Assembly: GCA_900319795.1 (NCBI GenBank)
Contig: ONPU01000012.1
Location: 28,195-92,194, forward strand
From: an uncultured Eubacteriales bacterium
Lineage (GTDB): Bacteria > Bacillota > Clostridia > Lachnospirales > Lachnospiraceae
DNA length: 64,000 nt
Reading direction: 5' to 3'
Under the pieces are notes generated by a model that did not search any database, was not told the origin of the DNA, and saw only the letters and a list, made by a program, of their open reading frames with translations. This document shows positions 1 to 64,000 of this stretch, piece by piece; within the stretch, counting starts at the first letter, position 1, and every line of letters starts with the position of its first letter. The position numbers and the translations under genes are program-made.

Positions 1-187
1 CGATATCACGGGTGTAGTCAAACCAGAAGCGGGACATCTGTGTCAGAATGCGGCCCTTCCCGGATATCTCATTTTTGAGAATCACGTCAAAAGCTGAAAT
101 TCTGTCTGTCGCCACCATGACCAGGCGGCTCCCCAGGTCGTAGATCTCGCGAACTTTTCCTTCTTTTACGGGTACCGGAGTATTCAT
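1..187 (-). CDS. purC: SAICAR synthase, N-terminal part (runs off left edge)
   Basis: Phosphoribosylaminoimidazole-succinocarboxamide synthase of de novo purine synthesis; it joins aspartate to CAIR using ATP in the cytoplasm. Only the first 62 codons are present, because the gene continues beyond the left edge. The translation begins [18 protein letters not shown] and continues with [11 protein letters not shown] and a [10 protein letters not shown] segment, the conserved start of the SAICAR synthase fold. Two in-frame ATGs lie 6 bp apart (first bases at 193 and 187). I chose 187 because it sits 8-9 bp from an AGGA Shine-Dalgarno sequence, whereas the other is too close. A good promoter lies upstream at 229-257. 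The gene is divergent from the repeat composite on its right. Confidence 0.85.
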
Positions 188-228
188 ATGCATTTTTCCT
201 TTCTTGAAAGCCACAAAAGCGCAAGTGA

Positions 229-257
229 ACTATATCACTTTCCCCCGTTCCTGACAA
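229..257 (-). promoter_or_regulatory. Predicted promoter of purC
   Basis: On the minus strand a TTGTCA -35 (252-257) is followed after 17 bp by a TATAGT -10 (229-234). The -10 lies inside a near-palindrome GTGATATAGTTCAC, which could be an operator. About 40 bp separate it from the chosen purC start. Confidence 0.55.
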
Positions 258-326
258 CTGCTCTCTTTCGTGCATGCCCCGTTGTTTCGTGGTATAACAG
301 ACATAAATGTCTGTTCAGACTGCAGA

Positions 327-354
327 CAAAGTCCGGGTGAAACCCGGTTTTTTG
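327..354 (+). terminator. Terminator-like hairpin in left arm
   Basis: A CCGGGT-gaa-ACCCGG stem is followed directly by TTTTTTG on the plus strand, giving a classic intrinsic terminator. It would stop transcripts entering the element from the left. A possible extended -10 (TGGTATAAC, 287-295) lies only about 35 bp upstream, so a very short RNA of about 50 nt could be made here. That is inference only. Confidence 0.5.
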
Positions 355-407
355 ACTTTCAGAGAAATGTATTTTTGAAGAATTGTTGTATAAATCAGGC
401 TCCGCCG

Positions 408-538
408 CCCTTGACAGAACCCGGAAGAGATGCCGGTCGTCAGCAAGCCGACGGTGACAGACTCAGGAACAGTACTCGCTCCGCAGGGTCACCGTCGGAA
501 CTTCAGATTCTGCCATCTCTTCCGGAACCCGTCAAGGG
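408..538 (+). repeat. Nested hairpin element, left copy
   Basis: A 131-bp imperfect palindrome. The outer 25-bp arms (408-432 with 514-538) share CCCTTGAC..GAAGAGATG and its complement. The inner 11-bp arms (448-458 with 488-498) are CCGACGGTGAC and its complement. The second copy at 1116-1246 is in opposite orientation. The outer and inner stems are kept in both copies, which suggests that structure is retained. Confidence 0.8.
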
Positions 539-597
539 TAAACCGCAAGCGGCGGCTCGATTTTCTGCCTCTGGTTCCGCCTCGGAACAGTGAAGAT

Positions 598-1058
598 CCG
601 AACGAAAGCTCAGTATCGAGGAGCAGATCGGAGAAAATCTTGCTAAAGACCCGAATGAAGGCTCAATATGGAGGAGCAGATCGGAGAAAATCTTGCTGAA
701 GAACCGAACGAAGGCTCAAAAATGAGGCGCAGATCGGAGAAAATCTTGCTAAAGACCCGAACGAAGGCTCAAAAATGAGGCGCAGATCGGAGAAAATCTT
801 GCTGAATACCCGATCGAAGGCTCAATATGGAGGAGCAGATCGGAGAAAATCTTGCTAAAGACCCGAACGTAGGCTCAAAAATGAGGCGCAGATCGGAGAA
901 AATCTTGCTAAAGACCCGAACGAAGGCTTAATATTGAGGAGCAGATCGGAGAAAATCTTGCAGAATACCCGAACGGAGGCTCAATATGGAGGAGCAGATC
1001 GGAGAAAATCTTGCTGAATACCCGAACGAAGGCTCAATATGGAGGAGAAGATCGGAAA
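598..1058. repeat. 53-bp tandem repeat array 1
   Basis: Eight complete units and one partial unit repeat with an exact 53-bp period: CCGAAC-type starts fall at 598, 651, 704, 757, 810, 863, 916, 969 and 1022. No insertion or deletion occurs, despite base changes between units. Each unit reads CCGAACGAAGGCTCA, then a variable stretch, then GATCGGAGAAAATCTTGCT. TCGGAG is followed after 23 bp by CCGAAC. GCTC/GAGC and CCGA/TCGG give weak nested dyads in several units. The array is enclosed by the large inverted repeat. It is not a CRISPR: units are directly contiguous, with no unique spacers. Confidence 0.92.
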
Positions 1059-1115
1059 CAATACTGTTCCGAGGTGGAACCGGAGGCAGAAAACCGAGCC
1101 GCCGCTTGCGGTTTA

Positions 1116-1246
1116 CCCTTGACGGGTTCCGGAAGAGATGACAAAATCTGAAGTTCCGACGGTGCCCCAGTGAAGCGAGTACTGTTCCTGAGTCTGTCAC
1201 CGTCGGCATATCAATGTCACGCATCTCTTCCGGGTTCAGTCAAGGG
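1116..1246 (-). repeat. Nested hairpin element, right copy
   Basis: Inverted copy of 408-538. The outer stem pairs 1116-1140 with 1222-1246. The inner CCGACGGTG-type stem is also present, at about 1156-1166 with 1196-1206. Confidence 0.8.
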
Positions 1247-1283
1247 CGGCGGAGACTGATTTAAATAAAAATCTTTATATAAT

Positions 1284-1312
1284 AAAAGTCCGGGGTTTGC
1301 CCGGACTTTGTC
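1284..1312 (-). terminator. Terminator-like hairpin in right arm
   Basis: AAAGTCCGGG and CCCGGACTTT form a strong stem. Read on the minus strand it is followed by TTTTATTATAT. It mirrors the left-arm terminator, so both arms would terminate transcription directed towards the array. Confidence 0.5.
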
Positions 1313-1353
1313 TACAGTCTGAACAGACATAAATGTCTGTTATCATCTGCGGT

Positions 1354-1381
1354 CGCCAGATGAACATGTATGTTCACCTGG
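1354..1381 (+). promoter_or_regulatory. Hairpin/dyad over the loaP -35 region
   Basis: A 28-bp dyad: GCCAG-a-TGAACAT-gt-ATGTTCA-c-CTGGC. It covers the predicted -35 of loaP at 1373-1378. As DNA it could be an operator for a dimeric regulator. It lacks a following T-run, so it is unlikely to be a terminator. Confidence 0.55.
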
Positions 1382-1402
1382 CTCGTCGCTCTATGGTATA
1401 AT
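1373..1402 (+). promoter_or_regulatory. Predicted promoter of loaP
   Basis: An extended -10 (TGGTATAAT, TATAAT at 1397-1402) is preceded after 18 bp by TTCACC. The expected transcript would have a leader of about 85 nt before the loaP start at 1494. Confidence 0.6.
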
Positions 1403-1493
1403 GAAAAATCATTGAGCTCGCCTCAAGTACTTTCGCGAGAAAAACTTTTGGCACCGCAGTCAAAAACTATTACACATGAGAGGGGCATAGGGA

Positions 1494-1997
1494 ATGTGGT
1501 ACGTCATGCAGGTACTGAGCGGATACGAATTACGCGTCGCCGATGAATGCCGTGAGCGGATCATCAGGCCGGATGAGGAAGTATTCGTACCGACCTACGA
1601 ACGGAAGATGAAACTCCGCGGTGAATACCAGATCGTGGAGTCCAAACTGTTCCCCGGTTATGTGTTTCTCTCCACGGATGATGTGACAGACTTCCATATC
1701 CGCCTTCGCAAAATTGAAAAGCTGACCAAAATTCTGAAGACAGGCGACGTTTTTACGCCCCTTAACAAAGATGAAGAAGAATGGCTCCGCGTGGTCGGCG
1801 GCAAGGATCACCGCGTCACTTTCTCAGTCGGCTTCATCGAAGGCGACAAGGTGGTGATTACTTCCGGCGCCCTTAAGGGCTGGTCGGGCATGATCAAGAA
1901 GATCAACCGCCACAAGCGCACGGCTGTCATTGCCGGAAGTTTTCTCGGACGCAGCACGGACATTACGGTAGGGCTGGAAATCGTGTCAAAATCATAA
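1494..1997 (+). CDS. loaP: NusG-family antiterminator, LoaP type
   Basis: A 167-aa NusG paralogue that should bind RNA polymerase and promote processive transcription of a specific long operon. The N-terminal NGN domain (residues 1-105) starts MWYVMQVLSGYE and contains FPGYVFL, the usual RNA-polymerase-binding signature. The C-terminal KOW segment (about 115-165) contains GDKVVITSGALKGWSG. LoaP proteins are known to act on biosynthetic or polysaccharide operons through a leader hairpin. Here no long co-directional operon follows, since the next gene is convergent after 43 bp. Its target must lie elsewhere or be unusual. The ATG is preceded by AGAGGGG at 1479-1485. Distinguishing LoaP from housekeeping NusG rests on length and sequence style, not on a search. 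Confidence 0.8.
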   Translation: MWYVMQVLSGYELRVADECRERIIRPDEEVFVPTYERKMKLRGEYQIVESKLFPGYVFLSTDDVTDFHIRLRKIEKLTKILKTGDVFTPLNKDEEEWLRVVGGKDHRVTFSVGFIEGDKVVITSGALKGWSGMIKKINRHKRTAVIAGSFLGRSTDITVGLEIVSKS

Positions 1998-2039
1998 GAG
2001 CGCAAGGTTGCGTCGGTGCCCCACACACGCAATTCTCTC

Positions 2040-4973
2040 TCACTCCCCGATCAGGCTGACATCCTCCGCCTGCCGAAGCCCCAGAATATACTCGATGTCA
2101 TTTTCCTCATTTTTAATAAGATCCGCGTGCGCCGACAGGCGAACCGTGCGCCCGTCCGGCAGGTCCACGGTCATGATTTTCTCGGACCCGGTGATCGCTT
2201 TCACGAACGCTTCCGTGGCTTCCGCGTGAGGAGCGTTGTTGTATCCCCGGACCATCCTGCAGAACGCGCCGCTGTTCACGGTATCCGCGAATTCCCGGGT
2301 GTTCATGCCGAGCAGGTCATGAAGGCCGTGAATTACCGGCTCGTAGATAAGGCCACGGTCGGTTCTGCGTAGCAGGCAGATCGTGCTTGCCATATATTTC
2401 GACAGCACGTTCATCCGGTTCCGGTTCTCCATGATCTCCGTCACGTCGATGAGCATCGTCTGCCAGCAGGGTGCGCCGAAGCGGTCCGAAATCTGGCTGT
2501 GATCCGCCACATAGATATAATCTCCGCTCTTCCTGCGGATCCTGTACGGTTCAAGCTTCTCCTTCTGCCTCAGGAGCACTTTCTTGCAGCCTTCGACAAC
2601 GATCCCGCGGTCGTTCGGGTGGATCATGTTGATCAGCCTCTTGTCAAAGTACTGCTTGATCTCATTTTCGCTGTAACCGGTCATCCCCTGGAAATTCAAC
2701 CCAATATAGAGGAACTCCAGATCCTCAGCCAGAGTCGTTCTGATGTAGGCGCCCGGCATCTCAGAATTGATGGTGTGCAGCTCGGTTACGTCCTGGGCAG
2801 AGGCGTAGAACTTTTTGCCCTGGGCATCCTCATCAAGGAAATAGATCTTCAGATCAAGCCAGACTAACGCCCCGTTGGGCTTATAGGAGCGGATGATTCC
2901 TCTCGAGCCGACCGCCCAGTGCTCGATAGCCGCCTGAAGGAGATCATAGAACTTTTGCCGGTCCTCTTCGGGAAGCGTATCCTGAATGTGCACTTTCCGC
3001 TCTTCGAATACCGCCAGATCCAGTCCGACCAGTTCGTAGAACTGTTCATTGTAGCGGACGATGTCGATATCCTCGTCGTGCCAGCTGTAAAAGACAACCG
3101 GTCCCATCACGTTGTTCAGCATCGTATCGCTGTAAATATTCTCATCCAGGAACTCCCTCGTCCGAAGCTGCTGGTTATGCTTGAATTTAAAACCTCCCGG
3201 TTCGACGATCCCGGGTTCGGAAATGAGTTTCTCAAAATCCTTCACCGGCATCGGCCTGTAGAAGAAAAATCCCTGCATATAGGGGCACCCGAGTCCGCGG
3301 AGGAATTCCACCTGTCCGTCCTGTTCCACGCCTTCCACGATAATCGGCGTCGTCAGGTTCTTGGTCATATTGATGACCGACTCAAGGATATTGATGCCCT
3401 TCCGCTTTTCGTCCTCTTTGCTGATCCTCAGGAACTGCGCGTCCAGCTTGATCAGGTCCACGTTCAGCGAACGAAGCATGTTGAGGGAAGAATAGCCGGA
3501 ACCGAAATCGTCCATAAGGACGGCGAAACCATTTTCACGAAGCTTTAAGACGGCCTCACGCACTCCGGTCGAATCTTCGGCGCAGGCCGACTCTGTTATC
3601 TCGATCTTAAGGAGGTCTGTCGGCAGGTCATACTGCGCGGCGAGTTCCTTAAAGTGCCCCGGCACGTCGATCATTTCGATATCGATCTGCGAAACATTTA
3701 CCGAAATGGGAACGACCGGAATCTCTTTTAAAAGACACGCGCTCAGCCATTTGCATACGGATTCCCAGATGTAGACATCGAGTCTTGTCACAAGTCTGTA
3801 TTTTTCAAGAATGGGAACAAATTCTGCCGGAGAGAAGGTCGAGCCGTCCTGCAGATTCCATCTCGCCAAAGACTCCGCCCCCACGATCTTTCCGTTGGTA
3901 ACATGCACCTGCGGCTGGAGGCAGAACGAGATTTCATTTTTTTCAATAGCATGCTGGAAACGATACAGCACCTTGTACTCGTAAGTGTTCTTCCGGTGGA
4001 TCTCGGAACTGTACAGACGGATCCGGGTCCCCGTGTTGCCCTTCATTTCCTCGGTTGTAAGGGACGCGCGGTTGAAGAAATCCACGATCTGCGTGCCCGT
4101 ATTGTCGATCATCGCGATGCCGAAAATGGGTGAAAATCCTTCTATGAGGCTGATCTGGGAAATGACATCCGTGAGGCGCGAATGGAGAAGGCGGATCTCC
4201 TTCATGTCAAATGGCATCACGATGGCAAACTCCTCCTGGCCGACATACCCGGGAAATGCGCCGCTTTCTCTGCCGTAGTCCTTGAGGAGACGGCTGACTT
4301 CGGAAAGCAGGTAGTGGCCCGATTCCACGCCGTACCAGTCGGAAAAGCGTTTGTAATTATCTATGAAAATATCGATGATGCAGCACCCGGATTCGGGAGA
4401 AGGCATTTTTTTCTGAATATCACGGAAATAATACGGCCCTACGAGAAGCCCTGTCACCTCATCAGGAACGGCGGGAATATCCGAAATGGTCTCACTGTAA
4501 GCAGCAGCGTCCGGACTTCCTTCCACCCGCTGCTTCTGCTTCTCTATATCATAAATATAACAATGGACAATCCACGGCGGCAGGTCCAGCTCCGGGCCGG
4601 CAATGAGCAGCTGTCTCGTGGCAATCCATCTGTCATGAATTCCTTTCATGTGAAACTCACCGGAGAGAATTCCCTTCGGTGAAGCCGCGTTCAGCCGTTT
4701 GAGGAGCGTATCCGGCTCGATCAGCGCGCGGTAAGAGTCGCGGTCATCCTCCCGTACGAAATGATCCGCCGCATAGGAATAGAGTCTCTGAAAATCTCCT
4801 TCATGGAAAATGCCGCTGTATTTATCACTGACATGGTGAACAATGCGGAACGTCATCTCCCGCAGGTTAATTTCCAGAAGATCGTCATATGATGTTTTTT
4901 TCAGCTCCTCGGCGAGTGAATCGTCAGACTCTTCGCCCCCCAGAAAAACATTCCAAAGGTCCTTTTTTGTCAT
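2040..4973 (-). CDS. Degenerate GGDEF - EAL - PAS-PAS protein, probable c-di-GMP phosphodiesterase
   Basis: A 977-aa cytoplasmic signalling protein. Residues 1-160 form an N-terminal sensor-like region. A GGDEF domain spans about 175-325, with GQEEF at 245-249 in place of GGDEF, so cyclase activity is probably lost. An EAL domain (340-585) reads ESL at the EAL position but keeps the other expected catalytic residues: Asn in ISVNVS, Glu in EITES, DDFGSGYS (488-495), Lys in IKLD and Glu in EGVE. Two PAS-like domains follow (about 640-880). The start at 4973 has a GAGGG Shine-Dalgarno sequence 7 bp away; an upstream in-frame ATG lacks one. I infer that it degrades c-di-GMP, with the degenerate GGDEF acting as a regulatory domain. 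It is convergent with loaP. Confidence 0.88.
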   Translation of the reverse strand: MTKKDLWNVFLGGEESDDSLAEELKKTSYDDLLEINLREMTFRIVHHVSDKYSGIFHEGDFQRLYSYAADHFVREDDRDSYRALIEPDTLLKRLNAASPKGILSGEFHMKGIHDRWIATRQLLIAGPELDLPPWIVHCYIYDIEKQKQRVEGSPDAAAYSETISDIPAVPDEVTGLLVGPYYFRDIQKKMPSPESGCCIIDIFIDNYKRFSDWYGVESGHYLLSEVSRLLKDYGRESGAFPGYVGQEEFAIVMPFDMKEIRLLHSRLTDVISQISLIEGFSPIFGIAMIDNTGTQIVDFFNRASLTTEEMKGNTGTRIRLYSSEIHRKNTYEYKVLYRFQHAIEKNEISFCLQPQVHVTNGKIVGAESLARWNLQDGSTFSPAEFVPILEKYRLVTRLDVYIWESVCKWLSACLLKEIPVVPISVNVSQIDIEMIDVPGHFKELAAQYDLPTDLLKIEITESACAEDSTGVREAVLKLRENGFAVLMDDFGSGYSSLNMLRSLNVDLIKLDAQFLRISKEDEKRKGINILESVINMTKNLTTPIIVEGVEQDGQVEFLRGLGCPYMQGFFFYRPMPVKDFEKLISEPGIVEPGGFKFKHNQQLRTREFLDENIYSDTMLNNVMGPVVFYSWHDEDIDIVRYNEQFYELVGLDLAVFEERKVHIQDTLPEEDRQKFYDLLQAAIEHWAVGSRGIIRSYKPNGALVWLDLKIYFLDEDAQGKKFYASAQDVTELHTINSEMPGAYIRTTLAEDLEFLYIGLNFQGMTGYSENEIKQYFDKRLINMIHPNDRGIVVEGCKKVLLRQKEKLEPYRIRRKSGDYIYVADHSQISDRFGAPCWQTMLIDVTEIMENRNRMNVLSKYMASTICLLRRTDRGLIYEPVIHGLHDLLGMNTREFADTVNSGAFCRMVRGYNNAPHAEATEAFVKAITGSEKIMTVDLPDGRTVRLSAHADLIKNEENDIEYILGLRQAEDVSLIGE

Positions 4974-5050
4974 ATCGAACCCTCTTATCCATATATTACA
5001 TATGATATAATACTGGTGAAAAAAGGTCAATACAGTGGTATACTTGCGCT

Positions 5051-6526
5051 ATGTCATTTTCATCACTTGAATTCTATCTGCTGGCGGCAGCATGTGTCGC
5101 GGGGTACTATCTTCTCCCGCCGAAAGCCCGCCGGTTCTGGCTGCTTTTCATCTCTTTCATCTATTATGCCGCAGCGGGACCGGTATTTTTTGTGTTTCTT
5201 CTTTTTGCCGCCTTCACCACCTGGGCGGGCGCTCTGCGCGCGTCTGACGGCAGGAGAATTGCCGTCGCCATCCCGCTGCTTCTCGATTTCGGCGTTCTCG
5301 CCGCGTTGAAGTACAGCAATTTCGCGATTTCCATCATCAACCGGATTCCCCACGCGGAACTGCCGTATCTGAAATTGCTGCTCCCCTTAGGCATCTCATT
5401 TTATACCTTCCAGTCGGCCGGCTACCTTCTGGACGTATACTGGAAGCGCTGCGAAGCGGAGAAATCATTTTTCAAATATCTCCTCTTCGTCTCCTTCTAT
5501 CCGCAGATCATGCAGGGGCCGATCGGCCGCTACGGGACTCTGGCCCCGCAGCTTCAGACAGCCCACGCTTATGATCCGGAAAATATCCGCCGCGGCATCG
5601 TCCGCATCAGCTGGGGACTTTTCAAAAAAATGATCGTCGCGGACAACGCTGCCCTTTATGTCAACCAAATTTTTGATAATTATGTCACCTTAAGAGGCTA
5701 TGGCATCCAGGGCGTGCTCATGTACAGCATCCAGCTCTACGCGGATTTCTCCGGCGGTATCGACATCGCGATCGGAATCGCGCAGATGCTCGGCATCCGC
5801 CTCGACGCGAACTTCCGCCAGCCCTATTTCGCCGAGACCCTGACGGACTTCTGGCACCGCTGGCATATCACTTTGGGAACCTGGATGAAAGACTATCTCT
5901 TCTATCCGATCTCCCTTTCGGACTGGATGAGCCGCATGCGGAAATCCACCCGGAAGCGTTTCGGCCGGGATCTCGGCAGCGCGATCTGCATCGGCGTCGC
6001 CAACATCATCGTCTTTCTGGCCGTCGGCGTCTGGCACGGACCCAGCTGGCATTTTATCGTTTACGGGCTCTATAACGGCGTCCTCATTGCCATCGGCGGA
6101 CTCTTTACAAAACAGTTCCGGAAAATGAAAACCGCTCTTCACCTCACCGACCACACCCCCTGGTTTCGCGTTTTCAGGATCGCAAGGACCTTCCTGATCG
6201 TCAATCTCAGCTGGTATCTGGACCGGAGCAGTTCCCTCGGGCAGGCTGCAAGGATGCTGAAGGACTCATTCAGCACGAAAATATTCTCGCTTACCATCAT
6301 TTCTCCGGAGGATCCGCACTTCGCAATGCAGCATTTTGTGCCGATCGCGGCCGGATGCGCCGTCATTTTCATCGTAAGTGTTCTTAGGGAGAAGAAAAAA
6401 GATGTTGAAGGGACAATCGCGCGCCTTCCGTGGCCCGTGCTCGTCCTCATCATCACCGGAATTCTGATTCTTTCGGCCCTTTACGGAAACAGAGGAAGCG
6501 GAGGATTTATCTATGCGAATTTTTAA
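5051..6526 (+). CDS. MBOAT-family membrane O-acyltransferase (AlgI/DltB-like)
   Basis: A 491-aa multi-pass membrane protein. The FWHRWHITLGTWMKDYL segment (about residues 275-291) and the HGPSW histidine (about residue 335) are hallmarks of MBOAT acyltransferases such as AlgI and DltB. These transfer acyl groups to exported polysaccharides or teichoic acids. The next gene overlaps by 14 bp and encodes an SGNH/DltD-like partner, a pairing typical of AlgI-AlgX/PatB-like export and acetylation systems. The substrate cannot be told from sequence, as no polysaccharide synthase is adjacent. No clear Shine-Dalgarno precedes the ATG. A TATACT hexamer ends 6 bp before it, so a leaderless mRNA is possible. 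Confidence 0.88.
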   Translation: MSFSSLEFYLLAAACVAGYYLLPPKARRFWLLFISFIYYAAAGPVFFVFLLFAAFTTWAGALRASDGRRIAVAIPLLLDFGVLAALKYSNFAISIINRIPHAELPYLKLLLPLGISFYTFQSAGYLLDVYWKRCEAEKSFFKYLLFVSFYPQIMQGPIGRYGTLAPQLQTAHAYDPENIRRGIVRISWGLFKKMIVADNAALYVNQIFDNYVTLRGYGIQGVLMYSIQLYADFSGGIDIAIGIAQMLGIRLDANFRQPYFAETLTDFWHRWHITLGTWMKDYLFYPISLSDWMSRMRKSTRKRFGRDLGSAICIGVANIIVFLAVGVWHGPSWHFIVYGLYNGVLIAIGGLFTKQFRKMKTALHLTDHTPWFRVFRIARTFLIVNLSWYLDRSSSLGQAARMLKDSFSTKIFSLTIISPEDPHFAMQHFVPIAAGCAVIFIVSVLREKKKDVEGTIARLPWPVLVLIITGILILSALYGNRGSGGFIYANF

Positions 6527-7496
6527 ACGTCTGCTGCCCTTTCTTCTGGGCATCCTCTTCATCGTCCTTCTGAACGCGGCTCTCAATTACCTGCTGATTC
6601 CGTACCAGTTCACGAGGGTCAAAGTGCATAAGATCGAAACTGAAGGCTTTGACGACCTGATTCTCGGCAGCTCGCATGGAGGCACGGCTTTTGATCCGGA
6701 AACTCTGATGGCGGAAACCGGACGCAGCTGCTACAACGCCTGCGCGGGCGGGCAGTTCCCAATGGATAACTACTACCTGCTTCTCGACGCGCTGAGGGAA
6801 CACACTCCGAAGAGAGTCATCTTCGAATACGACCCGAACTACTGGATCGCGCTCGATCCTTTCAACAGAACGGCACGCTATCAGGAAAGTGTCATGGCCC
6901 CCTCAACGGTTCGCCTCGCCTACTTCTCGAAGCTTCTGCTTCCCGGCGACATCCGGTACGTCCTGATGCCCTGGTCGCTCTACGACAATGGTTTAGAAGA
7001 CATCCCGGGCATCGTGGAAAGAAAGCGGTCCGACGCGTACAAAAATTACGGTGTCGAGCCATTTTACGAAAAAGGAAGTCAGGCCTGCGACGAAAACGGA
7101 TTCCTTTTCATCCCTGACGGCGTCGGCGGCGACCCGAAGATCCCGGAGCTCTTCTATAACGAAGGCATGGAACACATTGTCGCCAAAAACCGCGCGTACT
7201 TCGAGAAAATCGTCCGTCTCTGTCAAAAGGAAGGCATTGAGCTCGTTGTCGTCACCACTCCCGTTCCCGCTGCCACAAGAGAGGCGGCGGAGGAATTCTA
7301 CCGCACCGCGCACAAGTGGATGAGTGATCTTCGTACCGCTTACGGCTTTACCTATCTGGACTTCGTTCTTCCTTCTGAAAATGACGTCCCTCTGCCCGAC
7401 CTGTGCGAAGACCCTGACGCGTTCTCGGACGGCGAAGGCCATATGCATATCTCCGCCGCCGGAAGATTCACGAAGGAGCTCGCTTCTCTTCTGTAA
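6513..7496 (+). CDS. SGNH/DltD-like membrane-anchored protein, MBOAT partner
   Basis: A 327-aa protein with an N-terminal signal-anchor (residues 5-27) and an extracytoplasmic domain. The GSSHGGTAFDP motif near residue 52 resembles the SGNH block I serine of DltD/AlgX-like proteins. A C-terminal GEGHMHIS segment could supply the catalytic His. It starts 14 bp inside the MBOAT gene, so translation is coupled. It is likely to take the acyl group moved by the MBOAT protein and place it on a cell-surface glycopolymer. The exact acceptor is unknown. Confidence 0.78.
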   Translation: MRIFKRLLPFLLGILFIVLLNAALNYLLIPYQFTRVKVHKIETEGFDDLILGSSHGGTAFDPETLMAETGRSCYNACAGGQFPMDNYYLLLDALREHTPKRVIFEYDPNYWIALDPFNRTARYQESVMAPSTVRLAYFSKLLLPGDIRYVLMPWSLYDNGLEDIPGIVERKRSDAYKNYGVEPFYEKGSQACDENGFLFIPDGVGGDPKIPELFYNEGMEHIVAKNRAYFEKIVRLCQKEGIELVVVTTPVPAATREAAEEFYRTAHKWMSDLRTAYGFTYLDFVLPSENDVPLPDLCEDPDAFSDGEGHMHISAAGRFTKELASLL

Positions 7497-7530
7497 ATGT
7501 CTGACATAACCTTTGCCTTAAGGGCACTAA

Positions 7531-7564
7531 AAAATGGCTGCCGCTTCACTGCGGCAGCCATTTT
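7531..7564. terminator. Bidirectional terminator
   Basis: AAAATGGCTGCCGC-ttcact-GCGGCAGCCATTTT is a perfect 14-bp stem flanked by A and T runs. It lies between the convergent SGNH gene and the MBG-repeat gene. Confidence 0.85.
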
Positions 7565-7592
7565 CATATGTCTTGTGAACCTTTTCCACTAT

Positions 7593-10079
7593 TTACCATA
7601 CTGTCCATTCGGACGGATAATTCTTTCCTCCGGAGGTGTACACCGCACGGATTCTCACGTAATTCGACGCAGTGGACTTGTGCGGGATGAAGACCTGGCT
7701 GGCCGTGCCGGAGACCCTCTTTCTCGTGACGTCTGTCGAGAAGTATCTGTCGGTACTGCACTCTACTTCAAATGTGCAGCGGGAGTCGATCCGATAATCC
7801 CAGGTCACCTTGATATAGGTGAACCAGTCTGCCACGTTCACGAGTTTCACCTTCTTCGGCCTGATACTGAAGCTGGCCGAACGGCCTCCCGTATAGATGC
7901 CGAGTCCGCTGACCGTAACGGTAGCCTTACCGATGTTCACGTTATTCGAATACCTTACCGAATAATCTTTTCCGGCTGTAAGATTCTTGCCCTTCAGCGT
8001 TACCTTGACCACCGGCATCAGATCATATCCGGTGTAAACCTGGTCCTCCACGGTGATTTTCGCGTCGTCCAGACGCATCCTCTTGATGACGAAGTTTCTC
8101 TTGATGGTGTCCTTGTAATTGCCGACACCCTTGATCATCACATGCGCCGTTCCGATGTTGACGTTGTGATCGAATTTGACCGTGTAGTCCGTACCCTTCG
8201 TAAGAGTCCGGCCGTTTACCTTCACGGTAATATCCGGCTTGACGGCTTTTCCGGTGTAGCCCTGGTCATCCAGGCCGTAAACCGAGGCGCTGTTGAGGGA
8301 GGCCTTTTCAATATCGAAGTACAGTTTCTGGCTTCCCTTGAAATTTCCCTTGCCCTTCACGGTCACCGTCGCGGTACCGACCGAGAGATTGTTCTTATAG
8401 CTGACCTTAAAGTCTCTGCCTTCCTTCAGCTTCTTCTTTCCGACCTTCACGGTCAGCTTCTGCTTAATGCGCGAGCCGGTGTAGGTCTTGTCCTTCAGTC
8501 CCTTAATGGTTGCGGTGGCCACGGAGGCCTTCTGGATCTTGAATTTTCTCTTGACCGTGCCCTTAAAATTGCCCTTGCCCTTGATCGTGACTGTCGCCGT
8601 TCCGTGCTTCTTATTGTTCTTGTATTTAAGAGTATAGTCTCTGCCTTTTACCAGCAGTTTCCCGTTGATCGTGATCGTCGGATTCGGCTTCCGGGCCTTC
8701 CCGGTATAGACCATCGCCTTGATCGGCTCGATCTTCGTGTTCTTCAGCGGAGTCTTCACAATCGTGAATGTCCGCACTGCCTTTCCGTTAAAGTTTCCTT
8801 TCCCGGTAATCGTGACAGTGGCTTTTCCCGGTGCCGTATTGGCAGCATACGTGACAACATAGTCTTTACCGGCTTTCAGCGTCGCGGTTCCGAAAACCAC
8901 CTTCGGCACGGGTTTCAGGCCGCCCGGCTCATAGAACACGGAACCCGGAATACCGGATACAGCCGTCTTGGCAATCGAAAGCGGAGCAATCGTGAACTTC
9001 TTGACTGCCGATCCGTTGAAATTACCAATGCCCTTCACAGTTACCGTCGCGCTGCCAGCATTTATGTTACCGCTATACGCGACCGTATAATCCGTCCCCG
9101 CTTTCAGCGGAGTGACGCTGTAAACCACGCTGACCGCCGGCTTCTTAGCCTTTCCGTCATACACATACGATGCCGGGTTAAGCGTAATCACCGCCCCGGC
9201 GATATTTGTGACGCTCATCGGCACGAACTGGAATTTATGATTTTTCGCAAATGTCTCCGTCGCCGACTTGAAGTCACCCTTCACGGTCAGTCCTGTAACT
9301 CCGGTAAATGCGTCCTCCGGAATGGTCGTTACAGACGCGGGAATCGTCGCGGTCTTCAATGCGGTTGCTCCCGCAAATGCGTTTGTGCCAATCGCTGTCG
9401 CTCCGGACGCAATCTCCAGATCGGTCAGCTGAGTCATGGAATCAATCCAGGGTGCCGGGCTGTCCGTCGTATACGCGTCCATTGCTCCGGTACCGCTGAT
9501 CTTCAGCGTCGTTGTACCTGTCCCCGCAACAATCTCCCAGTTAAGGGTCGGGCCGCACTGACCTGATGTCGGGGGTACTTCCGGATCTTCATCCGCAAGC
9601 TTCGCGTTTCCGGAGGCGGCCGCCAGTGTTATTTCGGGCTCATCTTCAATGATTTCTTCGCTTTCCTGAAGTTCTTCGCTATCGGAAAGCTCCTCATTTT
9701 CAAGAAGTTCCTCCTCCGCTTCGGATGAAACCGCTTCCTCTTCGAGAACTTCCTCAGCGGATTCCTCGATTTCGAAGGATTCCGTCTCGTCTTCCGCGGC
9801 ATCCGGGATCTCTTCGATGACCTCTTCCGGAACTTCTTCGATGACCTCTTCCGAAGTCTCTTCGATGTACTCTTCTTCAGAGCCGCTCACGTATTCCTCA
9901 GCGACTTCATCCGGAGCTTCTGTCGGAACCTCTTCCGGGATCTCTTCCACGGATTCTTCAATAATCTGCTCCTCCGCTTCAGCCCCTGCTTCCGCCGCGA
10001 AAACCGGCATCGCGCCTCCGGCTATCAAAGATGCCGACAATACGTAAGCAAGGATCTGTTTAACCATTCTTTTTCTCAT
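7593..10079 (-). CDS. Secreted repeat protein: acidic stalk, LRR_5 piece, seven MBG-like repeats
   Basis: An 828-aa exported protein. It has a signal peptide (residues 1-29, ending PVFAAEA) and a Glu/Ser-rich segment to about residue 170 with repeated EEVIEEVPEE-like blocks. A short BspA-type leucine-rich segment follows (around 235-275, IGTNAFAGATALKTATIP). Then come about seven repeats of 70-75 aa, each with YTGKA..KP, LxxGxDYTVxYxNN and GTATVTVKGKGNFKG signatures. A fibronectin III-like tail closes the protein. No LPXTG or transmembrane anchor is seen. The chosen start has GGAGTGTGAGC upstream; the longer frame has no ribosome binding site. A surface or matrix adhesin role is inference. 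Confidence 0.85.
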   Translation of the reverse strand: MRKRMVKQILAYVLSASLIAGGAMPVFAAEAGAEAEEQIIEESVEEIPEEVPTEAPDEVAEEYVSGSEEEYIEETSEEVIEEVPEEVIEEIPDAAEDETESFEIEESAEEVLEEEAVSSEAEEELLENEELSDSEELQESEEIIEDEPEITLAAASGNAKLADEDPEVPPTSGQCGPTLNWEIVAGTGTTTLKISGTGAMDAYTTDSPAPWIDSMTQLTDLEIASGATAIGTNAFAGATALKTATIPASVTTIPEDAFTGVTGLTVKGDFKSATETFAKNHKFQFVPMSVTNIAGAVITLNPASYVYDGKAKKPAVSVVYSVTPLKAGTDYTVAYSGNINAGSATVTVKGIGNFNGSAVKKFTIAPLSIAKTAVSGIPGSVFYEPGGLKPVPKVVFGTATLKAGKDYVVTYAANTAPGKATVTITGKGNFNGKAVRTFTIVKTPLKNTKIEPIKAMVYTGKARKPNPTITINGKLLVKGRDYTLKYKNNKKHGTATVTIKGKGNFKGTVKRKFKIQKASVATATIKGLKDKTYTGSRIKQKLTVKVGKKKLKEGRDFKVSYKNNLSVGTATVTVKGKGNFKGSQKLYFDIEKASLNSASVYGLDDQGYTGKAVKPDITVKVNGRTLTKGTDYTVKFDHNVNIGTAHVMIKGVGNYKDTIKRNFVIKRMRLDDAKITVEDQVYTGYDLMPVVKVTLKGKNLTAGKDYSVRYSNNVNIGKATVTVSGLGIYTGGRSASFSIRPKKVKLVNVADWFTYIKVTWDYRIDSRCTFEVECSTDRYFSTDVTRKRVSGTASQVFIPHKSTASNYVRIRAVYTSGGKNYPSEWTVW

Positions 10080-10146
10080 GCTCACACTCCTTCTTGATAA
10101 TCTGCAACAATCAACTATCGATATTTCCCCAGAATGTATTAAGTTC

Positions 10147-10175
10147 ATTATATCACACGCGCTTATGTACTGCTA
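10147..10175 (-). promoter_or_regulatory. Predicted promoter of the MBG-repeat gene
   Basis: An extended -10 TGATATAAT (TATAAT complement at 10147-10152) is present. The -35 17 bp upstream is weak (TAGCAG). Confidence 0.4.
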
Positions 10176-10186
10176 TGAAAACAATA

Positions 10187-10215
10187 TTGCGTTTCCCAAA
10201 AATGACGTTTAAAAT
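10187..10215 (+). promoter_or_regulatory. Predicted promoter of the DUF3048 gene
   Basis: TTGCGT (10187-10192), 17 bp, then TAAAAT (10210-10215), about 60 bp before the start codon. A TTGACA further on at 10245 has no partner -10. Confidence 0.4.
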
Positions 10216-10278
10216 TATGGTAAGTATTTCTGTCATTTTCCCTGTTGACATATTTTCAATTACTGAAAGGATTGCACT

Positions 10279-11517
10279 ATGAAAAACAGAAAAATGAACC
10301 ATTTCAAACGCACGCTGGCACTCCTTTTCGCCGCCGTGCTCGCCATTTCCTCAACCGCGACCTCTGCGTTCGCCGCGAAGCAGAAGAAGGAACCGACCAT
10401 GATCAGCTACCTGACCGGTCTCGAAATCCGGAAAAAGAGAGCTGAAAGACGTCCGATCGCGCTCATGATCGAAAACGATCTGGAAGCCTCCAAATGGCAG
10501 AGCGGAACCGGCAACGCCGACGTCCTCTATGAAGCTCGCGTCGAGGGCGGCATTACCCGCCTCATGGGCCTCTTTGAAGACTACCGCTATATCGACAAGA
10601 TCATGCCGATCCGCTCATGCCGTCCGCAGTTCGTCTACTATGCCAGAGAATTCAAGGCATTTTACGGACATTACGGCCAGGTCATCTACGCGGTACCGCT
10701 CCTTCAGATGACGGAATCCTACGACATCGCAGGCCTTCCGTATGGTGAAGACGGCCAGCAGTACAGACTGAACGACGGCTCCCCCGCCTACGGCCGCGAC
10801 CATTCGGGTGTGACGGGTGTTTTCACGAACTACGACAAGCTGCAGGCCTTTATCTCGGACTGGGGCTGGAACAGAAAATATCCCTCGGATTACGAAGGCC
10901 ACTACAAGTTCTGCAAAGAGGGCGAAGAGGTCAATCTTGACAGCGATATCACGGCCAATGTCGTGCTTCCGGGCTTCAAGAGCAATCACTCGAGACTGGA
11001 ATACAACGAAGCGGACGGCCTCTACTACCGCTCCGAATTCGGTGATCCGCAGATCGACCATCTGGACGGCAAGCAGCTGGCATTCAAGAACATCCTGATC
11101 CAGATCGGCCCGTCCTACGACCTCGACGGACGCTACATTTTCACAGACCCGGTGAACGGCGGCAATGCCGGTGAGGGTTGGTACATTACGAACGGCAAGG
11201 CTGAGCGCATCACCTGGCAGAAGGAAAACTGGAGCGCGGATGATCCCATCATCGAGACCGTAACCGCCGCCCAGCACGTCTTCGACGTCCGCGAATGCGA
11301 CTTCAACGTCACCCGCTATTACGACTCTGAGGGCAATGAAATCACGCTGAACACAGGCAAAACGATGGTCGAAATCGTCCGCGATTCCGACGCCTCCGCG
11401 CTCGTCATCTCCGATGACCTCTCCACGGACAGCTACATCATCGACGGCATCGGCGAAAAAGAAGGTTCTATCGGCAAACTCATCCAGAACGGCACAACTA
11501 CCGACTGCTACGCATAA
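10279..11517 (+). CDS. Exported DUF3048 (YerB-like) protein
   Basis: A 412-aa protein with a signal peptide (cleavage likely after SAFA, about residue 32) and no lipobox. The DUF3048 N-terminal domain (about 50-190) contains RPIALMIEND, a GNADVLYEARVEGGITR segment and IMPIRSCRPQF. The C-terminal domain includes ITWQKENWSADDPI and NTGKTMVEIV, as in the YerB family. The family is common in Firmicutes and its function is poorly known; a cell-envelope role is likely. It is transcribed alone and ends at a strong terminator. Confidence 0.85.
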   Translation: MKNRKMNHFKRTLALLFAAVLAISSTATSAFAAKQKKEPTMISYLTGLEIRKKRAERRPIALMIENDLEASKWQSGTGNADVLYEARVEGGITRLMGLFEDYRYIDKIMPIRSCRPQFVYYAREFKAFYGHYGQVIYAVPLLQMTESYDIAGLPYGEDGQQYRLNDGSPAYGRDHSGVTGVFTNYDKLQAFISDWGWNRKYPSDYEGHYKFCKEGEEVNLDSDITANVVLPGFKSNHSRLEYNEADGLYYRSEFGDPQIDHLDGKQLAFKNILIQIGPSYDLDGRYIFTDPVNGGNAGEGWYITNGKAERITWQKENWSADDPIIETVTAAQHVFDVRECDFNVTRYYDSEGNEITLNTGKTMVEIVRDSDASALVISDDLSTDSYIIDGIGEKEGSIGKLIQNGTTTDCYA

Positions 11518-11533
11518 TTAAGTGCATGATACA

Positions 11534-11564
11534 GCGAGCACCTGCCGAAACGACAGGTGCTCGC
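11534..11564. terminator. Terminator hairpin between DUF3048 and GH3 genes
   Basis: GCGAGCACCTG-ccgaaacga-CAGGTGCTCGC is an 11-bp GC-rich stem between convergent genes. The T-run is poor on both sides, so efficiency is uncertain. Confidence 0.6.
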
Positions 11565-11598
11565 CTTCAGGATGGTATTCAAATGAAGAACTGGTTGT

Positions 11599-13803
11599 TT
11601 ATTCCAAGAAGCTGCAGCTGAGCTCAAGACTCTTCTTTCCGGTCAGTGCAGCTGTCCGCTCATCCGGCTGGCCGAAGCCGATGTAGAACGAGATCCGTTC
11701 CGCGTCGATGACGCGCTCTCCGTCCTCATTGACCACAGTCACCGCTCTTGCCGGAATCTTTAAGGAGTATGTCTCCTCCTCACCGGCTTTCAGAACGATC
11801 TTCCGGAACGCGGCAAGGTGCGGATGATCCGCTTCATATGCCGATCCTTCAGCCTTCGCGTAGATCTGGAGCACTTCATGGGCATCCCTTGTCCCGCTGT
11901 TCTTTACTGTCACTTCCACATCCAGAACCGGCTCACCCTTGCGGTTTTCAAGAGTTTTGAGAACTTCTGCCTTCGAAAGTGTTTCTCCATCTTTAAGGGC
12001 TGCTTTTACGACGTCCGCCTTTCCGTATCCGAGGCCGAAACCAAACGGATACAGCGGTTCCCCGGTAAGATACCGGTAGGTTCTCCCCTTCATGCTGTAG
12101 TCCTCGAAGTCCGGCATTCCACGCAGATCCTTGTAGAATGTCACCGGCAGTTTTCCTTCCGGTTCCTCTTCGCCAAAGAGGATCTTCGCCACGGCACGGC
12201 CGCCGCGGCCACCGGGGTAAAATGCCTGAAGGACGGCATTGGCATGCTGGTCCGCGAACTGCAGATCCATCGCGCTTCCTGTCATATTGATCACGATCAG
12301 CGGTTTCTTCAGCTCCGCGATCGCCTCAAGCAGCCTTCTCTGGGACTTCGGCAGCTTCAGATCTTCCTTGTCTCCGGAGGCATAGGCATTGCCCGTATCT
12401 CCTTCTTCGCCTTCCATCGTCTCGTCGAGGCCAAGTACGAGAATCGTCAGATCCGAACGTTCCGCGACAATCTGCGCCTCGGCGATCCGGTCGTCCGGCT
12501 GCGCCAGATTCTCCTCGCGGTCCTTAAACTTATGGCATCCGCTCGCGTAACGGACACGGACGTCGTCTCCCAGATAGTCCTCGATTCCTTCCAGAACCGT
12601 GATATAACGGGAAGAAGTACCGTGATAATTGCCCGTCAGAGAAGAACGGTCATCGGCATTGGGACCGATCACGGCGACGCTCTTCAGCTTGCTCTTGTCG
12701 AGCGGAAGAAGGCCGTCATTTTTCAGAAGAACTACGGAACTGAGGGCCGCTTTTTCAGCCAGATCCCTGTGCTCCGGACAATCCACCAGATCATAGGAAA
12801 GCTTGTCATAGCCCGTCTCATCGAACATTCCCAGAAGAATCCGTGTCGTGAAAAGCCGCACCGCCGCCTCGCGGATCAGATCCTCGGAAAGATCCCATTC
12901 GTGATAGGCCTGCATGATATTCTGATAGACGCATCCGCAGTTGAGATCGCATCCGGCGTCAAGCGCCTTCACTACCGTCTCCTCGGCGGAAGAAGTCACT
13001 TTATGGTGCTCATGGATGTCCAGAAGGGCCCAGCAGTCGGATACAAAGTGGCCCTCAAAGCCCCATTTTCCGCGGAGAATTTCCTTCATCAGATAGGGAT
13101 GCGCACAGCACGGATCCCCGTTTGTCCGGTTATAGGCGCCCATGACGGACTCCACACCGGCCTCCCTGACACATGCTTCGAACTGGGGCAGATAGGTCTC
13201 CCACAGATCCTTTTTCGAACACACCGCGTCGAACGAGTGACGAACGGCTTCGGGTCCCGAATGTACCGCAAAATGTTTCGCGCACGCGGCCACCAGCATA
13301 TAGCCGTCATTTTCAGACCGGAGATCCTCCGCGTCTTCAAAGCCGTCCATATCCGGAACCTGTCCCTGAAGCCCCGCGATAAATGCCTCGGCGAGCATCG
13401 TGATCAATTCCGTATCTTCGCCGTAAGTCTCCTGCCCGCGTCCCCATCTCGGATCGCGGAAGAGGTTAATATTCGGCGACCACATCGTGATCCCCTTATA
13501 AATATCGCGGTCTTCATGAGCAATGGATTCATTGAATTTTGCGCGGGCCTCAAGTCCGGAGGCTCTGCCCGCCTTAAAGAGAAGCTGTGGATCAAAACTC
13601 GCTCCGAGGCCGATCGCCTGTGGGAACATTGTCGCTGTTCCGGCACGCGCTACGCCGTGAAGGGTCTCATTCCACCAGTTATAGGAAGGAATTCCGAGAT
13701 CCTCGATCGCCGGCGCGTCGAAGCGAAGCTGAGAAGCCATTTCCTCAACTGACATCTGGTTTACGAGTGCCTCTGCTCTTTTTCTGGCTTCCTGTCTGTT
13801 CAT
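11599..13803 (-). CDS. Glycoside hydrolase family 3 (beta-xylosidase/beta-glucosidase)
   Basis: A 734-aa cytoplasmic enzyme without a signal peptide that should release sugars from imported oligosaccharides. The N-terminal GH3 barrel contains NWWNETLHGVARAG, FRDPRWGRGQETYGED and AKHFAVHSGPE. The nucleophile Asp lies in FVSDCWALLDIH, near residue 255. A C-terminal GH3 sandwich and a fibronectin-like domain follow (about 600-734). The NWWNETLHG pattern is common in GH3 xylosidases, so beta-xylosides are my first guess; beta-glucosides remain possible. It is divergent from an AraC regulator and close to a MalFG-type importer, which suggests one utilisation locus. Confidence 0.92.
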   Translation of the reverse strand: MNRQEARKRAEALVNQMSVEEMASQLRFDAPAIEDLGIPSYNWWNETLHGVARAGTATMFPQAIGLGASFDPQLLFKAGRASGLEARAKFNESIAHEDRDIYKGITMWSPNINLFRDPRWGRGQETYGEDTELITMLAEAFIAGLQGQVPDMDGFEDAEDLRSENDGYMLVAACAKHFAVHSGPEAVRHSFDAVCSKKDLWETYLPQFEACVREAGVESVMGAYNRTNGDPCCAHPYLMKEILRGKWGFEGHFVSDCWALLDIHEHHKVTSSAEETVVKALDAGCDLNCGCVYQNIMQAYHEWDLSEDLIREAAVRLFTTRILLGMFDETGYDKLSYDLVDCPEHRDLAEKAALSSVVLLKNDGLLPLDKSKLKSVAVIGPNADDRSSLTGNYHGTSSRYITVLEGIEDYLGDDVRVRYASGCHKFKDREENLAQPDDRIAEAQIVAERSDLTILVLGLDETMEGEEGDTGNAYASGDKEDLKLPKSQRRLLEAIAELKKPLIVINMTGSAMDLQFADQHANAVLQAFYPGGRGGRAVAKILFGEEEPEGKLPVTFYKDLRGMPDFEDYSMKGRTYRYLTGEPLYPFGFGLGYGKADVVKAALKDGETLSKAEVLKTLENRKGEPVLDVEVTVKNSGTRDAHEVLQIYAKAEGSAYEADHPHLAAFRKIVLKAGEEETYSLKIPARAVTVVNEDGERVIDAERISFYIGFGQPDERTAALTGKKSLELSCSFLE

Positions 13804-13851
13804 AAAATATGCCCCCGCCTGTACAACTATATACTTCCAGAAACGTTAAAT

Positions 13852-13864
13852 ATCTGAAGCAGAT
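13852..13864. promoter_or_regulatory. Dyad in the GH3/AraC divergent promoter region
   Basis: ATCTG-aag-CAGAT lies in the AT-rich gap between the two divergent genes. It is a plausible operator, but only one short dyad was seen. Confidence 0.3.
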
Positions 13865-13938
13865 TGAAATTATAAAAAAAATGTGCGATAATTTTATAGA
13901 TATTTATTATTTATTAGACAATACGGGAGGATCCTCTT

Positions 13939-14874
13939 TTGTCCGAATCGAAAACTATCGTTCCGGAACGCTACAGTCAGCCTGACCGCTATGACGGCCG
14001 CAGAGTTGACGGTTCTTATGAGGAAGTACATTATATTGCCTCTACCCATGTCCGTCTCTGGTACAACTACCAGGACGACTGTTATAAGCCGCACCATCAT
14101 GCCGCGCTTGAAATCATCCACGTTGCAGAAAACAGCTATCATGCAATCGTCAATGAACATGACTACATTCTCCACCCGGGTGACTTTCTGTTTATTCCGC
14201 CCAATACGCTGCATGAGCTGGAGCCGATAGGGAAGGGAGCCCGTTATATCTGCCTTCTCGACCTGAGCCCTCTTCACGAATTCATGGATTATCAGGTGAT
14301 CGGTCCGCTGCTTGTGGACGGATACCTTTTGAACGCGGAGCGCTCTGCGCAGCTTTACGCGGAGGTCTCTCAGCTCTTCCACGAAGCTGCTGATGCTTAT
14401 TTTGCAAATAAAATGCTCTGGGAAAGCACGGTCTATATCCGTATGTGCCAGATCCTTGTCCGGATCGGGCGCGATCACTATCGTACCCAGGCCGCTATCT
14501 CCGGCACTCCGGAGCGTGCTGTCCGCAAGGAGTATGAAACGCTTGCCGCTCTCCTAAGCTGGCTGGATACGCATTACTCCGAAGATATTTCCCTGGAAGA
14601 CGCCGCAGAACGGTCCGGTTTCTCGAAGTATTATTTTACGCGTCTTTTTAAGCAGATCACAGATACGACTTTCGGCGACTATCTGGCCAGAAAACGCATC
14701 TCCGCCGCCTGCGGCATGCTTTCAACGGACAGCTCCATTACGGATATCGCGTTCAGCTGCGGTTTCAACAATCTGACCACGTTTAACCGCTGTTTCAAAA
14801 AATATACGAAATGTTCTCCGAGTGATTACCGGGCAAGCCTTCGAACCGAGCATTTCGGAGAAACCTTCTTCTAA
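13939..14874 (+). CDS. AraC-family transcriptional regulator
   Basis: A 311-aa regulator starting at TTG, set by a GGGAGG Shine-Dalgarno sequence 8 bp upstream. An N-terminal cupin-like sugar-sensing domain (about 20-160) includes PHHHAALEI and HPGDFLFIPPNTLHE. A C-terminal pair of helix-turn-helix motifs follows (about 205-300), with ISLEDAAERSGFSKYYFTRLFK and ITDIAFSCGFNNLTTFNRCFKK-like segments. It most likely controls the divergent GH3 gene and the ABC importer in response to an oligosaccharide. Confidence 0.9.
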   Translation: MSESKTIVPERYSQPDRYDGRRVDGSYEEVHYIASTHVRLWYNYQDDCYKPHHHAALEIIHVAENSYHAIVNEHDYILHPGDFLFIPPNTLHELEPIGKGARYICLLDLSPLHEFMDYQVIGPLLVDGYLLNAERSAQLYAEVSQLFHEAADAYFANKMLWESTVYIRMCQILVRIGRDHYRTQAAISGTPERAVRKEYETLAALLSWLDTHYSEDISLEDAAERSGFSKYYFTRLFKQITDTTFGDYLARKRISAACGMLSTDSSITDIAFSCGFNNLTTFNRCFKKYTKCSPSDYRASLRTEHFGETFF

Positions 14875-14896
14875 AAGACTTTTTCTCCTGATTCTA

Positions 14897-14930
14897 TACA
14901 CGGGATGCCTATAGCCGGGCATCCCGTATA
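14897..14930. terminator. Bidirectional terminator
   Basis: ACGGGATGCC-tatagcc-GGGCATCCCGT stem between the convergent AraC and permease genes, with AT-rich flanks. Confidence 0.7.
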
Positions 14931-14944
14931 TATTTGCAGTCGGA

Positions 14945-15799
14945 TTATCCCTTGACGCCGCCGAGAGCCACACCTGCCACGATGTATTTGGAAAGAAGCA
15001 GGTACAGAATGATCAGCGGAAGAACCGTCAGGGTCAGTCCCATATAAACTGCGCCGTATTCGGTTTTGTAAATGTCGCCGTTCAGAAGGGATGTCATAAT
15101 CGGAAGCGTGTACTTTTCCTTATCCGTCAAAAGAACGAGCGGTGTAAACAGGTTGTTCCAGCTTGCCACGAACGCGAAGATCGCCTGGGTTGCCAGAGCC
15201 GGCTTCATGATCGGAAGGCAGATCCTGTTGAAAATGAAGAACTCTTTCGCGCCGTCTATTCGCGCCGCTTCCACGAGCTCTTTGGAGAGCGTCGGGATCA
15301 TGTACTGTCTCATGAAGAACACGACGGACGGAGCCGCGATTGCCGGAAGGATCAGCATGATCAGCTTATTGGTCATATGGATCTTGTAAACCATCTGATA
15401 GAAACCGATCATGGTCACCTGACCCGGGATCATCATGACCGCAACGATGAAGCTGAAGAAGATATTTTTCAGTTTCCAGTCGTACATGACGATCGAATAA
15501 GCCGTCAGTGTTGAGAAATAGATCGTGCAGAGCGTCGCACCGACCGAAATGATCAGGGAGTTCTTGAAACCGACCGCAGGATTGAAGCTCTTGCCTGTCA
15601 GAATCGAGAAGTTCTTGAGCGCATAGCCCGACGGAATCAGTGAAATCGCGTGTGCCTGAATTTCTGTCGTCGATCTTGTCGCGTTGACGATCATGATAAT
15701 GAACGGCATGAGCGAAACGATCGCCAGAATAATCAGAAAAATATACATCAGGGCACGGAGTACGGGGTTGCCGCGATATTTTCTGTCAGCTTTTTCCAT
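14945..15799 (-). CDS. ABC sugar permease, MalG/UgpE type
   Basis: A 284-aa inner-membrane permease with six predicted transmembrane segments. The EAA loop reads EAARIDGAKEFFIFNRICLP, which docks the ATPase. It forms the second permease of a carbohydrate importer with the gene upstream; the TAATG overlap couples the two. No ATPase gene is adjacent, so a shared MsmK-like ATPase encoded elsewhere is likely. Confidence 0.92.
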   Translation of the reverse strand: MEKADRKYRGNPVLRALMYIFLIILAIVSLMPFIIMIVNATRSTTEIQAHAISLIPSGYALKNFSILTGKSFNPAVGFKNSLIISVGATLCTIYFSTLTAYSIVMYDWKLKNIFFSFIVAVMMIPGQVTMIGFYQMVYKIHMTNKLIMLILPAIAAPSVVFFMRQYMIPTLSKELVEAARIDGAKEFFIFNRICLPIMKPALATQAIFAFVASWNNLFTPLVLLTDKEKYTLPIMTSLLNGDIYKTEYGAVYMGLTLTVLPLIILYLLLSKYIVAGVALGGVKG

Positions 15800-16809
15800 T
15801 ACGAGGCCCTCCCTTCATTCTTTCTCCTCTCAATTTCAGCCTTCATCCAGGCTTTCTGTTCCTTCTTGATCCGGATCTCATCCTTATCTCTCATGATGTA
15901 GAAGAGAACCAGCGAGCACGCTACCATGATCGCGAACATGATCATGGACGCCGCGGCAGCTCTGTTGTACATATAGCTGCCCTTGAACGCCTGGTTGTAG
16001 ATAAAGACGCTGGTTGTCAGTGTTGCGTTGTCCGGGCCGCCCTGCAGGAAGAGCTGCGGGATATCGAACATGGCAAGACCGCCGATCAGAGATGTAACCA
16101 GAACGTAGAGAAGAATGGTGCGGATGTTCGGCAGCGTCACATAGAAGAATGTCTGGAACTTGTTGGCGCCGTCGATTTCCGATGCCTCGAAGATGTCAGG
16201 GCTGATGCCCAGAACGCCGGCAATCAGCATGATCATCGTATTGCCGTACCACATCCATGTCTGAATGAAAATGATGACTCCCTGCGCAGTCGACTTATTC
16301 TGAAGGAAATAGACCGGCTTTTGCGGGAGATGAAGGAACGGGAAGAGTTTCCCGACGCTTAAGACGAGATCGTTCATCGGGCCCATCGGATATCCGAAAA
16401 GAGCTCTGAACAGGATCGCGATCGTCGCTGCCGTGATGATGTTCGGCATGTAGTAGAGAACCTTGAAAAGGCCCTGTCCCTTGATTGTGGAACGTCTGTC
16501 CGTAAACCAGGCCGTAAGCAGAAGTGCAAGGCAGATCTGCGGTACAAAGTTGCTGAGCCAGATCTTTACGGTATTTTTAAGAGCTGTCCTGAAGAGGTTG
16601 CTGCCTAAAATCTGTTTGAAGTTTTTAAACGGATCATCTTTCAGAAAATGAATCTGCGTCATGCCGAGACCTTTAAGGTCCGTAAAGCCGATAGCCAGTG
16701 TATAGACGATCGGATAAAGCATGAACAACAAGAACGCAATCGTAAACGGCAATGCAAAGATGTAACCGTACTTTGCGTATCCGCCTCTTTTTTTCATTCT
16801 TTTTCCCAC
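15799..16809 (-). CDS. ABC sugar permease, MalF/UgpA type
   Basis: A 336-aa multi-pass membrane protein, the first permease of the CUT1 importer. The EAA loop reads EASEIDGANKFQTFFYVTLP. The C-terminal tail is highly charged (RIKKEQKAWMKAEIERRK). It follows the binding-protein gene after 106 bp that contain a strong hairpin. Confidence 0.92.
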   Translation of the reverse strand: MGKRMKKRGGYAKYGYIFALPFTIAFLLFMLYPIVYTLAIGFTDLKGLGMTQIHFLKDDPFKNFKQILGSNLFRTALKNTVKIWLSNFVPQICLALLLTAWFTDRRSTIKGQGLFKVLYYMPNIITAATIAILFRALFGYPMGPMNDLVLSVGKLFPFLHLPQKPVYFLQNKSTAQGVIIFIQTWMWYGNTMIMLIAGVLGISPDIFEASEIDGANKFQTFFYVTLPNIRTILLYVLVTSLIGGLAMFDIPQLFLQGGPDNATLTTSVFIYNQAFKGSYMYNRAAAASMIMFAIMVACSLVLFYIMRDKDEIRIKKEQKAWMKAEIERRKNEGRAS

Positions 16810-16841
16810 CCTGTCATAAATATGAAGACCATTTACCTACT

Positions 16842-16866
16842 TGCGGGGGCTTTATAGGCCCCCGCA
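16842..16866 (-). promoter_or_regulatory. Intercistronic hairpin between binding protein and permeases
   Basis: TGCGGGGGC-tttatag-GCCCCCGCA forms a 9-bp GC stem without a T-run on the minus strand. Such stems usually protect the upstream mRNA and lower expression of downstream permeases relative to the binding protein. Confidence 0.6.
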
Positions 16867-16915
16867 GTTGAAATTTCGAATTAAATTATGTCACCGGATA
16901 AGATTCGGATGATGA

Positions 16916-18265
16916 TCACTCGACAGTAACGTCAAGGTTTTCACCGACCTGCTCCTTGAAGGAAGCGATTGCTTCGTCACGGGTCTTCTCGCCATGAGCG
17001 TATGCACGAACCTGATCTCTCCAATACAGGTTGATGGTCTCGTCATACTGTGTCAGGTTCTTGCCGTTCGCATATTCATTCGCCGGAATGAAAGCTTCGA
17101 ACATATCCTGGCCGCCGAGGAAATCAAGAGATCCGTCGGAATTTTCAAGAACTGTTCCGGAAGCGACGCAGTCCTTTGTGCCGCCTTCGCCGTTCAGAGT
17201 GCCGTTTGCCCACTTATACTGAAGGCCGTCTTCTGTGCAGTTCAGAGTGATCCAATCGATGATCTGGCCAACAGCTTCTTTCTTTGTGGAGTTCGTATTG
17301 GCCAGCAGCCATGTGCCGCCCCAGAAGAATCCGATCGGAGGAGCGCAGACAGCCCAGTCACCGTATGTGCCTTCGCCAACAGCTTCGCCGCCGCAGTTCG
17401 GAGCCAGTGTGTAGTTGATCAGCCATGCCGGTCCGAAGAAACCGAAGATCGGCTTTTCGCCTTCGCCCTTCATATCGGCGAACCATGCATCCTGCCAGTC
17501 CTGAGTATCATTTTCATAACCATTGTCATAGAGCTGCTTGGACAGATCGAGGAACGCTTCTCTCTTCGGATCGATGTTCAGAGCGCCGTCTACAACCCAG
17601 CCTGTGTCAGAGCTGTTCTCAACTGCGTGCCAGATGTCGCCGTCGCCGGAAACAATGCCGTAGCCCTTAGCCTTCAGCTCTTCAGCTGCTGCAAAGAACT
17701 GATCCCAGCTGCCGGAGCCCGCGCCGATCTTCTCAGCGACTGTAGCCGGATCATCTGTTCCCCAGACATCCTTAGCGATGCTTCTTCTGTAGATGAAAGC
17801 GCCGCCTGTTGCCTGATATCCAAGACCGACAACCTTGCCGTCCGGATTGGTTCCGATATCGACAGAGTACTGAGCGATCTTCGCGTCAGCGATTTCCTTT
17901 TCAACATCGATGCCGAGATCTTCATAAGGAGCTGCATAGCTGCTCATGTCGCCCTGTGTATATTTCAGAACGAATGCAGCTTCTGCGCAATACAGATCCG
18001 GAGCATCTTCGCCGCCGGAAGCCAGAGCCTGGTCCAGAGCCGGCTGATAAGCGCCCTCGGTTGTAGCAATGATCGTTTCCTTGATTTCATACGGGAAATC
18101 CGGATTGGCTTCTTTGAACTTCGCTACCATTCCCGGAACTTCGTCTGTGAATGTCCAAAGGTTGATGACTTCTTTTTCTGCTGCTGCAGTCGGAACTGCC
18201 ATGCCAACGAATGTTGAGCAAGCCATTGCAGCTGTAAGCAGGATCGCAAGTGCTTTACGTTTCAT
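16916..18265 (-). CDS. Family 1 extracellular solute-binding protein
   Basis: A 449-aa secreted sugar-binding protein of the CUT1 importer. The signal sequence MKRKALAILLTAAMACSTF contains a Cys but no good lipobox, so lipid anchoring is uncertain; cleavage near PTAAA is possible. The mature part has the ABC-type periplasmic fold (INLWTFTDEVPGMVAKF, then DLYCAEAAF). AAGGAGGA lies 7 bp from the chosen ATG; the longer frame to 18316 has none. Linkage to the GH3 enzyme suggests plant oligosaccharides as ligand. Confidence 0.9.
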   Translation of the reverse strand: MKRKALAILLTAAMACSTFVGMAVPTAAAEKEVINLWTFTDEVPGMVAKFKEANPDFPYEIKETIIATTEGAYQPALDQALASGGEDAPDLYCAEAAFVLKYTQGDMSSYAAPYEDLGIDVEKEIADAKIAQYSVDIGTNPDGKVVGLGYQATGGAFIYRRSIAKDVWGTDDPATVAEKIGAGSGSWDQFFAAAEELKAKGYGIVSGDGDIWHAVENSSDTGWVVDGALNIDPKREAFLDLSKQLYDNGYENDTQDWQDAWFADMKGEGEKPIFGFFGPAWLINYTLAPNCGGEAVGEGTYGDWAVCAPPIGFFWGGTWLLANTNSTKKEAVGQIIDWITLNCTEDGLQYKWANGTLNGEGGTKDCVASGTVLENSDGSLDFLGGQDMFEAFIPANEYANGKNLTQYDETINLYWRDQVRAYAHGEKTRDEAIASFKEQVGENLDVTVE

Positions 18266-18530
18266 ACTGTTCCTCCTTGGTTTTCCTTTTTTGGGTGACT
18301 CGCCTCGCGCAGTCACCAGTAGCTTGTTGAGTCCATTCTATCCCTTTAACGTTTTCGGGTGCTTTACAGAACTTGCCCCGGAGGGCACAGATCTTGCTAA
18401 AATGCACAGCAGTTTACAAATATTGCGGCGTTTTCATGTATACATTGCACAAATGTTGCGATATTGCAATCGTTTAAGGGGTTGGGCGGGGCCGGAGCAA
18501 GATTGAGCCTCACTTTTTGCGTTTCACGAA
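18266..18530. other. Upstream region of the binding-protein gene
   Basis: No gene seen. A TAGAAT hexamer on the minus strand near 18335-18340 could be the -10 of the binding-protein promoter. GTGACT..AGTCAC (18294-18315) would form a hairpin in the leader. TTGC-gatatt-GCAA near 18453-18467 is a small dyad of unknown meaning. Confidence 0.35.
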
Positions 18531-18536
18531 AGTTTT

Positions 18537-18897
18537 CCGAACTGATGGCCTCATAGCAAGCTTGGTTCGGAGTCCTCAACGAAAAATCTCCGAACTGAAA
18601 GCCTCATAGAGAGATTGCTTCGGAGTTTTTAGCGAGAAATCTCCGAACCGAAGGTCTCAAAGCAAGCTTGGTTCGGAGTCCTCAACGATTTTTCTCCGAA
18701 CTGGTGGCCTCATAGAGAGATTGGTTCGGAGTTTTTAACGAAATACCTCCGAACCGAAGGCCTCATAGCAAGCTTGGTTCGGAGTCCTCAACGAAATATC
18801 TCCGAACCGAAGGCCTCATAGCAAACTTGGTTCGGAGTCCTCAACGAAATATCCTCGAACTGGTGGTCTCATAGAGAGATTGGTTCGGAGCTTTCAA
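18537..18897. repeat. 53-bp tandem repeat array 2
   Basis: Seven units with an exact 53-bp period: CCGAAC-type starts at 18537, 18590, 18643, 18696, 18749, 18802 and 18855 (the last altered to CTCGAAC). Most units form a clear stem, CTCCGAACC with GGTTCGGAG around a 20-nt loop, followed by a 15-nt linker. TCGGAG to CCGAAC is 23 bp, the same as in array 1. Two subtypes alternate irregularly, GAAGGCCTCATAGCAAGC and TGGTGGCCTCATAGAGAGA. There is no coding potential and no spacers. Confidence 0.93.
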
Positions 18898-18956
18898 TGA
18901 ATAAGACAAACTTCAGAAGCACTTCTGACGGGCATGTCATCATAGATCCAGATATC

Positions 18957-18985
18957 TTGACATATATAATCACATATGATAATAT
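18957..18985 (+). promoter_or_regulatory. Predicted promoter of the hemolysin III-like gene
   Basis: TTGACA (18957-18962), 17 bp, TAATAT (18980-18985), just after the end of array 2 and about 98 bp before the ATG. Confidence 0.6.
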
Positions 18986-19082
18986 CAACACATCATAACA
19001 TAGTTTTTAAAACTACATAAAGTGATTCAAAGCATCAAATATGTCTTTTGGGGACTCACCCAAATGACAGAGAGGAGCCGCC

Positions 19083-19769
19083 ATGACAAGAACCATCGAA
19101 AAAACAAGATACGGAACCCTTCCGTCTACCATCTCATTGAAAATTCGGGAGCCGGGAAGCGCGCTGACACATCTCGCCGCGCTTGTTCTGCTGACCGCCG
19201 GGTCAGGACCGCTGATGATCCACGCGAAGGAAAGCGGCTCCAGGCTCACGATGGTGGGAGCCGCCATTTTCCTTATGACTTCCTGCCTGCTCTATGCCGC
19301 CAGTACGTGCTATCACACGGTGGTGCTGGACGAGCGTAGGACGACCATTTTCCGAAAAATGGATCACATTTCCATCGCCATCATGATCGCGGGAAGCTAT
19401 ACGCCGATCTGTCTGAGTTTCCTGAAGAATGTGCCGCTTCTTGTGGCGGTTTGGGTCCTGGCGGTGTTTTCTGCATTATTGAAACTTTTCTGGATCACCT
19501 GCCCGAAGTGGTTGTCTTCCGCCCTCTATCTTCTGATGGGCTGGCTCTGCGTGTTTTCATTTAAGTCGCTCCTGCTCCTGCTTCCGGCGCCTGCGTTCGG
19601 CCTGCTGCTGGCGGGCGGCGTGGCCTATTCCGTCGGCGCGGTCATTTACGCGCTGCACCCGAAGGCCTTTGACGAGAAGCATATCTACTTCGGCTCGCAC
19701 GAGATCTTCCATGTGTTCATCATGCTCGGCACGTTCTGCCACTACGAACTCCTGCTGCACTACCTGTAA
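19083..19769 (+). CDS. Hemolysin III / PAQR-family membrane protein
   Basis: A 228-aa protein with about seven transmembrane helices. Family signatures are STCYH (about residue 75), a MDHISIAIMIAGSYTP segment (around 100-113) and the C-terminal SHEIFHVFIMLGTFCHY. These supply the Ser, Asp and His residues of the predicted metal-dependent hydrolase site. The real function in bacteria is unclear; the hemolysin name is historical. The ribosome binding site is GAGAGGAG. It stands alone between array 2 and a long palindrome. Confidence 0.88.
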   Translation: MTRTIEKTRYGTLPSTISLKIREPGSALTHLAALVLLTAGSGPLMIHAKESGSRLTMVGAAIFLMTSCLLYAASTCYHTVVLDERRTTIFRKMDHISIAIMIAGSYTPICLSFLKNVPLLVAVWVLAVFSALLKLFWITCPKWLSSALYLLMGWLCVFSFKSLLLLLPAPAFGLLLAGGVAYSVGAVIYALHPKAFDEKHIYFGSHEIFHVFIMLGTFCHYELLLHYL

Positions 19770-19783
19770 ATCATTTTCTAAAA

Positions 19784-19826
19784 TAAACAAGAGAAGACGG
19801 TCCCCGTGGGATCGTCTTCTCTTGTT
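19784..19826. terminator. Bidirectional terminator
   Basis: AAACAAGAGAAGACG and CGTCTTCTCTTGTTT form a perfect 15-bp stem with A/T runs, just after the hemolysin III-like gene. Confidence 0.85.
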
Positions 19827-19839
19827 TATTTGCATAATA

Positions 19840-20083
19840 CTGCAATTGCCAAAAGTACTGCTGAGAATCATAGTATAAACAGTTCAGACATCTGCACAAG
19901 TGATTAGTACTTCTTAGCTCGTCAGGAATTGTGTTGTTCGAAAAAATCAGCACTGTTTGAGCGAAGCGAGTTTGCGATTTTTTCGAACGTTCTTAGCAAT
20001 TTCTGAGGAGCTTAGTAGTACTTCGCGCGGAAGCCGTCTGAACTGTTTATGCTATGATCTCAGAGTAACTTTTGGCATGCAAT
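19840..20083. repeat. ~240-bp imperfect palindrome (long hairpin element)
   Basis: Arms of about 110 bp (19840-19948 and 19975-20083) are reverse complements with small bulges. Matching blocks are GCCAAAAGT, ATCATAGYATAAACAGTTCAGAC, AGTACT..CTTAGCTC and TTCGAAAAAATC. The loop (19949-19974) contains TGTTTGAGCGAAGCGAG. It fills the gap between the convergent hemolysin III-like gene and trpB and has no ORF worth calling. It may be a MITE-like relic or a structured RNA. The CAGTTCAGAC block resembles the CTGTTCAGAC at the outer ends of the 298-1341 element. Confidence 0.85.
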
Positions 20084-20095
20084 AATAAATGAAAT

Positions 20096-21472
20096 TTACA
20101 GTCCCAGATCCGGAATTCCCGCGAAGCCCTTCGCAAGGTCCTCATCCGTCGGGATATAGTCATTCATTTCGCCATTATTGAATTTCTCATAAGCCACCAG
20201 ATCGAAGTAGCCGGTGCCGGTAAGTCCGAAGATAATCGTCTTCTCCTCGCCGGTTTCCTTGCATTTCAGAGCCTCGTCGATGGCCACCCGGATCGCGTGT
20301 GAAGATTCCGGTGCCGGCAGGATGCCTTCTGTTCTGCAGAAGAGTTCGGCAGCCTCGAAGACCGACGTCTGCTCCACAGCGCGGGCTTCCATTAAGCCGT
20401 CGGCGTAGAGCTGGGACAGAACCGGGCTCATGCCGTGATAGCGGAGTCCTCCGGCGTGGTTGGCGGACGGGATGAAGCCGTGGCCGAGTGTGTACATTTT
20501 CGCCATCGGGCAGACCTTGCCGGTGTCGCAGAAGTCGTAAACAAATTTGCCGCGCGTAAAGCTCGGGCAGGAGGCAGGCTCAACGGCGATGATCTGATAG
20601 TCCGCTTCCCCGCGAAGCTTCTCGCCCATGAACGGAGAAATGAGACCTCCCAGGTTCGATCCGCCGCCTGCGCAGCCGATAATGATATCGGGCTTGATGC
20701 CGTATTTGTCACAGGCTGCTTTGGTTTCCAGACCGATGATGGACTGATGCAGGAGCACCTGGTTGAGCACCGAGCCGAGTTCGTAGCGGTATCCTGGCGT
20801 CGAAGTCGCCACTTCCACCGCTTCGGAGATCGCGCATCCGAGGGAACCGGTCGTGCCCGGGAATTCCGCGTTGATCTTTCTGCCGATTTCGGTATCCATG
20901 GACGGAGACGGTGTGACATTTGCGCCGTAAGTGCGCATCACTTCCCTGCGGAACGGTTTCTGCTCGTAGGAAACCTTCACCATGTAGACCTTCAGGTCCA
21001 GTCCGAAAAATGCGCAGGCCATCGAAAGCGCTGTTCCCCACTGCCCTGCTCCGGTCTCAGTCGTCACGCCTTTGAGGCCCTGTTCTTTTGCGTAATAAGC
21101 CTGGGCGATCGCGGAGTTTAATTTGTGGCTTCCTGAGGTATTATTTCCCTCAAATTTATAGTAAATGTGTGCCGGTGTATCCAGCGCCTTCTCAAGGAAT
21201 TCGGCGTGAGTGAGGGGCGACGGGCGGTACATTTTATAAAAATTGTAAACCGGCTCCGGAATCGGAATATACTTCGTTTCATTGTCCAGTTCCTGACGGA
21301 TCAGCTCGTCGCAGAAGATCGGCTGCATATCCTCGAACTTCAGAGGCTGAAGCGTGCCAGGATGGATCAGCGGTGCGGGCTTGTTCTTCATGTCCGCGCG
21401 GACGTTATACCATGCCTTCGGGATCTCATCTTCGTTCAGATAGATCTTGTAGGGAATCTGATTCTTATTCAT
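20096..21472 (-). CDS. trpB: Tryptophan synthase beta-like PLP enzyme (TrpB2)
   Basis: A 458-aa PLP enzyme that makes tryptophan from indole and serine. It is of the longer TrpB2 type (MNKNQIPYKIYLNEDEIP start, with a YRPSPL..A segment). The PLP lysine is in GSHKLNSA, near residue 110. The phosphate-binding loop is GCAGGGSNLGG. No trpA or other trp gene is adjacent, so it may salvage free indole. AAAGGAG lies 7 bp from the ATG; a longer in-frame extension into the T-box leader is not coding. A Trp-type T-box precedes it, consistent with the assignment. Confidence 0.92.
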   Translation of the reverse strand: MNKNQIPYKIYLNEDEIPKAWYNVRADMKNKPAPLIHPGTLQPLKFEDMQPIFCDELIRQELDNETKYIPIPEPVYNFYKMYRPSPLTHAEFLEKALDTPAHIYYKFEGNNTSGSHKLNSAIAQAYYAKEQGLKGVTTETGAGQWGTALSMACAFFGLDLKVYMVKVSYEQKPFRREVMRTYGANVTPSPSMDTEIGRKINAEFPGTTGSLGCAISEAVEVATSTPGYRYELGSVLNQVLLHQSIIGLETKAACDKYGIKPDIIIGCAGGGSNLGGLISPFMGEKLRGEADYQIIAVEPASCPSFTRGKFVYDFCDTGKVCPMAKMYTLGHGFIPSANHAGGLRYHGMSPVLSQLYADGLMEARAVEQTSVFEAAELFCRTEGILPAPESSHAIRVAIDEALKCKETGEEKTIIFGLTGTGYFDLVAYEKFNNGEMNDYIPTDEDLAKGFAGIPDLGL

Positions 21473-21520
21473 AGTGACTCCTTTCCGCGCCTTCTGGCGC
21501 TTTCGGACGGAATCTTCATA

Positions 21521-21858
21521 AAATAAAAACAGACCCCGTCCACTACTTGTTGCTGTAGGGACAAGAGTCTGATTATACTCCTGCGGTGCCACCCATACTT
21601 GGCGCGTATCGCGCCCTCTCATGCATACAGCGGTCCTGCTTTTTGAAGCATCCGGTTTATATGCGGGATATTGATCACGGAGATCCCTCTCCGTCTCACC
21701 TACTGAAAAAGGATGTACTTCTTACGTTTTCTCATCCCTTAAGTTCGGTTCGCCCTCGGAAGCCCATTCACATCGCGTTTGCTGCCGCCGTCACACTCTC
21801 AGCGGCTCCCTGTAAACAAAGAGGCCATGCTACTATTTCTTCTTCAACGGTTTATCGT
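21521..21858 (-). promoter_or_regulatory. T-box riboswitch leader, tryptophan specifier
   Basis: On the minus strand the leader contains the T-box core GGGTGGCACCGC (21582-21594). Its variable base is C, which pairs with discriminator G73, as expected for tRNA-Trp. Then comes a terminator, CAGAC..GTCC with GGAC..GTCTG (21530-21571), followed by TTTTTATTT. In stem I a TGG triplet (21764-21766) in GTGAATGGGCTTCC is the likely specifier codon for Trp. Uncharged tRNA-Trp would turn on trpB2. A GCGCC-agaa-GGCGC hairpin also lies just before the trpB2 Shine-Dalgarno sequence. Confidence 0.88.
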
Positions 21859-21888
21859 ACTGTATCATACACTTTATTACTGTGTCAA
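21859..21888 (-). promoter_or_regulatory. Predicted promoter of the T-box/trpB2 transcript
   Basis: TTGACA (complement of 21883-21888), 18-bp spacer, TACAGT (complement of 21859-21864). Confidence 0.6.
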
Positions 21889-21904
21889 GCTAAAGTTTTC
21901 GTAA

Positions 21905-21937
21905 ATGCACCAGAGGGGTCTGGCACCTGTGGTGCAC
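21905..21937. repeat. REP-like palindrome (family A)
   Basis: TGCACCAGAGGGGTCTGGC followed by ACCTGTGGTGCA. This is the same unit as at 32502, 33191-33321 and 35065-35197. Confidence 0.75.
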
Positions 21938-21939
21938 TT

Positions 21940-22575
21940 TTACAGGTCGCCCGCAATATCGAGATTGACGCCTTCAAGTCCGACCCACGCGCCGTCCGCG
22001 GCTTCCGAAGCTTCGGGATGCGCGATCAGCCATTTGTTGGTCGCCCAGAGCAGCTTGTCTTCAAATGCCTTCCCGGCCGTTGCGCTCTTTCCTACATTCG
22101 TGCCCTTCGGCAGAACGACGAGAACCTTAAAGCCCTTGGCCGGATCCGTATGGCAAGGAGCATAATGAAGCGAAGTTGCGTATACTTCTACCAGCACGCC
22201 GGCCGGAACGCGGAATGCCTTGCAGTAAGAGGTATCCAGCTTGCCTTCCTTGACCTCGCCTTCTTTCGCTAGAATCAGGATGAAGTCCTCGGTTCCGAGG
22301 TTGAACTCACTGTCTCTGTGATACTCAAGGCAGTTCAGCTTCGTGTTGTGGCCGTTGCAGAAACCGAACTGTGCCGGAAGTCCGCCGTAAAGGGCCGGAG
22401 CAATTTCCGCTGCCGCGTCGAGACTCTGGATCGCCGGCTCTTCCGCCACGTAGACAACTCCTTCCGGAAGCGGTGTCGACGCGTTCAGCGCGTCGAGAAT
22501 CGGCTGCACATTGTAGCCTTCCATCACTTTGCCGTACTCTGCGAATTCCGGATCATAAATACTGTAGATCTTCAT
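21940..22575 (-). CDS. DUF4867-type protein of the pentose locus
   Basis: A 211-aa cytoplasmic protein that I place in the DUF4867 family from memory of its sequence style. Visible features are CNGHNTKLNCLEYHRDSEF (residues around 73-91), FRVPAGVLVEVYATSLHYAP and a KGFKVLVVLPKG strand, consistent with a cupin-like metal-binding fold using the His and Glu residues. Biochemical function is not known to me. It is the last gene after xylulokinase and the isomerase-family gene, so a role in sugar isomerisation, epimerisation or sugar-phosphate handling is inferred. The AGGAGG ribosome binding site is clear. Confidence 0.7.
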   Translation of the reverse strand: MKIYSIYDPEFAEYGKVMEGYNVQPILDALNASTPLPEGVVYVAEEPAIQSLDAAAEIAPALYGGLPAQFGFCNGHNTKLNCLEYHRDSEFNLGTEDFILILAKEGEVKEGKLDTSYCKAFRVPAGVLVEVYATSLHYAPCHTDPAKGFKVLVVLPKGTNVGKSATAGKAFEDKLLWATNKWLIAHPEASEAADGAWVGLEGVNLDIAGDL

Positions 22576-22597
22576 AAATCATTTCCTCCTTTTATAT

Positions 22598-22640
22598 GCA
22601 CCAAAGGGGTCAGGCACCTTTGGCACCTGACCCCTTTTAC
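22598..22640. repeat. REP-like palindrome (family A variant)
   Basis: AAAGGGGTCAGG..CCTGACCCCTTTT (22603-22637) is a perfect 12-bp stem containing the GGGGTCAGGCACC core. It lies between the isomerase-family gene and the DUF4867 gene and could act as an mRNA stabiliser or weak terminator. Confidence 0.75.
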
Positions 22641-22650
22641 ATGTCTTTGA

Positions 22651-24135
22651 TCAAGCCCAGGGATTCTCGGACGGATATCTGACGCCTGCCGGCTGGTTGT
22701 AGCCGATCTCATCCAGCGGAACACCGATGTACTTGAAGGTCTCGAACAGGTACTTGCCCCATTTGCCGAACGCAACGGCGCCGTGATGCGGGAAGCCCTT
22801 CTCGATGAGAACGTGGCGATAGAAGCGGCCCATTTCCGGGATGGCGAAGACGCCGATGGAGCCGAAGCTCTGTGTCGCAACCGGAAGAACCTCGCCTTCG
22901 GCGATGTAAGCGCGAAGCTTGCCGTCAGCCGTGCTCTGCAGTCTGTAGAATGTGATGTCGCCCGGCACGATGTCGCCTTCGAGCGTTCCGTTCGTCACTT
23001 CGATCGGAAGGCTTCTGGCCATGATCTTCTGATACTTCATCTCGTGGAACGCCAGCTTCTTTGTGCAGGTATTGCCGCAGTGGAAGCCCATGAACGTATC
23101 CTTGTGCGTATAGTTGAATTTGCCCTTGATGTCGGCTTCGTACATTTCCTTCGGGACGGAGTTGTTGATGTCGAGAAGGGTGACGACGTCATCAGAGACG
23201 ACAGTGCCGATGAATTCGGAAAGTGTTCCGTAAATATCGACTTCGCAGGAAACCGGTATGCCCTGTCCGGTCAGGCGGCTGTTGACGTAGCACGGAACGA
23301 ATCCGAACATGGTCTGGAATGCCGGCCAGCACTTTGTTGTAAGGGCGATATATTTGCGATAGCCTCTGTGTCCTTCGACCCAGTCCTTCAGAGTCAGCTC
23401 ATACTGAGCGAGTTTCGCAAGGATTTCCGGCTTCTTGTTGCCAGAGCCGAGGTCTTCTTCCATGCTCTTGACGACTTCCGGAATTCTCTCGTCGCCTTCA
23501 TGCTTCAGGAAGGATTCATAGAGATCCAGTTCGGAGTTCTCTTCGATCTCAACACCGAGGTTGTAGAGCTGCTTGATCGGAGCATTGCAGGCCAGGAAGT
23601 TCTGCGGACGCGGACCGAAGGAAATGATCTTCAGGTTCTGCAGCGCATAGACAGCCTTCGCGACCGGAATGAAGTCATGGATCATATCGGCGCATTCTTC
23701 AGCGTCACCGACCGGATATTCCGGGATATAAGCCTTGACATTTCTCAGCTGCAGGTTGTAGCTTGCATTCAGCATGCCGCAGTAAGCATCGCCGCGGTCA
23801 GAGCAAAGAACTGCATTGTTCTCTTCCGCTGCCGCCACAAACATCTTCGGGCCGTCAAAGTGCTTTGCAAGAAGAGTCTCGGAAATTTCCGGACCGAAGT
23901 TGCCGAGGAAGACGCACAGAGCGTTGCAGCCCGCTGCCTTGATGTCCTCAAGAGCGTTGACCATATCGATCTCGCTTTCGATGATCGTGATCGGACATTC
24001 ATAGATATCCGCCGCATCGTATTTCTCGCTGTAGGCCTTCGCAAGGGCAGCTCTTCTCGAAATCGTAAGGGAAGCGGGGAAGCAGTCACGGCTGACGCCG
24101 ACAATACCTATTTTGATGACCGGTGAATTGTTCAT
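22651..24135 (-). CDS. L-fucose/L-arabinose isomerase-family protein
   Basis: A 494-aa cytoplasmic protein of the ketol-isomerase superfamily that includes FucI and AraA. Visible segments are KIGIVGVSRDCFPASLT at the N-terminus, FGPRPQNFLACNAP mid-protein, and HCGNT followed by FYRLQSTADGK in the C-terminal half, where the metal ligands of this fold lie. It should interconvert an aldose and a ketose. With xylulokinase next to it and no xylA in the window, it probably feeds a ketopentose to the kinase; the true substrate is not clear. AAAGGA ribosome binding site. It is in the operon xylB - this gene - DUF4867. Confidence 0.82.
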   Translation of the reverse strand: MNNSPVIKIGIVGVSRDCFPASLTISRRAALAKAYSEKYDAADIYECPITIIESEIDMVNALEDIKAAGCNALCVFLGNFGPEISETLLAKHFDGPKMFVAAAEENNAVLCSDRGDAYCGMLNASYNLQLRNVKAYIPEYPVGDAEECADMIHDFIPVAKAVYALQNLKIISFGPRPQNFLACNAPIKQLYNLGVEIEENSELDLYESFLKHEGDERIPEVVKSMEEDLGSGNKKPEILAKLAQYELTLKDWVEGHRGYRKYIALTTKCWPAFQTMFGFVPCYVNSRLTGQGIPVSCEVDIYGTLSEFIGTVVSDDVVTLLDINNSVPKEMYEADIKGKFNYTHKDTFMGFHCGNTCTKKLAFHEMKYQKIMARSLPIEVTNGTLEGDIVPGDITFYRLQSTADGKLRAYIAEGEVLPVATQSFGSIGVFAIPEMGRFYRHVLIEKGFPHHGAVAFGKWGKYLFETFKYIGVPLDEIGYNQPAGVRYPSENPWA

Positions 24136-24207
24136 AGTTTTTCCTTTCTTTCTTTTTGAAAATGAAGTATGTAAATTGTTTCCAAATTCCGTTTTAAAAA
24201 TGTTCCG

Positions 24208-25680
24208 TCAAAGCTCCGGGAAAACCGCCTCAAGCGCCGGATACAGCTTCACGAAGGTCTTGTACTTCTCTTCGTATCTGGCCGCGATCTCCGGATCGGG
24301 TTTCACGACATCCGTCACCTTGACCAGCTGCCTGCACGCCGCTTCGACGGATTCGAATTCGCCGCAGCCGACCGCCGCGAGGATCGCGCCGCCGTAGCCC
24401 GGTCCCTGTTCGGTTTCCGGAATCGTCAGCTCGATATTGAGCACGTTAGCTACGATCTTCTTCCAGAGCGGGCTCTTTGCTCCGCCGCCGCAGATAAAGC
24501 TGCTCTTGATATCGATGCCGATGGCCTTCGCCGCTTCGAACGAATCACGTACCGCAAATGCCACACCTTCGAGAACCGCCTGCGTCATGTCTTCGCGTGT
24601 CGAATCCATGGTCATGCCGATGAATGAGGAACGGGCAAGAGGATTGTTGTGGACCGCGCGTTCACCCATCAGATACGGCAGATAATAGACGTGGCTTCTT
24701 CCGAGCATGTCGTCCGTAATGCCCTTCTGCTCCGCGGGATAGTCCTTGGTGCGGATGATTTCGTCCATCCACCATTTGTTGCAGGATGCCGCCGAGAGCA
24801 TGCAGCCCATCAGATGCCAGCCGCCGTCCGCGTGCGCGAACGCGTGCAGCGAATTGTTCGCATCGACTCCGAATTCCTTACTGGAAATGAAGATCGTCCC
24901 GCTCGTCCCGAGCGAAATGTTGCATCCGCCGTCTCCGACCACGCCCGTGCCGACTGCCGCCGCAGCGTTGTCGCCCGCGCCGGCCACGACTTTCACACCG
25001 GCCGGAAGGCCCATCTTTTCGGCCATTTCCGGAAGCAGCGTGCCGACCACTTCATAGCTTTCGTAGAGCTTCGGCATCACGTCTTCGGTAATACCGCAGA
25101 TCTCAAGCATCTCTTTGGACCAGCACTTGTTCTTCACGTCCAGAAGGAGCATACCGGAAGCGTCGGAATAGTCCGTGCAGTGAACACCGCTCAGCACATA
25201 GTTGACATAATCCTTCGGAAGCATGATCTTCGCGATTTTCGCGAAGAGTTCCGGCTCATTTTTCTTCATCCACAGGATCTTCGGAGCGGTGAAGCCGGCA
25301 AATGCCACATTTCCCGTATATTCGGAAAGCTTGTCCGTCCCGATCACATTGTTCAGGTACTCGGTCTCGGCCTGCGTTCTGCCGTCATTCCAGAGAATGG
25401 CCGGGCGGAGGACATGATCGTCCGCATCCAGTGCCACAAGGCCGTGCATCTGCCCGCCGGCGCCGATTCCGGCAACCTGCGAAGCGTCAAATCCCGCCGT
25501 CAGTTCCTTCACACCGTCAATCACTGCCGTGATCCAGTCTTCTGCATTCTGCTCCGACCAGCCCGGCTGCGGGAAAAACAGTTCATATTCCTTTGTTGCG
25601 ATGTTGAGGATCTCTCCCTTCTCGTTCATGAGAAGCAATTTCACCGCGGAAGTGCCGAGATCAATACCGATATAAAGCAT
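24208..25680 (-). CDS. xylB: Xylulokinase (FGGY family)
   Basis: A 490-aa FGGY kinase that phosphorylates a ketopentose, most likely D-xylulose, with ATP. The N-terminal domain starts MLYIGIDLGTSAVKLLLMNE. Other family blocks are GIGAGGQMHGLV, AILWNDGRTQ, GAGDNAAAAVGTG and NISLGTSGTIF, followed by GGGAKSPLWKKIVANV near the C-terminus. The start at 25680 has GGAGGG 8 bp away; the five codons upstream are not supported. It is first in its operon, with promoter and operator at 25720-25764. Confidence 0.9.
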   Translation of the reverse strand: MLYIGIDLGTSAVKLLLMNEKGEILNIATKEYELFFPQPGWSEQNAEDWITAVIDGVKELTAGFDASQVAGIGAGGQMHGLVALDADDHVLRPAILWNDGRTQAETEYLNNVIGTDKLSEYTGNVAFAGFTAPKILWMKKNEPELFAKIAKIMLPKDYVNYVLSGVHCTDYSDASGMLLLDVKNKCWSKEMLEICGITEDVMPKLYESYEVVGTLLPEMAEKMGLPAGVKVVAGAGDNAAAAVGTGVVGDGGCNISLGTSGTIFISSKEFGVDANNSLHAFAHADGGWHLMGCMLSAASCNKWWMDEIIRTKDYPAEQKGITDDMLGRSHVYYLPYLMGERAVHNNPLARSSFIGMTMDSTREDMTQAVLEGVAFAVRDSFEAAKAIGIDIKSSFICGGGAKSPLWKKIVANVLNIELTIPETEQGPGYGGAILAAVGCGEFESVEAACRQLVKVTDVVKPDPEIAARYEEKYKTFVKLYPALEAVFPEL

Positions 25681-25719
25681 AAGACTGCCCTCCATGTGGA
25701 TGATTTATTTCCTGAAACT

Positions 25720-25748
25720 ATAATACCTGTTTCCTGTACTTTTGTAAA
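25720..25748 (-). promoter_or_regulatory. Predicted promoter of xylB operon
   Basis: TTTACA (complement of 25743-25748), 17 bp, TATTAT (complement of 25720-25725). The -35 lies in the operator arm. Confidence 0.6.
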
Positions 25749-25764
25749 CATCCTTTACAAAAGT
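25738..25764. promoter_or_regulatory. Palindromic operator, probable ROK/XylR site
   Basis: ACTTTTGTAAA-catcc-TTTACAAAAGT is a perfect 11-bp inverted repeat over the xylB -35. Related sequences occur at the chvE promoter (30035-30067) and upstream of the ROK gene (31467-31493), which supports a common repressor. Confidence 0.72.
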
Positions 25765-25787
25765 TATTTCTAAATTTTTTCTTAAAA

Positions 25788-25815
25788 TGCAGGAGCCCTC
25801 TACGGCCCCTGCATC
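25788..25815 (-). terminator. Terminator after the mmsB gene
   Basis: ATGCAGGggCC-gtagag-GGctCCTGCAT, followed on the minus strand by TTTTAAGAAAAAATTT. It separates the importer operon from the xylB operon. Confidence 0.65.
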
Positions 25816-25830
25816 CCGTACTTTCACAGA

Positions 25831-26988
25831 TCAGCTCTTGCCGGTCTTATGGTTGGAAACGACGTCGAAGATAACCGCTGCCAGAAGAACCGCGCCCTTG
25901 ACCACGTACTGCCACTGATCCGGCAGACCGTAGATGGACATACCCTGGTTGATAACGCCGAGGAGGATCGCGCCGATCATAACGCCCGGAACAGTACCGG
26001 AGCCGCCGTACGCGGAAGCGCCGCCGATGAAGCAGGAAGCGATCGCGTCCATTTCGTAGGACTGGCCCATCGCGCCGTCGACAGAGCCGATACGGGCTGC
26101 CATGAGGAGGCCTGAGAAACCGGCCAGGAAGCTCATGATGAAGTAAGCGCGGAAATATACCTTTCTCGGGTCGATACCGGACAGCTTGGTCGCTTTTTCA
26201 TTGCCGCCGACTGCGTAGAAATAACGGCCGACAACCGTTGAAGAAGTGACAAATGCCACAATCAGGACCACCACGAGGATCCACAGAAGCATGACCGGAA
26301 CACCCTTGTACCCCATCAGCTTGGAGCTGTACCAGATGATCAGGGCATCGATCACGACCAGCTTGGCGATCATGATCGGGAACGCTTCCACGTCATAGCC
26401 GCGCTTGACCTGACGCGCACGGGAGCTGAACATCAGAACCGCGATGATCACTGCTACCGCAATACCAATTACCAGAGCGGAAACGCAGTGCTTGTTGGCA
26501 TCGACGCCCGGGATCTGGATGTAGGATGTGAACAGTGACAGGAAGCCTTTGTTCTGAATGGAAACCGTCTTGGAATCCAGGACGACACGGCCGAGACCTC
26601 TCCAGAGGAACATGCCGGCCAGTGTGCAGATGAACGGCGGGATGTGAACATAACCGACCAGATAGCCCTGCCATACACCGATGATCGCAGCAACAGCGAT
26701 GGAAGCCAGAATCGCGACGACCGGATTGCCGCCCTTCGCAAGTGTCTGAGCCGCGATCGCGCCGGAAAGACAGACCGTGGAACCGACGGACAGGTCGACG
26801 TTACCGCCGGTCAGGATGCACAGAAGCATACCGCAGGCCATGACGAGAACGTACGCGTTCTGAAGCAGCAGGTTGGAAATGTTCTGCGCCAGCACCAGAC
26901 GGCCGCCCGTCAGAACCGTGAAGAAGATGAAGACCACGACCAGCGCGAGCGTCATCGTATATTTTTTAATGAATTCAGTAACTTTCAT
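25831..26988 (-). CDS. mmsB: Monosaccharide ABC permease (MmsB/GguB/XylH type)
   Basis: A 385-aa permease of a CUT2 importer with about 10 transmembrane segments. The family signature is GMLLCILTGGNVDLSVGS (residues around 53-70); FIGGASAYGGSGTVPG lies near the C-terminus. It starts 3 bp after the ATPase stop codon. Together with the ChvE-like binding protein and the two-domain ATPase it makes a complete importer for monosaccharides such as xylose, arabinose or galactose. Confidence 0.9.
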   Translation of the reverse strand: MKVTEFIKKYTMTLALVVVFIFFTVLTGGRLVLAQNISNLLLQNAYVLVMACGMLLCILTGGNVDLSVGSTVCLSGAIAAQTLAKGGNPVVAILASIAVAAIIGVWQGYLVGYVHIPPFICTLAGMFLWRGLGRVVLDSKTVSIQNKGFLSLFTSYIQIPGVDANKHCVSALVIGIAVAVIIAVLMFSSRARQVKRGYDVEAFPIMIAKLVVIDALIIWYSSKLMGYKGVPVMLLWILVVVLIVAFVTSSTVVGRYFYAVGGNEKATKLSGIDPRKVYFRAYFIMSFLAGFSGLLMAARIGSVDGAMGQSYEMDAIASCFIGGASAYGGSGTVPGVMIGAILLGVINQGMSIYGLPDQWQYVVKGAVLLAAVIFDVVSNHKTGKS

Positions 26989-26991
26989 GCC

Positions 26992-28551
26992 TTATGCCTC
27001 CTTAGCAGCTTTCTGATCATCCGATTTCAGGATCGCAGCCAGGATCTTCTCCTGGGTGGCGTCCTTAGCCATAAACTCCGCGACGATACTTCCCTCGTTC
27101 ATGACATAGATGCGGTCGCACATACCTAAGAGCTCAGGCATTTCCGAGGAAATCATGATGACCGATTTGCCCTGGGCCACCATATCGTTCATGATGCAGT
27201 AGATTTCATATTTCGCGCCGACGTCGATACCACGGGTCGGCTCGTCCAGAATAAGGACGTCGGGATCCGCGAACATCCATTTTGCGAGAAGAACCTTCTG
27301 CTGGTTGCCGCCGGAGAGGTTGCCCGCGTTCTGCTGAACGCTGGGGGTCTTGGTTTTCAGAACGTCCACGTATTCCTGCGCGACGTTGTTCTCCTTTGCC
27401 ACATCGATGATGCCGCGGCTGTCGGAGACTTTGGACATCTTCGCCATGGACGTGTTCCACGCGATCGAAGCGTCAAGCACAAGTCCGTTGACCTTCCGGT
27501 CTTCGGTCACGTACGCCAGTCCGTGTTCAATGGCGTCGTGCTCATTTTTCAAATGAACTTCCTTGCCATTGATGAATTCCTGACCGCTGATATGGCTGCC
27601 GTAGCTCTTGCCGAAGAGCGCCATAGCCATTTCCGTACGTCCTGCGCCCTGCAGGCCCGAGAAGCCGACGATTTCACCCTTCTTTACATGGAAGCTGATA
27701 TCCTTGTCGATGCATTTCTCCGTATAGACAGGATGATAAACGGTCCAGTTCCTCGCCTCGAAAGCGATCTCATCCGAAACCGTATGCTGTCTTTCCGGGA
27801 AACGGTTTGTCAGCTCACGCCCGACCATTCCCTTGATGATCCGCTCTTCATCGATGTTGTGATCCGGGTTCGGGATCGTCTCGATGGTGGCGCCGTCACG
27901 GAGAACCGTGATCTTGTCCGCACAGTACGCGACTTCGTTCAGCTTATGGGTAATGATGATCGAAGTCATGCCCTCTTTCTTGAAGTCGAGAAGCATGTCC
28001 AGAAGCATTCTGGAATCCTCTTCGTTCAGTGAGGAGGTCGGCTCGTCGAGAATGAGGAGTTTGACGTTCTTCGAAAGAGCCTTCGCGATCTCCACAAGCT
28101 GCTGTTTACCGGTACCGATATCCTTAATCAGCACAGAGGACTTTTCCTTCAGGCCGACGCGCTTCATCTGGGCGGTCGCCTGATGATAGGTTTCATTCCA
28201 GTCGATCTTGCCGATTTTATTTCTTCTTTCATTTCCGAGGAACATATTTTCCGCGATTGTCAGTTCCGGAATCAGGGCAAGCTCCTGATGGATGATGACA
28301 ATGCCGAGTTTCTCGGAATCGTGAATGTTGTTGAATTTGCATTCCTGCCCGTTATAAATAATATCGCCCGTGTACTGGCCGAACGGAATCGTACCGGAAA
28401 GCACGTTCATCAGAGTCGACTTGCCGGCTCCGTTCTCACCGCACAGGGCGTGGATTTCACCCCGCTCCACCTGAAGATTGACGTCATCCAAAGCCTTGAC
28501 GCCCGGGTAGAGCTTCGTGATATTCTTCATTTCCAAAATATAGTCAGCCAA
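26992..28551 (-). CDS. mmsA: Monosaccharide ABC ATPase, two ABC domains (MmsA/GguA/XylG type)
   Basis: A 519-aa ATPase. It starts at TTG (complement of 28549-28551), set by GGAGG 7-8 bp upstream. Domain 1 has Walker A GENGAGKSTLMNVLSG (around residue 38) and Walker B LLILDEPTSSL. Domain 2 has a degenerate P-loop (GLQGAGRTEMA), a perfect signature LSGGNQQKVLLAKW and LILDEPTRGID, as usual for CUT2 ATPases. It is preceded by a strong intercistronic hairpin. Confidence 0.92.
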   Translation of the reverse strand: MADYILEMKNITKLYPGVKALDDVNLQVERGEIHALCGENGAGKSTLMNVLSGTIPFGQYTGDIIYNGQECKFNNIHDSEKLGIVIIHQELALIPELTIAENMFLGNERRNKIGKIDWNETYHQATAQMKRVGLKEKSSVLIKDIGTGKQQLVEIAKALSKNVKLLILDEPTSSLNEEDSRMLLDMLLDFKKEGMTSIIITHKLNEVAYCADKITVLRDGATIETIPNPDHNIDEERIIKGMVGRELTNRFPERQHTVSDEIAFEARNWTVYHPVYTEKCIDKDISFHVKKGEIVGFSGLQGAGRTEMAMALFGKSYGSHISGQEFINGKEVHLKNEHDAIEHGLAYVTEDRKVNGLVLDASIAWNTSMAKMSKVSDSRGIIDVAKENNVAQEYVDVLKTKTPSVQQNAGNLSGGNQQKVLLAKWMFADPDVLILDEPTRGIDVGAKYEIYCIMNDMVAQGKSVIMISSEMPELLGMCDRIYVMNEGSIVAEFMAKDATQEKILAAILKSDDQKAAKEA

Positions 28552-28590
28552 ATGAATACCTCCGCCCGTGTTCCATCCTTAAGTTAGAGA

Positions 28591-28621
28591 GCGGGCGGGG
28601 CAAGTTGTATGCCCCGCCCGC
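28591..28621 (-). promoter_or_regulatory. Intercistronic hairpin after chvE gene
   Basis: GCGGGCGGGGC-aagttgtat-GCCCCGCCCGC is an 11-bp GC stem with no T-run. It probably protects the abundant binding-protein mRNA and attenuates mmsA, as at 16842. Confidence 0.65.
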
Positions 28622-28668
28622 GGAATTTACTGAACGTTTTACTTTATTGCGCTCAATCCGTCGAGGGA

Positions 28669-29991
28669 TCAGCCGACAGCCTTCGGATAATCACCTTCCA
28701 TGGTGTAATAACCTGTGTCAACAAGTTCAGACTGGATGTTGTCCTTTGTGACAACTGTCGGAACCAGCAGATAGGACGGGATGACGCCTGTGCCGTTGTC
28801 ATAGGATTCGGTATCATATGCGCAGTCGAAGTCCCAGCCGGCCTTGTCGATCAGACCCGCATCCGGAGTTTCGCCGTTCAGGATCGCGACGCCGAGGTCC
28901 AGAGTCGCAACAGCTTCGTTCGCAACAGCCTTGTAAACCGTCATGGTCTGCTTGCCGTCAACGATGTTTGCAAGGTTGGCTTCGTCGCCGTCCTGACCTG
29001 TGATGATGACAGCATTGTCACCGGCATAGTCGGATTCGATCGCCTGTGTGACGCCGAGGGCTGTGGAGTCGTTGGAGCAAAGAGCTACGTCAAGAACTTC
29101 ACCGTTGCCATAGTAAGATCCGAGGATGTTCTGCATACGCTCCATAGCGGTCGGTGTATCCCAACCCGGTGTAGCGACCTGTTCAAATGTGGTCTGGCCG
29201 GACGGAACATTGAGGATGCCCGCGTCGATGTACGGAGAAAGAACATCAAATGCGCCGTTGAAGAAGAATCCGGCATTGTTGTCGGCCGGGTCACCGGCTG
29301 TGAATTCGATGTTGTAGGTCTTGGATGTGTCATCAAGCTTCAGGCCCAGAGTATCAACGACGAATTCGCCCTGAAGTTTACCGACTGTGTAGTTATCGAA
29401 AGATACATAGTAGCTGATCGCATCTGTGTTCATGATCAGACGGTCATAGGAAATAACCGGAATATTGTTGTCTTTCGCATCTGCCAGAACCTGTGTCAGG
29501 GATTCGCCGTCGATCGCAGCGATGACCAGCAGGTTGACGTTGTCAGCGATCAGGTTTTCGATATCGGAAACCTGTTTCTTGATATCATTGTCGGAATAGG
29601 TCAGCTCTGTCTCATAGCCTGCAGCCTGGAACTGAGCTTCAAGGAAGGAACCGTCACGATTCCATCTTTCAAGGGACTGTGTCGGCATCGCAATACCAAC
29701 CTTCTTGCCGGCAGCGTCAGCAGCCGGAGCTTCTTCAGCAGCAGCCTCTTCTTCAGCCGGAGCAGCTTCTTCTTCAGCCGGAGCTTCCTCTTCGACAGCT
29801 TCTTCAGCCGGTGCAGCTTCTTCTTCAGCCGGAGCTTCCTCTTCGACAGCTTCTTCAGCCGGTGCTTCCTCAGCAGCAGCTTCTTCAGCCGGAGCAGCAT
29901 CAGTGGCCGCAGCGTTGGATCCGCCGCAGGCTGCCATGGAGAATGTCATAGCGCCGGCGAGCAACAGTGCCAATAATTTCTTTGCCTTCAT
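28669..29991 (-). CDS. chvE: ChvE-like monosaccharide-binding lipoprotein
   Basis: A 440-aa lipoprotein. The signal peptide ends in SMAACGG, giving lipid-modified Cys22. Residues 27-93 are an unusually long Ala/Glu/Pro linker made of APAEE and AVEEE blocks. The binding domain contains IAMPTQSLERWNRDG, LVIAAIDGESLTQVL and VISYDRLIMN, typical of ChvE/XylF multiple-monosaccharide receptors, plus ITGQDGDEANLANI near the C-terminus. It delivers sugar to MmsA/MmsB. The linker may carry the receptor across the thick wall. AGGAGG ribosome binding site. Confidence 0.92.
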   Translation of the reverse strand: MKAKKLLALLLAGAMTFSMAACGGSNAAATDAAPAEEAAAEEAPAEEAVEEEAPAEEEAAPAEEAVEEEAPAEEEAAPAEEEAAAEEAPAADAAGKKVGIAMPTQSLERWNRDGSFLEAQFQAAGYETELTYSDNDIKKQVSDIENLIADNVNLLVIAAIDGESLTQVLADAKDNNIPVISYDRLIMNTDAISYYVSFDNYTVGKLQGEFVVDTLGLKLDDTSKTYNIEFTAGDPADNNAGFFFNGAFDVLSPYIDAGILNVPSGQTTFEQVATPGWDTPTAMERMQNILGSYYGNGEVLDVALCSNDSTALGVTQAIESDYAGDNAVIITGQDGDEANLANIVDGKQTMTVYKAVANEAVATLDLGVAILNGETPDAGLIDKAGWDFDCAYDTESYDNGTGVIPSYLLVPTVVTKDNIQSELVDTGYYTMEGDYPKAVG

Positions 29992-30034
29992 GAATGTTTC
30001 CTCCTTTTATGAGTGTTGATGAAACAACTTTAGA

Positions 30035-30067
30035 TTTATAAACTTCCATAAAGAAACTTTACAAATC
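30035..30067 (-). promoter_or_regulatory. Promoter and operator-like site of the chvE operon
   Basis: The minus strand carries TTGTAA (about 30059-30064) and TATAAA (30035-30040) at promoter spacing. Embedded are GATTTGTAAAGTTTCTTTAT and a second TTTATAAACTTCC block, both resembling the xylB operator half-sites (TTTGTAAA..TTTACAAA). The arrangement is imperfect, so affinity may differ. Confidence 0.5.
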
Positions 30068-30223
30068 CTTGCTTATCATAGAAAGAAATAGGGGTGAAGT
30101 CAATGATTTCCTGTGCAATTTGCGCATTTTCGGATATTTTTAACAAAATTGATTTAGGAAAATTTAACAGTTTTCCGTAAACGTTTAAGTATCTCACCCC
30201 CGCCGAAGCATTTTCTGCGGCAA

Positions 30224-31372
30224 TCAGATGCTGTCTATAAATTCCTTTACAAAATGCCACGCCACACCCATCATGCCTGCTCTGGTGGGATATTTCCCAA
30301 GCTTGATATACTCCGTTCTCTGCTCAAACGGGCTTGCGGACGCGCAGCGCCTGTTCAGTTCCGGGAGGTAGGGAGCCATGTAAGCGGAGACATAGCCGCC
30401 CAGGATCACGTTGCAGTCGAAGGCCATTCTGAGATTGCCGATGCCGATGGCCAGATAGTCCAGAATTTCATCCCACAGCTTCCGGTACTCTTCATTTCCG
30501 TCCTTTAAGCCTGTGAAGAAGTCTTCCACGCGGATCCCGAGGTCCCGGGTGAAGCGGAAGGCGCTCACATAGGCTTCGAGACAGCCTTTTTTGCCGCAGT
30601 TGCACATGCGGCCGCCCGGCACGATGCACATATGGCCGAACTCGCCGCTGCGTCTTTCGGAGCCCAGATACGGTTTTCCGTCGATGAAGACAGCCCCGCC
30701 GACGCCATTTTCAAGAAAGAGATAGACGAAGTCCTCTTCTTTTTCCTCCGGGGTGAGGCCGAGCCATTCGGCGGCGCCGCCGCTGGTCGAGTCATTTTCT
30801 ATAAATGTCCGGAAGGGAATCTGCTCGCGGACGGCGGAGAGGGAGATGTTTTTCATTTTTAAAGTCGGGGAAAGGATGATCGAGTCATTTTCCTGATCGA
30901 TCACTCCCGGAAATGTAATTCCCACGCCGAGCACTTTGTGCCTGTCAATATTCCGCTCATTGAGGAACGTGTCCAGCTCCTTTGTGACGCGGCTGCCGAT
31001 ATAGGTTCCGTCGCCGTGGGAAATGTCGATTTCGGAATAGGCCAGCTCATTCTGGCGGATATCGGTGAGGAGGATCCGGATCTGCGTGGCAGAGACGGCG
31101 ACACCAACGGAATAGCGGATTTTTTCATTGATCGAGTAGCCGACCGCGGGGCGGCCGCCCGTGGATTTCTGCATTTCGCCCGGACGAATCAGGTCCGCTT
31201 CGAGAAGTTCCGCGATGTTCTGATGAACGGTCGGAAGCGAGAATTCCATCGCGTTGGCCAGCTGCTGCTTGCTGACGGGAACGCCGGCTTCGTAAATATA
31301 CCGGTACATGCTGTTCCTGGTCAGTCTTCTGCGTTCGGTAATCGTCGGTTTCAGGTCTTCCATCGCTGTCAT
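30224..31372 (-). CDS. ROK-family repressor (XylR-like)
   Basis: A 382-aa regulator. The N-terminal winged helix-turn-helix (residues 10-75) includes VSKQQLANAMEFSLPTVHQ. The ROK domain follows, with the zinc/ROK signature GHMCIVPGGRMCNCGKKGC (about residues 238-256) and an ATP/sugar-binding core (IENDSTSGGAAEWLG). ROK repressors of this type release DNA on binding xylose or a related sugar. It lies just upstream of the importer operon in the same direction, and similar palindromes overlap its own and neighbouring promoters, so autoregulation is likely. AGGGA ribosome binding site. Confidence 0.9.
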   Translation of the reverse strand: MTAMEDLKPTITERRRLTRNSMYRYIYEAGVPVSKQQLANAMEFSLPTVHQNIAELLEADLIRPGEMQKSTGGRPAVGYSINEKIRYSVGVAVSATQIRILLTDIRQNELAYSEIDISHGDGTYIGSRVTKELDTFLNERNIDRHKVLGVGITFPGVIDQENDSIILSPTLKMKNISLSAVREQIPFRTFIENDSTSGGAAEWLGLTPEEKEEDFVYLFLENGVGGAVFIDGKPYLGSERRSGEFGHMCIVPGGRMCNCGKKGCLEAYVSAFRFTRDLGIRVEDFFTGLKDGNEEYRKLWDEILDYLAIGIGNLRMAFDCNVILGGYVSAYMAPYLPELNRRCASASPFEQRTEYIKLGKYPTRAGMMGVAWHFVKEFIDSI

Positions 31373-31466
31373 GGTTCTTCCCTCATTTTAATACAGTCTG
31401 ATGTACAGTCCGAAATGTTACGCTCTGTTTTCCGCTTCAAAACAGCCGCGCCATCGTAATACCGGG

Positions 31467-31493
31467 ACTTTTATAAATGTCCCTTACATAATT
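31467..31493. promoter_or_regulatory. Operator-like site upstream of the ROK gene
   Basis: ACTTTTATAAA-tgtcc-CTTACATAAT matches the xylB operator (ACTTTTGTAAA-catcc-TTTACAAAAG) over most positions. Confidence 0.55.
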
Positions 31494-31546
31494 GTAACTA
31501 TAGTATTCCGACAGGCCCTTGTCAAATCGTCCTTTGCGTAAAAAAA

Positions 31547-31575
31547 GAAAACCGGCGCACTTTGCACCGGTTTTC
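31547..31575 (-). terminator. Terminator of map
   Basis: GAAAACCGG..CCGGTTTTC stem followed on the minus strand by TTTTTTTACG, 21 bp after the map stop codon. Confidence 0.85.
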
Positions 31576-31595
31576 GAAAACGTTTTCGCAACCTC

Positions 31596-32489
31596 TTACC
31601 AGCTGAGCAGTTCTGTACCGGTTTCGGTCACAAGCAGCTGTACTTCCCACTGGGCCGAAGGCTTTCCGTCCATTGTGCGGATCGTCCAGCCGTTGTCGGC
31701 GTCCTCGTAAATGTCGGCCTTGCCCAGGTTGACCATCGGCTCGATCGTAAATGTCATCCCCGGAACCATGACCATGCCGGTCCCCGGACGGCTCACATAG
31801 CTGACCCACGGATCTTCATGGAACTCGAAACCGCAGCCGTGGCCGCCGATTTCGCGGACGACCGTGCAGCCGTTTTCCAGGGCATGCTGATGGACGGCAT
31901 TTCCCATATCCCCGAGGCGGGCCCAGGGTTTCACCGCGCGAATTCCGATTTCCATGCACTCCTTCGCGACTTCGACGAGGCGCTTCTTCTCGGGTGAGAC
32001 ATTTCCGATCAGGAACATGCGGGAGCTGTCCGAGAAATAGCCGTTGTAGATCGTGGAGCAGTCCACGTTGATAATGTCGCCGTCTTTCAGAATGATCTTC
32101 TCATCCGGAATTCCATGGCAGACCTCTTCGTTGATCGACGTGCAGACGCTTTTCGGGAAGCCTTCGTAGTTCAGCGGCGCAGGGATAGCTCCCGCTTCCG
32201 TCGTCACCCGGTGCACGATCTGATTAATCTCTTCCGTAGACATCCCGGCCGCGATCACCTCGCCCACTGCGTCCAGGCAGGCCATATTGATCTTCGCGCT
32301 CGCCTTGATCCCCTCAATATCCTTCGGGGTCTTGATAAAACGCTTCTTCGGCACTTCGATCCCGCGCATCTCAAACTTCCGGATCCTGTCGTCGAACGCC
32401 ATATGGCACTGCTTATACTTTCTCCCGCTCCCGCACCAGCACGGCGCATTCCTGTCAATTTTCTCATATTCCGATTTATGTAAGATCAT
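31596..32489 (-). CDS. map: Methionine aminopeptidase type I with N-terminal SEC-C zinc motif
   Basis: A 297-aa enzyme that removes the initiator methionine from new proteins. An N-terminal SEC-C motif (APCWCGSGRKYKQCH, residues 12-26) probably binds zinc and the ribosome. The catalytic pita-bread fold has Asp in NVDCST, Asp in SDSSRMF, His in GGHGCGFEFHEDP, Glu in TIEPMV and Glu in AQWEVQLLV; His is replaced by Val after that last Glu. The start at 32489 has AAGGAG 6 bp away. The longer frame to 32540 merely translates a REP palindrome. Confidence 0.92.
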   Translation of the reverse strand: MILHKSEYEKIDRNAPCWCGSGRKYKQCHMAFDDRIRKFEMRGIEVPKKRFIKTPKDIEGIKASAKINMACLDAVGEVIAAGMSTEEINQIVHRVTTEAGAIPAPLNYEGFPKSVCTSINEEVCHGIPDEKIILKDGDIINVDCSTIYNGYFSDSSRMFLIGNVSPEKKRLVEVAKECMEIGIRAVKPWARLGDMGNAVHQHALENGCTVVREIGGHGCGFEFHEDPWVSYVSRPGTGMVMVPGMTFTIEPMVNLGKADIYEDADNGWTIRTMDGKPSAQWEVQLLVTETGTELLSW

Positions 32490-32501
32490 ATCCGCTCCTT
32501 C

Positions 32502-32533
32502 TGCACCACCGGGGCCTGGCACCTCTGGTGCAC
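32502..32533. repeat. REP-like palindrome (family A) before map
   Basis: TGCACCACCGGGGCCTGGC then ACCTCTGGTGCA, in the 50-bp gap between metH and map. Confidence 0.75.
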
Positions 32534-32539
32534 TTAACA

Positions 32540-35053
32540 TTATTCAAGTTCCGACTTTGTAGACTTACCAAACACTTCCTGCGCGAAATTCACCGTCGCC
32601 ATCGCGTCCGCGCAGTAACGGTCCGCACCGATCTCCTCAGCATATTCCTTCGTAAGAACCGCTCCGCCGACAGCGATCTTCACATCCGGCGCGGCTGCCC
32701 TCAGCTGTGCGATCGTTTCGGCCATGCTGGCGACCGTTGTTGTCATGAGGGCCGAAAGACCGACCATGCGTACCTTTTCCTTTAATACTGTTTCGACGAT
32801 CACCTCGGGAGGCACGTCCCTGCCGAGGTCGATCACCTCATAACTGTAATTTTCGAGCAGAACACGCACAATATTTTTCCCGATATCGTGAATGTCGCCC
32901 TTTACCGTCGCAAGGATAATCCGGTCTTTCTTCATATTTGTGACGCCGCTGCCCGCCATCTGCTCTTTGATCACGCCAAATGCGGCTTTCGCGGCATCCG
33001 CGCACATCAGCAGCTGAGGAAGGTACATTTTTCCCTTCTCAAATGCCTTCCCCGCATGATCCAGCGCCGGGATCATACTTCCGTTTATAACCGCCATAGC
33101 CTCCTGCTGCTCCAGCAGCGTTTTCACCAGGCGGACGGACTGTTCCTTCAGCCCTTTCTCCACGGCGTTCATCAGCTGGACGGCCGGATCTGCACCACGG
33201 GGGTCTGGCACCTTTGGTGCACTTGCACCACCGGGGTCTGGCACCTTTGGTGCACTTGCACCACCGGGGTCTGGCACCTTTGGTGCACCTGCACCACCGG
33301 GGTCTGGCACCTTTGGTGCACTTTCAATATAACGAATGTAATCCGCGCAGTTCCGGTCCAGCCCGGCAAGCGCCCGGAATGAATAGTAGCTCTGCATCAT
33401 CGGCGCGGAGCCGGGATTCATGATCACGGCATTGAGCCCCGTGGCCAGCGCCATTGAAGAAAAAGCTCCGTTGATCACAGGCCTCGACGGCAGGCCGAAA
33501 GAGACGTTGGACAGGCCGATCACGGTTTTGCCGCCGAGTTCGGCGCGGATCCGCCGGATGGTCTCAAGCGTTACGAGAGCCGCGCGCTCATCCGAGCTGA
33601 TCGTCATGCAGAGGCAGTCAAAAAGGATATCCTTCTGCCCGATCCCGTACTTCGCGGCTTCATCGAGGATCTTCCGCGCGACGGCAAGCCGGCCGTCACT
33701 CGTGTCGGGAATTCCGTCCTCATCCAGAAGAAGCGCGACCACGACGCCGCCGTATTTCTTCACCAGCGGGAAAATGGCATCCATACTCTCCTTTTTCCCG
33801 TTTACGGAATTGACCAGCGGTTTCCCGTTGTAAATCCGCATGGCGGCCCCGAGCGCCGCGTAATCCGAACTGTCGATCTCGAGCGGCAGCTCAACGATGC
33901 TCTGAATCTCTTCGACCGTCTGAACAAGCAGCGCCTCCTCATCGATCCCCGGCAGCCCGACGTTCACGTCGAGGATATGCGCGCCCTGCCGCTGCTCCGC
34001 GAGAGCCATGTTGAGGACGTAGTCCATATCGCGCTCGCGAAGTGCCTGCTGGAGCATTTTCTTCCCGGTCGGGTTGATCCGTTCGCCGATCAGCACCGGG
34101 TCGTCCGTTATTTCCTGGGCGATTGCGTAGCTGGTCACGATCGTCATTTCCTTTTTGGAAATGACACCCTTCGCGCGCCCCACAATTCTCTCATGCAGAA
34201 GCCTCATATGCTCCGGGGTCGTCCCGCAGCACCCGCCCGCAACGGAAATGCCTTCCTCCAGCAGCTCCTCCATCGCGTCGGCAAACTCGGCCGGCCCGAT
34301 ATCGTAGACCGTGCGGTTTCCCTCCGTCCTCGGAAGTCCGGCGTTCGGATTCACGATCACGGGCAGCGACGAGCATGCGAGCAGCTCCTGCACGACCATT
34401 TTCATCTGCACCGGCCCAAGCCCGCAGTTGACGCCGAGCGCGTCCACGCCCATGCCTTCCAGAAGAGCCGCTGCCGCGCACGCCGTGCCGCCCGTGAGCA
34501 GCCGTCCTTTCGCGTCGAAAACGACCGTCGCGAACACCGGCAGGTCGGAATTTTCCTTCGCGGCCAGCACCGCGGCCTTCAGTTCGTAGAGATCGCTCAT
34601 CGTCTCTATGAAAATGAGGTCCGCACCATTTTCCACACCAAGCCGCACTACATCCGCGTAAAATGCCACACAGTCCTCAAACGCCAACTCGCCCATCGGC
34701 CGGAGCAGCTTTCCGGTCGGTCCCAGGTCCAGCGCGATATACCCGTGCCCGGCCTTTCGGACCGCCTCCTTCGCGCAGGCAAATGCCGCCCCCACGATCT
34801 CCGGCAGATCATACTCAGTGATCCCGTTGAATTTGAGCCCGTTGGCCCCGAATGTATTCGTATTGATAATATCGCATCCCGCATTCAGATAATCGAGATG
34901 AATCCCCGTGATCACCTCGGGATGCAGTATATTCCATGTTTCCGGCAGTTCCCCCGCCTTCAGCCCCGCGGCCTGCAAAAGGGAGCCCATCCCTCCATCG
35001 CACTGAAGGATGCGCTCTGCCAAAGCTTCCCGAATTGTCTTCACTTCACTCAT
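32540..35053 (-). CDS. metH: Cobalamin-dependent methionine synthase lacking the activation domain
   Basis: An 837-aa enzyme that moves a methyl group from methyl-tetrahydrofolate through B12 to homocysteine. The homocysteine domain (1-290) has the Zn cysteines in VNCGLG and GGCCGTTPEHM. The pterin domain (about 310-570) contains GERINPTGKK. The B12 cap and binding domains follow (about 625-837), with the cobalt-ligating DIHDIGKN. The usual C-terminal reactivation domain is absent and is encoded next door. Residues about 577-621, between pterin and B12 modules, are four APKVPDP-type repeats translated from REP palindromes. Start: the second of two adjacent ATGs, 7 bp from AGGAGG; the longer frame reads through upstream REPs. 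Confidence 0.92.
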   Translation of the reverse strand: MSEVKTIREALAERILQCDGGMGSLLQAAGLKAGELPETWNILHPEVITGIHLDYLNAGCDIINTNTFGANGLKFNGITEYDLPEIVGAAFACAKEAVRKAGHGYIALDLGPTGKLLRPMGELAFEDCVAFYADVVRLGVENGADLIFIETMSDLYELKAAVLAAKENSDLPVFATVVFDAKGRLLTGGTACAAAALLEGMGVDALGVNCGLGPVQMKMVVQELLACSSLPVIVNPNAGLPRTEGNRTVYDIGPAEFADAMEELLEEGISVAGGCCGTTPEHMRLLHERIVGRAKGVISKKEMTIVTSYAIAQEITDDPVLIGERINPTGKKMLQQALRERDMDYVLNMALAEQRQGAHILDVNVGLPGIDEEALLVQTVEEIQSIVELPLEIDSSDYAALGAAMRIYNGKPLVNSVNGKKESMDAIFPLVKKYGGVVVALLLDEDGIPDTSDGRLAVARKILDEAAKYGIGQKDILFDCLCMTISSDERAALVTLETIRRIRAELGGKTVIGLSNVSFGLPSRPVINGAFSSMALATGLNAVIMNPGSAPMMQSYYSFRALAGLDRNCADYIRYIESAPKVPDPGGAGAPKVPDPGGASAPKVPDPGGASAPKVPDPRGADPAVQLMNAVEKGLKEQSVRLVKTLLEQQEAMAVINGSMIPALDHAGKAFEKGKMYLPQLLMCADAAKAAFGVIKEQMAGSGVTNMKKDRIILATVKGDIHDIGKNIVRVLLENYSYEVIDLGRDVPPEVIVETVLKEKVRMVGLSALMTTTVASMAETIAQLRAAAPDVKIAVGGAVLTKEYAEEIGADRYCADAMATVNFAQEVFGKSTKSELE
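33191..33321. repeat. Four REP-like palindromes inside metH
   Basis: Four units with 33-bp period (33191, 33224, 33257, 33290), each TGCACCAC.GGGGTCTGGC plus ACCTTTGGTGCA. The 33-bp period keeps the metH frame and encodes 11-residue repeats (APKVPDPGGAS). Confidence 0.92.
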
Positions 35054-35064
35054 CATTCCCCTCC

Positions 35065-35198
35065 TGCACCACAGGGGTCTGGCACCTTTGGTGCACTTCG
35101 CACCACAGGGGTCTGGCACCATTGGTACACTTTGCACCACAGGGGTCTGGCACCATTGGTGCACTTTGCACCACAGGGGTCTGGCACCTTTGGTGCAC
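35065..35198. repeat. Four REP-like palindromes between metH and its activation gene
   Basis: Units begin near 35065, 35099, 35133 and 35167 (34-bp period), each with ACAGGGGTCTGGCACC and TTTGGTGCA or ATTGGTGCA. They fill nearly the whole intergenic gap. Confidence 0.92.
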
Positions 35199-35200
35199 TC

Positions 35201-35863
35201 TCACACCCTAAACGGGCACCGCTCCATCGCGCAGCCCTCACACCGCCCGGCCGCATCACCTGCAACGCAGCCCGAAGACAGCTCCGCCCGAAACAGGCCC
35301 ACGACCGCCGTCACCGATTTTGACGGCATCATGAGCAGCGAATCCGTAAGGGTCACGCCGATTGTTTTTCCGGTTTTCAGTACATCACAGATATTCGTCT
35401 GGACAGAAAGGTCAAAATCTCCATAGCCGGGACTGAAACGCGGTCTCATGCCGTATCCCTCTGAGGCATATTCCGACCGCCATCCGGCGCAGAGTTCGTC
35501 GCAGTAGGCCTCGATCATTGCCGCGGAGCAGGCCTGCATCGCCAGCCCCCGGCTCACTTCCACGCGGCCGTAGCGCCGGATCAGAAGATCCGGTCCCTCA
35601 CCCAAAGTCGCGCCGAAAAGAAGCACTTTCGTACAGCCGGCCAGGTTGCGCGCAAGGTCGCGGCTATGTACCGTAAAGCACCCAAGGTCCACAAGGCCCT
35701 CCGCTTCATCCACTGTCAGCGGAAAATCCCGCATCACATACCGGGGCGTCGCGCGGTCCTCCAGTTCCTTAAGGCAGCTTTCCGCAAGCGCGCGCGTACG
35801 TTCGTCCCCTTCTCCGCGAACCCCCATATAGCGGCAGCATTCTTCAATCCTGACAGTTCTCAC
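35201..35863 (-). CDS. Stand-alone methionine synthase activation protein
   Basis: A 220-aa protein equivalent to the C-terminal AdoMet-binding reactivation domain of MetH. It supplies a methyl group from S-adenosylmethionine when cob(II)alamin forms. The signature MRPRFSPGYGDFDL (around residue 138) matches the RxxxGYP-like AdoMet motif of this domain. A Cys-rich tail, CEGCAMERCPFR, may bind metal. It overlaps nudC by 4 bp and precedes metH, so the split enzyme is co-expressed. Confidence 0.88.
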   Translation of the reverse strand: MRTVRIEECCRYMGVRGEGDERTRALAESCLKELEDRATPRYVMRDFPLTVDEAEGLVDLGCFTVHSRDLARNLAGCTKVLLFGATLGEGPDLLIRRYGRVEVSRGLAMQACSAAMIEAYCDELCAGWRSEYASEGYGMRPRFSPGYGDFDLSVQTNICDVLKTGKTIGVTLTDSLLMMPSKSVTAVVGLFRAELSSGCVAGDAAGRCEGCAMERCPFRV

Positions 35864-36726
35864 TTCGGCTCCCGCCCCTCATTGAACGTCATCATCATGC
35901 AATGCGTCAGCGAATAGTCATCGGGCTGGCCGGTAATCTCCCCGCGCTTCACCCAGATCGCCTCCGACAGCTCCGACGCGTCCATCGTAATCGTCGGCTC
36001 CCCGTCCACATCACAGTAAAAGCCCGCCAGCAGATCGTCCGCGATCCCCCACGGCTGCGACGCGAAATAGCGGATGTTCTTCACGCGAAGCCCGGTCTCC
36101 TCCATGACCTCGCGCTCCACGGTTCCCTCAAAAGTCTCCCCGATCTCCGTAAATCCGGCGACCAGCGCGTAATACGGAATCCCGCGGTGGCGTTCGTATT
36201 TCGTCAGCAGAATCTCGTCGCCATTTGTCACACCGACGATGACAGCGGGAATAATCCTCGGATAAATCACCCTGCCGCACGACGGGCAGATCAGGGAACG
36301 CTCTTCATTTCCGGGCATCGTCACGCAGCCGCAGCGCCCGCAGTACCGGTTGTCGCGATACCATGCTGCCAGCTGCACCGCCGTAAATCCGGCAAAAATC
36401 ACTTCCTTCGGCCCGGCGAAAAGCTGCCGGAGTTCTCCATTTGTGTAAAATGAAAACCCCTTCGCACCCAGCTCTGCCGCAACACCATCCGACGGTTCAT
36501 CCAGCAGAAAATGCGCTCTCTCATCCACGTCAAACAAGTAAGTGAGCCGCTGCCCGGGCGGCAAATCCGCCACGCTCGGCAACGAAAATGCTTCCCCTTC
36601 CGTCCGCCTCAGCGCATAAGCCCTGTCCCGGAAGCAAAATACAGCGTCTCCCGGCTCCGGCCTCCGCCCCGGCACAAAATGATTATTCAGTTTATGAGGT
36701 AAAATATCCTGAATCATAAAGCTCAC
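35860..36726 (-). CDS. nudC: NADH pyrophosphatase / NAD-cap hydrolase (Nudix)
   Basis: A 288-aa hydrolase of NAD(H) that in other bacteria also removes NAD caps from RNA. A zinc ribbon (CGRCG..CPSCG) lies mid-protein. The Nudix box reads GFTEIGETFEGTVEREVMEE, continuing TGL. SQPWGI, near the C-terminus, is the family motif. The GTG start at 36726 overlaps the upstream stop (GTGA), suggesting translational coupling; an ATG at 36717 is the alternative. The ribosome binding site is weak. Confidence 0.88.
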   Translation of the reverse strand: MSFMIQDILPHKLNNHFVPGRRPEPGDAVFCFRDRAYALRRTEGEAFSLPSVADLPPGQRLTYLFDVDERAHFLLDEPSDGVAAELGAKGFSFYTNGELRQLFAGPKEVIFAGFTAVQLAAWYRDNRYCGRCGCVTMPGNEERSLICPSCGRVIYPRIIPAVIVGVTNGDEILLTKYERHRGIPYYALVAGFTEIGETFEGTVEREVMEETGLRVKNIRYFASQPWGIADDLLAGFYCDVDGEPTITMDASELSEAIWVKRGEITGQPDDYSLTHCMMMTFNEGREPK

Positions 36727-38108
36727 TTCTTAATACTGATAAAATAGGCGTCAATCCCGTTGGCAAGCCCCTTCGCAATCTTTTTCTGGAAGGAGGATTT
36801 CGCCATTTTCACGTCCTCGGAAGGATTGCTCATGAATCCCATCTCCACGATTACGCACGGCATCTTGGCCCAGTTGATCCCGGTCATGTCATTGGCGTAA
36901 ATATTCGGCTGCTGGTTCTGTCCTGTCGCGGCCGCCTGGAACTTGCGAAGATAATTCGCAAGGCTCTGACCGCGCCTGACTGACTTCGCGGACACCCACG
37001 GATTGCCGGTCGCGGCGGCGTAGCAGAACACGCCGTTCATGGACGACGCGCCGTCGATGTCGTTGGCATGGATTCGGACGCAGATGTCCGCCCCGGCTTT
37101 GTTGGCGATGCCGGCTCGCTGGATATTGCTGATCCGGACGTTGTGTGTAGTCCTCGTCATCACAACCTTATAGCCGCGGTCCTCAAGTTCCTTCTTGAGT
37201 TTTTTGCTCACTTCCAGGTTGATTTCGTATTCATTTTTATGGGACCAGTTACCGTAGGCTCCCGAAGTCACTCTCGGCTTCGTCGTCGAAGAGCCCGGCC
37301 CGATCGATTCATGCGAATAGTCCCCGTGAGCCTGATGTCCCGGATCGATGCAGACAATCAGCCCCGTTCCGTCGTGAAGCTTCCCCTTTTTCTGAAGCTT
37401 CGCCAGCTTTTTATAGGTCTTCGACTCAGGCTTCGCTGCCGGATAGAGTTCCGGATCCTTCGCGATGTGCTTCTTCTTCAGTCCCTTCTTCACAAAATAG
37501 CGCAGCACCGCCTTATCGTCATCCCCGACCTTCTTTACAACCGACGGATATTTTGCGACGTAATAATCATAGTTATAGATCGCCTTGAATTCCTTCGTCC
37601 CGTATTTGGTCGTCGCTTTGCGCATTTTGGTGCACCCGACCGCGTACCTTCTGAAGGACTTCTTCTTATATCCGGTCTTCATAAAATGAAGATAGTACTG
37701 CTTATAGTCATTCCTGTACAGCTTCCGGAGCGAAGCGCAGCCATAGCGATAGGACTTCGGATCAAAACTCGCCGAAGCCTGAAGCTCATGCTTCATCCCA
37801 TACGTCACAAAATGCTTCAGCGCACGGGCCGGATTATTCGCGTACTTCTTCGCAGTCGGCTGATTCGTCGTATAATACGTAAAATCATAGACGCGCTTGT
37901 AATCCTTCCCCTTATACTTCGTCACCGCTTTGACCGCCGGTGCAGAAGTCTCTGCCGGTGTCGGCGTTGCCGTAACCGCAGGCGTCTCAATCACCGTTCC
38001 CGTGCCGTACTTCACCTCATCCGCCAGAACAGCCGTCCCCTGCGCAGCAGCCAAAATCAGTGTCAGCACAAGTACCAACCAATATCGTTTCCCCTTTTCA
38101 GCAAACAT
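36723..38108 (-). CDS. Exported N-acetylmuramoyl-L-alanine amidase (Amidase_3)
   Basis: A 461-aa cell-wall hydrolase. It has a signal peptide (residues 8-29) and a Thr/Pro linker. A basic region (about 60-235) with three related 50-aa segments follows (YDFTYYTTNQP, YRYGCASLRKLYRNDYKQYY, YNYDYYVAKYP), perhaps wall-binding. The catalytic domain holds zinc ligands His in DPGHQ, Glu in NEYEINL and His in RIHAND, and the catalytic Glu in VEMGFMSNP. It cleaves the bond between MurNAc and the stem peptide. GGGGAGAGG ribosome binding site. Confidence 0.9.
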   Translation of the reverse strand: MFAEKGKRYWLVLVLTLILAAAQGTAVLADEVKYGTGTVIETPAVTATPTPAETSAPAVKAVTKYKGKDYKRVYDFTYYTTNQPTAKKYANNPARALKHFVTYGMKHELQASASFDPKSYRYGCASLRKLYRNDYKQYYLHFMKTGYKKKSFRRYAVGCTKMRKATTKYGTKEFKAIYNYDYYVAKYPSVVKKVGDDDKAVLRYFVKKGLKKKHIAKDPELYPAAKPESKTYKKLAKLQKKGKLHDGTGLIVCIDPGHQAHGDYSHESIGPGSSTTKPRVTSGAYGNWSHKNEYEINLEVSKKLKKELEDRGYKVVMTRTTHNVRISNIQRAGIANKAGADICVRIHANDIDGASSMNGVFCYAAATGNPWVSAKSVRRGQSLANYLRKFQAAATGQNQQPNIYANDMTGINWAKMPCVIVEMGFMSNPSEDVKMAKSSFQKKIAKGLANGIDAYFISIKK

Positions 38109-38148
38109 CGGCCTCTCCCCTCTATTCTAATAAAACGCTGTGTCCCCC

Positions 38149-38177
38149 ATTATATAAGATCTCCGCCCTCGATTCCA
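38149..38177 (-). promoter_or_regulatory. Predicted promoter of the amidase-nudC-metH operon
   Basis: TATAAT (complement of 38149-38154) with a weak TGGAAT -35 17 bp upstream. The genes downstream are tightly spaced. Confidence 0.4.
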
Positions 38178-38231
38178 CTTTTTCTTTGAGTACTGCTTAC
38201 ACCTGTTTTTCCTTGATGGCCCATTTTTTTC

Positions 38232-38260
38232 TTCATTTTTTAACAAATGAGTTCTATAAT
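38232..38260 (+). promoter_or_regulatory. Predicted promoter of the small membrane protein gene
   Basis: TTCATT (38232-38237), 17 bp, perfect TATAAT (38255-38260). Confidence 0.45.
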
Positions 38261-38295
38261 GAATCCCGATATCACAGCAAAAGGAGATATGGAAA

Positions 38296-38676
38296 ATGAA
38301 TCCTCGAAACTTAAGCGAACGCGAACTTCTCGAAGAACTCGTAAAGAATCAGAGAAAAAGCGCGGTATTTGCCAAAATAGCAGCAATCGCTGCCTGCACG
38401 TTTGCCGCCCTTATGCTCATTGCCGTGGTCATCATCGTTCCGCGTTTCCTTCAGGCAGCGGACGAAATTAATAAGACCGTAAATGAAGTCAACGCATCCG
38501 TGACAACGATGCAGGGTCTTGCGGATGAAGGCGGAAATACGCTCGCAAAGGCCGAAGAAATGATCGATCATCTGAACGGCCTGGACATCGACACCGTCAA
38601 CAAAGCAATTGAGAACCTGGAAGCCGTAACCGAAAGGCTGCGCTCTATTTCGGGTTTCCTCGGAGGAGGCGAATAA
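38296..38676 (+). CDS. Small single-pass membrane protein, coiled-coil tail
   Basis: A 126-aa protein not recognised as a named family. The charged N-terminus (NLSERELLEELVKNQRKS) is followed by one transmembrane helix (residues 25-50, ending VVIIVPRFL). A predicted extracytoplasmic heptad-rich region follows (IDHLNGLDIDTVNKAIENLE), resembling the stalk of methyl-accepting or MCE-like proteins. AAAGGAG lies 9 bp before the ATG. It is transcribed alone between two amidase genes, so an envelope role is likely but unproven. Confidence 0.75.
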   Translation: MNPRNLSERELLEELVKNQRKSAVFAKIAAIAACTFAALMLIAVVIIVPRFLQAADEINKTVNEVNASVTTMQGLADEGGNTLAKAEEMIDHLNGLDIDTVNKAIENLEAVTERLRSISGFLGGGE

Positions 38677-38709
38677 ATCCTTCGCAGCTGAAATCAAAAT
38701 AACGTTCAA

Positions 38710-38747
38710 AAAATAAGTCAGCGGGAATTTCCCACTGACTTATTTTT
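38710..38747. terminator. Bidirectional terminator
   Basis: AAATAAGTCAG-c-GGGAatTTCCC-a-CTGACTTATTT between convergent genes. Confidence 0.85.
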
Positions 38748-39852
38748 ACTCTTCACTATCTTCACTTTCTTCCGTTTCCTGATGTTCCATCAGGTAGTCA
38801 TATCGGGCTTTAATATCCTTTTTCAGCTGCTGCCAGGAATCCTCATGATCCACATAGTATTTCGGGCAGTCTTTTCCGGTCACGTCGTAGTGCCTCAGAA
38901 TTTCCTCCGGCTTCAGGTCCAGCCTGAAACAGAGCCATCCTGCCAGATCCACGAGCGAATAATAGGTTGCCTCGTTGAACTTTCCATCCTCATCCGGGTG
39001 GCAGCATTCGATCGAAAGCGTATCGACGTTCCGGTCTTTGCAGGCATATGCCATTTCGCTGATCGGGATGCACTGCACGATCTCCCCGTCCAGTCCGATG
39101 ATGAAATGCGCGCTCGCGGAACGCCCGTTTCCGTCGGAAAGACTCTCAAAATAGTCCCTGTTCTCCACCGCCGAAGACCCCGGATTGGCCACCCAGTGGA
39201 TCACCAGTGAATTCACCTTCTTAATCGCGGTCTGCGGACGGGAATACGGATTGGGCGTGAGCAGCAGAACCTGGCGTGCCGGACATCCGTCCCAGAAGTT
39301 CGGATCATTGAGCGCAGCAATCAGGAGCGGATCCTGGTCTACCGGTGTTTTTTCCGCGGGAACATCTCCCTGAGGTGTTGCCTCTGCAGGCGCTGTTTCC
39401 ACTGCCTCCGCAGCTCCGGCCTCTGCAGCAGGCAGATTCTCCGCAGGAGCATCTCCCTCAGGCGCAGTCTCCGCTGCCTCAGAAGCTTTCGCATCTGTGG
39501 CCTCTGCACCCTCTGCAGGTGCAGCTTCCTCCGCAACCTTAACCGCATCTGCAGCTTCAGCGCCAGCCTCCGCACCTTCTGCAGGCGCCGCTTCCTCCGT
39601 GGCATCCGCCACCTCTGTCGGCTCAGCCGCGTCCGGCGCCTCCGCATCCTCGTCCACGATCGTATCGGAAGCGACCTCCGCCTCCGTTCCCTCAGACGCT
39701 ACCGCCTCATCAGGAGCAGCCACAGCAGTCGAAACCCTGTTTTTCGTCCCAAGGATAAAGCCTACGGCAATCACAACTGCACAGAGGGCGATCACTCCGA
39801 GGGCCGTCAATATTTTCAATAAGGTTTTTCCGATATTCCCGCTTTTTTTCAT
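38746..39852 (-). CDS. Membrane-anchored N-acetylmuramoyl-L-alanine amidase (Amidase_2)
   Basis: A 368-aa protein. It has an N-terminal signal-anchor (residues 10-35). A long Ala/Glu/Pro-rich linker (about 45-170, APAEGAE-like blocks) carries the enzyme into the wall. The catalytic PGRP-like domain (about 190-355) has VIHWVANPG, ASAHFIIGLDG and HYDVTGKDCPKYY, whose His and Cys residues match zinc ligands of T7-lysozyme-type amidases. It ends in an acidic tail. It lies 21 bp after queT and is probably in its operon. Confidence 0.88.
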   Translation of the reverse strand: MKKSGNIGKTLLKILTALGVIALCAVVIAVGFILGTKNRVSTAVAAPDEAVASEGTEAEVASDTIVDEDAEAPDAAEPTEVADATEEAAPAEGAEAGAEAADAVKVAEEAAPAEGAEATDAKASEAAETAPEGDAPAENLPAAEAGAAEAVETAPAEATPQGDVPAEKTPVDQDPLLIAALNDPNFWDGCPARQVLLLTPNPYSRPQTAIKKVNSLVIHWVANPGSSAVENRDYFESLSDGNGRSASAHFIIGLDGEIVQCIPISEMAYACKDRNVDTLSIECCHPDEDGKFNEATYYSLVDLAGWLCFRLDLKPEEILRHYDVTGKDCPKYYVDHEDSWQQLKKDIKARYDYLMEHQETEESEDSEE

Positions 39853-39873
39853 TAAAAGAGACTCCCCATCAGG

Positions 39874-40365
39874 TCACTCTGCAGCTTCCTCGGCGAACTC
39901 GGGCCTCATCAGAAGAGCCGAAGCCAGTATTTCTCCGAGACAGTAGCATCCGAGCAGTTCGCCGGCAAAAATCGATAAAACAAGAAGCACAAAGGGCATA
40001 TCCACACCATAGCCGAATCGAAGCACGAGCGGCACGATCACGGTATTCGCCACAACGGGCGGAATCGGGACAAGCCAGCGTATCTTACGCAGTCTGTAAC
40101 TGAAAATGGCTCCGATCAGCGTCGCCAGAGAACCGAAAATCACATCCCAGACAATTCCCCCTCCTATAATGTTGGCCAGTATGCATCCGACGAACAGTCC
40201 CGGTACGGCTGCCGGCGTAAACATGGGAAGGATGGTCAGCGCCTCCGCGATCCGAAGCTGGACCGCTCCGAACGAAATCGGGGCGAAGACAAATGTCAGG
40301 ACGACATAGAGCGCGGCAATAATCGCGCCATGCGCCAGAAACTTGGTGTTCTTGAAGTTGTTCAT
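39874..40365 (-). CDS. queT: QueT-family queuosine-precursor transporter
   Basis: A 163-aa membrane protein with five to six helices. GAVQLRIAEALTILP (about residues 33-47) and CILANIIGGGIVWDVIFGSL are the family hallmarks. It is the S component of an ECF transporter thought to import preQ0/preQ1 or queuine; the shared energising module must be elsewhere. It has a long structured leader. No other queuosine gene is in the window. Confidence 0.85.
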   Translation of the reverse strand: MNNFKNTKFLAHGAIIAALYVVLTFVFAPISFGAVQLRIAEALTILPMFTPAAVPGLFVGCILANIIGGGIVWDVIFGSLATLIGAIFSYRLRKIRWLVPIPPVVANTVIVPLVLRFGYGVDMPFVLLVLSIFAGELLGCYCLGEILASALLMRPEFAEEAAE

Positions 40366-40464
40366 TTTTCTCTCCCTTGGTTTTGATTAACGTGAGGATG
40401 GCTTCAAACTCACGGCTGCCTGTCTGCCGGCAGCGCCGCGTATTATTCACGTCTGACGACGTGT
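40366..40464 (-). promoter_or_regulatory. Structured leader of queT
   Basis: About 99 nt of leader can form three hairpins: CACGTC-gtca-GACGTG, GGCGCTGCC-ggcagaca-GGCAGCC and CGTGAG-tttgaagccatc-CTCACG. Genes of this family often have preQ1 riboswitches, but I could not match the sequence to the preQ1-I or preQ1-II consensus. Confidence 0.45.
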
Positions 40465-40470
40465 TTCCCG

Positions 40471-40499
40471 ATTATACATGGAAATGACTTCTTTTGCAA
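40471..40499 (-). promoter_or_regulatory. Predicted promoter of queT
   Basis: TTGCAA (40494-40499), 17 bp, perfect TATAAT (complement of 40471-40476). Confidence 0.65.
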
Positions 40500-40512
40500 G
40501 CCGAAGAAAAAG

Positions 40513-43476
40513 TCATTTCCGTGCCCGCAAAATGGTATACCCCGCTGCCGCCAATGAGCCGGCCGCAGCCATAAGCCAAAGGAGCATGTTCCTCCCGGCT
40601 TCGTCCCCGGTACTCGCGGCTTTCGTCGTATTCGGAGCGGCAGTCGGCTTCGCGCCATTGACCGATACGGTCGCCACGCTTGTCCCCGAAGGCGTCACCG
40701 TCGCGTTCGGATCGTTCGGATCCGGTGTGCCGGTTGTTCCGTCAGTCCTCACCGTCACGGTTCTCGTCGTTGAAGACTCTCCGTCGGAAGAGTCGGAGGA
40801 ATCAGATGATGTGGAGCCGCCGGTACTCACCGACACCGTTCTGGAGGAGCTGCCTGACGAACTTCCCGACGAACTCGATGAACTTCCCGACGAACTGCTC
40901 GACGAGTTCTTCTTCGAAGAAGATTTTTTCGACGAAGAGGATTTTTTAGTCGTTTTCCCCGTCTCGACAGCACCGGCTTCCACTCCGGTATCCGAACCCT
41001 GCGGAGCCTTTGTCGGAGCGACCTCTGCCTCGTCTACGCCCTGTTCCTGCTTATTTCCGTTGTTGGTTCCGTCCGAACTGTCCGTATTGCTGCCGGACCC
41101 GCCGATCACTTCACTTACATCGGCCATATACTTGGTCAGGTCAAAGTCGTCGTATACGATCAGCGGATTCGTGACCAATTTGGCAGTCGCCGCTTCCGGA
41201 TCGTCTCCAAGATAGATCTTCCCTTCATCCACGACAAAATCAATCGGTGTGATCGTCTTCCAATAATTATGTCTCGCGGTCGGCGTTTGCTCCTCGATCA
41301 GCCTATAATGCCCCGGCTCCAGCCAGAACGTTTCATCCTGCGTCTGTGTCTCCCAGATGATTGCCTCTCCGGTGACAGGGTCAATGGCAGTTTCATTTGC
41401 CTCCACATCGAGGATCGTTAACTGCGCGCCTCTTACATAGACCGTGGACTTCACGCCGTTGTTCGACTGAAGCTTCCGGACCGAAAGCTCCGCGGCTTCG
41501 GCTGTCTCCATCAGTTCATTGAGGACATAGAGTTCCGAATAGGACTCTTCGCCGTCGGCGCTGGTGTCGTATTTGACGTCGGCAACCTGAAGGCCGCCTT
41601 CGTCGACCACTTCAATCGTCACCGTATGGGCATCCGTATTGTAATAAATGCTTCCCGAAACCTTGTCGACGATATCCTCCGGCAAGACCTCCCGGATCAC
41701 CAGCTTGTATTCGCCAGCGCGATCAAAATATACTGCCCCAAAATTCACCGCCGGATCGCCGGCATCGACTTCAACAGTCGTCTGTGCAGGAAGCGTCATT
41801 CCCTCCTGGGCGGTGCCGCTTTCATTTGCCAGGGTAAATGCGAACCCCTCCAGCGGCCACTCCGTATCCCGCACAAGCTCTCCGGTCTTGGCGTCAATCA
41901 GCACTTTCATCACCGCCAATTCGACAAAGGCCCGTCCGTCAGTGCCTGTGCCGGTTCTGGTCACCGGCGTTTCCGCCAGTTTCTTTTTGGAAAATGCCGC
42001 CTCAAGCCCCTTCGGTGTCTTCGCGATAATTTCATCTGTTTCAGCCTGTTCTTCGTGCTCTAATGGTTCTCCGGCAGGCTGGATTTCTTCGGCAGGTTCT
42101 GATACGGGCTGGACTTCCTCAGCAGTTTTCGCTTCTGCAGAAGCCGGTGTCAGTCCCACCGTCTCTGCTTCTTTTGTATCTTCAGAAGGCTTAACATCTA
42201 CTGATGTCTCAGTTTCAGCAACATCTTCTGTCTCTTCAGCAACAGAAGCCGCTGCTTCAGCAATCTCAGTTGCTTCTTCAACAGCAGGCGCTTCTGCTTC
42301 CTCAGCAATCTCAGCAACTTCCTCAGCCGGCACCTCTTCCGCAGCCTCAGCCGCCTCCACCACCGGCACCTCCGCCTTATCCGAGCGGATCGCGAACACC
42401 GACGCTCCCGGCGCCACGAACGACACCTCGTCCTTTTCCACGTCGTCCAGTCCGTAAAGCCGTACTTTACACGAGATCTCCTCCGGCTCGATGTCGCTCA
42501 CCGCCGGGTCTTTGACCTTCATCGTGCTGTCATATTCCTTCCGGATGTTCTCATTGAACGGAAGATACATGACGGACACGTCCGCCTTCTCCATGACCTT
42601 GAGGTCGGCCAGCTGGTCTTCCTTAAAGGTAAATGCCACCTTCACCAGCCCGTCCTTCGGAAGCACCTCCACCATTTTCGTAAATAAGCCCACTTTCACC
42701 GGCACCGCAATGACCACATCGTAGAGCAGTGTATTTTCCGCACAGTAATACGGCACTTCCATGCGGCGAAGCACTTCTTCGTATGTGATTGTCTCCTCTT
42801 CCTCCGGTGCGATCAGGGCGCTGTCCCAGGCTTCGTACATGTTCAGGGCTTCGATATATTTGTCAAAATAATAGGATTTGTCGTTTTTCCTGACAGGACG
42901 AATGATCAGCTGTGCGTCCTCAGGGACCGCGTCCTCGTTCTGAAGCATCAGCTTTACGGAGATCTTCTTATTTTCAAATGTAAGCGTCCGGAACTTCCTG
43001 TCATCGGGAAATGCCTCCGCCAGATGCGTTTCCGCCTGTCCCGAAGCATCGAGTTCATCCGCTTCCCCTTCCGGAGAATCGGAAATGTCTTCCTCTGAAA
43101 ACTCCTCCCCGTCCGGAACTTCGCCTTCCTCAACAGTGCCGACCTCAACGCTGCTTCCCGAATCAGGCACTTCCGTACTGATCTCCTCGGACAGTTCTGA
43201 TGATTCCGGGTTTTCCACGTAAGATTCCGAAGATGCATCCGATGAAGATGTGCCGGACTCTTCCGATGAAGAGTAGCCGTACTCCTCGGACAGAGTCTGA
43301 CTTCCGGAAGAATCTTCTGACGTTCCTTCCGACAGAACGGACTCCTCCGGCACCTCCTCAGGAACTTCCACAACCTCCTCCGCGAACACACTAAAAGCAC
43401 CCGGCACGAACATCGTCCCGAGAAGCGTCAGTGTGATGAGGCATGCGAGCCATTTTTTCATATTTCCGAAATTCAT
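40513..43476 (-). CDS. Wall-anchored pilin-like surface protein
   Basis: A 987-aa protein. The signal peptide ends FSVFAEE; an alternative start is 15 bp downstream. A Ser/Glu-rich stalk follows to about residue 155. A domain shared with the adhesin at 50403-54776 follows (to about 385; compare AENTLLYDVVIAVP with YNTVLYDIAFLEP). Then come an acidic Ala/Glu linker (about 385-520) and a pilin isopeptide-linkage (FctA/Spy0128-like) domain (about 540-670, FAFTLANESG, YKLVIREV). A Cna-B-like domain, a Ser-rich low-complexity stretch and a sortase-type tail (ASTGDEAG, hydrophobic helix, RARK) complete it. No sortase gene is in the window. Probably displayed on the surface. Confidence 0.82.
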   Translation of the reverse strand: MNFGNMKKWLACLITLTLLGTMFVPGAFSVFAEEVVEVPEEVPEESVLSEGTSEDSSGSQTLSEEYGYSSSEESGTSSSDASSESYVENPESSELSEEISTEVPDSGSSVEVGTVEEGEVPDGEEFSEEDISDSPEGEADELDASGQAETHLAEAFPDDRKFRTLTFENKKISVKLMLQNEDAVPEDAQLIIRPVRKNDKSYYFDKYIEALNMYEAWDSALIAPEEEETITYEEVLRRMEVPYYCAENTLLYDVVIAVPVKVGLFTKMVEVLPKDGLVKVAFTFKEDQLADLKVMEKADVSVMYLPFNENIRKEYDSTMKVKDPAVSDIEPEEISCKVRLYGLDDVEKDEVSFVAPGASVFAIRSDKAEVPVVEAAEAAEEVPAEEVAEIAEEAEAPAVEEATEIAEAAASVAEETEDVAETETSVDVKPSEDTKEAETVGLTPASAEAKTAEEVQPVSEPAEEIQPAGEPLEHEEQAETDEIIAKTPKGLEAAFSKKKLAETPVTRTGTGTDGRAFVELAVMKVLIDAKTGELVRDTEWPLEGFAFTLANESGTAQEGMTLPAQTTVEVDAGDPAVNFGAVYFDRAGEYKLVIREVLPEDIVDKVSGSIYYNTDAHTVTIEVVDEGGLQVADVKYDTSADGEESYSELYVLNELMETAEAAELSVRKLQSNNGVKSTVYVRGAQLTILDVEANETAIDPVTGEAIIWETQTQDETFWLEPGHYRLIEEQTPTARHNYWKTITPIDFVVDEGKIYLGDDPEAATAKLVTNPLIVYDDFDLTKYMADVSEVIGGSGSNTDSSDGTNNGNKQEQGVDEAEVAPTKAPQGSDTGVEAGAVETGKTTKKSSSSKKSSSKKNSSSSSSGSSSSSSGSSSGSSSRTVSVSTGGSTSSDSSDSSDGESSTTRTVTVRTDGTTGTPDPNDPNATVTPSGTSVATVSVNGAKPTAAPNTTKAASTGDEAGRNMLLWLMAAAGSLAAAGYTILRARK

Positions 43477-43553
43477 GATTTATTGATTACAATAATTCCC
43501 CTAATCATACATAGTTATTCTACACTTTCTATCTGTCAAATACAAGAAAAACA

Positions 43554-43581
43554 AAAGAGGCAGGTCACCCTGCCCCTTTTG
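43554..43581 (-). terminator. Terminator of the giant adhesin
   Basis: AAAAGGGGCAGG-gtga-CCTGCCTCTTTT, then TGTTTTTCTTG on the minus strand, 22 bp after the stop codon. Confidence 0.85.
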
Positions 43582-43602
43582 CTGTTACTGTTTATAAGCT
43601 TT

Positions 43603-46600
43603 TCAGCCCTTTCTGCGTTTCTTTTCTTCAAGCATCAGATAGAGAATCGCGATTGCCGCTGCGGCTGCTGCCGAAAGCGGAAGTGCTGCGTTGTTTGTAT
43701 CCGCTGTCTTCGCTCCGCTCGATCTTGTGCTTGTCGTTGTGCCTCCGGTCGTTCTCGTCGTCGTGGTAGACGTCGTAGACTTCTTCGTACTGCTGTCCTT
43801 GGCTTTCTTCGTGTCTCCGTCGTTGTTCTCTTCGTGATCGTCATCCGGAGTCGTGCCGCCGTGCTGCTTGTCGCTGTCGTCTCCGCTGCCCGAATCCTCG
43901 GTCGGCTTATCCTGCATCGTCAGCTCTGTGATCTGGTCAACCGGGCTGCCGTTTACGAGGGTGATGACGCCATTTTCAACTGTAAATGTAATGCTTTCCG
44001 CTACATCGAATCCGTCCGGAGCAGTGATTTCGGTAAATGTATACTCTCCGTCCTTCATTCCGACAATGTCATGCGGATTTCCGTCGGATGTCCAGGTTTC
44101 GATTGTCTCGCCGTTCGCATCCGTAATTACCAGTTCTGCGCCGATGAGGTCGACACCGCCCATATCCGTCTTTCTGAAGCTGATGGTGGACAGTGCGTCT
44201 TCGATGAGGAGCGCGCCGCCTTCGACAACCTTGTCGCCGGAGGTGACATTGCCCTTCTCATCGATCACGAATTCCGTTTCCGATGCGATTGTGTAGCCGT
44301 CCGGAGCGACCGTTTCCTTGAGGACATAGGTCTTGCCCGGTGTCAGGCCTTCAATCACCTTCGGTGTGGTGCCGGATACCCATTCCAGTTTCTCCTTGAC
44401 CTGTCCGTCGCCCTTGTCCACGACTTCTCCGGTCTCCTTGTCGATAATCTGGATCGTTGCGCCCGGCAGCTCTTCTTCACCGCCGACGGCCTTCTTGCTG
44501 ATCGTGACCTTCGTATAAGCGTCTTCCATCCTTACAACACCGTTCTTGGCATCTTCGGATTCGACCACCTTGCCGTCTTTGATTTCAAAGATGATGCTTT
44601 CCGCTACTACATAACCGTCCGGGGCTGTTTCCTCAGTCAGCTTGTACTTGCCGTCCTTCAGGCCTTCGACGATCCACTGGCTCTTGCCGTCCGTCTTGTG
44701 CTCGCCGATCTTTTCGCCCTTGATGGTCGTTACTTCCTTGTCGTCTTCGGTCGTGATCTTCAGTACCGCATCCGGGATTTCCGGTCCGCCGCCAACAGCT
44801 GTCTTGCTGATGGTGACCTTGGAGTACTCATCCTTCATGGTCAGTTCCGTGATCTCTTCGACCTTCTGACCATTGACCTTCACGACGACGCCGTTTTCGA
44901 CCTCGAAGCTGATGCTTTCAGCTACTGCGTATCCATCCGGTGCTGTTGTTTCCGTGAAGATGTACTCGCCGTCCTTCAGGCCTGTGATCTTGTGCTCGCT
45001 TCCGTCGCTCGTCCAGCCTTCGACTTCCTTGCCGTTGATATCCTTGACCGGGTTGCCGTCCTTATCCGTAATGGACAGGTCCGCGCCGATCAGGTCTTCG
45101 CCGCCCATGTCGGTCTTGCTGAAGCTGATGGTCGACAGGTCATCTTCGATCAGGAGAGCGCCGTTTTCAACATTCTTTTCTCCGGCAGTCACATTGCCCT
45201 TCTCATCAATCTTGAAAATGGTTTCCGAAGCAATCGTATACCCATCCGGAGCAACCGTCTCTTTGAGGACATATTCGACACCGGTCTTAAGGCCTTCGAT
45301 CGTCTTTTCTTCCTTGCCGGAAGTCCATTCGAGCTTCTCGATCTTGTCGCCCTTCTTCAGCTCTACGACCTTGCCGGTTTCCTTATTCAGGATCTGGATC
45401 GTCGCGCCTTCGAGCTCGTCTTCGCCGCCGACTGCCTTCTTGCTGACGGTGATCTTCGTCTGCTCGTCCTTCATGGTCAGTTCTGTGATCTCTTCGACCT
45501 TCTGACCATTGACCTTCACGACAACACCGTTTTCAACCTCGAAGCTGATGCTTTCAGCTACCATGTAGCCATCCGGAGCGGTTGTTTCTGTGAAGATGTA
45601 CTCTCCGTCCTTCAGGCCCGTAATCTTATGCTCGCTGCCGTCGCTTGTCCAGCTTGCGACTTCCTTGCCGTTGATGTCCTTGACCGCGTTTCCGCTCTTA
45701 TCCGTAATGGACAGCTTTGCGCCGATCAGGTCTTCGCCGCCCATGTCGGTCTTGCTGAAGCTGATGGTCGACAGGGCGTCTTCGATGAGGAGCGCGCCAT
45801 TTTCAACCTTCTTTTCTCCGGCAGTCACGTTGCCCTTGGTGTCAATCGTAAATGTCGTTTCCGATGCGATCGTATATCCATCAGGAGCAACTGTCTCTTT
45901 GAGGACGTATTCGACGCCGGTCTTAAGGCCTTCGATCGTCTTTTCTTCCTTGCCGGAAGTCCATTCGAGTGTCTCGAACTTGTCACCCTTCTTTAGTTTC
46001 ACGACCTCGCCGGTCTTCTTGTCCAGGATCTGGATCGTCGCGCCTTCGAGTTCCTCTTCGCCGCCGACTGCCTTCTTGCTGACCGTAATCTTCGTCAGAG
46101 CATCTTCTACGAGAAGCACGCCGTCTTCCGTTGTCTTTCCGGTCGTTGTCACCTTGCCGGTTTCATCAATCGTAAATGTCGTATCCGTCGCAATCGTATA
46201 TCCGTCCGGAGCGACCGTTTCACGGAGCGTATAGGTGACGCCTGTCAGGAGGCCTTCAATCAGCTCGACGCCTTCGTTCACATCCTTGGTCGCTTCGTCG
46301 TCAGCCTTGGATGTCCACTCTTTGACGACTTTATTTTCATTATCCAGAATCTGAATGGTCGCGCCGGCTACTTCTTCGCTGCCCGCGATGTCGACCTTGG
46401 AGACGCGAACCTTTGTCTTGTCATCCTTAATGAGGATGTGTCCGCCTTCCACCTTTTCGCCGAGTACGCTGACAGAGCCGTCCGCGTTCAGCGTGAAGAT
46501 CGTATCTGCCGCAATCGTGCAGCCTGCCGGAGCCACTGTCTCACGCAGGATATAGGTCTCGCGTGCCTTGAGGCCGGTGATCACCTTCGGCTGGCCGTTG

Positions 46601-49600
46601 GATGTCCACGCAACTGCCTTTCCATCCAGAACGACTGCATTTTCATCCGCATCCAACAGTTCGATGCGTGCGCCGCTCAGCTCTTCACTGCCTGTGATGT
46701 CGGTCTTCGATACCTTCACCTCAGTCTTGCTGTCCTCAACGAGGATCGTAGCAACGCCATTGTTATCAACTGTCTTCTTTGCGTCTGTTGTTACATTATT
46801 GTTCTTGTCAAGCTTAAATTCGATGTCGGTCGTTACAGCATATCCGTTCGGAGCGACTGTCTCGCGCAGGATGTACGTCTGATCTACCAGAAGGCCGGTA
46901 ATCGTCTCAGCCTCTGTGCCGGATACCCAGCGTTTGATCAGCTCATCCTGGCCGTTTTCGCCCTTCTTGAGCAGCTGCATCCTCGCGCCTTCAATTTCAG
47001 CTCCGTCAGCGACATCGGTCTTGGAAATCTTGACCGTCGTAAGAGCATCTTCAATCAGGAGCGCATTGCCTTCTACCGCCCTGCCGTTAATCTTCACATT
47101 GCCCTTCTCATCAAGCGTGAACTTGATATCCGTAGCAACTGCGTAACCGGCCGGTGCAACCGTTTCACGGAGTGTGTACTCCTCGCCGGTCTTAAGGCCC
47201 TTGATCGTCTTTTCGGTATTTCCGGAAGTCCACTCGAGCCTCTCACCGGCTGCTGTCGTAACGATCTGATCGTTCTTGTCCAAAATGACGATCTTAGCGC
47301 CCGGGAGCTCCTTGCTTCCTGCAACGGCCTTCTTGGAGACCGTAATTTCGGTCATCGCGTCCTCGATGAGGATAATGCCATCCTGCATCTTCGAACCTGT
47401 TACTGTGACCTTGCCCTTTTCATCAATTGTAAATGTCGTCGCCGTCGCAATCTCATACCCATCCGGAGCCACAAGCTCGGTCATGGTATAAGTCTCGCCT
47501 GTGAGGAGGCCCTTGATCTCGTGGACTGCTTCATTGACATCAGTGGTTGTCTCGTCATCGGCAACAGATGGCCAGCTGTCTGCCAGATTGCCCTGAGAAT
47601 CTCTGACTTCAATCGTTGCTCCGACAAGCTCTTTGCCTCCGACGATATCCACCTTGGAGACCTTCACCACCGTCTTCGCGTCTTCGACCAGGAGGACGGT
47701 CTTGCCATCCTGATCCTTGCTGGACGCGTTGATGACTGTCACCGTTCCGTCAGATTCAATTGTAAATGTAGTATCCGTCGCAAGCGTATACGTAGCCGGA
47801 GCGATCGTCTCATGCAGCGTATAAACCACGCCGGTCTTCAGGCCCGTGACGACGTGAGCTTCATCTGTCGATGTCCACTCTGCCTTCTCGCCCTTGAGGT
47901 CTTTCGCGACATCGCCTGCCGCATCGAGGATCTGGATATGAGCACCCGGGATCTCCTTGCCGCCGTCCACATCGACTTTGGAAATGGAAACCGTCGTCGG
48001 CGCGTCATTTACCAGAATGGTACCGTCGTCTGTCTTGGAGCCCTGTGTAACAGTTACAGTGCCGTCTTTTTCAATCTTGAACTTCGTGTCGCTTGTAATG
48101 GTATAGCCATCCGGAGCCGTTGTCTCACGAAGGATATACTCTACTTCGCTCTTCAGTCCTTCGATTGTCTTTGCTTTGTCTGTGGATGTCCACTCGACCT
48201 TCTTGCCGTCAATCTCGACGACGCTTTCCGTGCCTTCCTTATCCACAGTCAGGATCTGGAGCTTCGCTCCTGGAAGTTCCTCTTCACCGCCGGTAATGTC
48301 GCGCTTCGACACCGTCACAGATGTCTTCGCGTCCTTGACAAGCATCACGCCGTCAGAGGTAACAGTACCTGCATATGTAACCTTACCGTTCTTATCAAGC
48401 TTGAACGCTGTATCCGTTGTGACCGCATAGCCGTCCGGAGCGACAGTCTCACGAAGGACATAGTCGACACCCGTCTTCAGGCCTTCATATTCATGGATTG
48501 CTTCGTTGACGTCCAGAGTGCTCTTGTCATCAACCTGAGATCTCCATGTTTCAATAATCTTCTCTTCAATGACAACACCTGTCTGTGCGTCTTTCACCAT
48601 TTCGACGATCTGCAGCGTCGCGCCCGGGATCTCTTTCTCGCCGGTGATGTCGGTCTTGCTGACCTTGACCTTGGTGCGAGCATCCTGCATGGTCACTACG
48701 CCATCCTTGGCATCCTTAGACTCAACCAGCTTGCCGTCCTTGATTTCAAATGTGATGCTTTCCGCTACCACATATCCGTCCGGGGCTGTCTCTTCCACCA
48801 GCTTGTACTTGCCGTCCTTCAGGCCTTCTACCGTCCACTGGCTCTGGCCGTCCGTCGTATGAGGCGCAATCTTATCGCCCTTGACGTTTGTGACTTCCTT
48901 GCCGTCTTCGGTTGTGATCTTCAGGACCGCGTCCGCGATTTCAGCGCCGCCGCCTACTGCGGTCTTGCTGATGTTAACCGTTGAGTACGCGTCTTCCATC
49001 TTCACGACGCCATTCTTCGCGTCTTCGGACTCAACCAGCTTACCGTCCTTGATTTCAAACGTGATGCTTTCCGCTGCCACATATCCGTCCGGGGCTGTCT
49101 CTTCCACCAGCTTGTATGTGCCGTCCTTCAGGCCTTCTACCGTCCACTGGCTCTGGCCGTCCGTCGTATGAGGCGCAATCTTCTCGCCCTTGACGTTTGT
49201 GACTTCCTTGCCGTCTGCGGTTGTGATCTTCAGGACCGCGTCCGCGATTTCAGCGCCGCCGCCTACTGCGGTCTTGCTGATGTTAACCGTTGAGTACGCG
49301 TCTACCATCTTCACGACGCCATTCTTCGCATCCTCAGACTCAACCAGCTTGCCGTCCTTGATTTCAAATGTGATGCTTTCCGCTACCACATAGCCGTCCG
49401 GGGCTGTCTCTTCCACCAGCTTATATTTGCCGTCCTTCAGGCCTTCCACGACCCACTGGCTCTGGCCGTCCGTCTTGTGTTCTTTGAGCGTCTCGCCCTT
49501 GACCGTCGTGACTTCCTGACCATCCTCAGTTGTGATCTTCAGGACCGCGTCCGCGATTTCGGCTCCGCCGCCTACTGCAGTCTTGCTGATCTTGACCGTT

Positions 49601-49983
49601 GAGTATGCGTCTACCATCTTCACGACGCCATTCTTCGCGTCTTCAGACTCGACCAGCTTACCGTCCTTGATTTCAAATGTAATGGTCTCGGCAATCTCGT
49701 AGCCTTCCGGAGCACTCGCCTCTGTCAGTGTATAAGTACCATCCGTCAGACCGGTTATTTCATGAACAGCTCCGTCAGATGTCCAGCTGTCAACTGCCTC
49801 ATCCTGGCCTTCCTTCGTGACGGTCAGTTTTGCGCCTGCCAGCTCAGTACCTGCTCCTGCATCGACCTTGCTGATCTTGACATCCGTCTTCTTCAGAGCA
49901 TCCTGCATCGTAACAACGCCGTTCGAAGCATTCTCGCCGTCTACCAGCTTGCCGTCCTCAATTGTGAACTCAATGCTCTCAGC
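43603..49983 (-). CDS. Giant SpaA-repeat adhesin, C-terminal fragment (19 repeats)
   Basis: 2126 codons in frame without a supported start; the first ATG is at 49908, inside a repeat. About 19 Cna-B/SpaA repeats of roughly 100 aa share ISKxxxGGxELxGAxL, xxWTSxxxxKxIxGL, then YxLxExxAPDGY. Lys, Asp and Glu at these places would form intramolecular isopeptide bonds that stiffen the stalk. A Thr/Ser-rich segment, the sortase-type motif AKTADTNNA, a hydrophobic helix and KKRRKG end it. It is the distal part of one gene with 49979-50410 and 50403-54776. The frame breaks at 49983 with loss of roughly 65 residues of one repeat. Confidence 0.82.
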   Translation of the reverse strand, partial: AESIEFTIEDGKLVDGENASNGVVTMQDALKKTDVKISKVDAGAGTELAGAKLTVTKEGQDEAVDSWTSDGAVHEITGLTDGTYTLTEASAPEGYEIAETITFEIKDGKLVESEDAKNGVVKMVDAYSTVKISKTAVGGGAEIADAVLKITTEDGQEVTTVKGETLKEHKTDGQSQWVVEGLKDGKYKLVEETAPDGYVVAESITFEIKDGKLVESEDAKNGVVKMVDAYSTVNISKTAVGGGAEIADAVLKITTADGKEVTNVKGEKIAPHTTDGQSQWTVEGLKDGTYKLVEETAPDGYVAAESITFEIKDGKLVESEDAKNGVVKMEDAYSTVNISKTAVGGGAEIADAVLKITTEDGKEVTNVKGDKIAPHTTDGQSQWTVEGLKDGKYKLVEETAPDGYVVAESITFEIKDGKLVESKDAKDGVVTMQDARTKVKVSKTDITGEKEIPGATLQIVEMVKDAQTGVVIEEKIIETWRSQVDDKSTLDVNEAIHEYEGLKTGVDYVLRETVAPDGYAVTTDTAFKLDKNGKVTYAGTVTSDGVMLVKDAKTSVTVSKRDITGGEEELPGAKLQILTVDKEGTESVVEIDGKKVEWTSTDKAKTIEGLKSEVEYILRETTAPDGYTITSDTKFKIEKDGTVTVTQGSKTDDGTILVNDAPTTVSISKVDVDGGKEIPGAHIQILDAAGDVAKDLKGEKAEWTSTDEAHVVTGLKTGVVYTLHETIAPATYTLATDTTFTIESDGTVTVINASSKDQDGKTVLLVEDAKTVVKVSKVDIVGGKELVGATIEVRDSQGNLADSWPSVADDETTTDVNEAVHEIKGLLTGETYTMTELVAPDGYEIATATTFTIDEKGKVTVTGSKMQDGIILIEDAMTEITVSKKAVAGSKELPGAKIVILDKNDQIVTTAAGERLEWTSGNTEKTIKGLKTGEEYTLRETVAPAGYAVATDIKFTLDEKGNVKINGRAVEGNALLIEDALTTVKISKTDVADGAEIEGARMQLLKKGENGQDELIKRWVSGTEAETITGLLVDQTYILRETVAPNGYAVTTDIEFKLDKNNNVTTDAKKTVDNNGVATILVEDSKTEVKVSKTDITGSEELSGARIELLDADENAVVLDGKAVAWTSNGQPKVITGLKARETYILRETVAPAGCTIAADTIFTLNADGSVSVLGEKVEGGHILIKDDKTKVRVSKVDIAGSEEVAGATIQILDNENKVVKEWTSKADDEATKDVNEGVELIEGLLTGVTYTLRETVAPDGYTIATDTTFTIDETGKVTTTGKTTEDGVLLVEDALTKITVSKKAVGGEEELEGATIQILDKKTGEVVKLKKGDKFETLEWTSGKEEKTIEGLKTGVEYVLKETVAPDGYTIASETTFTIDTKGNVTAGEKKVENGALLIEDALSTISFSKTDMGGEDLIGAKLSITDKSGNAVKDINGKEVASWTSDGSEHKITGLKDGEYIFTETTAPDGYMVAESISFEVENGVVVKVNGQKVEEITELTMKDEQTKITVSKKAVGGEDELEGATIQILNKETGKVVELKKGDKIEKLEWTSGKEEKTIEGLKTGVEYVLKETVAPDGYTIASETIFKIDEKGNVTAGEKNVENGALLIEDDLSTISFSKTDMGGEDLIGADLSITDKDGNPVKDINGKEVEGWTSDGSEHKITGLKDGEYIFTETTAPDGYAVAESISFEVENGVVVKVNGQKVEEITELTMKDEYSKVTISKTAVGGGPEIPDAVLKITTEDDKEVTTIKGEKIGEHKTDGKSQWIVEGLKDGKYKLTEETAPDGYVVAESIIFEIKDGKVVESEDAKNGVVRMEDAYTKVTISKKAVGGEEELPGATIQIIDKETGEVVDKGDGQVKEKLEWVSGTTPKVIEGLTPGKTYVLKETVAPDGYTIASETEFVIDEKGNVTSGDKVVEGGALLIEDALSTISFRKTDMGGVDLIGAELVITDANGETIETWTSDGNPHDIVGMKDGEYTFTEITAPDGFDVAESITFTVENGVITLVNGSPVDQITELTMQDKPTEDSGSGDDSDKQHGGTTPDDDHEENNDGDTKKAKDSSTKKSTTSTTTTRTTGGTTTSTRSSGAKTADTNNAALPLSAAAAAAIAILYLMLEEKKRRKG

Positions 49984-50410
49984 TAAGTACCTGCTTGCTG
50001 ATGGATACGCCGCCCGTGTACAGCTCGTCCGCCATCTTGACTACGCCGTCAACGATAGCGTCGTTGCCTTCCTCGACCAGCTTGCCGTCCTTGATGACAA
50101 ATGTGATCGACTCCGCCTTCTGATAGCCGTCCGGTGCGCTCAGCTCTGTCAGAGTATAAGTACCGTCCGTAAGGCCTGCTACCGTGTGAACAGTTCCGTC
50201 GGATGTCCAGCTGTCAACTGCCTCATCCTGACCTTCCTTCGTGACGGTCAGTGCAGCACCTGCTAGCTCAGTGCCCTGACCTGCTTCGACCTTGCTGATC
50301 TGAACGTCAGTCTTCTTCAGAGCATCCTGCATCGTAACAACGCCGTTCGAAGCATTCTCGCCGTCTACCAGCTTGCCGTCCTCAATTGTGAACTCAATGC
50401 TCTCAGCTTG
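49979..50410 (-). pseudogene. Giant adhesin, middle fragment in shifted frame
   Basis: 144 codons of SpaA repeat (QAESIEFTIEDGKLVDGENA, then ISKVEAGQGTELAGAAL, and VSISKQVL at the end). It is out of frame with both flanking parts by +1. Both ends abut the same AGCTGAGAGCATTGAG sequence, which also creates the TGA stop. It has no start or ribosome binding site of its own, so it is a broken piece of the adhesin or an assembly artefact. Confidence 0.75.
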
Positions 50411-53400
50411 TCCAGCTTTCGATTGCTTCTGTCTCACCCTTCTTTGTTACTGTGAGAGAAGCTCCCGCAAGCTCTGTGCCCTGACCAAGTACCTGCTTGC
50501 TGATGGACACTTTGTTCAGAATATTAGTTATTGTTCCACCGGATGTCACAGCAATTGCACCGGGTGATCCATAAGAAACAGTATATCCTGGATGTCCGGA
50601 AATCTCTTTAACAACATATGTAATCTTGGTTGCGCCATCATCAGCATACATAGGTAGATCCTTAAATGTAGCTTTCCATGGCGTGCTTTCACCCATCTCA
50701 TCTGTAGCGCCGTCAAGTACTACACTATCTATCGGTTCTGCATCTGCCGCTGAACCGGATACAAATACGCCAAAAGTTACGCTAGGAATCGCCGGCATCG
50801 CTTCACTTCCGGTCGTTCCATCGGCTTTCTGCCATACTTTCTGAGCACTCACATCAACCGTGGGTGTCGGTCCTACTGTCGGTGTAGGTGTCGGTCCTAC
50901 TGTCGGTGTCGGAGTAGGTGTTTCCGTCGGTGTTTCTGTCGGCGTTTCCGTCGGCGTTTCCGTCGGTGTCGGTGTTTCCGTCGGTGTTTCCGTCGGTGTC
51001 GGCGTTTCCGTCGGTGTCGGTGTTTCCGACGGTTTATATGTGTTAGTAATGGTTACGAATTTTGTAGCACCACCTGCTACTGTTGCATCTGTTTTCCCAT
51101 TTGTTACCGTTAATTCATATCCTGTAATACTATTATTTTCATCATCAATCTCTTCAACTTTATATACTCCAGGAGACAATTTTTTAATCTCATAGCTACC
51201 AACACCCGTAATCTCTAACTCATGTGGTTTAGAGTCAGAATTGTGAGACAAATAGTGTAAACCACTACTGTCAGTTATCGTCTCATCATTATTAAAATAG
51301 TAGCTACGGGTTCCATCTTCATTGTCTTGATAAATGTAAAACCTATACTTCTTGCTCTTAGCCGCTTCGGGAGCATCAGCGTTTAGTCTCTTATTAATTT
51401 TTAACGACCCTGTTTGTGCATCAAAATGGCGTCCACGACGATAGAAGTGCCACTCTGTGGGACTATTAACAGTCCCACCGCACACAATCCAACCAGCACC
51501 ATTAAGCTGTTTAAACGTCTGTGCATTAGGAGCCAAGAACATACCCGCAGCAGTATCTGATGTTACTGAAGATGCATTAGGAATGTTAAAATAAATGTGC
51601 TCAAGAATTACATTGTTTACATCCAAAGAGTGCGGAGCATTTCGATGTTTGGCAGTTGATCCCGTTTCAGAACTAACACCATCCGGATGATTAGGCGTAA
51701 AAACTGTAAACTGGCTGACATCTACATGCCCAGAATCAGGGATATTTAGTACAATCGTCTGCCCATCTTTCTTATGAATTTGCAACCCATTGTTTTTACC
51801 CATATCCGACAAAATTAGGCTGCAATCAACGTAGATGGTTGTATTGTCCGGGAAAGCTGTTGTATCAAAATTAGCGCTTTTAGGCTGGAATGTTGTCTTC
51901 TGCAACATTTCAGATGACTTTTGCCTTACATCGTCAATCATCCCATTGACAAAGTTCGTTATTTCATCAAGATCGGTAGGTTTAACTTCCACCGTGTAAG
52001 TATCAACGTTATCTTGATTAATTTTATGCTTATCTATCTCCGTTTGCGGTGTGTATATATATGTATCAGCATTGTGGCCCTGTCCAAATGTTACTACTCC
52101 CTGAATTTCTCCGATATAGAAAGGCACATCACTAAACTTTTCAGTAGTATTAGTATCTTCAATATCAAAATTCGAATCATTATTATAATGATTAACAGCG
52201 CAATTTGTCTCAGAATGGCCTGACTGATTGTATGTATCTGCCACTACGCCAAATTCATGTGCGTCACCAAGAACCTCCTCCGGAGTAAGGGCAGGTTCGA
52301 GCTGACTGCCATCAAAAACAACAGGGAGAATCATCGTCTGAACACCTGTATCTTTATCAAGCTGTCCTTCTTTTCTTTGACCGCTTTTTATTGTGTATCC
52401 TGCAAGATACGGTATGCCATTTTTCTTCTGCTCTTCTAATTGTTGAGCAGCCTCCTGGATTGTCACATTTCCTTCAAAAAGAACCGCCTCAACACTTGTC
52501 CATGCATCAGAATAGTCGTCGGGTCCAAACGATGTTCCATCCTTTTTATACCATTCTGATATCGCATAAGAACCCACGCCTTCATTCCAGTTCACATTCG
52601 CTGGCGGAAGTTTATAATAATGCCAGCCCGTAGTAGAGCCTTGGCCACGAATAATGATTGTAGCAGGAGCAGATATACCAGTGTCAGAGCCCGTATATGA
52701 AAGATCTACTTCAAGTGTCTTTTTCCAATCCTTCTGCATCTTGAACACATATGGTTGCGTTGCATCTTTAATAAATTTATATCCTTCAAACTGGTCCTTA
52801 CCATTCCAGGATACAGCCCCCGTATAACTACTGCTGCCCCAGTCATACCCTAAGAATTCTCCTCCATTATTATTGCCTCGTACCACTCGTGCATAAACTG
52901 TGTGGATATCCGGGTCATATTCAACTGCGCGATCCTGAGCATACGGTCCCGAATTAAACATCCCACTTGTAATAGAGGCAGTACTAGTAGCTGGTTCAAA
53001 CGGCTCGCATCTCCATCCAATAATTTTGCCATCAGCATCCTTAAGATATACAAATACATGAGGATTAGAACTCTGAACATCAGCCGGCATACCAGGAAGT
53101 TTATTTCCTTCCTGATCATAGAATTCTAAAGAGTACGATAACTCCTGTGCATCCGTCACCCCAATCACATACTTCGCCCCACTGTACATCTCGACAGTCA
53201 GCGTCTCCTCACTGGTGAACGGCTTCAGGCTTGTAAGGAGCCAGTCTTTCTCGACCTGCTCTACCTTCACAAGCTCAGGATTGGAGAACGTCGCGTTCAT
53301 GACACGAGCGGCATCCGCATCAATCTTCAGAATTTCAAACAGACGGCTCAGAAGGATCTCAGACTCGCCCGCGATGCTGTAGGTGTATCCGTCATATGTG

Positions 53401-54776
53401 AAATCAACAGTATAGTTAATAGCGTATGTTGAGAAGCTGTCCGCGTCGAAGCTGATCTCTTCCGCGTTGACAACTTCCGCAGACTGTTCCGCCACGACAG
53501 TGGCCTGAATCTCATCTGCGTTCAGGTCTTCGAGAATCTGATCTGTAGAATCTGCTTCGGCAACAACATTCTCCTCTACCGGAAGGTGAATGACTGTGAC
53601 ATTTTCGGCATCTTCGACACCGAGGTCTTTAGTGAGCTGCTGCTGCAGGAAATCGAACTTCACCGAAACCTTATCGCTGTCCGGCTTAATTTCGACGAAT
53701 TCGTTCGGGATGATATTTCCTTCTTCATCTGCCTTCGGCTCAAGGAACGCAATATCATAGAGAACCGTATTATATTCATGATAAGTCGCTGCAGACTCAT
53801 CACCCTTCTGCGCAGCGATTTCTTCCGCCTGATTGTTCAGAGCTTCGAAGTATGCATCAAACGCGTTCGGGTTCTCGTCACGTGTAATTTCCTTAACAGA
53901 GAAAATGGCGTCGTCCGGAATTGCGGCTGCATCTTCCACCACGGCAGTGGCGACAAATCTTCCGGCGGGATCTTCATGGACATATTCTGTCTTCTGGTAC
54001 TCCACCGAATAGTGCAGCAGAATCTCCGTATCTGCCTTCACGTCCTCGAGACGAAGTTCAGTCACCTGTTCTCCGCCTACGATTGCATAATCATATTTGT
54101 ATGTTTCAATGTAATACCGATTAGATGTACCCTCAACGCGTACAGTGGAGGTTACGTCTTCCTCGATCGGCGAAACGCTCAGGTCCAGCTTCTCTTCAAA
54201 TGCCGGAACAGGCAGTCCGCTGAAGCTGTCGCTGATTGCTTTATTCTCGTCGCCGGTGACAGCAGTCATTGTAATCGAGAATGACTTTTTCTCTTCGGCT
54301 TTCGGTTCGGCAGCAGGTGTCTCCGTCGGCTCCGCCTCCTTCTCATCCGGCGTATCCGTCGGTTCAGCCGTCGGCTCCGCGCTCTCGGTCGGAGTCACTT
54401 CCTCTTCGGAATACTCCTCCTCGGGTGCTTCCGTCCCTTCCTCTACGGAAGAAGAGCTTGCGTCGGGCACCTCTTCCTCATTGGAAGAAGTCTCGTCTTC
54501 ATAGGACTCTTCCTCATAGGAAGCGTCTTCTGAAGATTCCTCTTCCGATGACTCCTCATAGGAGGCATCGTCTTGATTTTCCTCCGATGATTCTTCATTC
54601 TCAGCTGCCGTATCCTCGACAGCCTCGTCCTCCTCGATGACATCACTTTCAGACGCCGCTGCCGCTTCCGCGGTCGCCGCGCCGATCTGTTCTGCCGCAA
54701 ATGCAACCCCATTTGTTGTCAGAATCATAAGACATGCCATCAGTACTGCAACAAAACGTCTAGTCAGCTTATTCAC
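50403..54776 (-). CDS. Giant SpaA-repeat adhesin, N-terminal fragment
   Basis: 1457 aa. It starts at GTG (complement of 54774-54776) with GGAGGAG 9 bp away; the upstream ATG at 54809 has no ribosome binding site. A signal peptide (to about residue 28) is followed by a Glu/Ser/Tyr-rich region (30-130) and Thr/Pro. An N-terminal domain homologous to that at 40513-43476 follows (to about 480). A large ligand-binding-like region with lower GC than its surroundings spans about 540-1240. Then come TPTETP repeats (about 1245-1305), a Cna-B domain (to about 1425) and the start of a SpaA repeat. Translation stops at TGA after GETEAIESWTS. Intact, the protein would be about 3,700-3,800 aa. Confidence 0.82.
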   Translation of the reverse strand: MNKLTRRFVAVLMACLMILTTNGVAFAAEQIGAATAEAAAASESDVIEEDEAVEDTAAENEESSEENQDDASYEESSEEESSEDASYEEESYEDETSSNEEEVPDASSSSVEEGTEAPEEEYSEEEVTPTESAEPTAEPTDTPDEKEAEPTETPAAEPKAEEKKSFSITMTAVTGDENKAISDSFSGLPVPAFEEKLDLSVSPIEEDVTSTVRVEGTSNRYYIETYKYDYAIVGGEQVTELRLEDVKADTEILLHYSVEYQKTEYVHEDPAGRFVATAVVEDAAAIPDDAIFSVKEITRDENPNAFDAYFEALNNQAEEIAAQKGDESAATYHEYNTVLYDIAFLEPKADEEGNIIPNEFVEIKPDSDKVSVKFDFLQQQLTKDLGVEDAENVTVIHLPVEENVVAEADSTDQILEDLNADEIQATVVAEQSAEVVNAEEISFDADSFSTYAINYTVDFTYDGYTYSIAGESEILLSRLFEILKIDADAARVMNATFSNPELVKVEQVEKDWLLTSLKPFTSEETLTVEMYSGAKYVIGVTDAQELSYSLEFYDQEGNKLPGMPADVQSSNPHVFVYLKDADGKIIGWRCEPFEPATSTASITSGMFNSGPYAQDRAVEYDPDIHTVYARVVRGNNNGGEFLGYDWGSSSYTGAVSWNGKDQFEGYKFIKDATQPYVFKMQKDWKKTLEVDLSYTGSDTGISAPATIIIRGQGSTTGWHYYKLPPANVNWNEGVGSYAISEWYKKDGTSFGPDDYSDAWTSVEAVLFEGNVTIQEAAQQLEEQKKNGIPYLAGYTIKSGQRKEGQLDKDTGVQTMILPVVFDGSQLEPALTPEEVLGDAHEFGVVADTYNQSGHSETNCAVNHYNNDSNFDIEDTNTTEKFSDVPFYIGEIQGVVTFGQGHNADTYIYTPQTEIDKHKINQDNVDTYTVEVKPTDLDEITNFVNGMIDDVRQKSSEMLQKTTFQPKSANFDTTAFPDNTTIYVDCSLILSDMGKNNGLQIHKKDGQTIVLNIPDSGHVDVSQFTVFTPNHPDGVSSETGSTAKHRNAPHSLDVNNVILEHIYFNIPNASSVTSDTAAGMFLAPNAQTFKQLNGAGWIVCGGTVNSPTEWHFYRRGRHFDAQTGSLKINKRLNADAPEAAKSKKYRFYIYQDNEDGTRSYYFNNDETITDSSGLHYLSHNSDSKPHELEITGVGSYEIKKLSPGVYKVEEIDDENNSITGYELTVTNGKTDATVAGGATKFVTITNTYKPSETPTPTETPTPTETPTETPTPTETPTETPTETPTETPTPTPTVGPTPTPTVGPTPTVDVSAQKVWQKADGTTGSEAMPAIPSVTFGVFVSGSAADAEPIDSVVLDGATDEMGESTPWKATFKDLPMYADDGATKITYVVKEISGHPGYTVSYGSPGAIAVTSGGTITNILNKVSISKQVLGQGTELAGASLTVTKKGETEAIESWTS

Positions 54777-54820
54777 TTTTCGCTCCTCCGGTATAAAAAG
54801 ATTAGCCACCAGTTGTCTGG

Positions 54821-54907
54821 TTCAGGAAAAACAACTAAGAATCCCGGCTAAGCACAGACTTAGCCAAGACCCTGTTTCTTGCGCATATTTAGTTATTCTT
54901 TCCTGAA
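54821..54907 (-). promoter_or_regulatory. Long hairpin leader of the giant adhesin
   Basis: TTCAGGAAAAACAACTAA (54821-54838) pairs with TTAGTTATTCTTTCCTGAA (54889-54907). An inner GGCTAAG-cacaga-CTTAGCC stem (54846-54865) lies within. Unpaired GCGCAAGAAACAGGGTC remains inside. I do not recognise a known riboswitch. The structure ends 45 bp before the GTG start. Confidence 0.55.
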
Positions 54908-55174
54908 ATGGTCATTTCCCCTCAGAACTGACCTTGGATTTGAAAATAGTATAGCACAAATATAAGGAAGCCAAAAAAATAAGACCTTTTCGTGACCTTT
55001 TCATCTTAAATTTTGGCAATATTTCACAGTTTCCAAACGCGGAAATTGGGCAGTATTTCCAGTAAAAATCCGTCGAAAACCAGAAACCCTCTGTTTCGAT
55101 TTATTGAGATTGTTTTTGAAATATAATTTGTAATACAGTCGCCATTTGTGCGTATTACATTTTCACACATAAAA
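54908..55174. other. AT-rich upstream region of the giant adhesin
   Basis: No gene seen. TATACT (complement of 54948-54953) with TTTTGG 17 bp upstream is the likely adhesin promoter. The rest (to 55174) is AT-rich, with A- and T-tracts such as AAAAAAATAAG that may bend DNA. Confidence 0.4.
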
Positions 55175-55203
55175 ACAGCTGCGGGCACAAATCCCACAGC
55201 TGT
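55175..55203 (-). terminator. Terminator of the GGDEF gene
   Basis: ACAGCTGTGGG-atttgtg-CCCGCAGCTGT followed by TTTTAT on the minus strand. Confidence 0.85.
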
Positions 55204-55221
55204 CTCTCACTCGGTCCATTT

Positions 55222-56292
55222 TCAATACACAACCTTGTTACGTCCGCTTCCTTTTCCGATGTAAAGCTTGTCATCCGCCTCCTTGATGGCTTCATCCATG
55301 CTCTTGTGAAAGTCCACTTCGGTCAGGCCGTACGTCATTGTCACGCTGATGTCCGTTCCACCGGCATGGACGACATGATCCTGCACGGCCTGCCGCATAC
55401 GCTCCATCGCGATAAAGGCATGGTCGCCGTTGCAGTTCGGGAAGACCAGAAGGAACTCCTCTCCGCCCCACCGGGCGATAAAGGTATCACTGCGGCTGTG
55501 TTCTCTCATGACATCCGAAACCGCTTTCAGGACCACATCGCCGACATCGTGGCCATACTGGTCATTGACCTTCTTGAAGAAGTCGATGTCCCCGATCGCC
55601 AGACTCGCAAATGAAACCCCGTCCGTCTTCGAAAGATCCGCCAGATAGTCCAGCGCGCGCCTGCGGTTCCAAAGCCCGGTCAGCTGGTCGGTGTTGGCAG
55701 CCTGTCTGAGGCGGGTGTTGTATTTGATCAGCTTGTTTTCCGCTTCATTTTCCTTATGACTGTAATAATAGGAAATGAAGATGATCGCGCCGAACACTGC
55801 GGCGATATTTGTAATCTGCATCAGTTTGTCGAAGACGCTTCCGATCTCGGCCATCGGGCGGATCCCACCGTAGACCCAAATCAATATAATGCGCAGAAGC
55901 AGGAGTCCGGCTGCCAGGCCCACCTTCAACTGCAGAGATCCGAGCACCGCGAAAAAGGTGAGCATCAGGAGAATGATGTAGTAATTCTGCAGGCCTGCGC
56001 TCCAGCCGAAACACGGAATCATGAGCAGCGTCCACGCCAGTATATAGATAATGTAGAGAATCAGGGCAAGGCGGGTCCTCGAGTGGTAGGTGTGGAAGAA
56101 GAGTATGACATTTGCCGCAAGTAGAAGGACAATACGGATCCAGTTGTGTATCAGTACCTGCGGCCCCGCCCACATCAGATCCAGTATAAAAGCAGACAGT
56201 CCGACGAGATAAAGTACCCTCAATGAGACGATGACCTTCTTAGACTCGTCCTCCGCTTTTATATCCTTTTCGATCAGTTGAATCAGTTCCAT
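55222..56292 (-). CDS. Membrane diguanylate cyclase (GGDEF)
   Basis: A 356-aa protein. An N-terminal module with five to six transmembrane helices (residues 25-185) precedes a GGDEF domain (about 200-350). An intact GGEEF is in FIARWGGEEFLLVFP, and the substrate-binding TDQLTGLWNRR and DIDFFKKVND segments are present. No clear RxxD inhibitory site precedes GGEEF, as the sequence there is SRSD. It should make c-di-GMP in response to a membrane signal, opposite to the EAL protein at 2040-4973. Neighbouring surface-protein genes could be its outputs, but that is inference. Weak ribosome binding site. Confidence 0.9.
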   Translation of the reverse strand: MELIQLIEKDIKAEDESKKVIVSLRVLYLVGLSAFILDLMWAGPQVLIHNWIRIVLLLAANVILFFHTYHSRTRLALILYIIYILAWTLLMIPCFGWSAGLQNYYIILLMLTFFAVLGSLQLKVGLAAGLLLLRIILIWVYGGIRPMAEIGSVFDKLMQITNIAAVFGAIIFISYYYSHKENEAENKLIKYNTRLRQAANTDQLTGLWNRRRALDYLADLSKTDGVSFASLAIGDIDFFKKVNDQYGHDVGDVVLKAVSDVMREHSRSDTFIARWGGEEFLLVFPNCNGDHAFIAMERMRQAVQDHVVHAGGTDISVTMTYGLTEVDFHKSMDEAIKEADDKLYIGKGSGRNKVVY

Positions 56293-56556
56293 TTTATAAT
56301 TGCCTGTACGGATCCGGCTTAGGCCGGCGGTTCCTTTCTGGTCTTATTTCAGAAAACTATACAATTAATTTACAGTATTGGTCGGCATATTTCAAGTATA
56401 GCGTGCAAAGTCACGATTCATTTAAACTTCATGGCCGCTTTTCTTGCGCTTGCGTCCCGTTCCGTGTAAAATATATTATGTATATTTATCTTTAAATCAA
56501 AAGTTGAAAATGCATCGGCTGCTCTTCCGGTTCCACCCGGAGATATACAGAAAGAC

Positions 56557-59208
56557 ATGGTAAATGATATGAGAAATCAAGTCTCTTCTAATTTTAATAA
56601 GCGAAATGATTTCAGACGCTCCGGAAAGCTTCGGGGGCATGGAGGCTTCACGCTTGCGGAGCTTCTGATTGTGATTGCGATTATTCTGATTTTGGCGGGG
56701 TTCGGATTTGTGAATGTGATTGAGAACCAGAGAAGGCTCCACTTGAGGGAGATGGACGATACTGCCAGGCAGATTTTTATCGCGGCGCAGAATCATCTGA
56801 CGGTGGCGGAGGCCAGTGGGCAGTGGGATTATGAGAAGCTGTATAAAAAAGCCATCGAAGAAGATGATAACAAAGAAGATGAATATAATTTCTTTGGAGG
56901 ACGTAATTCCGGGGCCCATTCTATTTATACATGGCTTAAAACCGAATCAAACAGATATTATTATGTAACAAAAAACGATTTAAACTATGACACCGCAATA
57001 AAATATATTCTTCCTTTCGGCGCTATAGACGAAACTGTCAGAAATGGTGCTGGACAGTATATCATTCTCTATGACGCAAAAGCTGCAACAATTAATGGGG
57101 TTTTTTATACAGCAGACGGTTCGTTCAGCTTTAATGACGCAACCACTGTGTACTCAAAGTATATAAAAGACAAAGAGGAAAACTCCGACGCACGCAGAAC
57201 CCGTTCCAAACAAAAGCCTGTAATCGGCTGGTATGGGCCTGGTAAAGCGGAAGACGTGGATGACAGCGGGCTTTATCGTCCGATTGTAACTATAGAGAAT
57301 GCTGAAAATCTTGTACTCAACATCGTTGACCATAATGAAAAGAATAATGTCACTGGATCAAGTGATAAAATTAAAATTGTAATTAAAGGTCTTCAATCTA
57401 CAAGTACTTTTGAAACACTAATTCTTCAAGCCGGCAAAACTGCTAATGTCGAAGATGAAGCAAATCCAAAGTTCAAAAAACTTGATAAGCCAATCAACGA
57501 TTCAATTTGGTCGGCTAAGCTTGGCACCTATAAAGGAGAAGATTATAGTGCATGGAATTATCGCGTATACCTTGATAGTGTTACAATGAAAAACAGACAT
57601 TTTGCAGATATTTTCGGCTCAGCTGGTTTTATCCCCGGCGAAGATATCGAAATCACTGTTTCCATTGTCAAAGAAAGTGGAGGAGTATCCAAGGAGTCCA
57701 AATCTGCAGTTGTCAAGACTAACAGCCTGTTCGGTTCGTTAACTTCTTCCGCCAGCAATAATTCCGCAACTATTGTCAACGGACGACACCTGCAGAATCT
57801 GTCTTATGATATTTCTCATGTAGGCTATAAAAATAACAAAACCGATTCTGCAGACCCAGACCTTAGCATCCCTAATGCCAGCATTAACTATAGCATTACA
57901 TGGAATGATACACGTACTCTTGCAGTTAACGAAGACCCCGTTGATTTTATTCGAAGAGTGGATAAATCGGGTTATTGTACCAAAACTGATGATAAAGTCT
58001 GTGTTTATAATTACGGAAGCGACGAGGTAAATCAAGGGAAGGAACAATTCAGTTCCATTAGGAACAAGAATCTAACATCCATCTCCGGCAACATGAATGA
58101 TCTTATCAACTTTGATATCATAGAAGATCCGTCTTCATCAGGTGCTGGACTGGTTGCAAAGACAGAATCCAGTACATTCTCTATAGAAAACCTCAAATTA
58201 ATCAATCCCAAGATCGAGGGGGCTTCCACTAACACCGGAGCTTTTGTTGGTACGGCGGATAATTCATTAACTCTGACTTCCTGCGCAGCATATAATGCAG
58301 CTTATAAAGATGAAAAATGGGAAGATTTTGATAATAGTTCTCAGACACTTTGTATTTCCTCTTCCAGCGGCAGTGTCGGCGGACTAGTTGGAAATATGAA
58401 GGCAGGAACTATTACAAACAGTGTTGCGTCTCTTTATGTCAAAGCCTCCGGAACTACATCCGGTGACGCCGGTGACGCCGGCGGCCTAGTCGGCACCTGC
58501 ACGGGTTCTGTAAACATCACTGACAGCTACGTTGGCGGTCATACAGCCGGCTCTGCGACTTCAGATATTGACCTGATCGGATATTATCAAGGTGTCACTA
58601 CTGGCACCGAACGCGGTCGCTATAATATCATCTCAGCCGGCGGTGCTGCCGGCGGTCTGATCGGCTCTTATGCCGACGGGAAAATTACAAACTGCTATTC
58701 GACTTGCTCTGCAAACGGGAAGACTGCAGCCGGAGGATTTATTGGAAATGCCGCAGGCGGAAAAATCGAGAACGCTTACTGCACTGGCCGGATTGGCGGC
58801 GATGGGACAAAGGGAGCATTTATTGGCTCCAGCACATCAACAATCTCAATCTCTACTGACGCTAACAAGCAGAGTTACTATTTCCAGATTATCAATAATG
58901 ATATGCCGGCCCTCGGTTCCAGTGCAAAAAATATTACTACAGTAAAGGCCATTGATGAGAACCTGAATTCATATAACTTATTTACAGATTTCACCGAAAG
59001 TGAAAATGCTAACGCCTATGATGCCGGTTTAGCAAGGATCTATGGAGAGAATCACTACACTCTGAAGACAATTAATTCAACCGGCAATGATACTTCACAC
59101 GCACTCTCCGGCAAGGCAGCCGAAAACGCCCCCGAGTGGCTCACCACCCACTACGGCGACTGGCCGGCACCGGAAACGCTCGTTGTCAACGTTCCCGCGG
59201 ACTCATAA
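56557..59208 (+). CDS. Giant type IV pseudopilin-like protein with GLUG repeats
   Basis: 883 aa. The class III leader with GFTLAELLIVIAIILILAGF (residues 30-49) is a prepilin peptidase site plus pilin helix, with Glu at position 5 of the mature form. Ordinary pseudopilins are 150-200 aa; here a large C-terminal extension contains GLUG-type repeats (VGGLVGNMKAGTITNSVA, GGLIGSYADGKITNCYS, GGFIGNAAGGKIENAYC; about 605-770), known from surface adhesins. The middle is lower in GC. No pilus assembly ATPase, prepilin peptidase or other pilin is nearby, so it would rely on a remote system. The start at 56557 is uncertain; an ATG at 56569 is the alternative. Confidence 0.82.
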   Translation: MVNDMRNQVSSNFNKRNDFRRSGKLRGHGGFTLAELLIVIAIILILAGFGFVNVIENQRRLHLREMDDTARQIFIAAQNHLTVAEASGQWDYEKLYKKAIEEDDNKEDEYNFFGGRNSGAHSIYTWLKTESNRYYYVTKNDLNYDTAIKYILPFGAIDETVRNGAGQYIILYDAKAATINGVFYTADGSFSFNDATTVYSKYIKDKEENSDARRTRSKQKPVIGWYGPGKAEDVDDSGLYRPIVTIENAENLVLNIVDHNEKNNVTGSSDKIKIVIKGLQSTSTFETLILQAGKTANVEDEANPKFKKLDKPINDSIWSAKLGTYKGEDYSAWNYRVYLDSVTMKNRHFADIFGSAGFIPGEDIEITVSIVKESGGVSKESKSAVVKTNSLFGSLTSSASNNSATIVNGRHLQNLSYDISHVGYKNNKTDSADPDLSIPNASINYSITWNDTRTLAVNEDPVDFIRRVDKSGYCTKTDDKVCVYNYGSDEVNQGKEQFSSIRNKNLTSISGNMNDLINFDIIEDPSSSGAGLVAKTESSTFSIENLKLINPKIEGASTNTGAFVGTADNSLTLTSCAAYNAAYKDEKWEDFDNSSQTLCISSSSGSVGGLVGNMKAGTITNSVASLYVKASGTTSGDAGDAGGLVGTCTGSVNITDSYVGGHTAGSATSDIDLIGYYQGVTTGTERGRYNIISAGGAAGGLIGSYADGKITNCYSTCSANGKTAAGGFIGNAAGGKIENAYCTGRIGGDGTKGAFIGSSTSTISISTDANKQSYYFQIINNDMPALGSSAKNITTVKAIDENLNSYNLFTDFTESENANAYDAGLARIYGENHYTLKTINSTGNDTSHALSGKAAENAPEWLTTHYGDWPAPETLVVNVPADS

Positions 59209-59234
59209 TGAACCATTTCTCAAACACCTTATAG

Positions 59235-59278
59235 AAAAGAAACCAGTCTCTCCCGTTCTGGGTGACTGGTTTCTTTTT
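59235..59278 (+). terminator. Terminator of the pseudopilin gene
   Basis: GAAACCAGTC..GACTGGTTTC stem followed by TTTTTGTC, just after the stop codon at 59206-59208. Confidence 0.85.
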
Positions 59279-59471
59279 GTCAATTCTCAGCTCGTTTTTA
59301 TACTAATAAAATATCGAATTATTAAGTTGGTAATATTGCCCAATTTCGTTCCGCATTCTTTGTCGGAACTGTCAATTGATTTTCACCTCGGATCGAGAGA
59401 TAATTTTCACACGCTCCTCAAAAGGTCCGTTGCTTACAGACAGTTTCGTTTCCATCGCGGAGGTACAAAGC

Positions 59472-59909
59472 ATGAACATAGACACGAAGATCCTCTTAGA
59501 CGAAATTGAAAAAAGATTAGAGCCGAAGTTTGATCACCTGTACCATTCTCTAAAGTCAGAGATTGTTGAAAACAGAAAACAAATTGAAGAAAACAGAAAA
59601 GGAATTGAAGAGAACAGCTCTTCTATCTCTGAGATCAAGCTCTCTTTAGAAAACGAGATCCGGCCTGCTATCTCAGAGATCAAGCTCTCTTTAGATAACG
59701 AGATCCGGCCCGAAATCAAAGATCTCCGGCTCTCATTAGAAAATGAGATCCGACCCAAGATCAATCTGCTCGCCGAAGGTCATTCTATCCTCAATCGAAA
59801 GCTCGATCAAATCATTTCCCGCGAAGATGAGAATGACCTCGCAAAGCTTCACATTTCAGTTCTGGAAACCAGAGTTGACAGGCTCGAGGAAGCGGTCTTC
59901 ACCAATTGA
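59472..59909 (+). CDS. Small coiled-coil protein with 15-residue repeats
   Basis: 145 aa, no signal peptide and no named family recognised. It is almost entirely helical and heptad-like. Three consecutive 15-residue repeats (EIKLSLENEIRPAIS, EIKLSLDNEIRPEIK, DLRLSLENEIRPKIN; about residues 55-99) follow a KQIEENRKGIEEN segment, so the gene has grown by 45-bp duplications. The chosen ATG has GGAGG 8 bp upstream; the longer frame from 59376 lacks one. Its last 11 bp overlap the convergent gene. Function unknown. Confidence 0.72.
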   Translation: MNIDTKILLDEIEKRLEPKFDHLYHSLKSEIVENRKQIEENRKGIEENSSSISEIKLSLENEIRPAISEIKLSLDNEIRPEIKDLRLSLENEIRPKINLLAEGHSILNRKLDQIISREDENDLAKLHISVLETRVDRLEEAVFTN

Positions 59910-61221
59910 TATAATCCTCATCCACATATCCGTAAACTCCGCCGGAATACGCAATTGCATACCCGTCCTGGCGCCAGTGAATATTGACGTAGATCTCATC
60001 GTTGTTCCAGAACTGATAGGCATTCATGAAACTGCCATTTGGCGAAGTCTGGAACACCAGTGCGCCCTTTGAGTTATCGGTTTTCACAGTACGCAGCCGA
60101 TAGTTGTCAAGTTCGAAGCGGCCATCGTAGCCGGCGGAATCGTCGTCCCAGTTGACATAATCGATGTCGACGTAACCGTAGACACCGTCTTTATATGCGA
60201 TGGCATAGCCGTCCGAGCTCCAGTATAAGTTGACATAAATGTCATCCCCATTCCAGAACTGATAGGCATTCATGAAGGAGCCATTTGGCGCATTTTGGAA
60301 AACCAGCGCTCCTTTGGAGTTGTCGGTTCTTACTGTCCTGTGCGCGAAATTATCCAGATTAAAGCGGTCGTCATAGCCTGTCAGCGTCCCGCTGCCCCAG
60401 TCTATATAGGAAGCATCCACATACCCATAGATATCATCCTGATAGGCTATGGCGTAGCCGTCCTCCCTCCAGTTCAGATTGACGAAAATACGATCGCCAT
60501 TCCAATACTGATAGTCATAGAGGAAGTCACCATTCGGGGCATTCTGGAACACCAGTGAGCCGCGGTCTCCTGTCACGACAGTCCGGTATGCATAGGAATC
60601 AAGATCAAATGGATCGTCTGAGTAAACCGGAAGGTCATCTTCATCATCGTCAATCGGAGAAGAGCCATCTTCGATAGTTTCAAATTCCGGGAACTGTTCG
60701 AGCAGGCTCTCGGGATCATAATGATCCTGCAGATCTCTTACTGTCGGCGGATCACCGCTGCGATCGTATTCGCCCTCATACAGGGTCAGCACATCGAAAG
60801 CATTTCCATCCCACTGCGCCAGAAACAGGCTGACGCTGCCTTTGTAGGACTCGCGGTAAAGGATACCATTTTCATATGCATAAATGGCATCCCAGTCTGC
60901 GTCACTCTTGAAATCTCCCATATAATACGGCTCGGATCCGTCATAGCTGTAGACCCAGAAGTCAGACAGATGCTTGCTGATCCTCTGCCGGAATACAAGC
61001 TCATCCACGCCATCTCCCGTAATATCCGCCAGGGCATATGACAGATCATTGTAAGGATCGTCCGTCTCACCGTCGGCGATCATTGAATCATGCCTGTCCA
61101 GCGCGTCTTCGAATGCACCTTCGTAGATCGATGCATAACCCGAATCCGCCTGCACAGTCATTGCTGCAGTCAGTACCAGAACTGCAGCTGTCAGCAATGC
61201 AGTCATGCTCTTTCTTTTCAT
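59899..61221 (-). CDS. Secreted protein with three SH3-like repeats
   Basis: 440 aa. A signal peptide (1-25, cleavage after VQA) is followed by an N-terminal domain with a calcium-loop-like ADITGDGVDELVF segment (about 60-75), as in VCBS/EF-hand-like repeats. Three repeats of about 80 aa follow (from about 205 to the end), each with LVFQNAPNGSF-type, WNGDxIYVNLxW, and DGYAIAYxDGVYGYVD blocks ending in Tyr-x-x-Trp. These resemble bacterial SH3 domains that bind cell wall. No enzymatic domain is evident. AAAGGAGG ribosome binding site. It is convergent with, and overlaps, the coiled-coil gene. Confidence 0.78.
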   Translation of the reverse strand: MKRKSMTALLTAAVLVLTAAMTVQADSGYASIYEGAFEDALDRHDSMIADGETDDPYNDLSYALADITGDGVDELVFRQRISKHLSDFWVYSYDGSEPYYMGDFKSDADWDAIYAYENGILYRESYKGSVSLFLAQWDGNAFDVLTLYEGEYDRSGDPPTVRDLQDHYDPESLLEQFPEFETIEDGSSPIDDDEDDLPVYSDDPFDLDSYAYRTVVTGDRGSLVFQNAPNGDFLYDYQYWNGDRIFVNLNWREDGYAIAYQDDIYGYVDASYIDWGSGTLTGYDDRFNLDNFAHRTVRTDNSKGALVFQNAPNGSFMNAYQFWNGDDIYVNLYWSSDGYAIAYKDGVYGYVDIDYVNWDDDSAGYDGRFELDNYRLRTVKTDNSKGALVFQTSPNGSFMNAYQFWNNDEIYVNIHWRQDGYAIAYSGGVYGYVDEDYINW

Positions 61222-61476
61222 GCCGCCCTCCTTTATTCTTGTGCGTTATTCTTGTGCGTAGTTGTCATGTGTGTGTTCACCTTATGCGAATTAGTCCGAT
61301 TTCCATTACGATACTGTTAATTCCTTAACACTATTGTAACATAAAATGCCTGTGGTGTCAGGATTCTGTATATATAAGCTGACGCAACCTTGCTTTTATT
61401 TTTTCCATCAGCATTCCCGGCATCTTGGATTAGTATCACCATGGTGATATAGTAAAAATGATAGGAGGAATACGCC
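61222..61476. promoter_or_regulatory. Divergent control region of the SH3-repeat and Memo-AMMECR1 genes
   Basis: Contains a direct repeat TTATTCTTGTGCG twice (about 61233-61260) and AT-rich DNA, but no gene. No promoter stands out clearly on either strand. Confidence 0.3.
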
Positions 61477-62862
61477 ATGTCCATTGAAGCCGCCTTTATG
61501 GTCCCGCACCCGCCCATGATCGTCCCGGAAATCGGCCGGGGCAGCGAGGCCCAGATCGAAGAAACCACTGCCGCCTATGAGCGCGTTGCAAAGGAAATTG
61601 CGGAACTGCGTCCGGAAACCATTATCATCACGAGTCCGCATGCGACGATGTACGCGGATTATTTTCATATTTCTCCCGGAAAAAGCGCAAAAGGATCGTT
61701 CAGGCAGTTTCGCGCGGGGCAGGTCCATTTTTCAGAACTATATGATCAGGAGCTGACCGACGAAATCAGCGCGATTGCCGCTTTGAAGGATTTTCCGGCC
61801 GGAGTGCTCGGCGAGCGGGAAAAGCAGCTTGACCACGGTACAATGGTGCCGCTCTGGTTCATTCGAAGATACTATTCCGAAGGAAAAATCGTCCGCATCG
61901 GGCTGTCCGGGCTGCCGTTGACGAGCCACTATGAATTCGGCCAGATGATCGCCGAAGCAGTCGAAAAACTCGGCCGGCGCGTGGTCTTCGTCGCGAGCGG
62001 CGACCTTTCCCACAAGCTGCAGTCTTACGGGCCCTACGGTTTTGCGCCGGAAGGTCCCGAGTATGATACGAGAATCATGGATGTCTGCGGCAGGGCTGCT
62101 TTCGGCGAGTTACTGGACTTTGATGAGACGTTCTGTGAAAAGGCGGCGGAATGCGGACATCGGTCATTTGTGATCATGGCCGGCGCGCTGGACGGTCTTG
62201 CCGTGAAGGCGACTGCGCTCTCCCACCAGGATGTGACCGGGGTCGGGTATGGAATATGTACGTTTTATCCTTCAGGGGCGGATGAGGGGAGACATTTTCT
62301 GGAAAAGTATTATGAGAAAAAAGAAAACGAACTTGTGAGAAAGAACGAGCTTGCTGATCCTTATGTCAGGCTGGCTCGGCAGTCGCTTGAGAGTTACATT
62401 TCCAATAGAAAAACGATCGCTGTACCCGACGGACTCCCGCCGGAAATGCTGACCACCAAAGCGGGCGCATTCGTTTCGATCCACGAGCACGGCAAGCTGC
62501 GCGGCTGCATCGGCACAATTCTCCCGACACAGAAAAACCTCGCTCTCGAGATCATCCACAACGCAATCAGCGCTTCCACCCGCGACCCACGCTTCGACCC
62601 GATCCGTCCGTCCGAGCTTCCCTGGCTCGAAATCAACGTCGACGTTCTCGGCGCGCCGGAGCCGATCAGCTCACCGGACGAACTCGACGTAAAACGCTAC
62701 GGCGTCATCGTCAGCTACGGCCGCCGCCGCGGCCTCCTCCTCCCCGACCTCGACGGCGTCGACACAGTCGACCAACAGATCGACATCGCCCGCCAGAAGG
62801 GCGGCATCCGCGAAGACGACCCGTACACGCTCGAGCGCTTCGAGGTCGTGAGGCACACGTAA
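61477..62862 (+). CDS. Memo-like / AMMECR1 fusion protein of the AmmeMemoRadiSam system
   Basis: 461 aa. The N-terminal Memo/LigB-like domain (1-270) has PHPPMIVPEIG, SPHATMYADYF, DHGTMVPLWF and ASGDLSHKL, with His residues placed as in metal-binding extradiol-dioxygenase folds. The C-terminal AMMECR1 domain (about 290-460) contains GAFVSIHEHGKLRGCIGTI and STRDPRFDPI. These two proteins plus a radical-SAM enzyme occur together in many bacteria and archaea as a three-part system whose chemistry is poorly known. AGGAGG ribosome binding site. The radical-SAM partner follows after a REP cluster. Confidence 0.92.
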   Translation: MSIEAAFMVPHPPMIVPEIGRGSEAQIEETTAAYERVAKEIAELRPETIIITSPHATMYADYFHISPGKSAKGSFRQFRAGQVHFSELYDQELTDEISAIAALKDFPAGVLGEREKQLDHGTMVPLWFIRRYYSEGKIVRIGLSGLPLTSHYEFGQMIAEAVEKLGRRVVFVASGDLSHKLQSYGPYGFAPEGPEYDTRIMDVCGRAAFGELLDFDETFCEKAAECGHRSFVIMAGALDGLAVKATALSHQDVTGVGYGICTFYPSGADEGRHFLEKYYEKKENELVRKNELADPYVRLARQSLESYISNRKTIAVPDGLPPEMLTTKAGAFVSIHEHGKLRGCIGTILPTQKNLALEIIHNAISASTRDPRFDPIRPSELPWLEINVDVLGAPEPISSPDELDVKRYGVIVSYGRRRGLLLPDLDGVDTVDQQIDIARQKGGIREDDPYTLERFEVVRHT

Positions 62863-62863
62863 G

Positions 62864-63027
62864 ACCAGACACCGGGGACAGTCCCTGGTGTCTGGGCAGA
62901 CAGTGGGGACAGTCCCTGGTGTCTGGCAGAAAAAACAGCAGGAAATATCATGCTTTCCTGTCATAAGACATTGGGGACTGTCCCCGGTGTCTTATAAGAC
63001 AGCAGGGACTGTCCCCACTGTCTTATC
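62864..63027. repeat. REP-like palindromes (family B), four units
   Basis: Units near 62866-62895, 62897-62926, 62963-62995 and 62997-63027 share GGGGACAGTCCC or its variants, framed by CAGACA..TGTCTG or ATAAGACA..TGTCTTAT. They fill the gap between the fusion gene and amrS. Any pair could form hairpins in the mRNA. Confidence 0.9.
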
Positions 63028-63041
63028 ACAGGAGGAACACC

Positions 63042-63902
63042 ATGCCAAAATGCGACGTATGTTTCAGGCACTGCGAAATCACCGAAGGCGCCCTCGGCTT
63101 CTGCGGCGCACGCACCTGCAAAGACGGGCTCGTCACCGCGGCCAACTACGGGAAGATCACGTCCCTCGCCCTCGACCCGATCGAGAAAAAGCCGCTCGCC
63201 CGCTTCCATCCGGGCAGCATGATCCTGTCCGTCGGCAGTTATGGCTGCAATCTGCGCTGCCCGTTTTGCCAGAACCATGAGATTTCGTGGTCGCAAAGAG
63301 CGATGCAATTCGCCGCGACGGCTGAGGAAATCACGCCGCAGGAACTGGCAGACACAGCACTGTACTATAAAAAGAGGGGCAATATCGGCGTCGCCTTCAC
63401 CTACAACGAGCCCCTCGTCGGATGGGAATTCATCCGCGACACGGCGAAACTCGTCCACGAAAACGGCATGAAAAATGTCATTGTCACCAACGGCACCGCC
63501 TCCACGCACATCCTCAGCGAGCTCGCGCCCTACATCGACGCCATGAACATCGACCTCAAGGGCTTCACCGATCATTATTACATAAATGTCCTCGGCGGCG
63601 ACCGCCAGATGGTCATGGAAATGATCTCCGACGCCGTCCGCATCTGTCACGTGGAACTGACAACTCTGATCGTCCCGGGCGAGAACGACAGCGAAAATGA
63701 AATCCGCGAAATGGCCCGCTGGATCGCCTCCCTCGGCCCCCTTTACAACGGAAAAAGCGGCACCGAAGTACCGCTTCATATCTCCCGCTTCTTCCCGCGC
63801 TTCCATATGCAGGACCGCCCGGCAACGTCCGTTTCGCTGGTCTACCGTCTGGCTGACGCAGCCCGCGAATCCCTCAAATACGTGTATACCGGGAATTGCT
63901 GA
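63042..63902 (+). CDS. amrS: AmmeMemoRadiSam radical-SAM enzyme
   Basis: 286 aa. The radical-SAM cluster motif C-x3-C-x2-C is Cys69, Cys73 and Cys76 (GCNLRCPFCQNHE). An N-terminal zinc-like set CDVCFRHC..CGARTC precedes it. AFTYNEPLVGWEFI and MNIDLKGFTDHYY are typical of pyruvate-formate-lyase-activating-type enzymes. It acts with the Memo-AMMECR1 protein just upstream. AGGAGGA ribosome binding site directly follows the REP cluster. Confidence 0.9.
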   Translation: MPKCDVCFRHCEITEGALGFCGARTCKDGLVTAANYGKITSLALDPIEKKPLARFHPGSMILSVGSYGCNLRCPFCQNHEISWSQRAMQFAATAEEITPQELADTALYYKKRGNIGVAFTYNEPLVGWEFIRDTAKLVHENGMKNVIVTNGTASTHILSELAPYIDAMNIDLKGFTDHYYINVLGGDRQMVMEMISDAVRICHVELTTLIVPGENDSENEIREMARWIASLGPLYNGKSGTEVPLHISRFFPRFHMQDRPATSVSLVYRLADAARESLKYVYTGNC

Positions 63903-63950
63903 ACCAGACAGTAGCTTCCTGTATACTTTAAGCAGTAAAGGGAATCGACC

Positions 63951-64000
63951 TTGACCAAGAAAAATACCTCAAGTAAAGTTGGATTATTACTGACCCGCCA
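63951..64000 (+). CDS. Possible start of a gene running off the right edge
   Basis: TTG start with AAGGGA 8 bp upstream and a TATACT hexamer at 63922-63927. Only 16 codons are visible (MTKKNTSSKVGLLLTR). No family can be assigned. Confidence 0.35.
   Translation, partial: MTKKNTSSKVGLLLTR

Follow-up and report, generated by a model that had tools for sequence, protein, structure and literature searches.

The analysed window, the whole 64-kb stretch of DNA, contains two tandem arrays, which are listed with their surroundings in Table 1. The exact, indel-free 53-bp period ascribed to both in the initial annotation was reproduced by TRF (array 1: 593-1056, 8.8 copies; array 2: 18536-18890, 6.7 copies; period 53 and 0% indels in both). 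The fixed register of the half-sites TCGGAG and CCGAAC was likewise confirmed. The pattern TCGGAG-N17-CCGAAC (up to two mismatches) occurred 26 times in the window, compared with 8.2 expected matches and a maximum of 21 in 100 shuffles, and 20 of the 26 fell inside the arrays. Both arrays are better described as series of CCGA-N26-TCGG dyads separated by gaps of 19 bp; 15 such dyads were found in the arrays vs. three in the remainder of the window. The remaining bases had been reported to differ strongly between the arrays. This holds for the ungapped consensus units, identical at 24 of 53 positions (chance level, equalled by 45 of 400 shuffles), and a broader sequence likeness was rejected on that basis. 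In the gapped alignment, CCGAAC(T)GAAGG(C)CTCA outscored all 1000 shuffles. The CCGAAC...TCGGAG span is 36 bp exactly, in array 1 as well as in the gene-flanking array of the same genome, in an alignment with five inserted and five deleted bases.

Table 1. Features of the 64-kb window associated with arrays 1 and 2.
Feature	Position	Strand	Remarks
20-bp palindrome, left copy of the exact duplication flanking element A	296..315		target-duplication-like
Element A, ~1-kb inverted-repeat element carrying array 1	316..1321		ends CAGACTGYAGACAAAGTCCGGG
Left terminal hairpin of element A	398..591	+	88-91% identity to hairpins around the gene-flanking arrays, contig C5
Array 1	598..1055		9 dyads CCGA-N26-TCGG, exact 53-bp period, 30/23-bp alternation
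Right terminal hairpin of element A	1063..1258	-	inverted copy of the left hairpin
20-bp palindrome, right copy of the duplication flanking element A	1322..1341
466-aa ORF, one side of array 2	16916-18316	-	no Pfam match at E 1e-5
Array 2	18537..18888		7 dyads (one left arm degenerate), same 30/23 register as array 1
Haemolysin-III-family gene, other side of array 2	19083-19769	+

A search for further arrays, proposed in the initial annotation, detected three more in the same register elsewhere in the source genome, two of which flank a gene. This gene lies on contig C5 between two inverted arrays. Its 265-aa product, hereafter the partner protein, is basic in the N-terminal part and carries a PD-(D/E)XK-like domain at the C-terminus. 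Neither the gene nor gene-less arrays outside the window had been foreseen, and element A and the copies of its hairpin elsewhere in the genome had been overlooked together with the gene. The hairpin flanking array 1 also encloses related arrays elsewhere in the genome; none of the copies located lay beside array 2. No partner-gene homologue lies inside element A. The flanks of element A, joined across the element, show 94.6% identity over 93 bp to a repeat elsewhere in the genome, and because the duplicated 20 bp are themselves a palindrome, the target duplication that would mark an insertion sequence or MITE is indistinguishable there from an inverted end. For the gene-bearing C5 element, no empty site was shown by 21 same-genus loci (19 genomes), which gave only pth among the flanking genes. 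At one locus (L224), the hairpin adjoins a reading frame recognised by eye as IS3-like.

Searches of Pfam, NCBIfam, and PDB sequences with the partner protein family gave no convincing match. The C-terminal domain matched two models of candidate defence systems, PDC-S68 (E 6e-25) and HEAT_CxxC_PDDEXK (1e-3), and, weakly, phage endonuclease and Holliday-junction-resolvase families of PHROGs. Invariant columns in an alignment of 59 sequences include E161, D192, E207, and H208 (L191 protein numbering), which are read as putative active-site residues. In the genome-contig search, a single protein as the query found no relative, whereas the family alignment did. Homologues were detected in 122 of 397 Lachnospiraceae genomes, some of which hold at least six, the largest number of candidates scored per genome. 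Within 1.5 kb of the gene, no neighbour was conserved in more than 10 of 99 loci; by eye, the recurrent neighbours resemble housekeeping genes (rpsI, rplM, guaA, and carB). Among phage and plasmid sequences, matches were restricted to the C-terminal domain (4 viral contigs, 6 plasmid records, and 2 phage records), except for one unverified 4.2-kb faecal scaffold covering 88% of the protein.

The arrays are associated with the partner gene across the family. A tandem array of locus-specific sequence was located up to ~0.5 kb upstream of the gene in 63 of the 111 best-scoring loci that had 600 bp or more of upstream sequence, and no TRF array was found in 46 of the 111. Phased arrays numbered 42 within 600 bp upstream of 116 genes (65 kb) vs. 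three in the 578 kb situated 1.2-10 kb upstream. Most upstream arrays (53/71) stop 20-220 bp short of the matched gene region, as would be expected under ordinary autoregulation, with the upstream arrays as operators of the gene and the distant ones as operators of a small regulon. This explanation is nevertheless very unlikely in view of copy numbers reaching 15-17 (L047 and L057), ladder-range arrays bracketing the gene in 8 of 27 own-genus loci, and the position of the half-site clusters in genome G282, where only one of 12 clusters with ORFs on both sides sits between divergent ORFs (mechanical ORF calls).

The array periods follow a ladder with a step of ~10.6 bp, clustering at 52-54, 62-64, 71-75, and 85-86 bp. 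The 70 upstream arrays with periods of 35-90 bp included 45, 12, 8, and 2 arrays in these respective classes, and their mean phase was 0.00 at h = 10.6. The V-test without the 53-bp class gave p = 2e-8 (n = 25), and the phase test gave p = 7e-6 for own-genus arrays (n = 16); these p-values, like the others given here, are optimistic because the loci are mutually related and were chosen as the best-scoring ones. Downstream arrays did not enter these tests, nor did periods below 35 bp (31 in the main set, 33 and 29 among the own-genus arrays), and 16 upstream arrays reported by TRF at 104-108 bp were entered at half length (half-period identity 0.54-0.86). Similar peaks, at 41-42, 52-53, 63-64, and 73-74, were obtained for 46 gene loci at which TRF reported no array. 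Off-ladder periods comprised 71 (G282/L074 and L258), 81-82 (L259), 49 (L243, downstream), 39 (L114), and 31 (L122). The helical phasing suggested in the initial annotation is thus strongly supported. A variable period elsewhere was named there as a refuting observation; the period does vary, but mainly by steps of one helical turn. A-tract curvature is not claimed, the AA autocorrelation having peaks at 8-10 bp and not cleanly at 10-11.

Selection for spacing together with half-sites is also strongly supported: in 30 of 34 arrays, conservation is higher in the arms than in the remainder of the unit, and mean column conservation is 0.91 for arms and 0.83 for the more variable filler. The filler thus repeats too, in contrast to CRISPR arrays, in which constant repeats alternate with unrelated spacers. 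In type III toxin-antitoxin systems (ToxIN), too, a small nuclease gene is preceded by tandem repeats, and these act as RNA. Repeated RNA hairpins of this kind, or of a leader, would account for the complementarity of the arms and, in 61 of 67 arrays, for the coincidence of the A-rich strand with that of the gene. However, no RNA signature was found in the arrays: arm mismatches of the G.T type did not exceed A.C ones (67 vs. 61, p = 0.66), so that no RNA-strand bias is seen, the periods track the turn of B-DNA, the Rfam scan of the 64-kb window gave no match, and no ToxN-fold toxin was matched in Pfam among 26 family members. The RNA reading, one of those offered initially, is therefore disfavoured and regarded as highly improbable.

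Half-sites vary widely from locus to locus and are common mainly to similar proteins. Of the 34 protein pairs at ≥58% identity, 14 have arms with at least 6 bp in common, vs. 5 of 912 pairs below this value; 13 of the 34 share at most 4 bp, and in some of them the automatic choice of arms looks wrong. The Mantel correlation between half-site and protein similarity was higher for the N-terminal half (r = 0.32) than for the C-terminal half (r = 0.20; p ≤ 0.0002), and the rank correlation over all pairs was nil (rho 0.001). Loci L100 and L105, whose proteins are 65% identical, have the half-site TGATGCTTT in common and periods of 62 and 73; all pairs found in their genomes span 37 bp (6/6) and 48 bp (6/6), respectively, one turn apart.

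Gene-less arrays with the half-sites of the gene were present elsewhere in the six genomes examined (the source genome, G043, G120, G277, G282, and G414), and in the genomes probed by half-site they keep the spacing fixed and the filler variable. G282 contained 72 half-sites vs. 13 for the reversed pattern; its 14 clusters of at least two sites, 13 of them in register, were spread over 1.08-2.82 of 2.86 Mb. Ten of 13 checked clusters overlapped no ORF of ≥90 aa, and three overlapped one by 42-104 bp. In G043, all 32 pairs spanned 36-38 bp vs. six pairs in 14 control genomes (28-43 bp, none at 36-38). The arrays usually consist of whole dyads, which were found at both array ends in 5 of 5 arrays of the source genome, 11 of 12 of G282, and 7 of 11 of G043. 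Of 100 ends of stretches common to G043 arrays, 65 lay no more than 4 bp from a half-site border, compared with 28% of array positions; such ends are also expected if the half-sites are simply the conserved part. The stretch shared by L297 and L298 extends 13 bp beyond the last half-site.

Multi-site arrays scattered over one chromosome, as in G282, might also serve as anchor points through which the protein folds or segregates the chromosome, as ParB/parS and MatP/matS do. Such a role is quite improbable for a protein whose homologues occur in only about one third of the genomes, with at least six per genome in some, and whose half-sites vary so widely. The arrays resemble iteron/Rep and parS/ParB systems, in which phased binding sites adjoin the gene of the binding protein, in having (putative) phased sites beside a gene. 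They differ in the unit length (53-86 bp vs. ~20 bp) and in the variability of the half-sites; no Rep or Par protein was matched in Pfam among the 26 members, and no parA/parB or rep gene occurred among the neighbours within 1.5 kb in more than 10 of 99 loci. No support was found for the partition- or origin-like role considered in the initial annotation.

Another explanation treats the arrays as a DNA sponge, or an antitoxin in DNA form, holding a toxic or defensive nuclease inactive and repressing its gene; distant arrays would add titration capacity, and array loss or incoming DNA would release the nuclease. The array close upstream of the gene, the patchy occurrence of homologues, the locus-specific array sequences, and the matches to defence models are compatible with it. 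However, no second gene accompanies the nuclease-like gene in more than 10 of 99 loci (within 1.5 kb), a local switch has no need of distant arrays, and the defence-model match is confined to the C-terminal domain: the models of the PADLOC candidate system PDC-S68, which has this nuclease-like domain in common with the partner protein, comprise ~1200 positions, and the match is limited to the last ~130. We consider the sponge unlikely.

On balance, we favour the view that the arrays and the PD-(D/E)XK-like protein are the DNA and protein halves of one two-part chromosomal system, with dimer-bound dyads and dispersal of the arrays. A protein dimer would bind each dyad, and unit lengths differing by whole turns would align every dimer along the same face of the helix, where they could form one cooperative complex. 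The nuclease, or repair provoked by it, may copy or move dyad blocks into further intergenic sites, the system thereby acting as a family of chromosomal repeats with a nuclease of its own, on the model of REPINs and RAYTs; alternatively, arrays may have spread by hitch-hiking on insertion sequences (compare the hairpin of L224) or by homologous recombination. We give about even chances to the more specific proposal of a new class of nuclease-repeat partnership, in which a PD-(D/E)XK-like protein reads whole-dyad arrays in integral helical turns, specificity changes fast while phase is kept, and dyad blocks are copied as units around the chromosome.

The REPIN/RAYT system (Bertels and Rainey 2011, PMC3116915) associates a chromosomal nuclease gene with inverted repeats and includes gene-less copies in extragenic space; tandem REP arrays with even spacing are also reported in P. 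fluorescens SBW25. The RAYT protein is a tyrosine transposase, and hairpin formation by REPINs is predicted for ssDNA or mRNA. The likeness is that repeats flank a nuclease-like gene and recur without it in extragenic space, whereas the partner here is PD-(D/E)XK-like, the dyads look double-stranded, and the periods come in helical turns. No REP-associated tyrosine (HUH, IS200-like) transposase was matched in Pfam among the 26 family members. No description of a nuclease-gene/phased-array system was found in open papers (preprints aside), and the nuclease-like gene with helically spaced dyad arrays is apparently an undescribed bacterial system. If the proposal is correct, about one third of the sampled genomes of a major gut family (122/397) carry an unrecognised system of a nuclease-like protein and highly regular non-coding DNA. 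It would provide many natural protein/DNA-site pairs with differing specificity and constant geometry, making the evolution of recognition directly testable, and would imply that helical phase is under selection in the non-coding DNA of several species. The arrays may, at a guess, also be a partial cause of assembly breaks in these genomes.

The two tandem arrays in the window repeat every 53 bp without any indel, as the initial annotation had reported. Their shared layout is best given as a dyad, CCGA-N26-TCGG, with half-sites alternating at 30 and 23 bp; this motif was counted 15 times inside the arrays and three times outside them in the window. Aligned without gaps, the two array units show a likeness within chance, equalled by 45 of 400 shuffles; the gapped likeness exceeds chance (0 of 1000 shuffles). 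The CCGAAC...TCGGAG span is exactly 36 bp in both array 1 and the gene-flanking array, despite five inserted and five deleted bases in the alignment, as the proposed selection for spacing predicts.

Coordinates of arrays and other features (window positions unless a locus is named)
Feature	Position	Remark
Array 1	598-1055	nine dyads
Array 2	18537-18888	seven dyads, one left arm degenerate
Inverted arms, element A	370-591/1063-1284	87%
Inverted arms, element A	294-374/1263-1343	78%
Module AACAGACATAAATGTCTGTT	L008, L009, L011, L012 around 1501-1540; window 296-315 and 1322-1400
NusG-family protein gene	1494-1997	Pfam NusG
Palindromic 33/34-bp repeats	33191-33323 and 35066-35207; L042 8707-8773	GGTGCCAGACCCC core
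REP-like palindromes	62866-62930 and 62963-63026	GGGACAGTCCC-type core
ORF	62961-63806 (-)	overlaps second GGGACAGTCCC set

Array 1 sits within a 1-kb inverted-repeat element (element A) with the ends CAGACTGYAGACAAAGTCCGGG. An exact 20-bp palindromic duplication was found on both sides of it, and the flanks joined across it match 94.6% over 93 bp elsewhere in the same genome. The palindromic nature of this 20-bp duplication means that an insertion with target duplication is suggested rather than established by these sequences. A second element, located on contig C5 of this genome, is bounded by the same terminal hairpin (88-91%) and is ordered as hairpin, 12 dyads, gene, 11 inverted dyads, and hairpin. 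A fifth array, with six dyads in the same register as the other arrays of this genome, is located on contig C10. Two further genomes of the genus have conserved this hairpin of about 170 bp: G414, with five copies at or close to contig ends (L219-L223), and G430, with one copy (L224) adjoining an IS3-like reading frame recognised by eye. The G414 arrays behind the hairpin have GCTGGGGTT and a period of 64 in common with the gene-flanking arrays of that genome; the stretches examined around them contained no homologue of the C5 gene. Several places in the genome carry the palindromic module (AACAGACATAAATGTCTGTT or a variant of it) together with a TATAC/TATAAT-like stretch, and element A lies within one copy. 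The NusG-family gene begins shortly beyond element A; our guess is that it is LoaP-like.

The C5 gene encodes a 265-aa PD-(D/E)XK-like protein, for which no convincing match was found in Pfam, NCBIfam, or PDB. Over its C-terminal ~125 residues, the protein matches the final part of the PDC-S68 model (E 6e-25) and a HEAT/PD-(D/E)XK model (E 1e-3). Across 59 relatives, 16 columns were invariant, including E161, D192, E207, and H208 (numbering of L191). Ahead of its last 135 residues the protein is basic (mean net charge +5.7, n = 115), whereas those 135 average -0.3. Within the family, 122 of 397 genomes have homologues at E <= 1e-10, some matches possibly being C-terminal only, and within the genus 16 of 42 do, two of these C-terminal only. 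In the phylum sample, 11 of 398 genomes matched: five over nearly the whole protein, every one from the family of the window, and six only from residue 76-154 onward. Of the 80 named loci retained out of 575, six came from Treponema and two from Fibrobacter MAGs, possibly through contamination. Plasmid, phage, and viral collections contained the C-terminal domain only, except for one unverified scaffold. Several homologues (in G009, G021, G090, G044, G257, G167, and G058) lie less than 1 kb into their contig; flanking repeats may perhaps break short-read assemblies there.

Phased arrays, i.e., those with periods on a ladder of ~10.6-bp helical steps, are associated with this gene. In 116 loci (L073-L192, duplicates dropped), 42 were found within 600 bp upstream (65 kb) versus 3 at 1.2-10 kb upstream (578 kb); ladder periods accounted for 42/49 near and 9/37 far TRF arrays of period 30-120 (Fisher p 9e-9). 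Among 129 non-duplicate loci, chosen as best-scoring matches and not as a random sample, 111 had at least 600 bp upstream; a phased array was present at 63, another period at 2, and none at 46. In the genus, upstream arrays with periods of 52-85 bp were found at 16 of 27 loci, and such arrays on both gene sides, in direct or inverted order, at 8 of 27; contig ends truncate several of these loci. Plain autoregulation of the gene through these arrays was ranked third among the rival explanations.

The ladder was derived from 70 upstream arrays with periods of 35-90 bp, 16 of which were TRF rows at 104-108 bp taken at half. The periods were 39, 41, and 44 (one array each), 52 (6), 53 (29), 54 (10), 62 (2), 63 (4), 64 (6), 71 (1), 73 (1), 74 (3), 75 (3), 85 (1), and 86 (1), with none at 45-51, 55-61, 65-70, or 76-84. 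The mean phase was 0.00 at 10.6 bp per turn. Phase tests without the 53-bp class (n = 25, p = 2e-8) and within the genus (n = 16, p = 7e-6) gave p-values that are optimistic because related loci are included. Where TRF reported no array (46 gene loci), autocorrelation of the upstream DNA was highest at 52-53 and 63-64, followed by 41 and, lower still, 73-74; minor peaks stood at 36, 44, 50, and 61, over a raised baseline. Off-ladder periods were 71 (L074 of G282, and L258), 81-82 (L259), and 31 (L122), and downstream 49 (L243) and 98 (L240).

Of 34 arrays, 30 had arms that were more conserved than the rest of the unit (p 5e-6), although picking them by complementarity in the consensus may bias this slightly toward arms. 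Repeated RNA hairpins, the other reading offered initially, would predict one-strand wobble, which was not seen in arm mismatches (G.T 67, A.C 61, other 104); this rival was ranked last, and the arms would act as DNA rather than RNA. For 44 arrays, protein and half-site similarity gave a Mantel r of 0.32 for the N-terminal and 0.20 for the C-terminal half (both p <= 0.0002), with no rank correlation across all pairs. At least 6 bp of arm were shared by 14 of 34 protein pairs with >=58% identity, and at most 4 bp by 13; among 912 less similar pairs, 5 shared 6 bp. Judging from these sequences, protein and half-site vary together. The L100 and L105 proteins (65% identical) have TGATGCTTT in common with periods of 62 and 73, and its pairs span 37 bp in 6/6 cases in G120 and 48 bp in 6/6 in G277, a difference of one turn. 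Among 24 other genomes, 9 contained such pairs, 13 in all, spanning 29-51 bp.

Arrays also occur away from the gene. The complete genome G282 contains 72 copies of the half-site ACACGTAATT versus 13 of the reversed pattern. In the stretches examined, with one mismatch allowed, such half-sites formed 14 clusters of at least two sites, 13 of which were in a 32/39 (71-72) register (L269 bar one outlying site) and one, L270, out of register; 10 of 13 clusters checked were clear of any ORF >=90 aa. Genome G043 has 32 TGCAACG/CGTTGCA pairs at eleven places on five contigs, spanning 37 (23), 38 (8), or 36 bp (1), whereas 14 other genomes have 6 pairs in 4 genomes, at 28-43 bp with none at 36-38. The G043 arrays are alike in blocks (e.g., L295 1505-1670 and L296 7613-7448, 94%); of 100 block ends, 65 were no more than 4 bp away from a half-site border, versus 28% of array positions, for which conserved half-sites alone might suffice, and the L297/L298 block extends 13 bp beyond the last half-site. 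A full dyad stands at both array ends in 5/5 arrays of the window's genome (judged in register), 11/12 of G282, and 7/11 of G043.

In the proposed mechanism, one protein dimer would occupy each dyad, the dyads would be kept on one helix face, and a nuclease or repair step would multiply blocks of dyads. The foremost rival takes the arrays as a DNA sponge that would soak up a defensive nuclease, and the second attributes chromosome organisation to arrays and protein together. By analogy, the array-gene system would work most like REPIN/RAYT, in which evenly spaced tandem arrays are also formed (PMC3116915). It would not count as a REPIN/RAYT member: the profile matches of its putative nuclease are to a different superfamily, and the array geometry fits double-stranded DNA. 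Searches of open-access papers found neither such arrays nor the 265-aa protein family described.

Two other repeat types are present in the window. REP-like palindromes form short tandem copies, and the ORF overlapping the second set had no Pfam match at E 1e-5. A MetH-like ORF contains the first set of 33/34-bp repeats, which, judged by position, fall in the linker joining its pterin- and B12-binding domains; a similar repeat is carried by contig C10.
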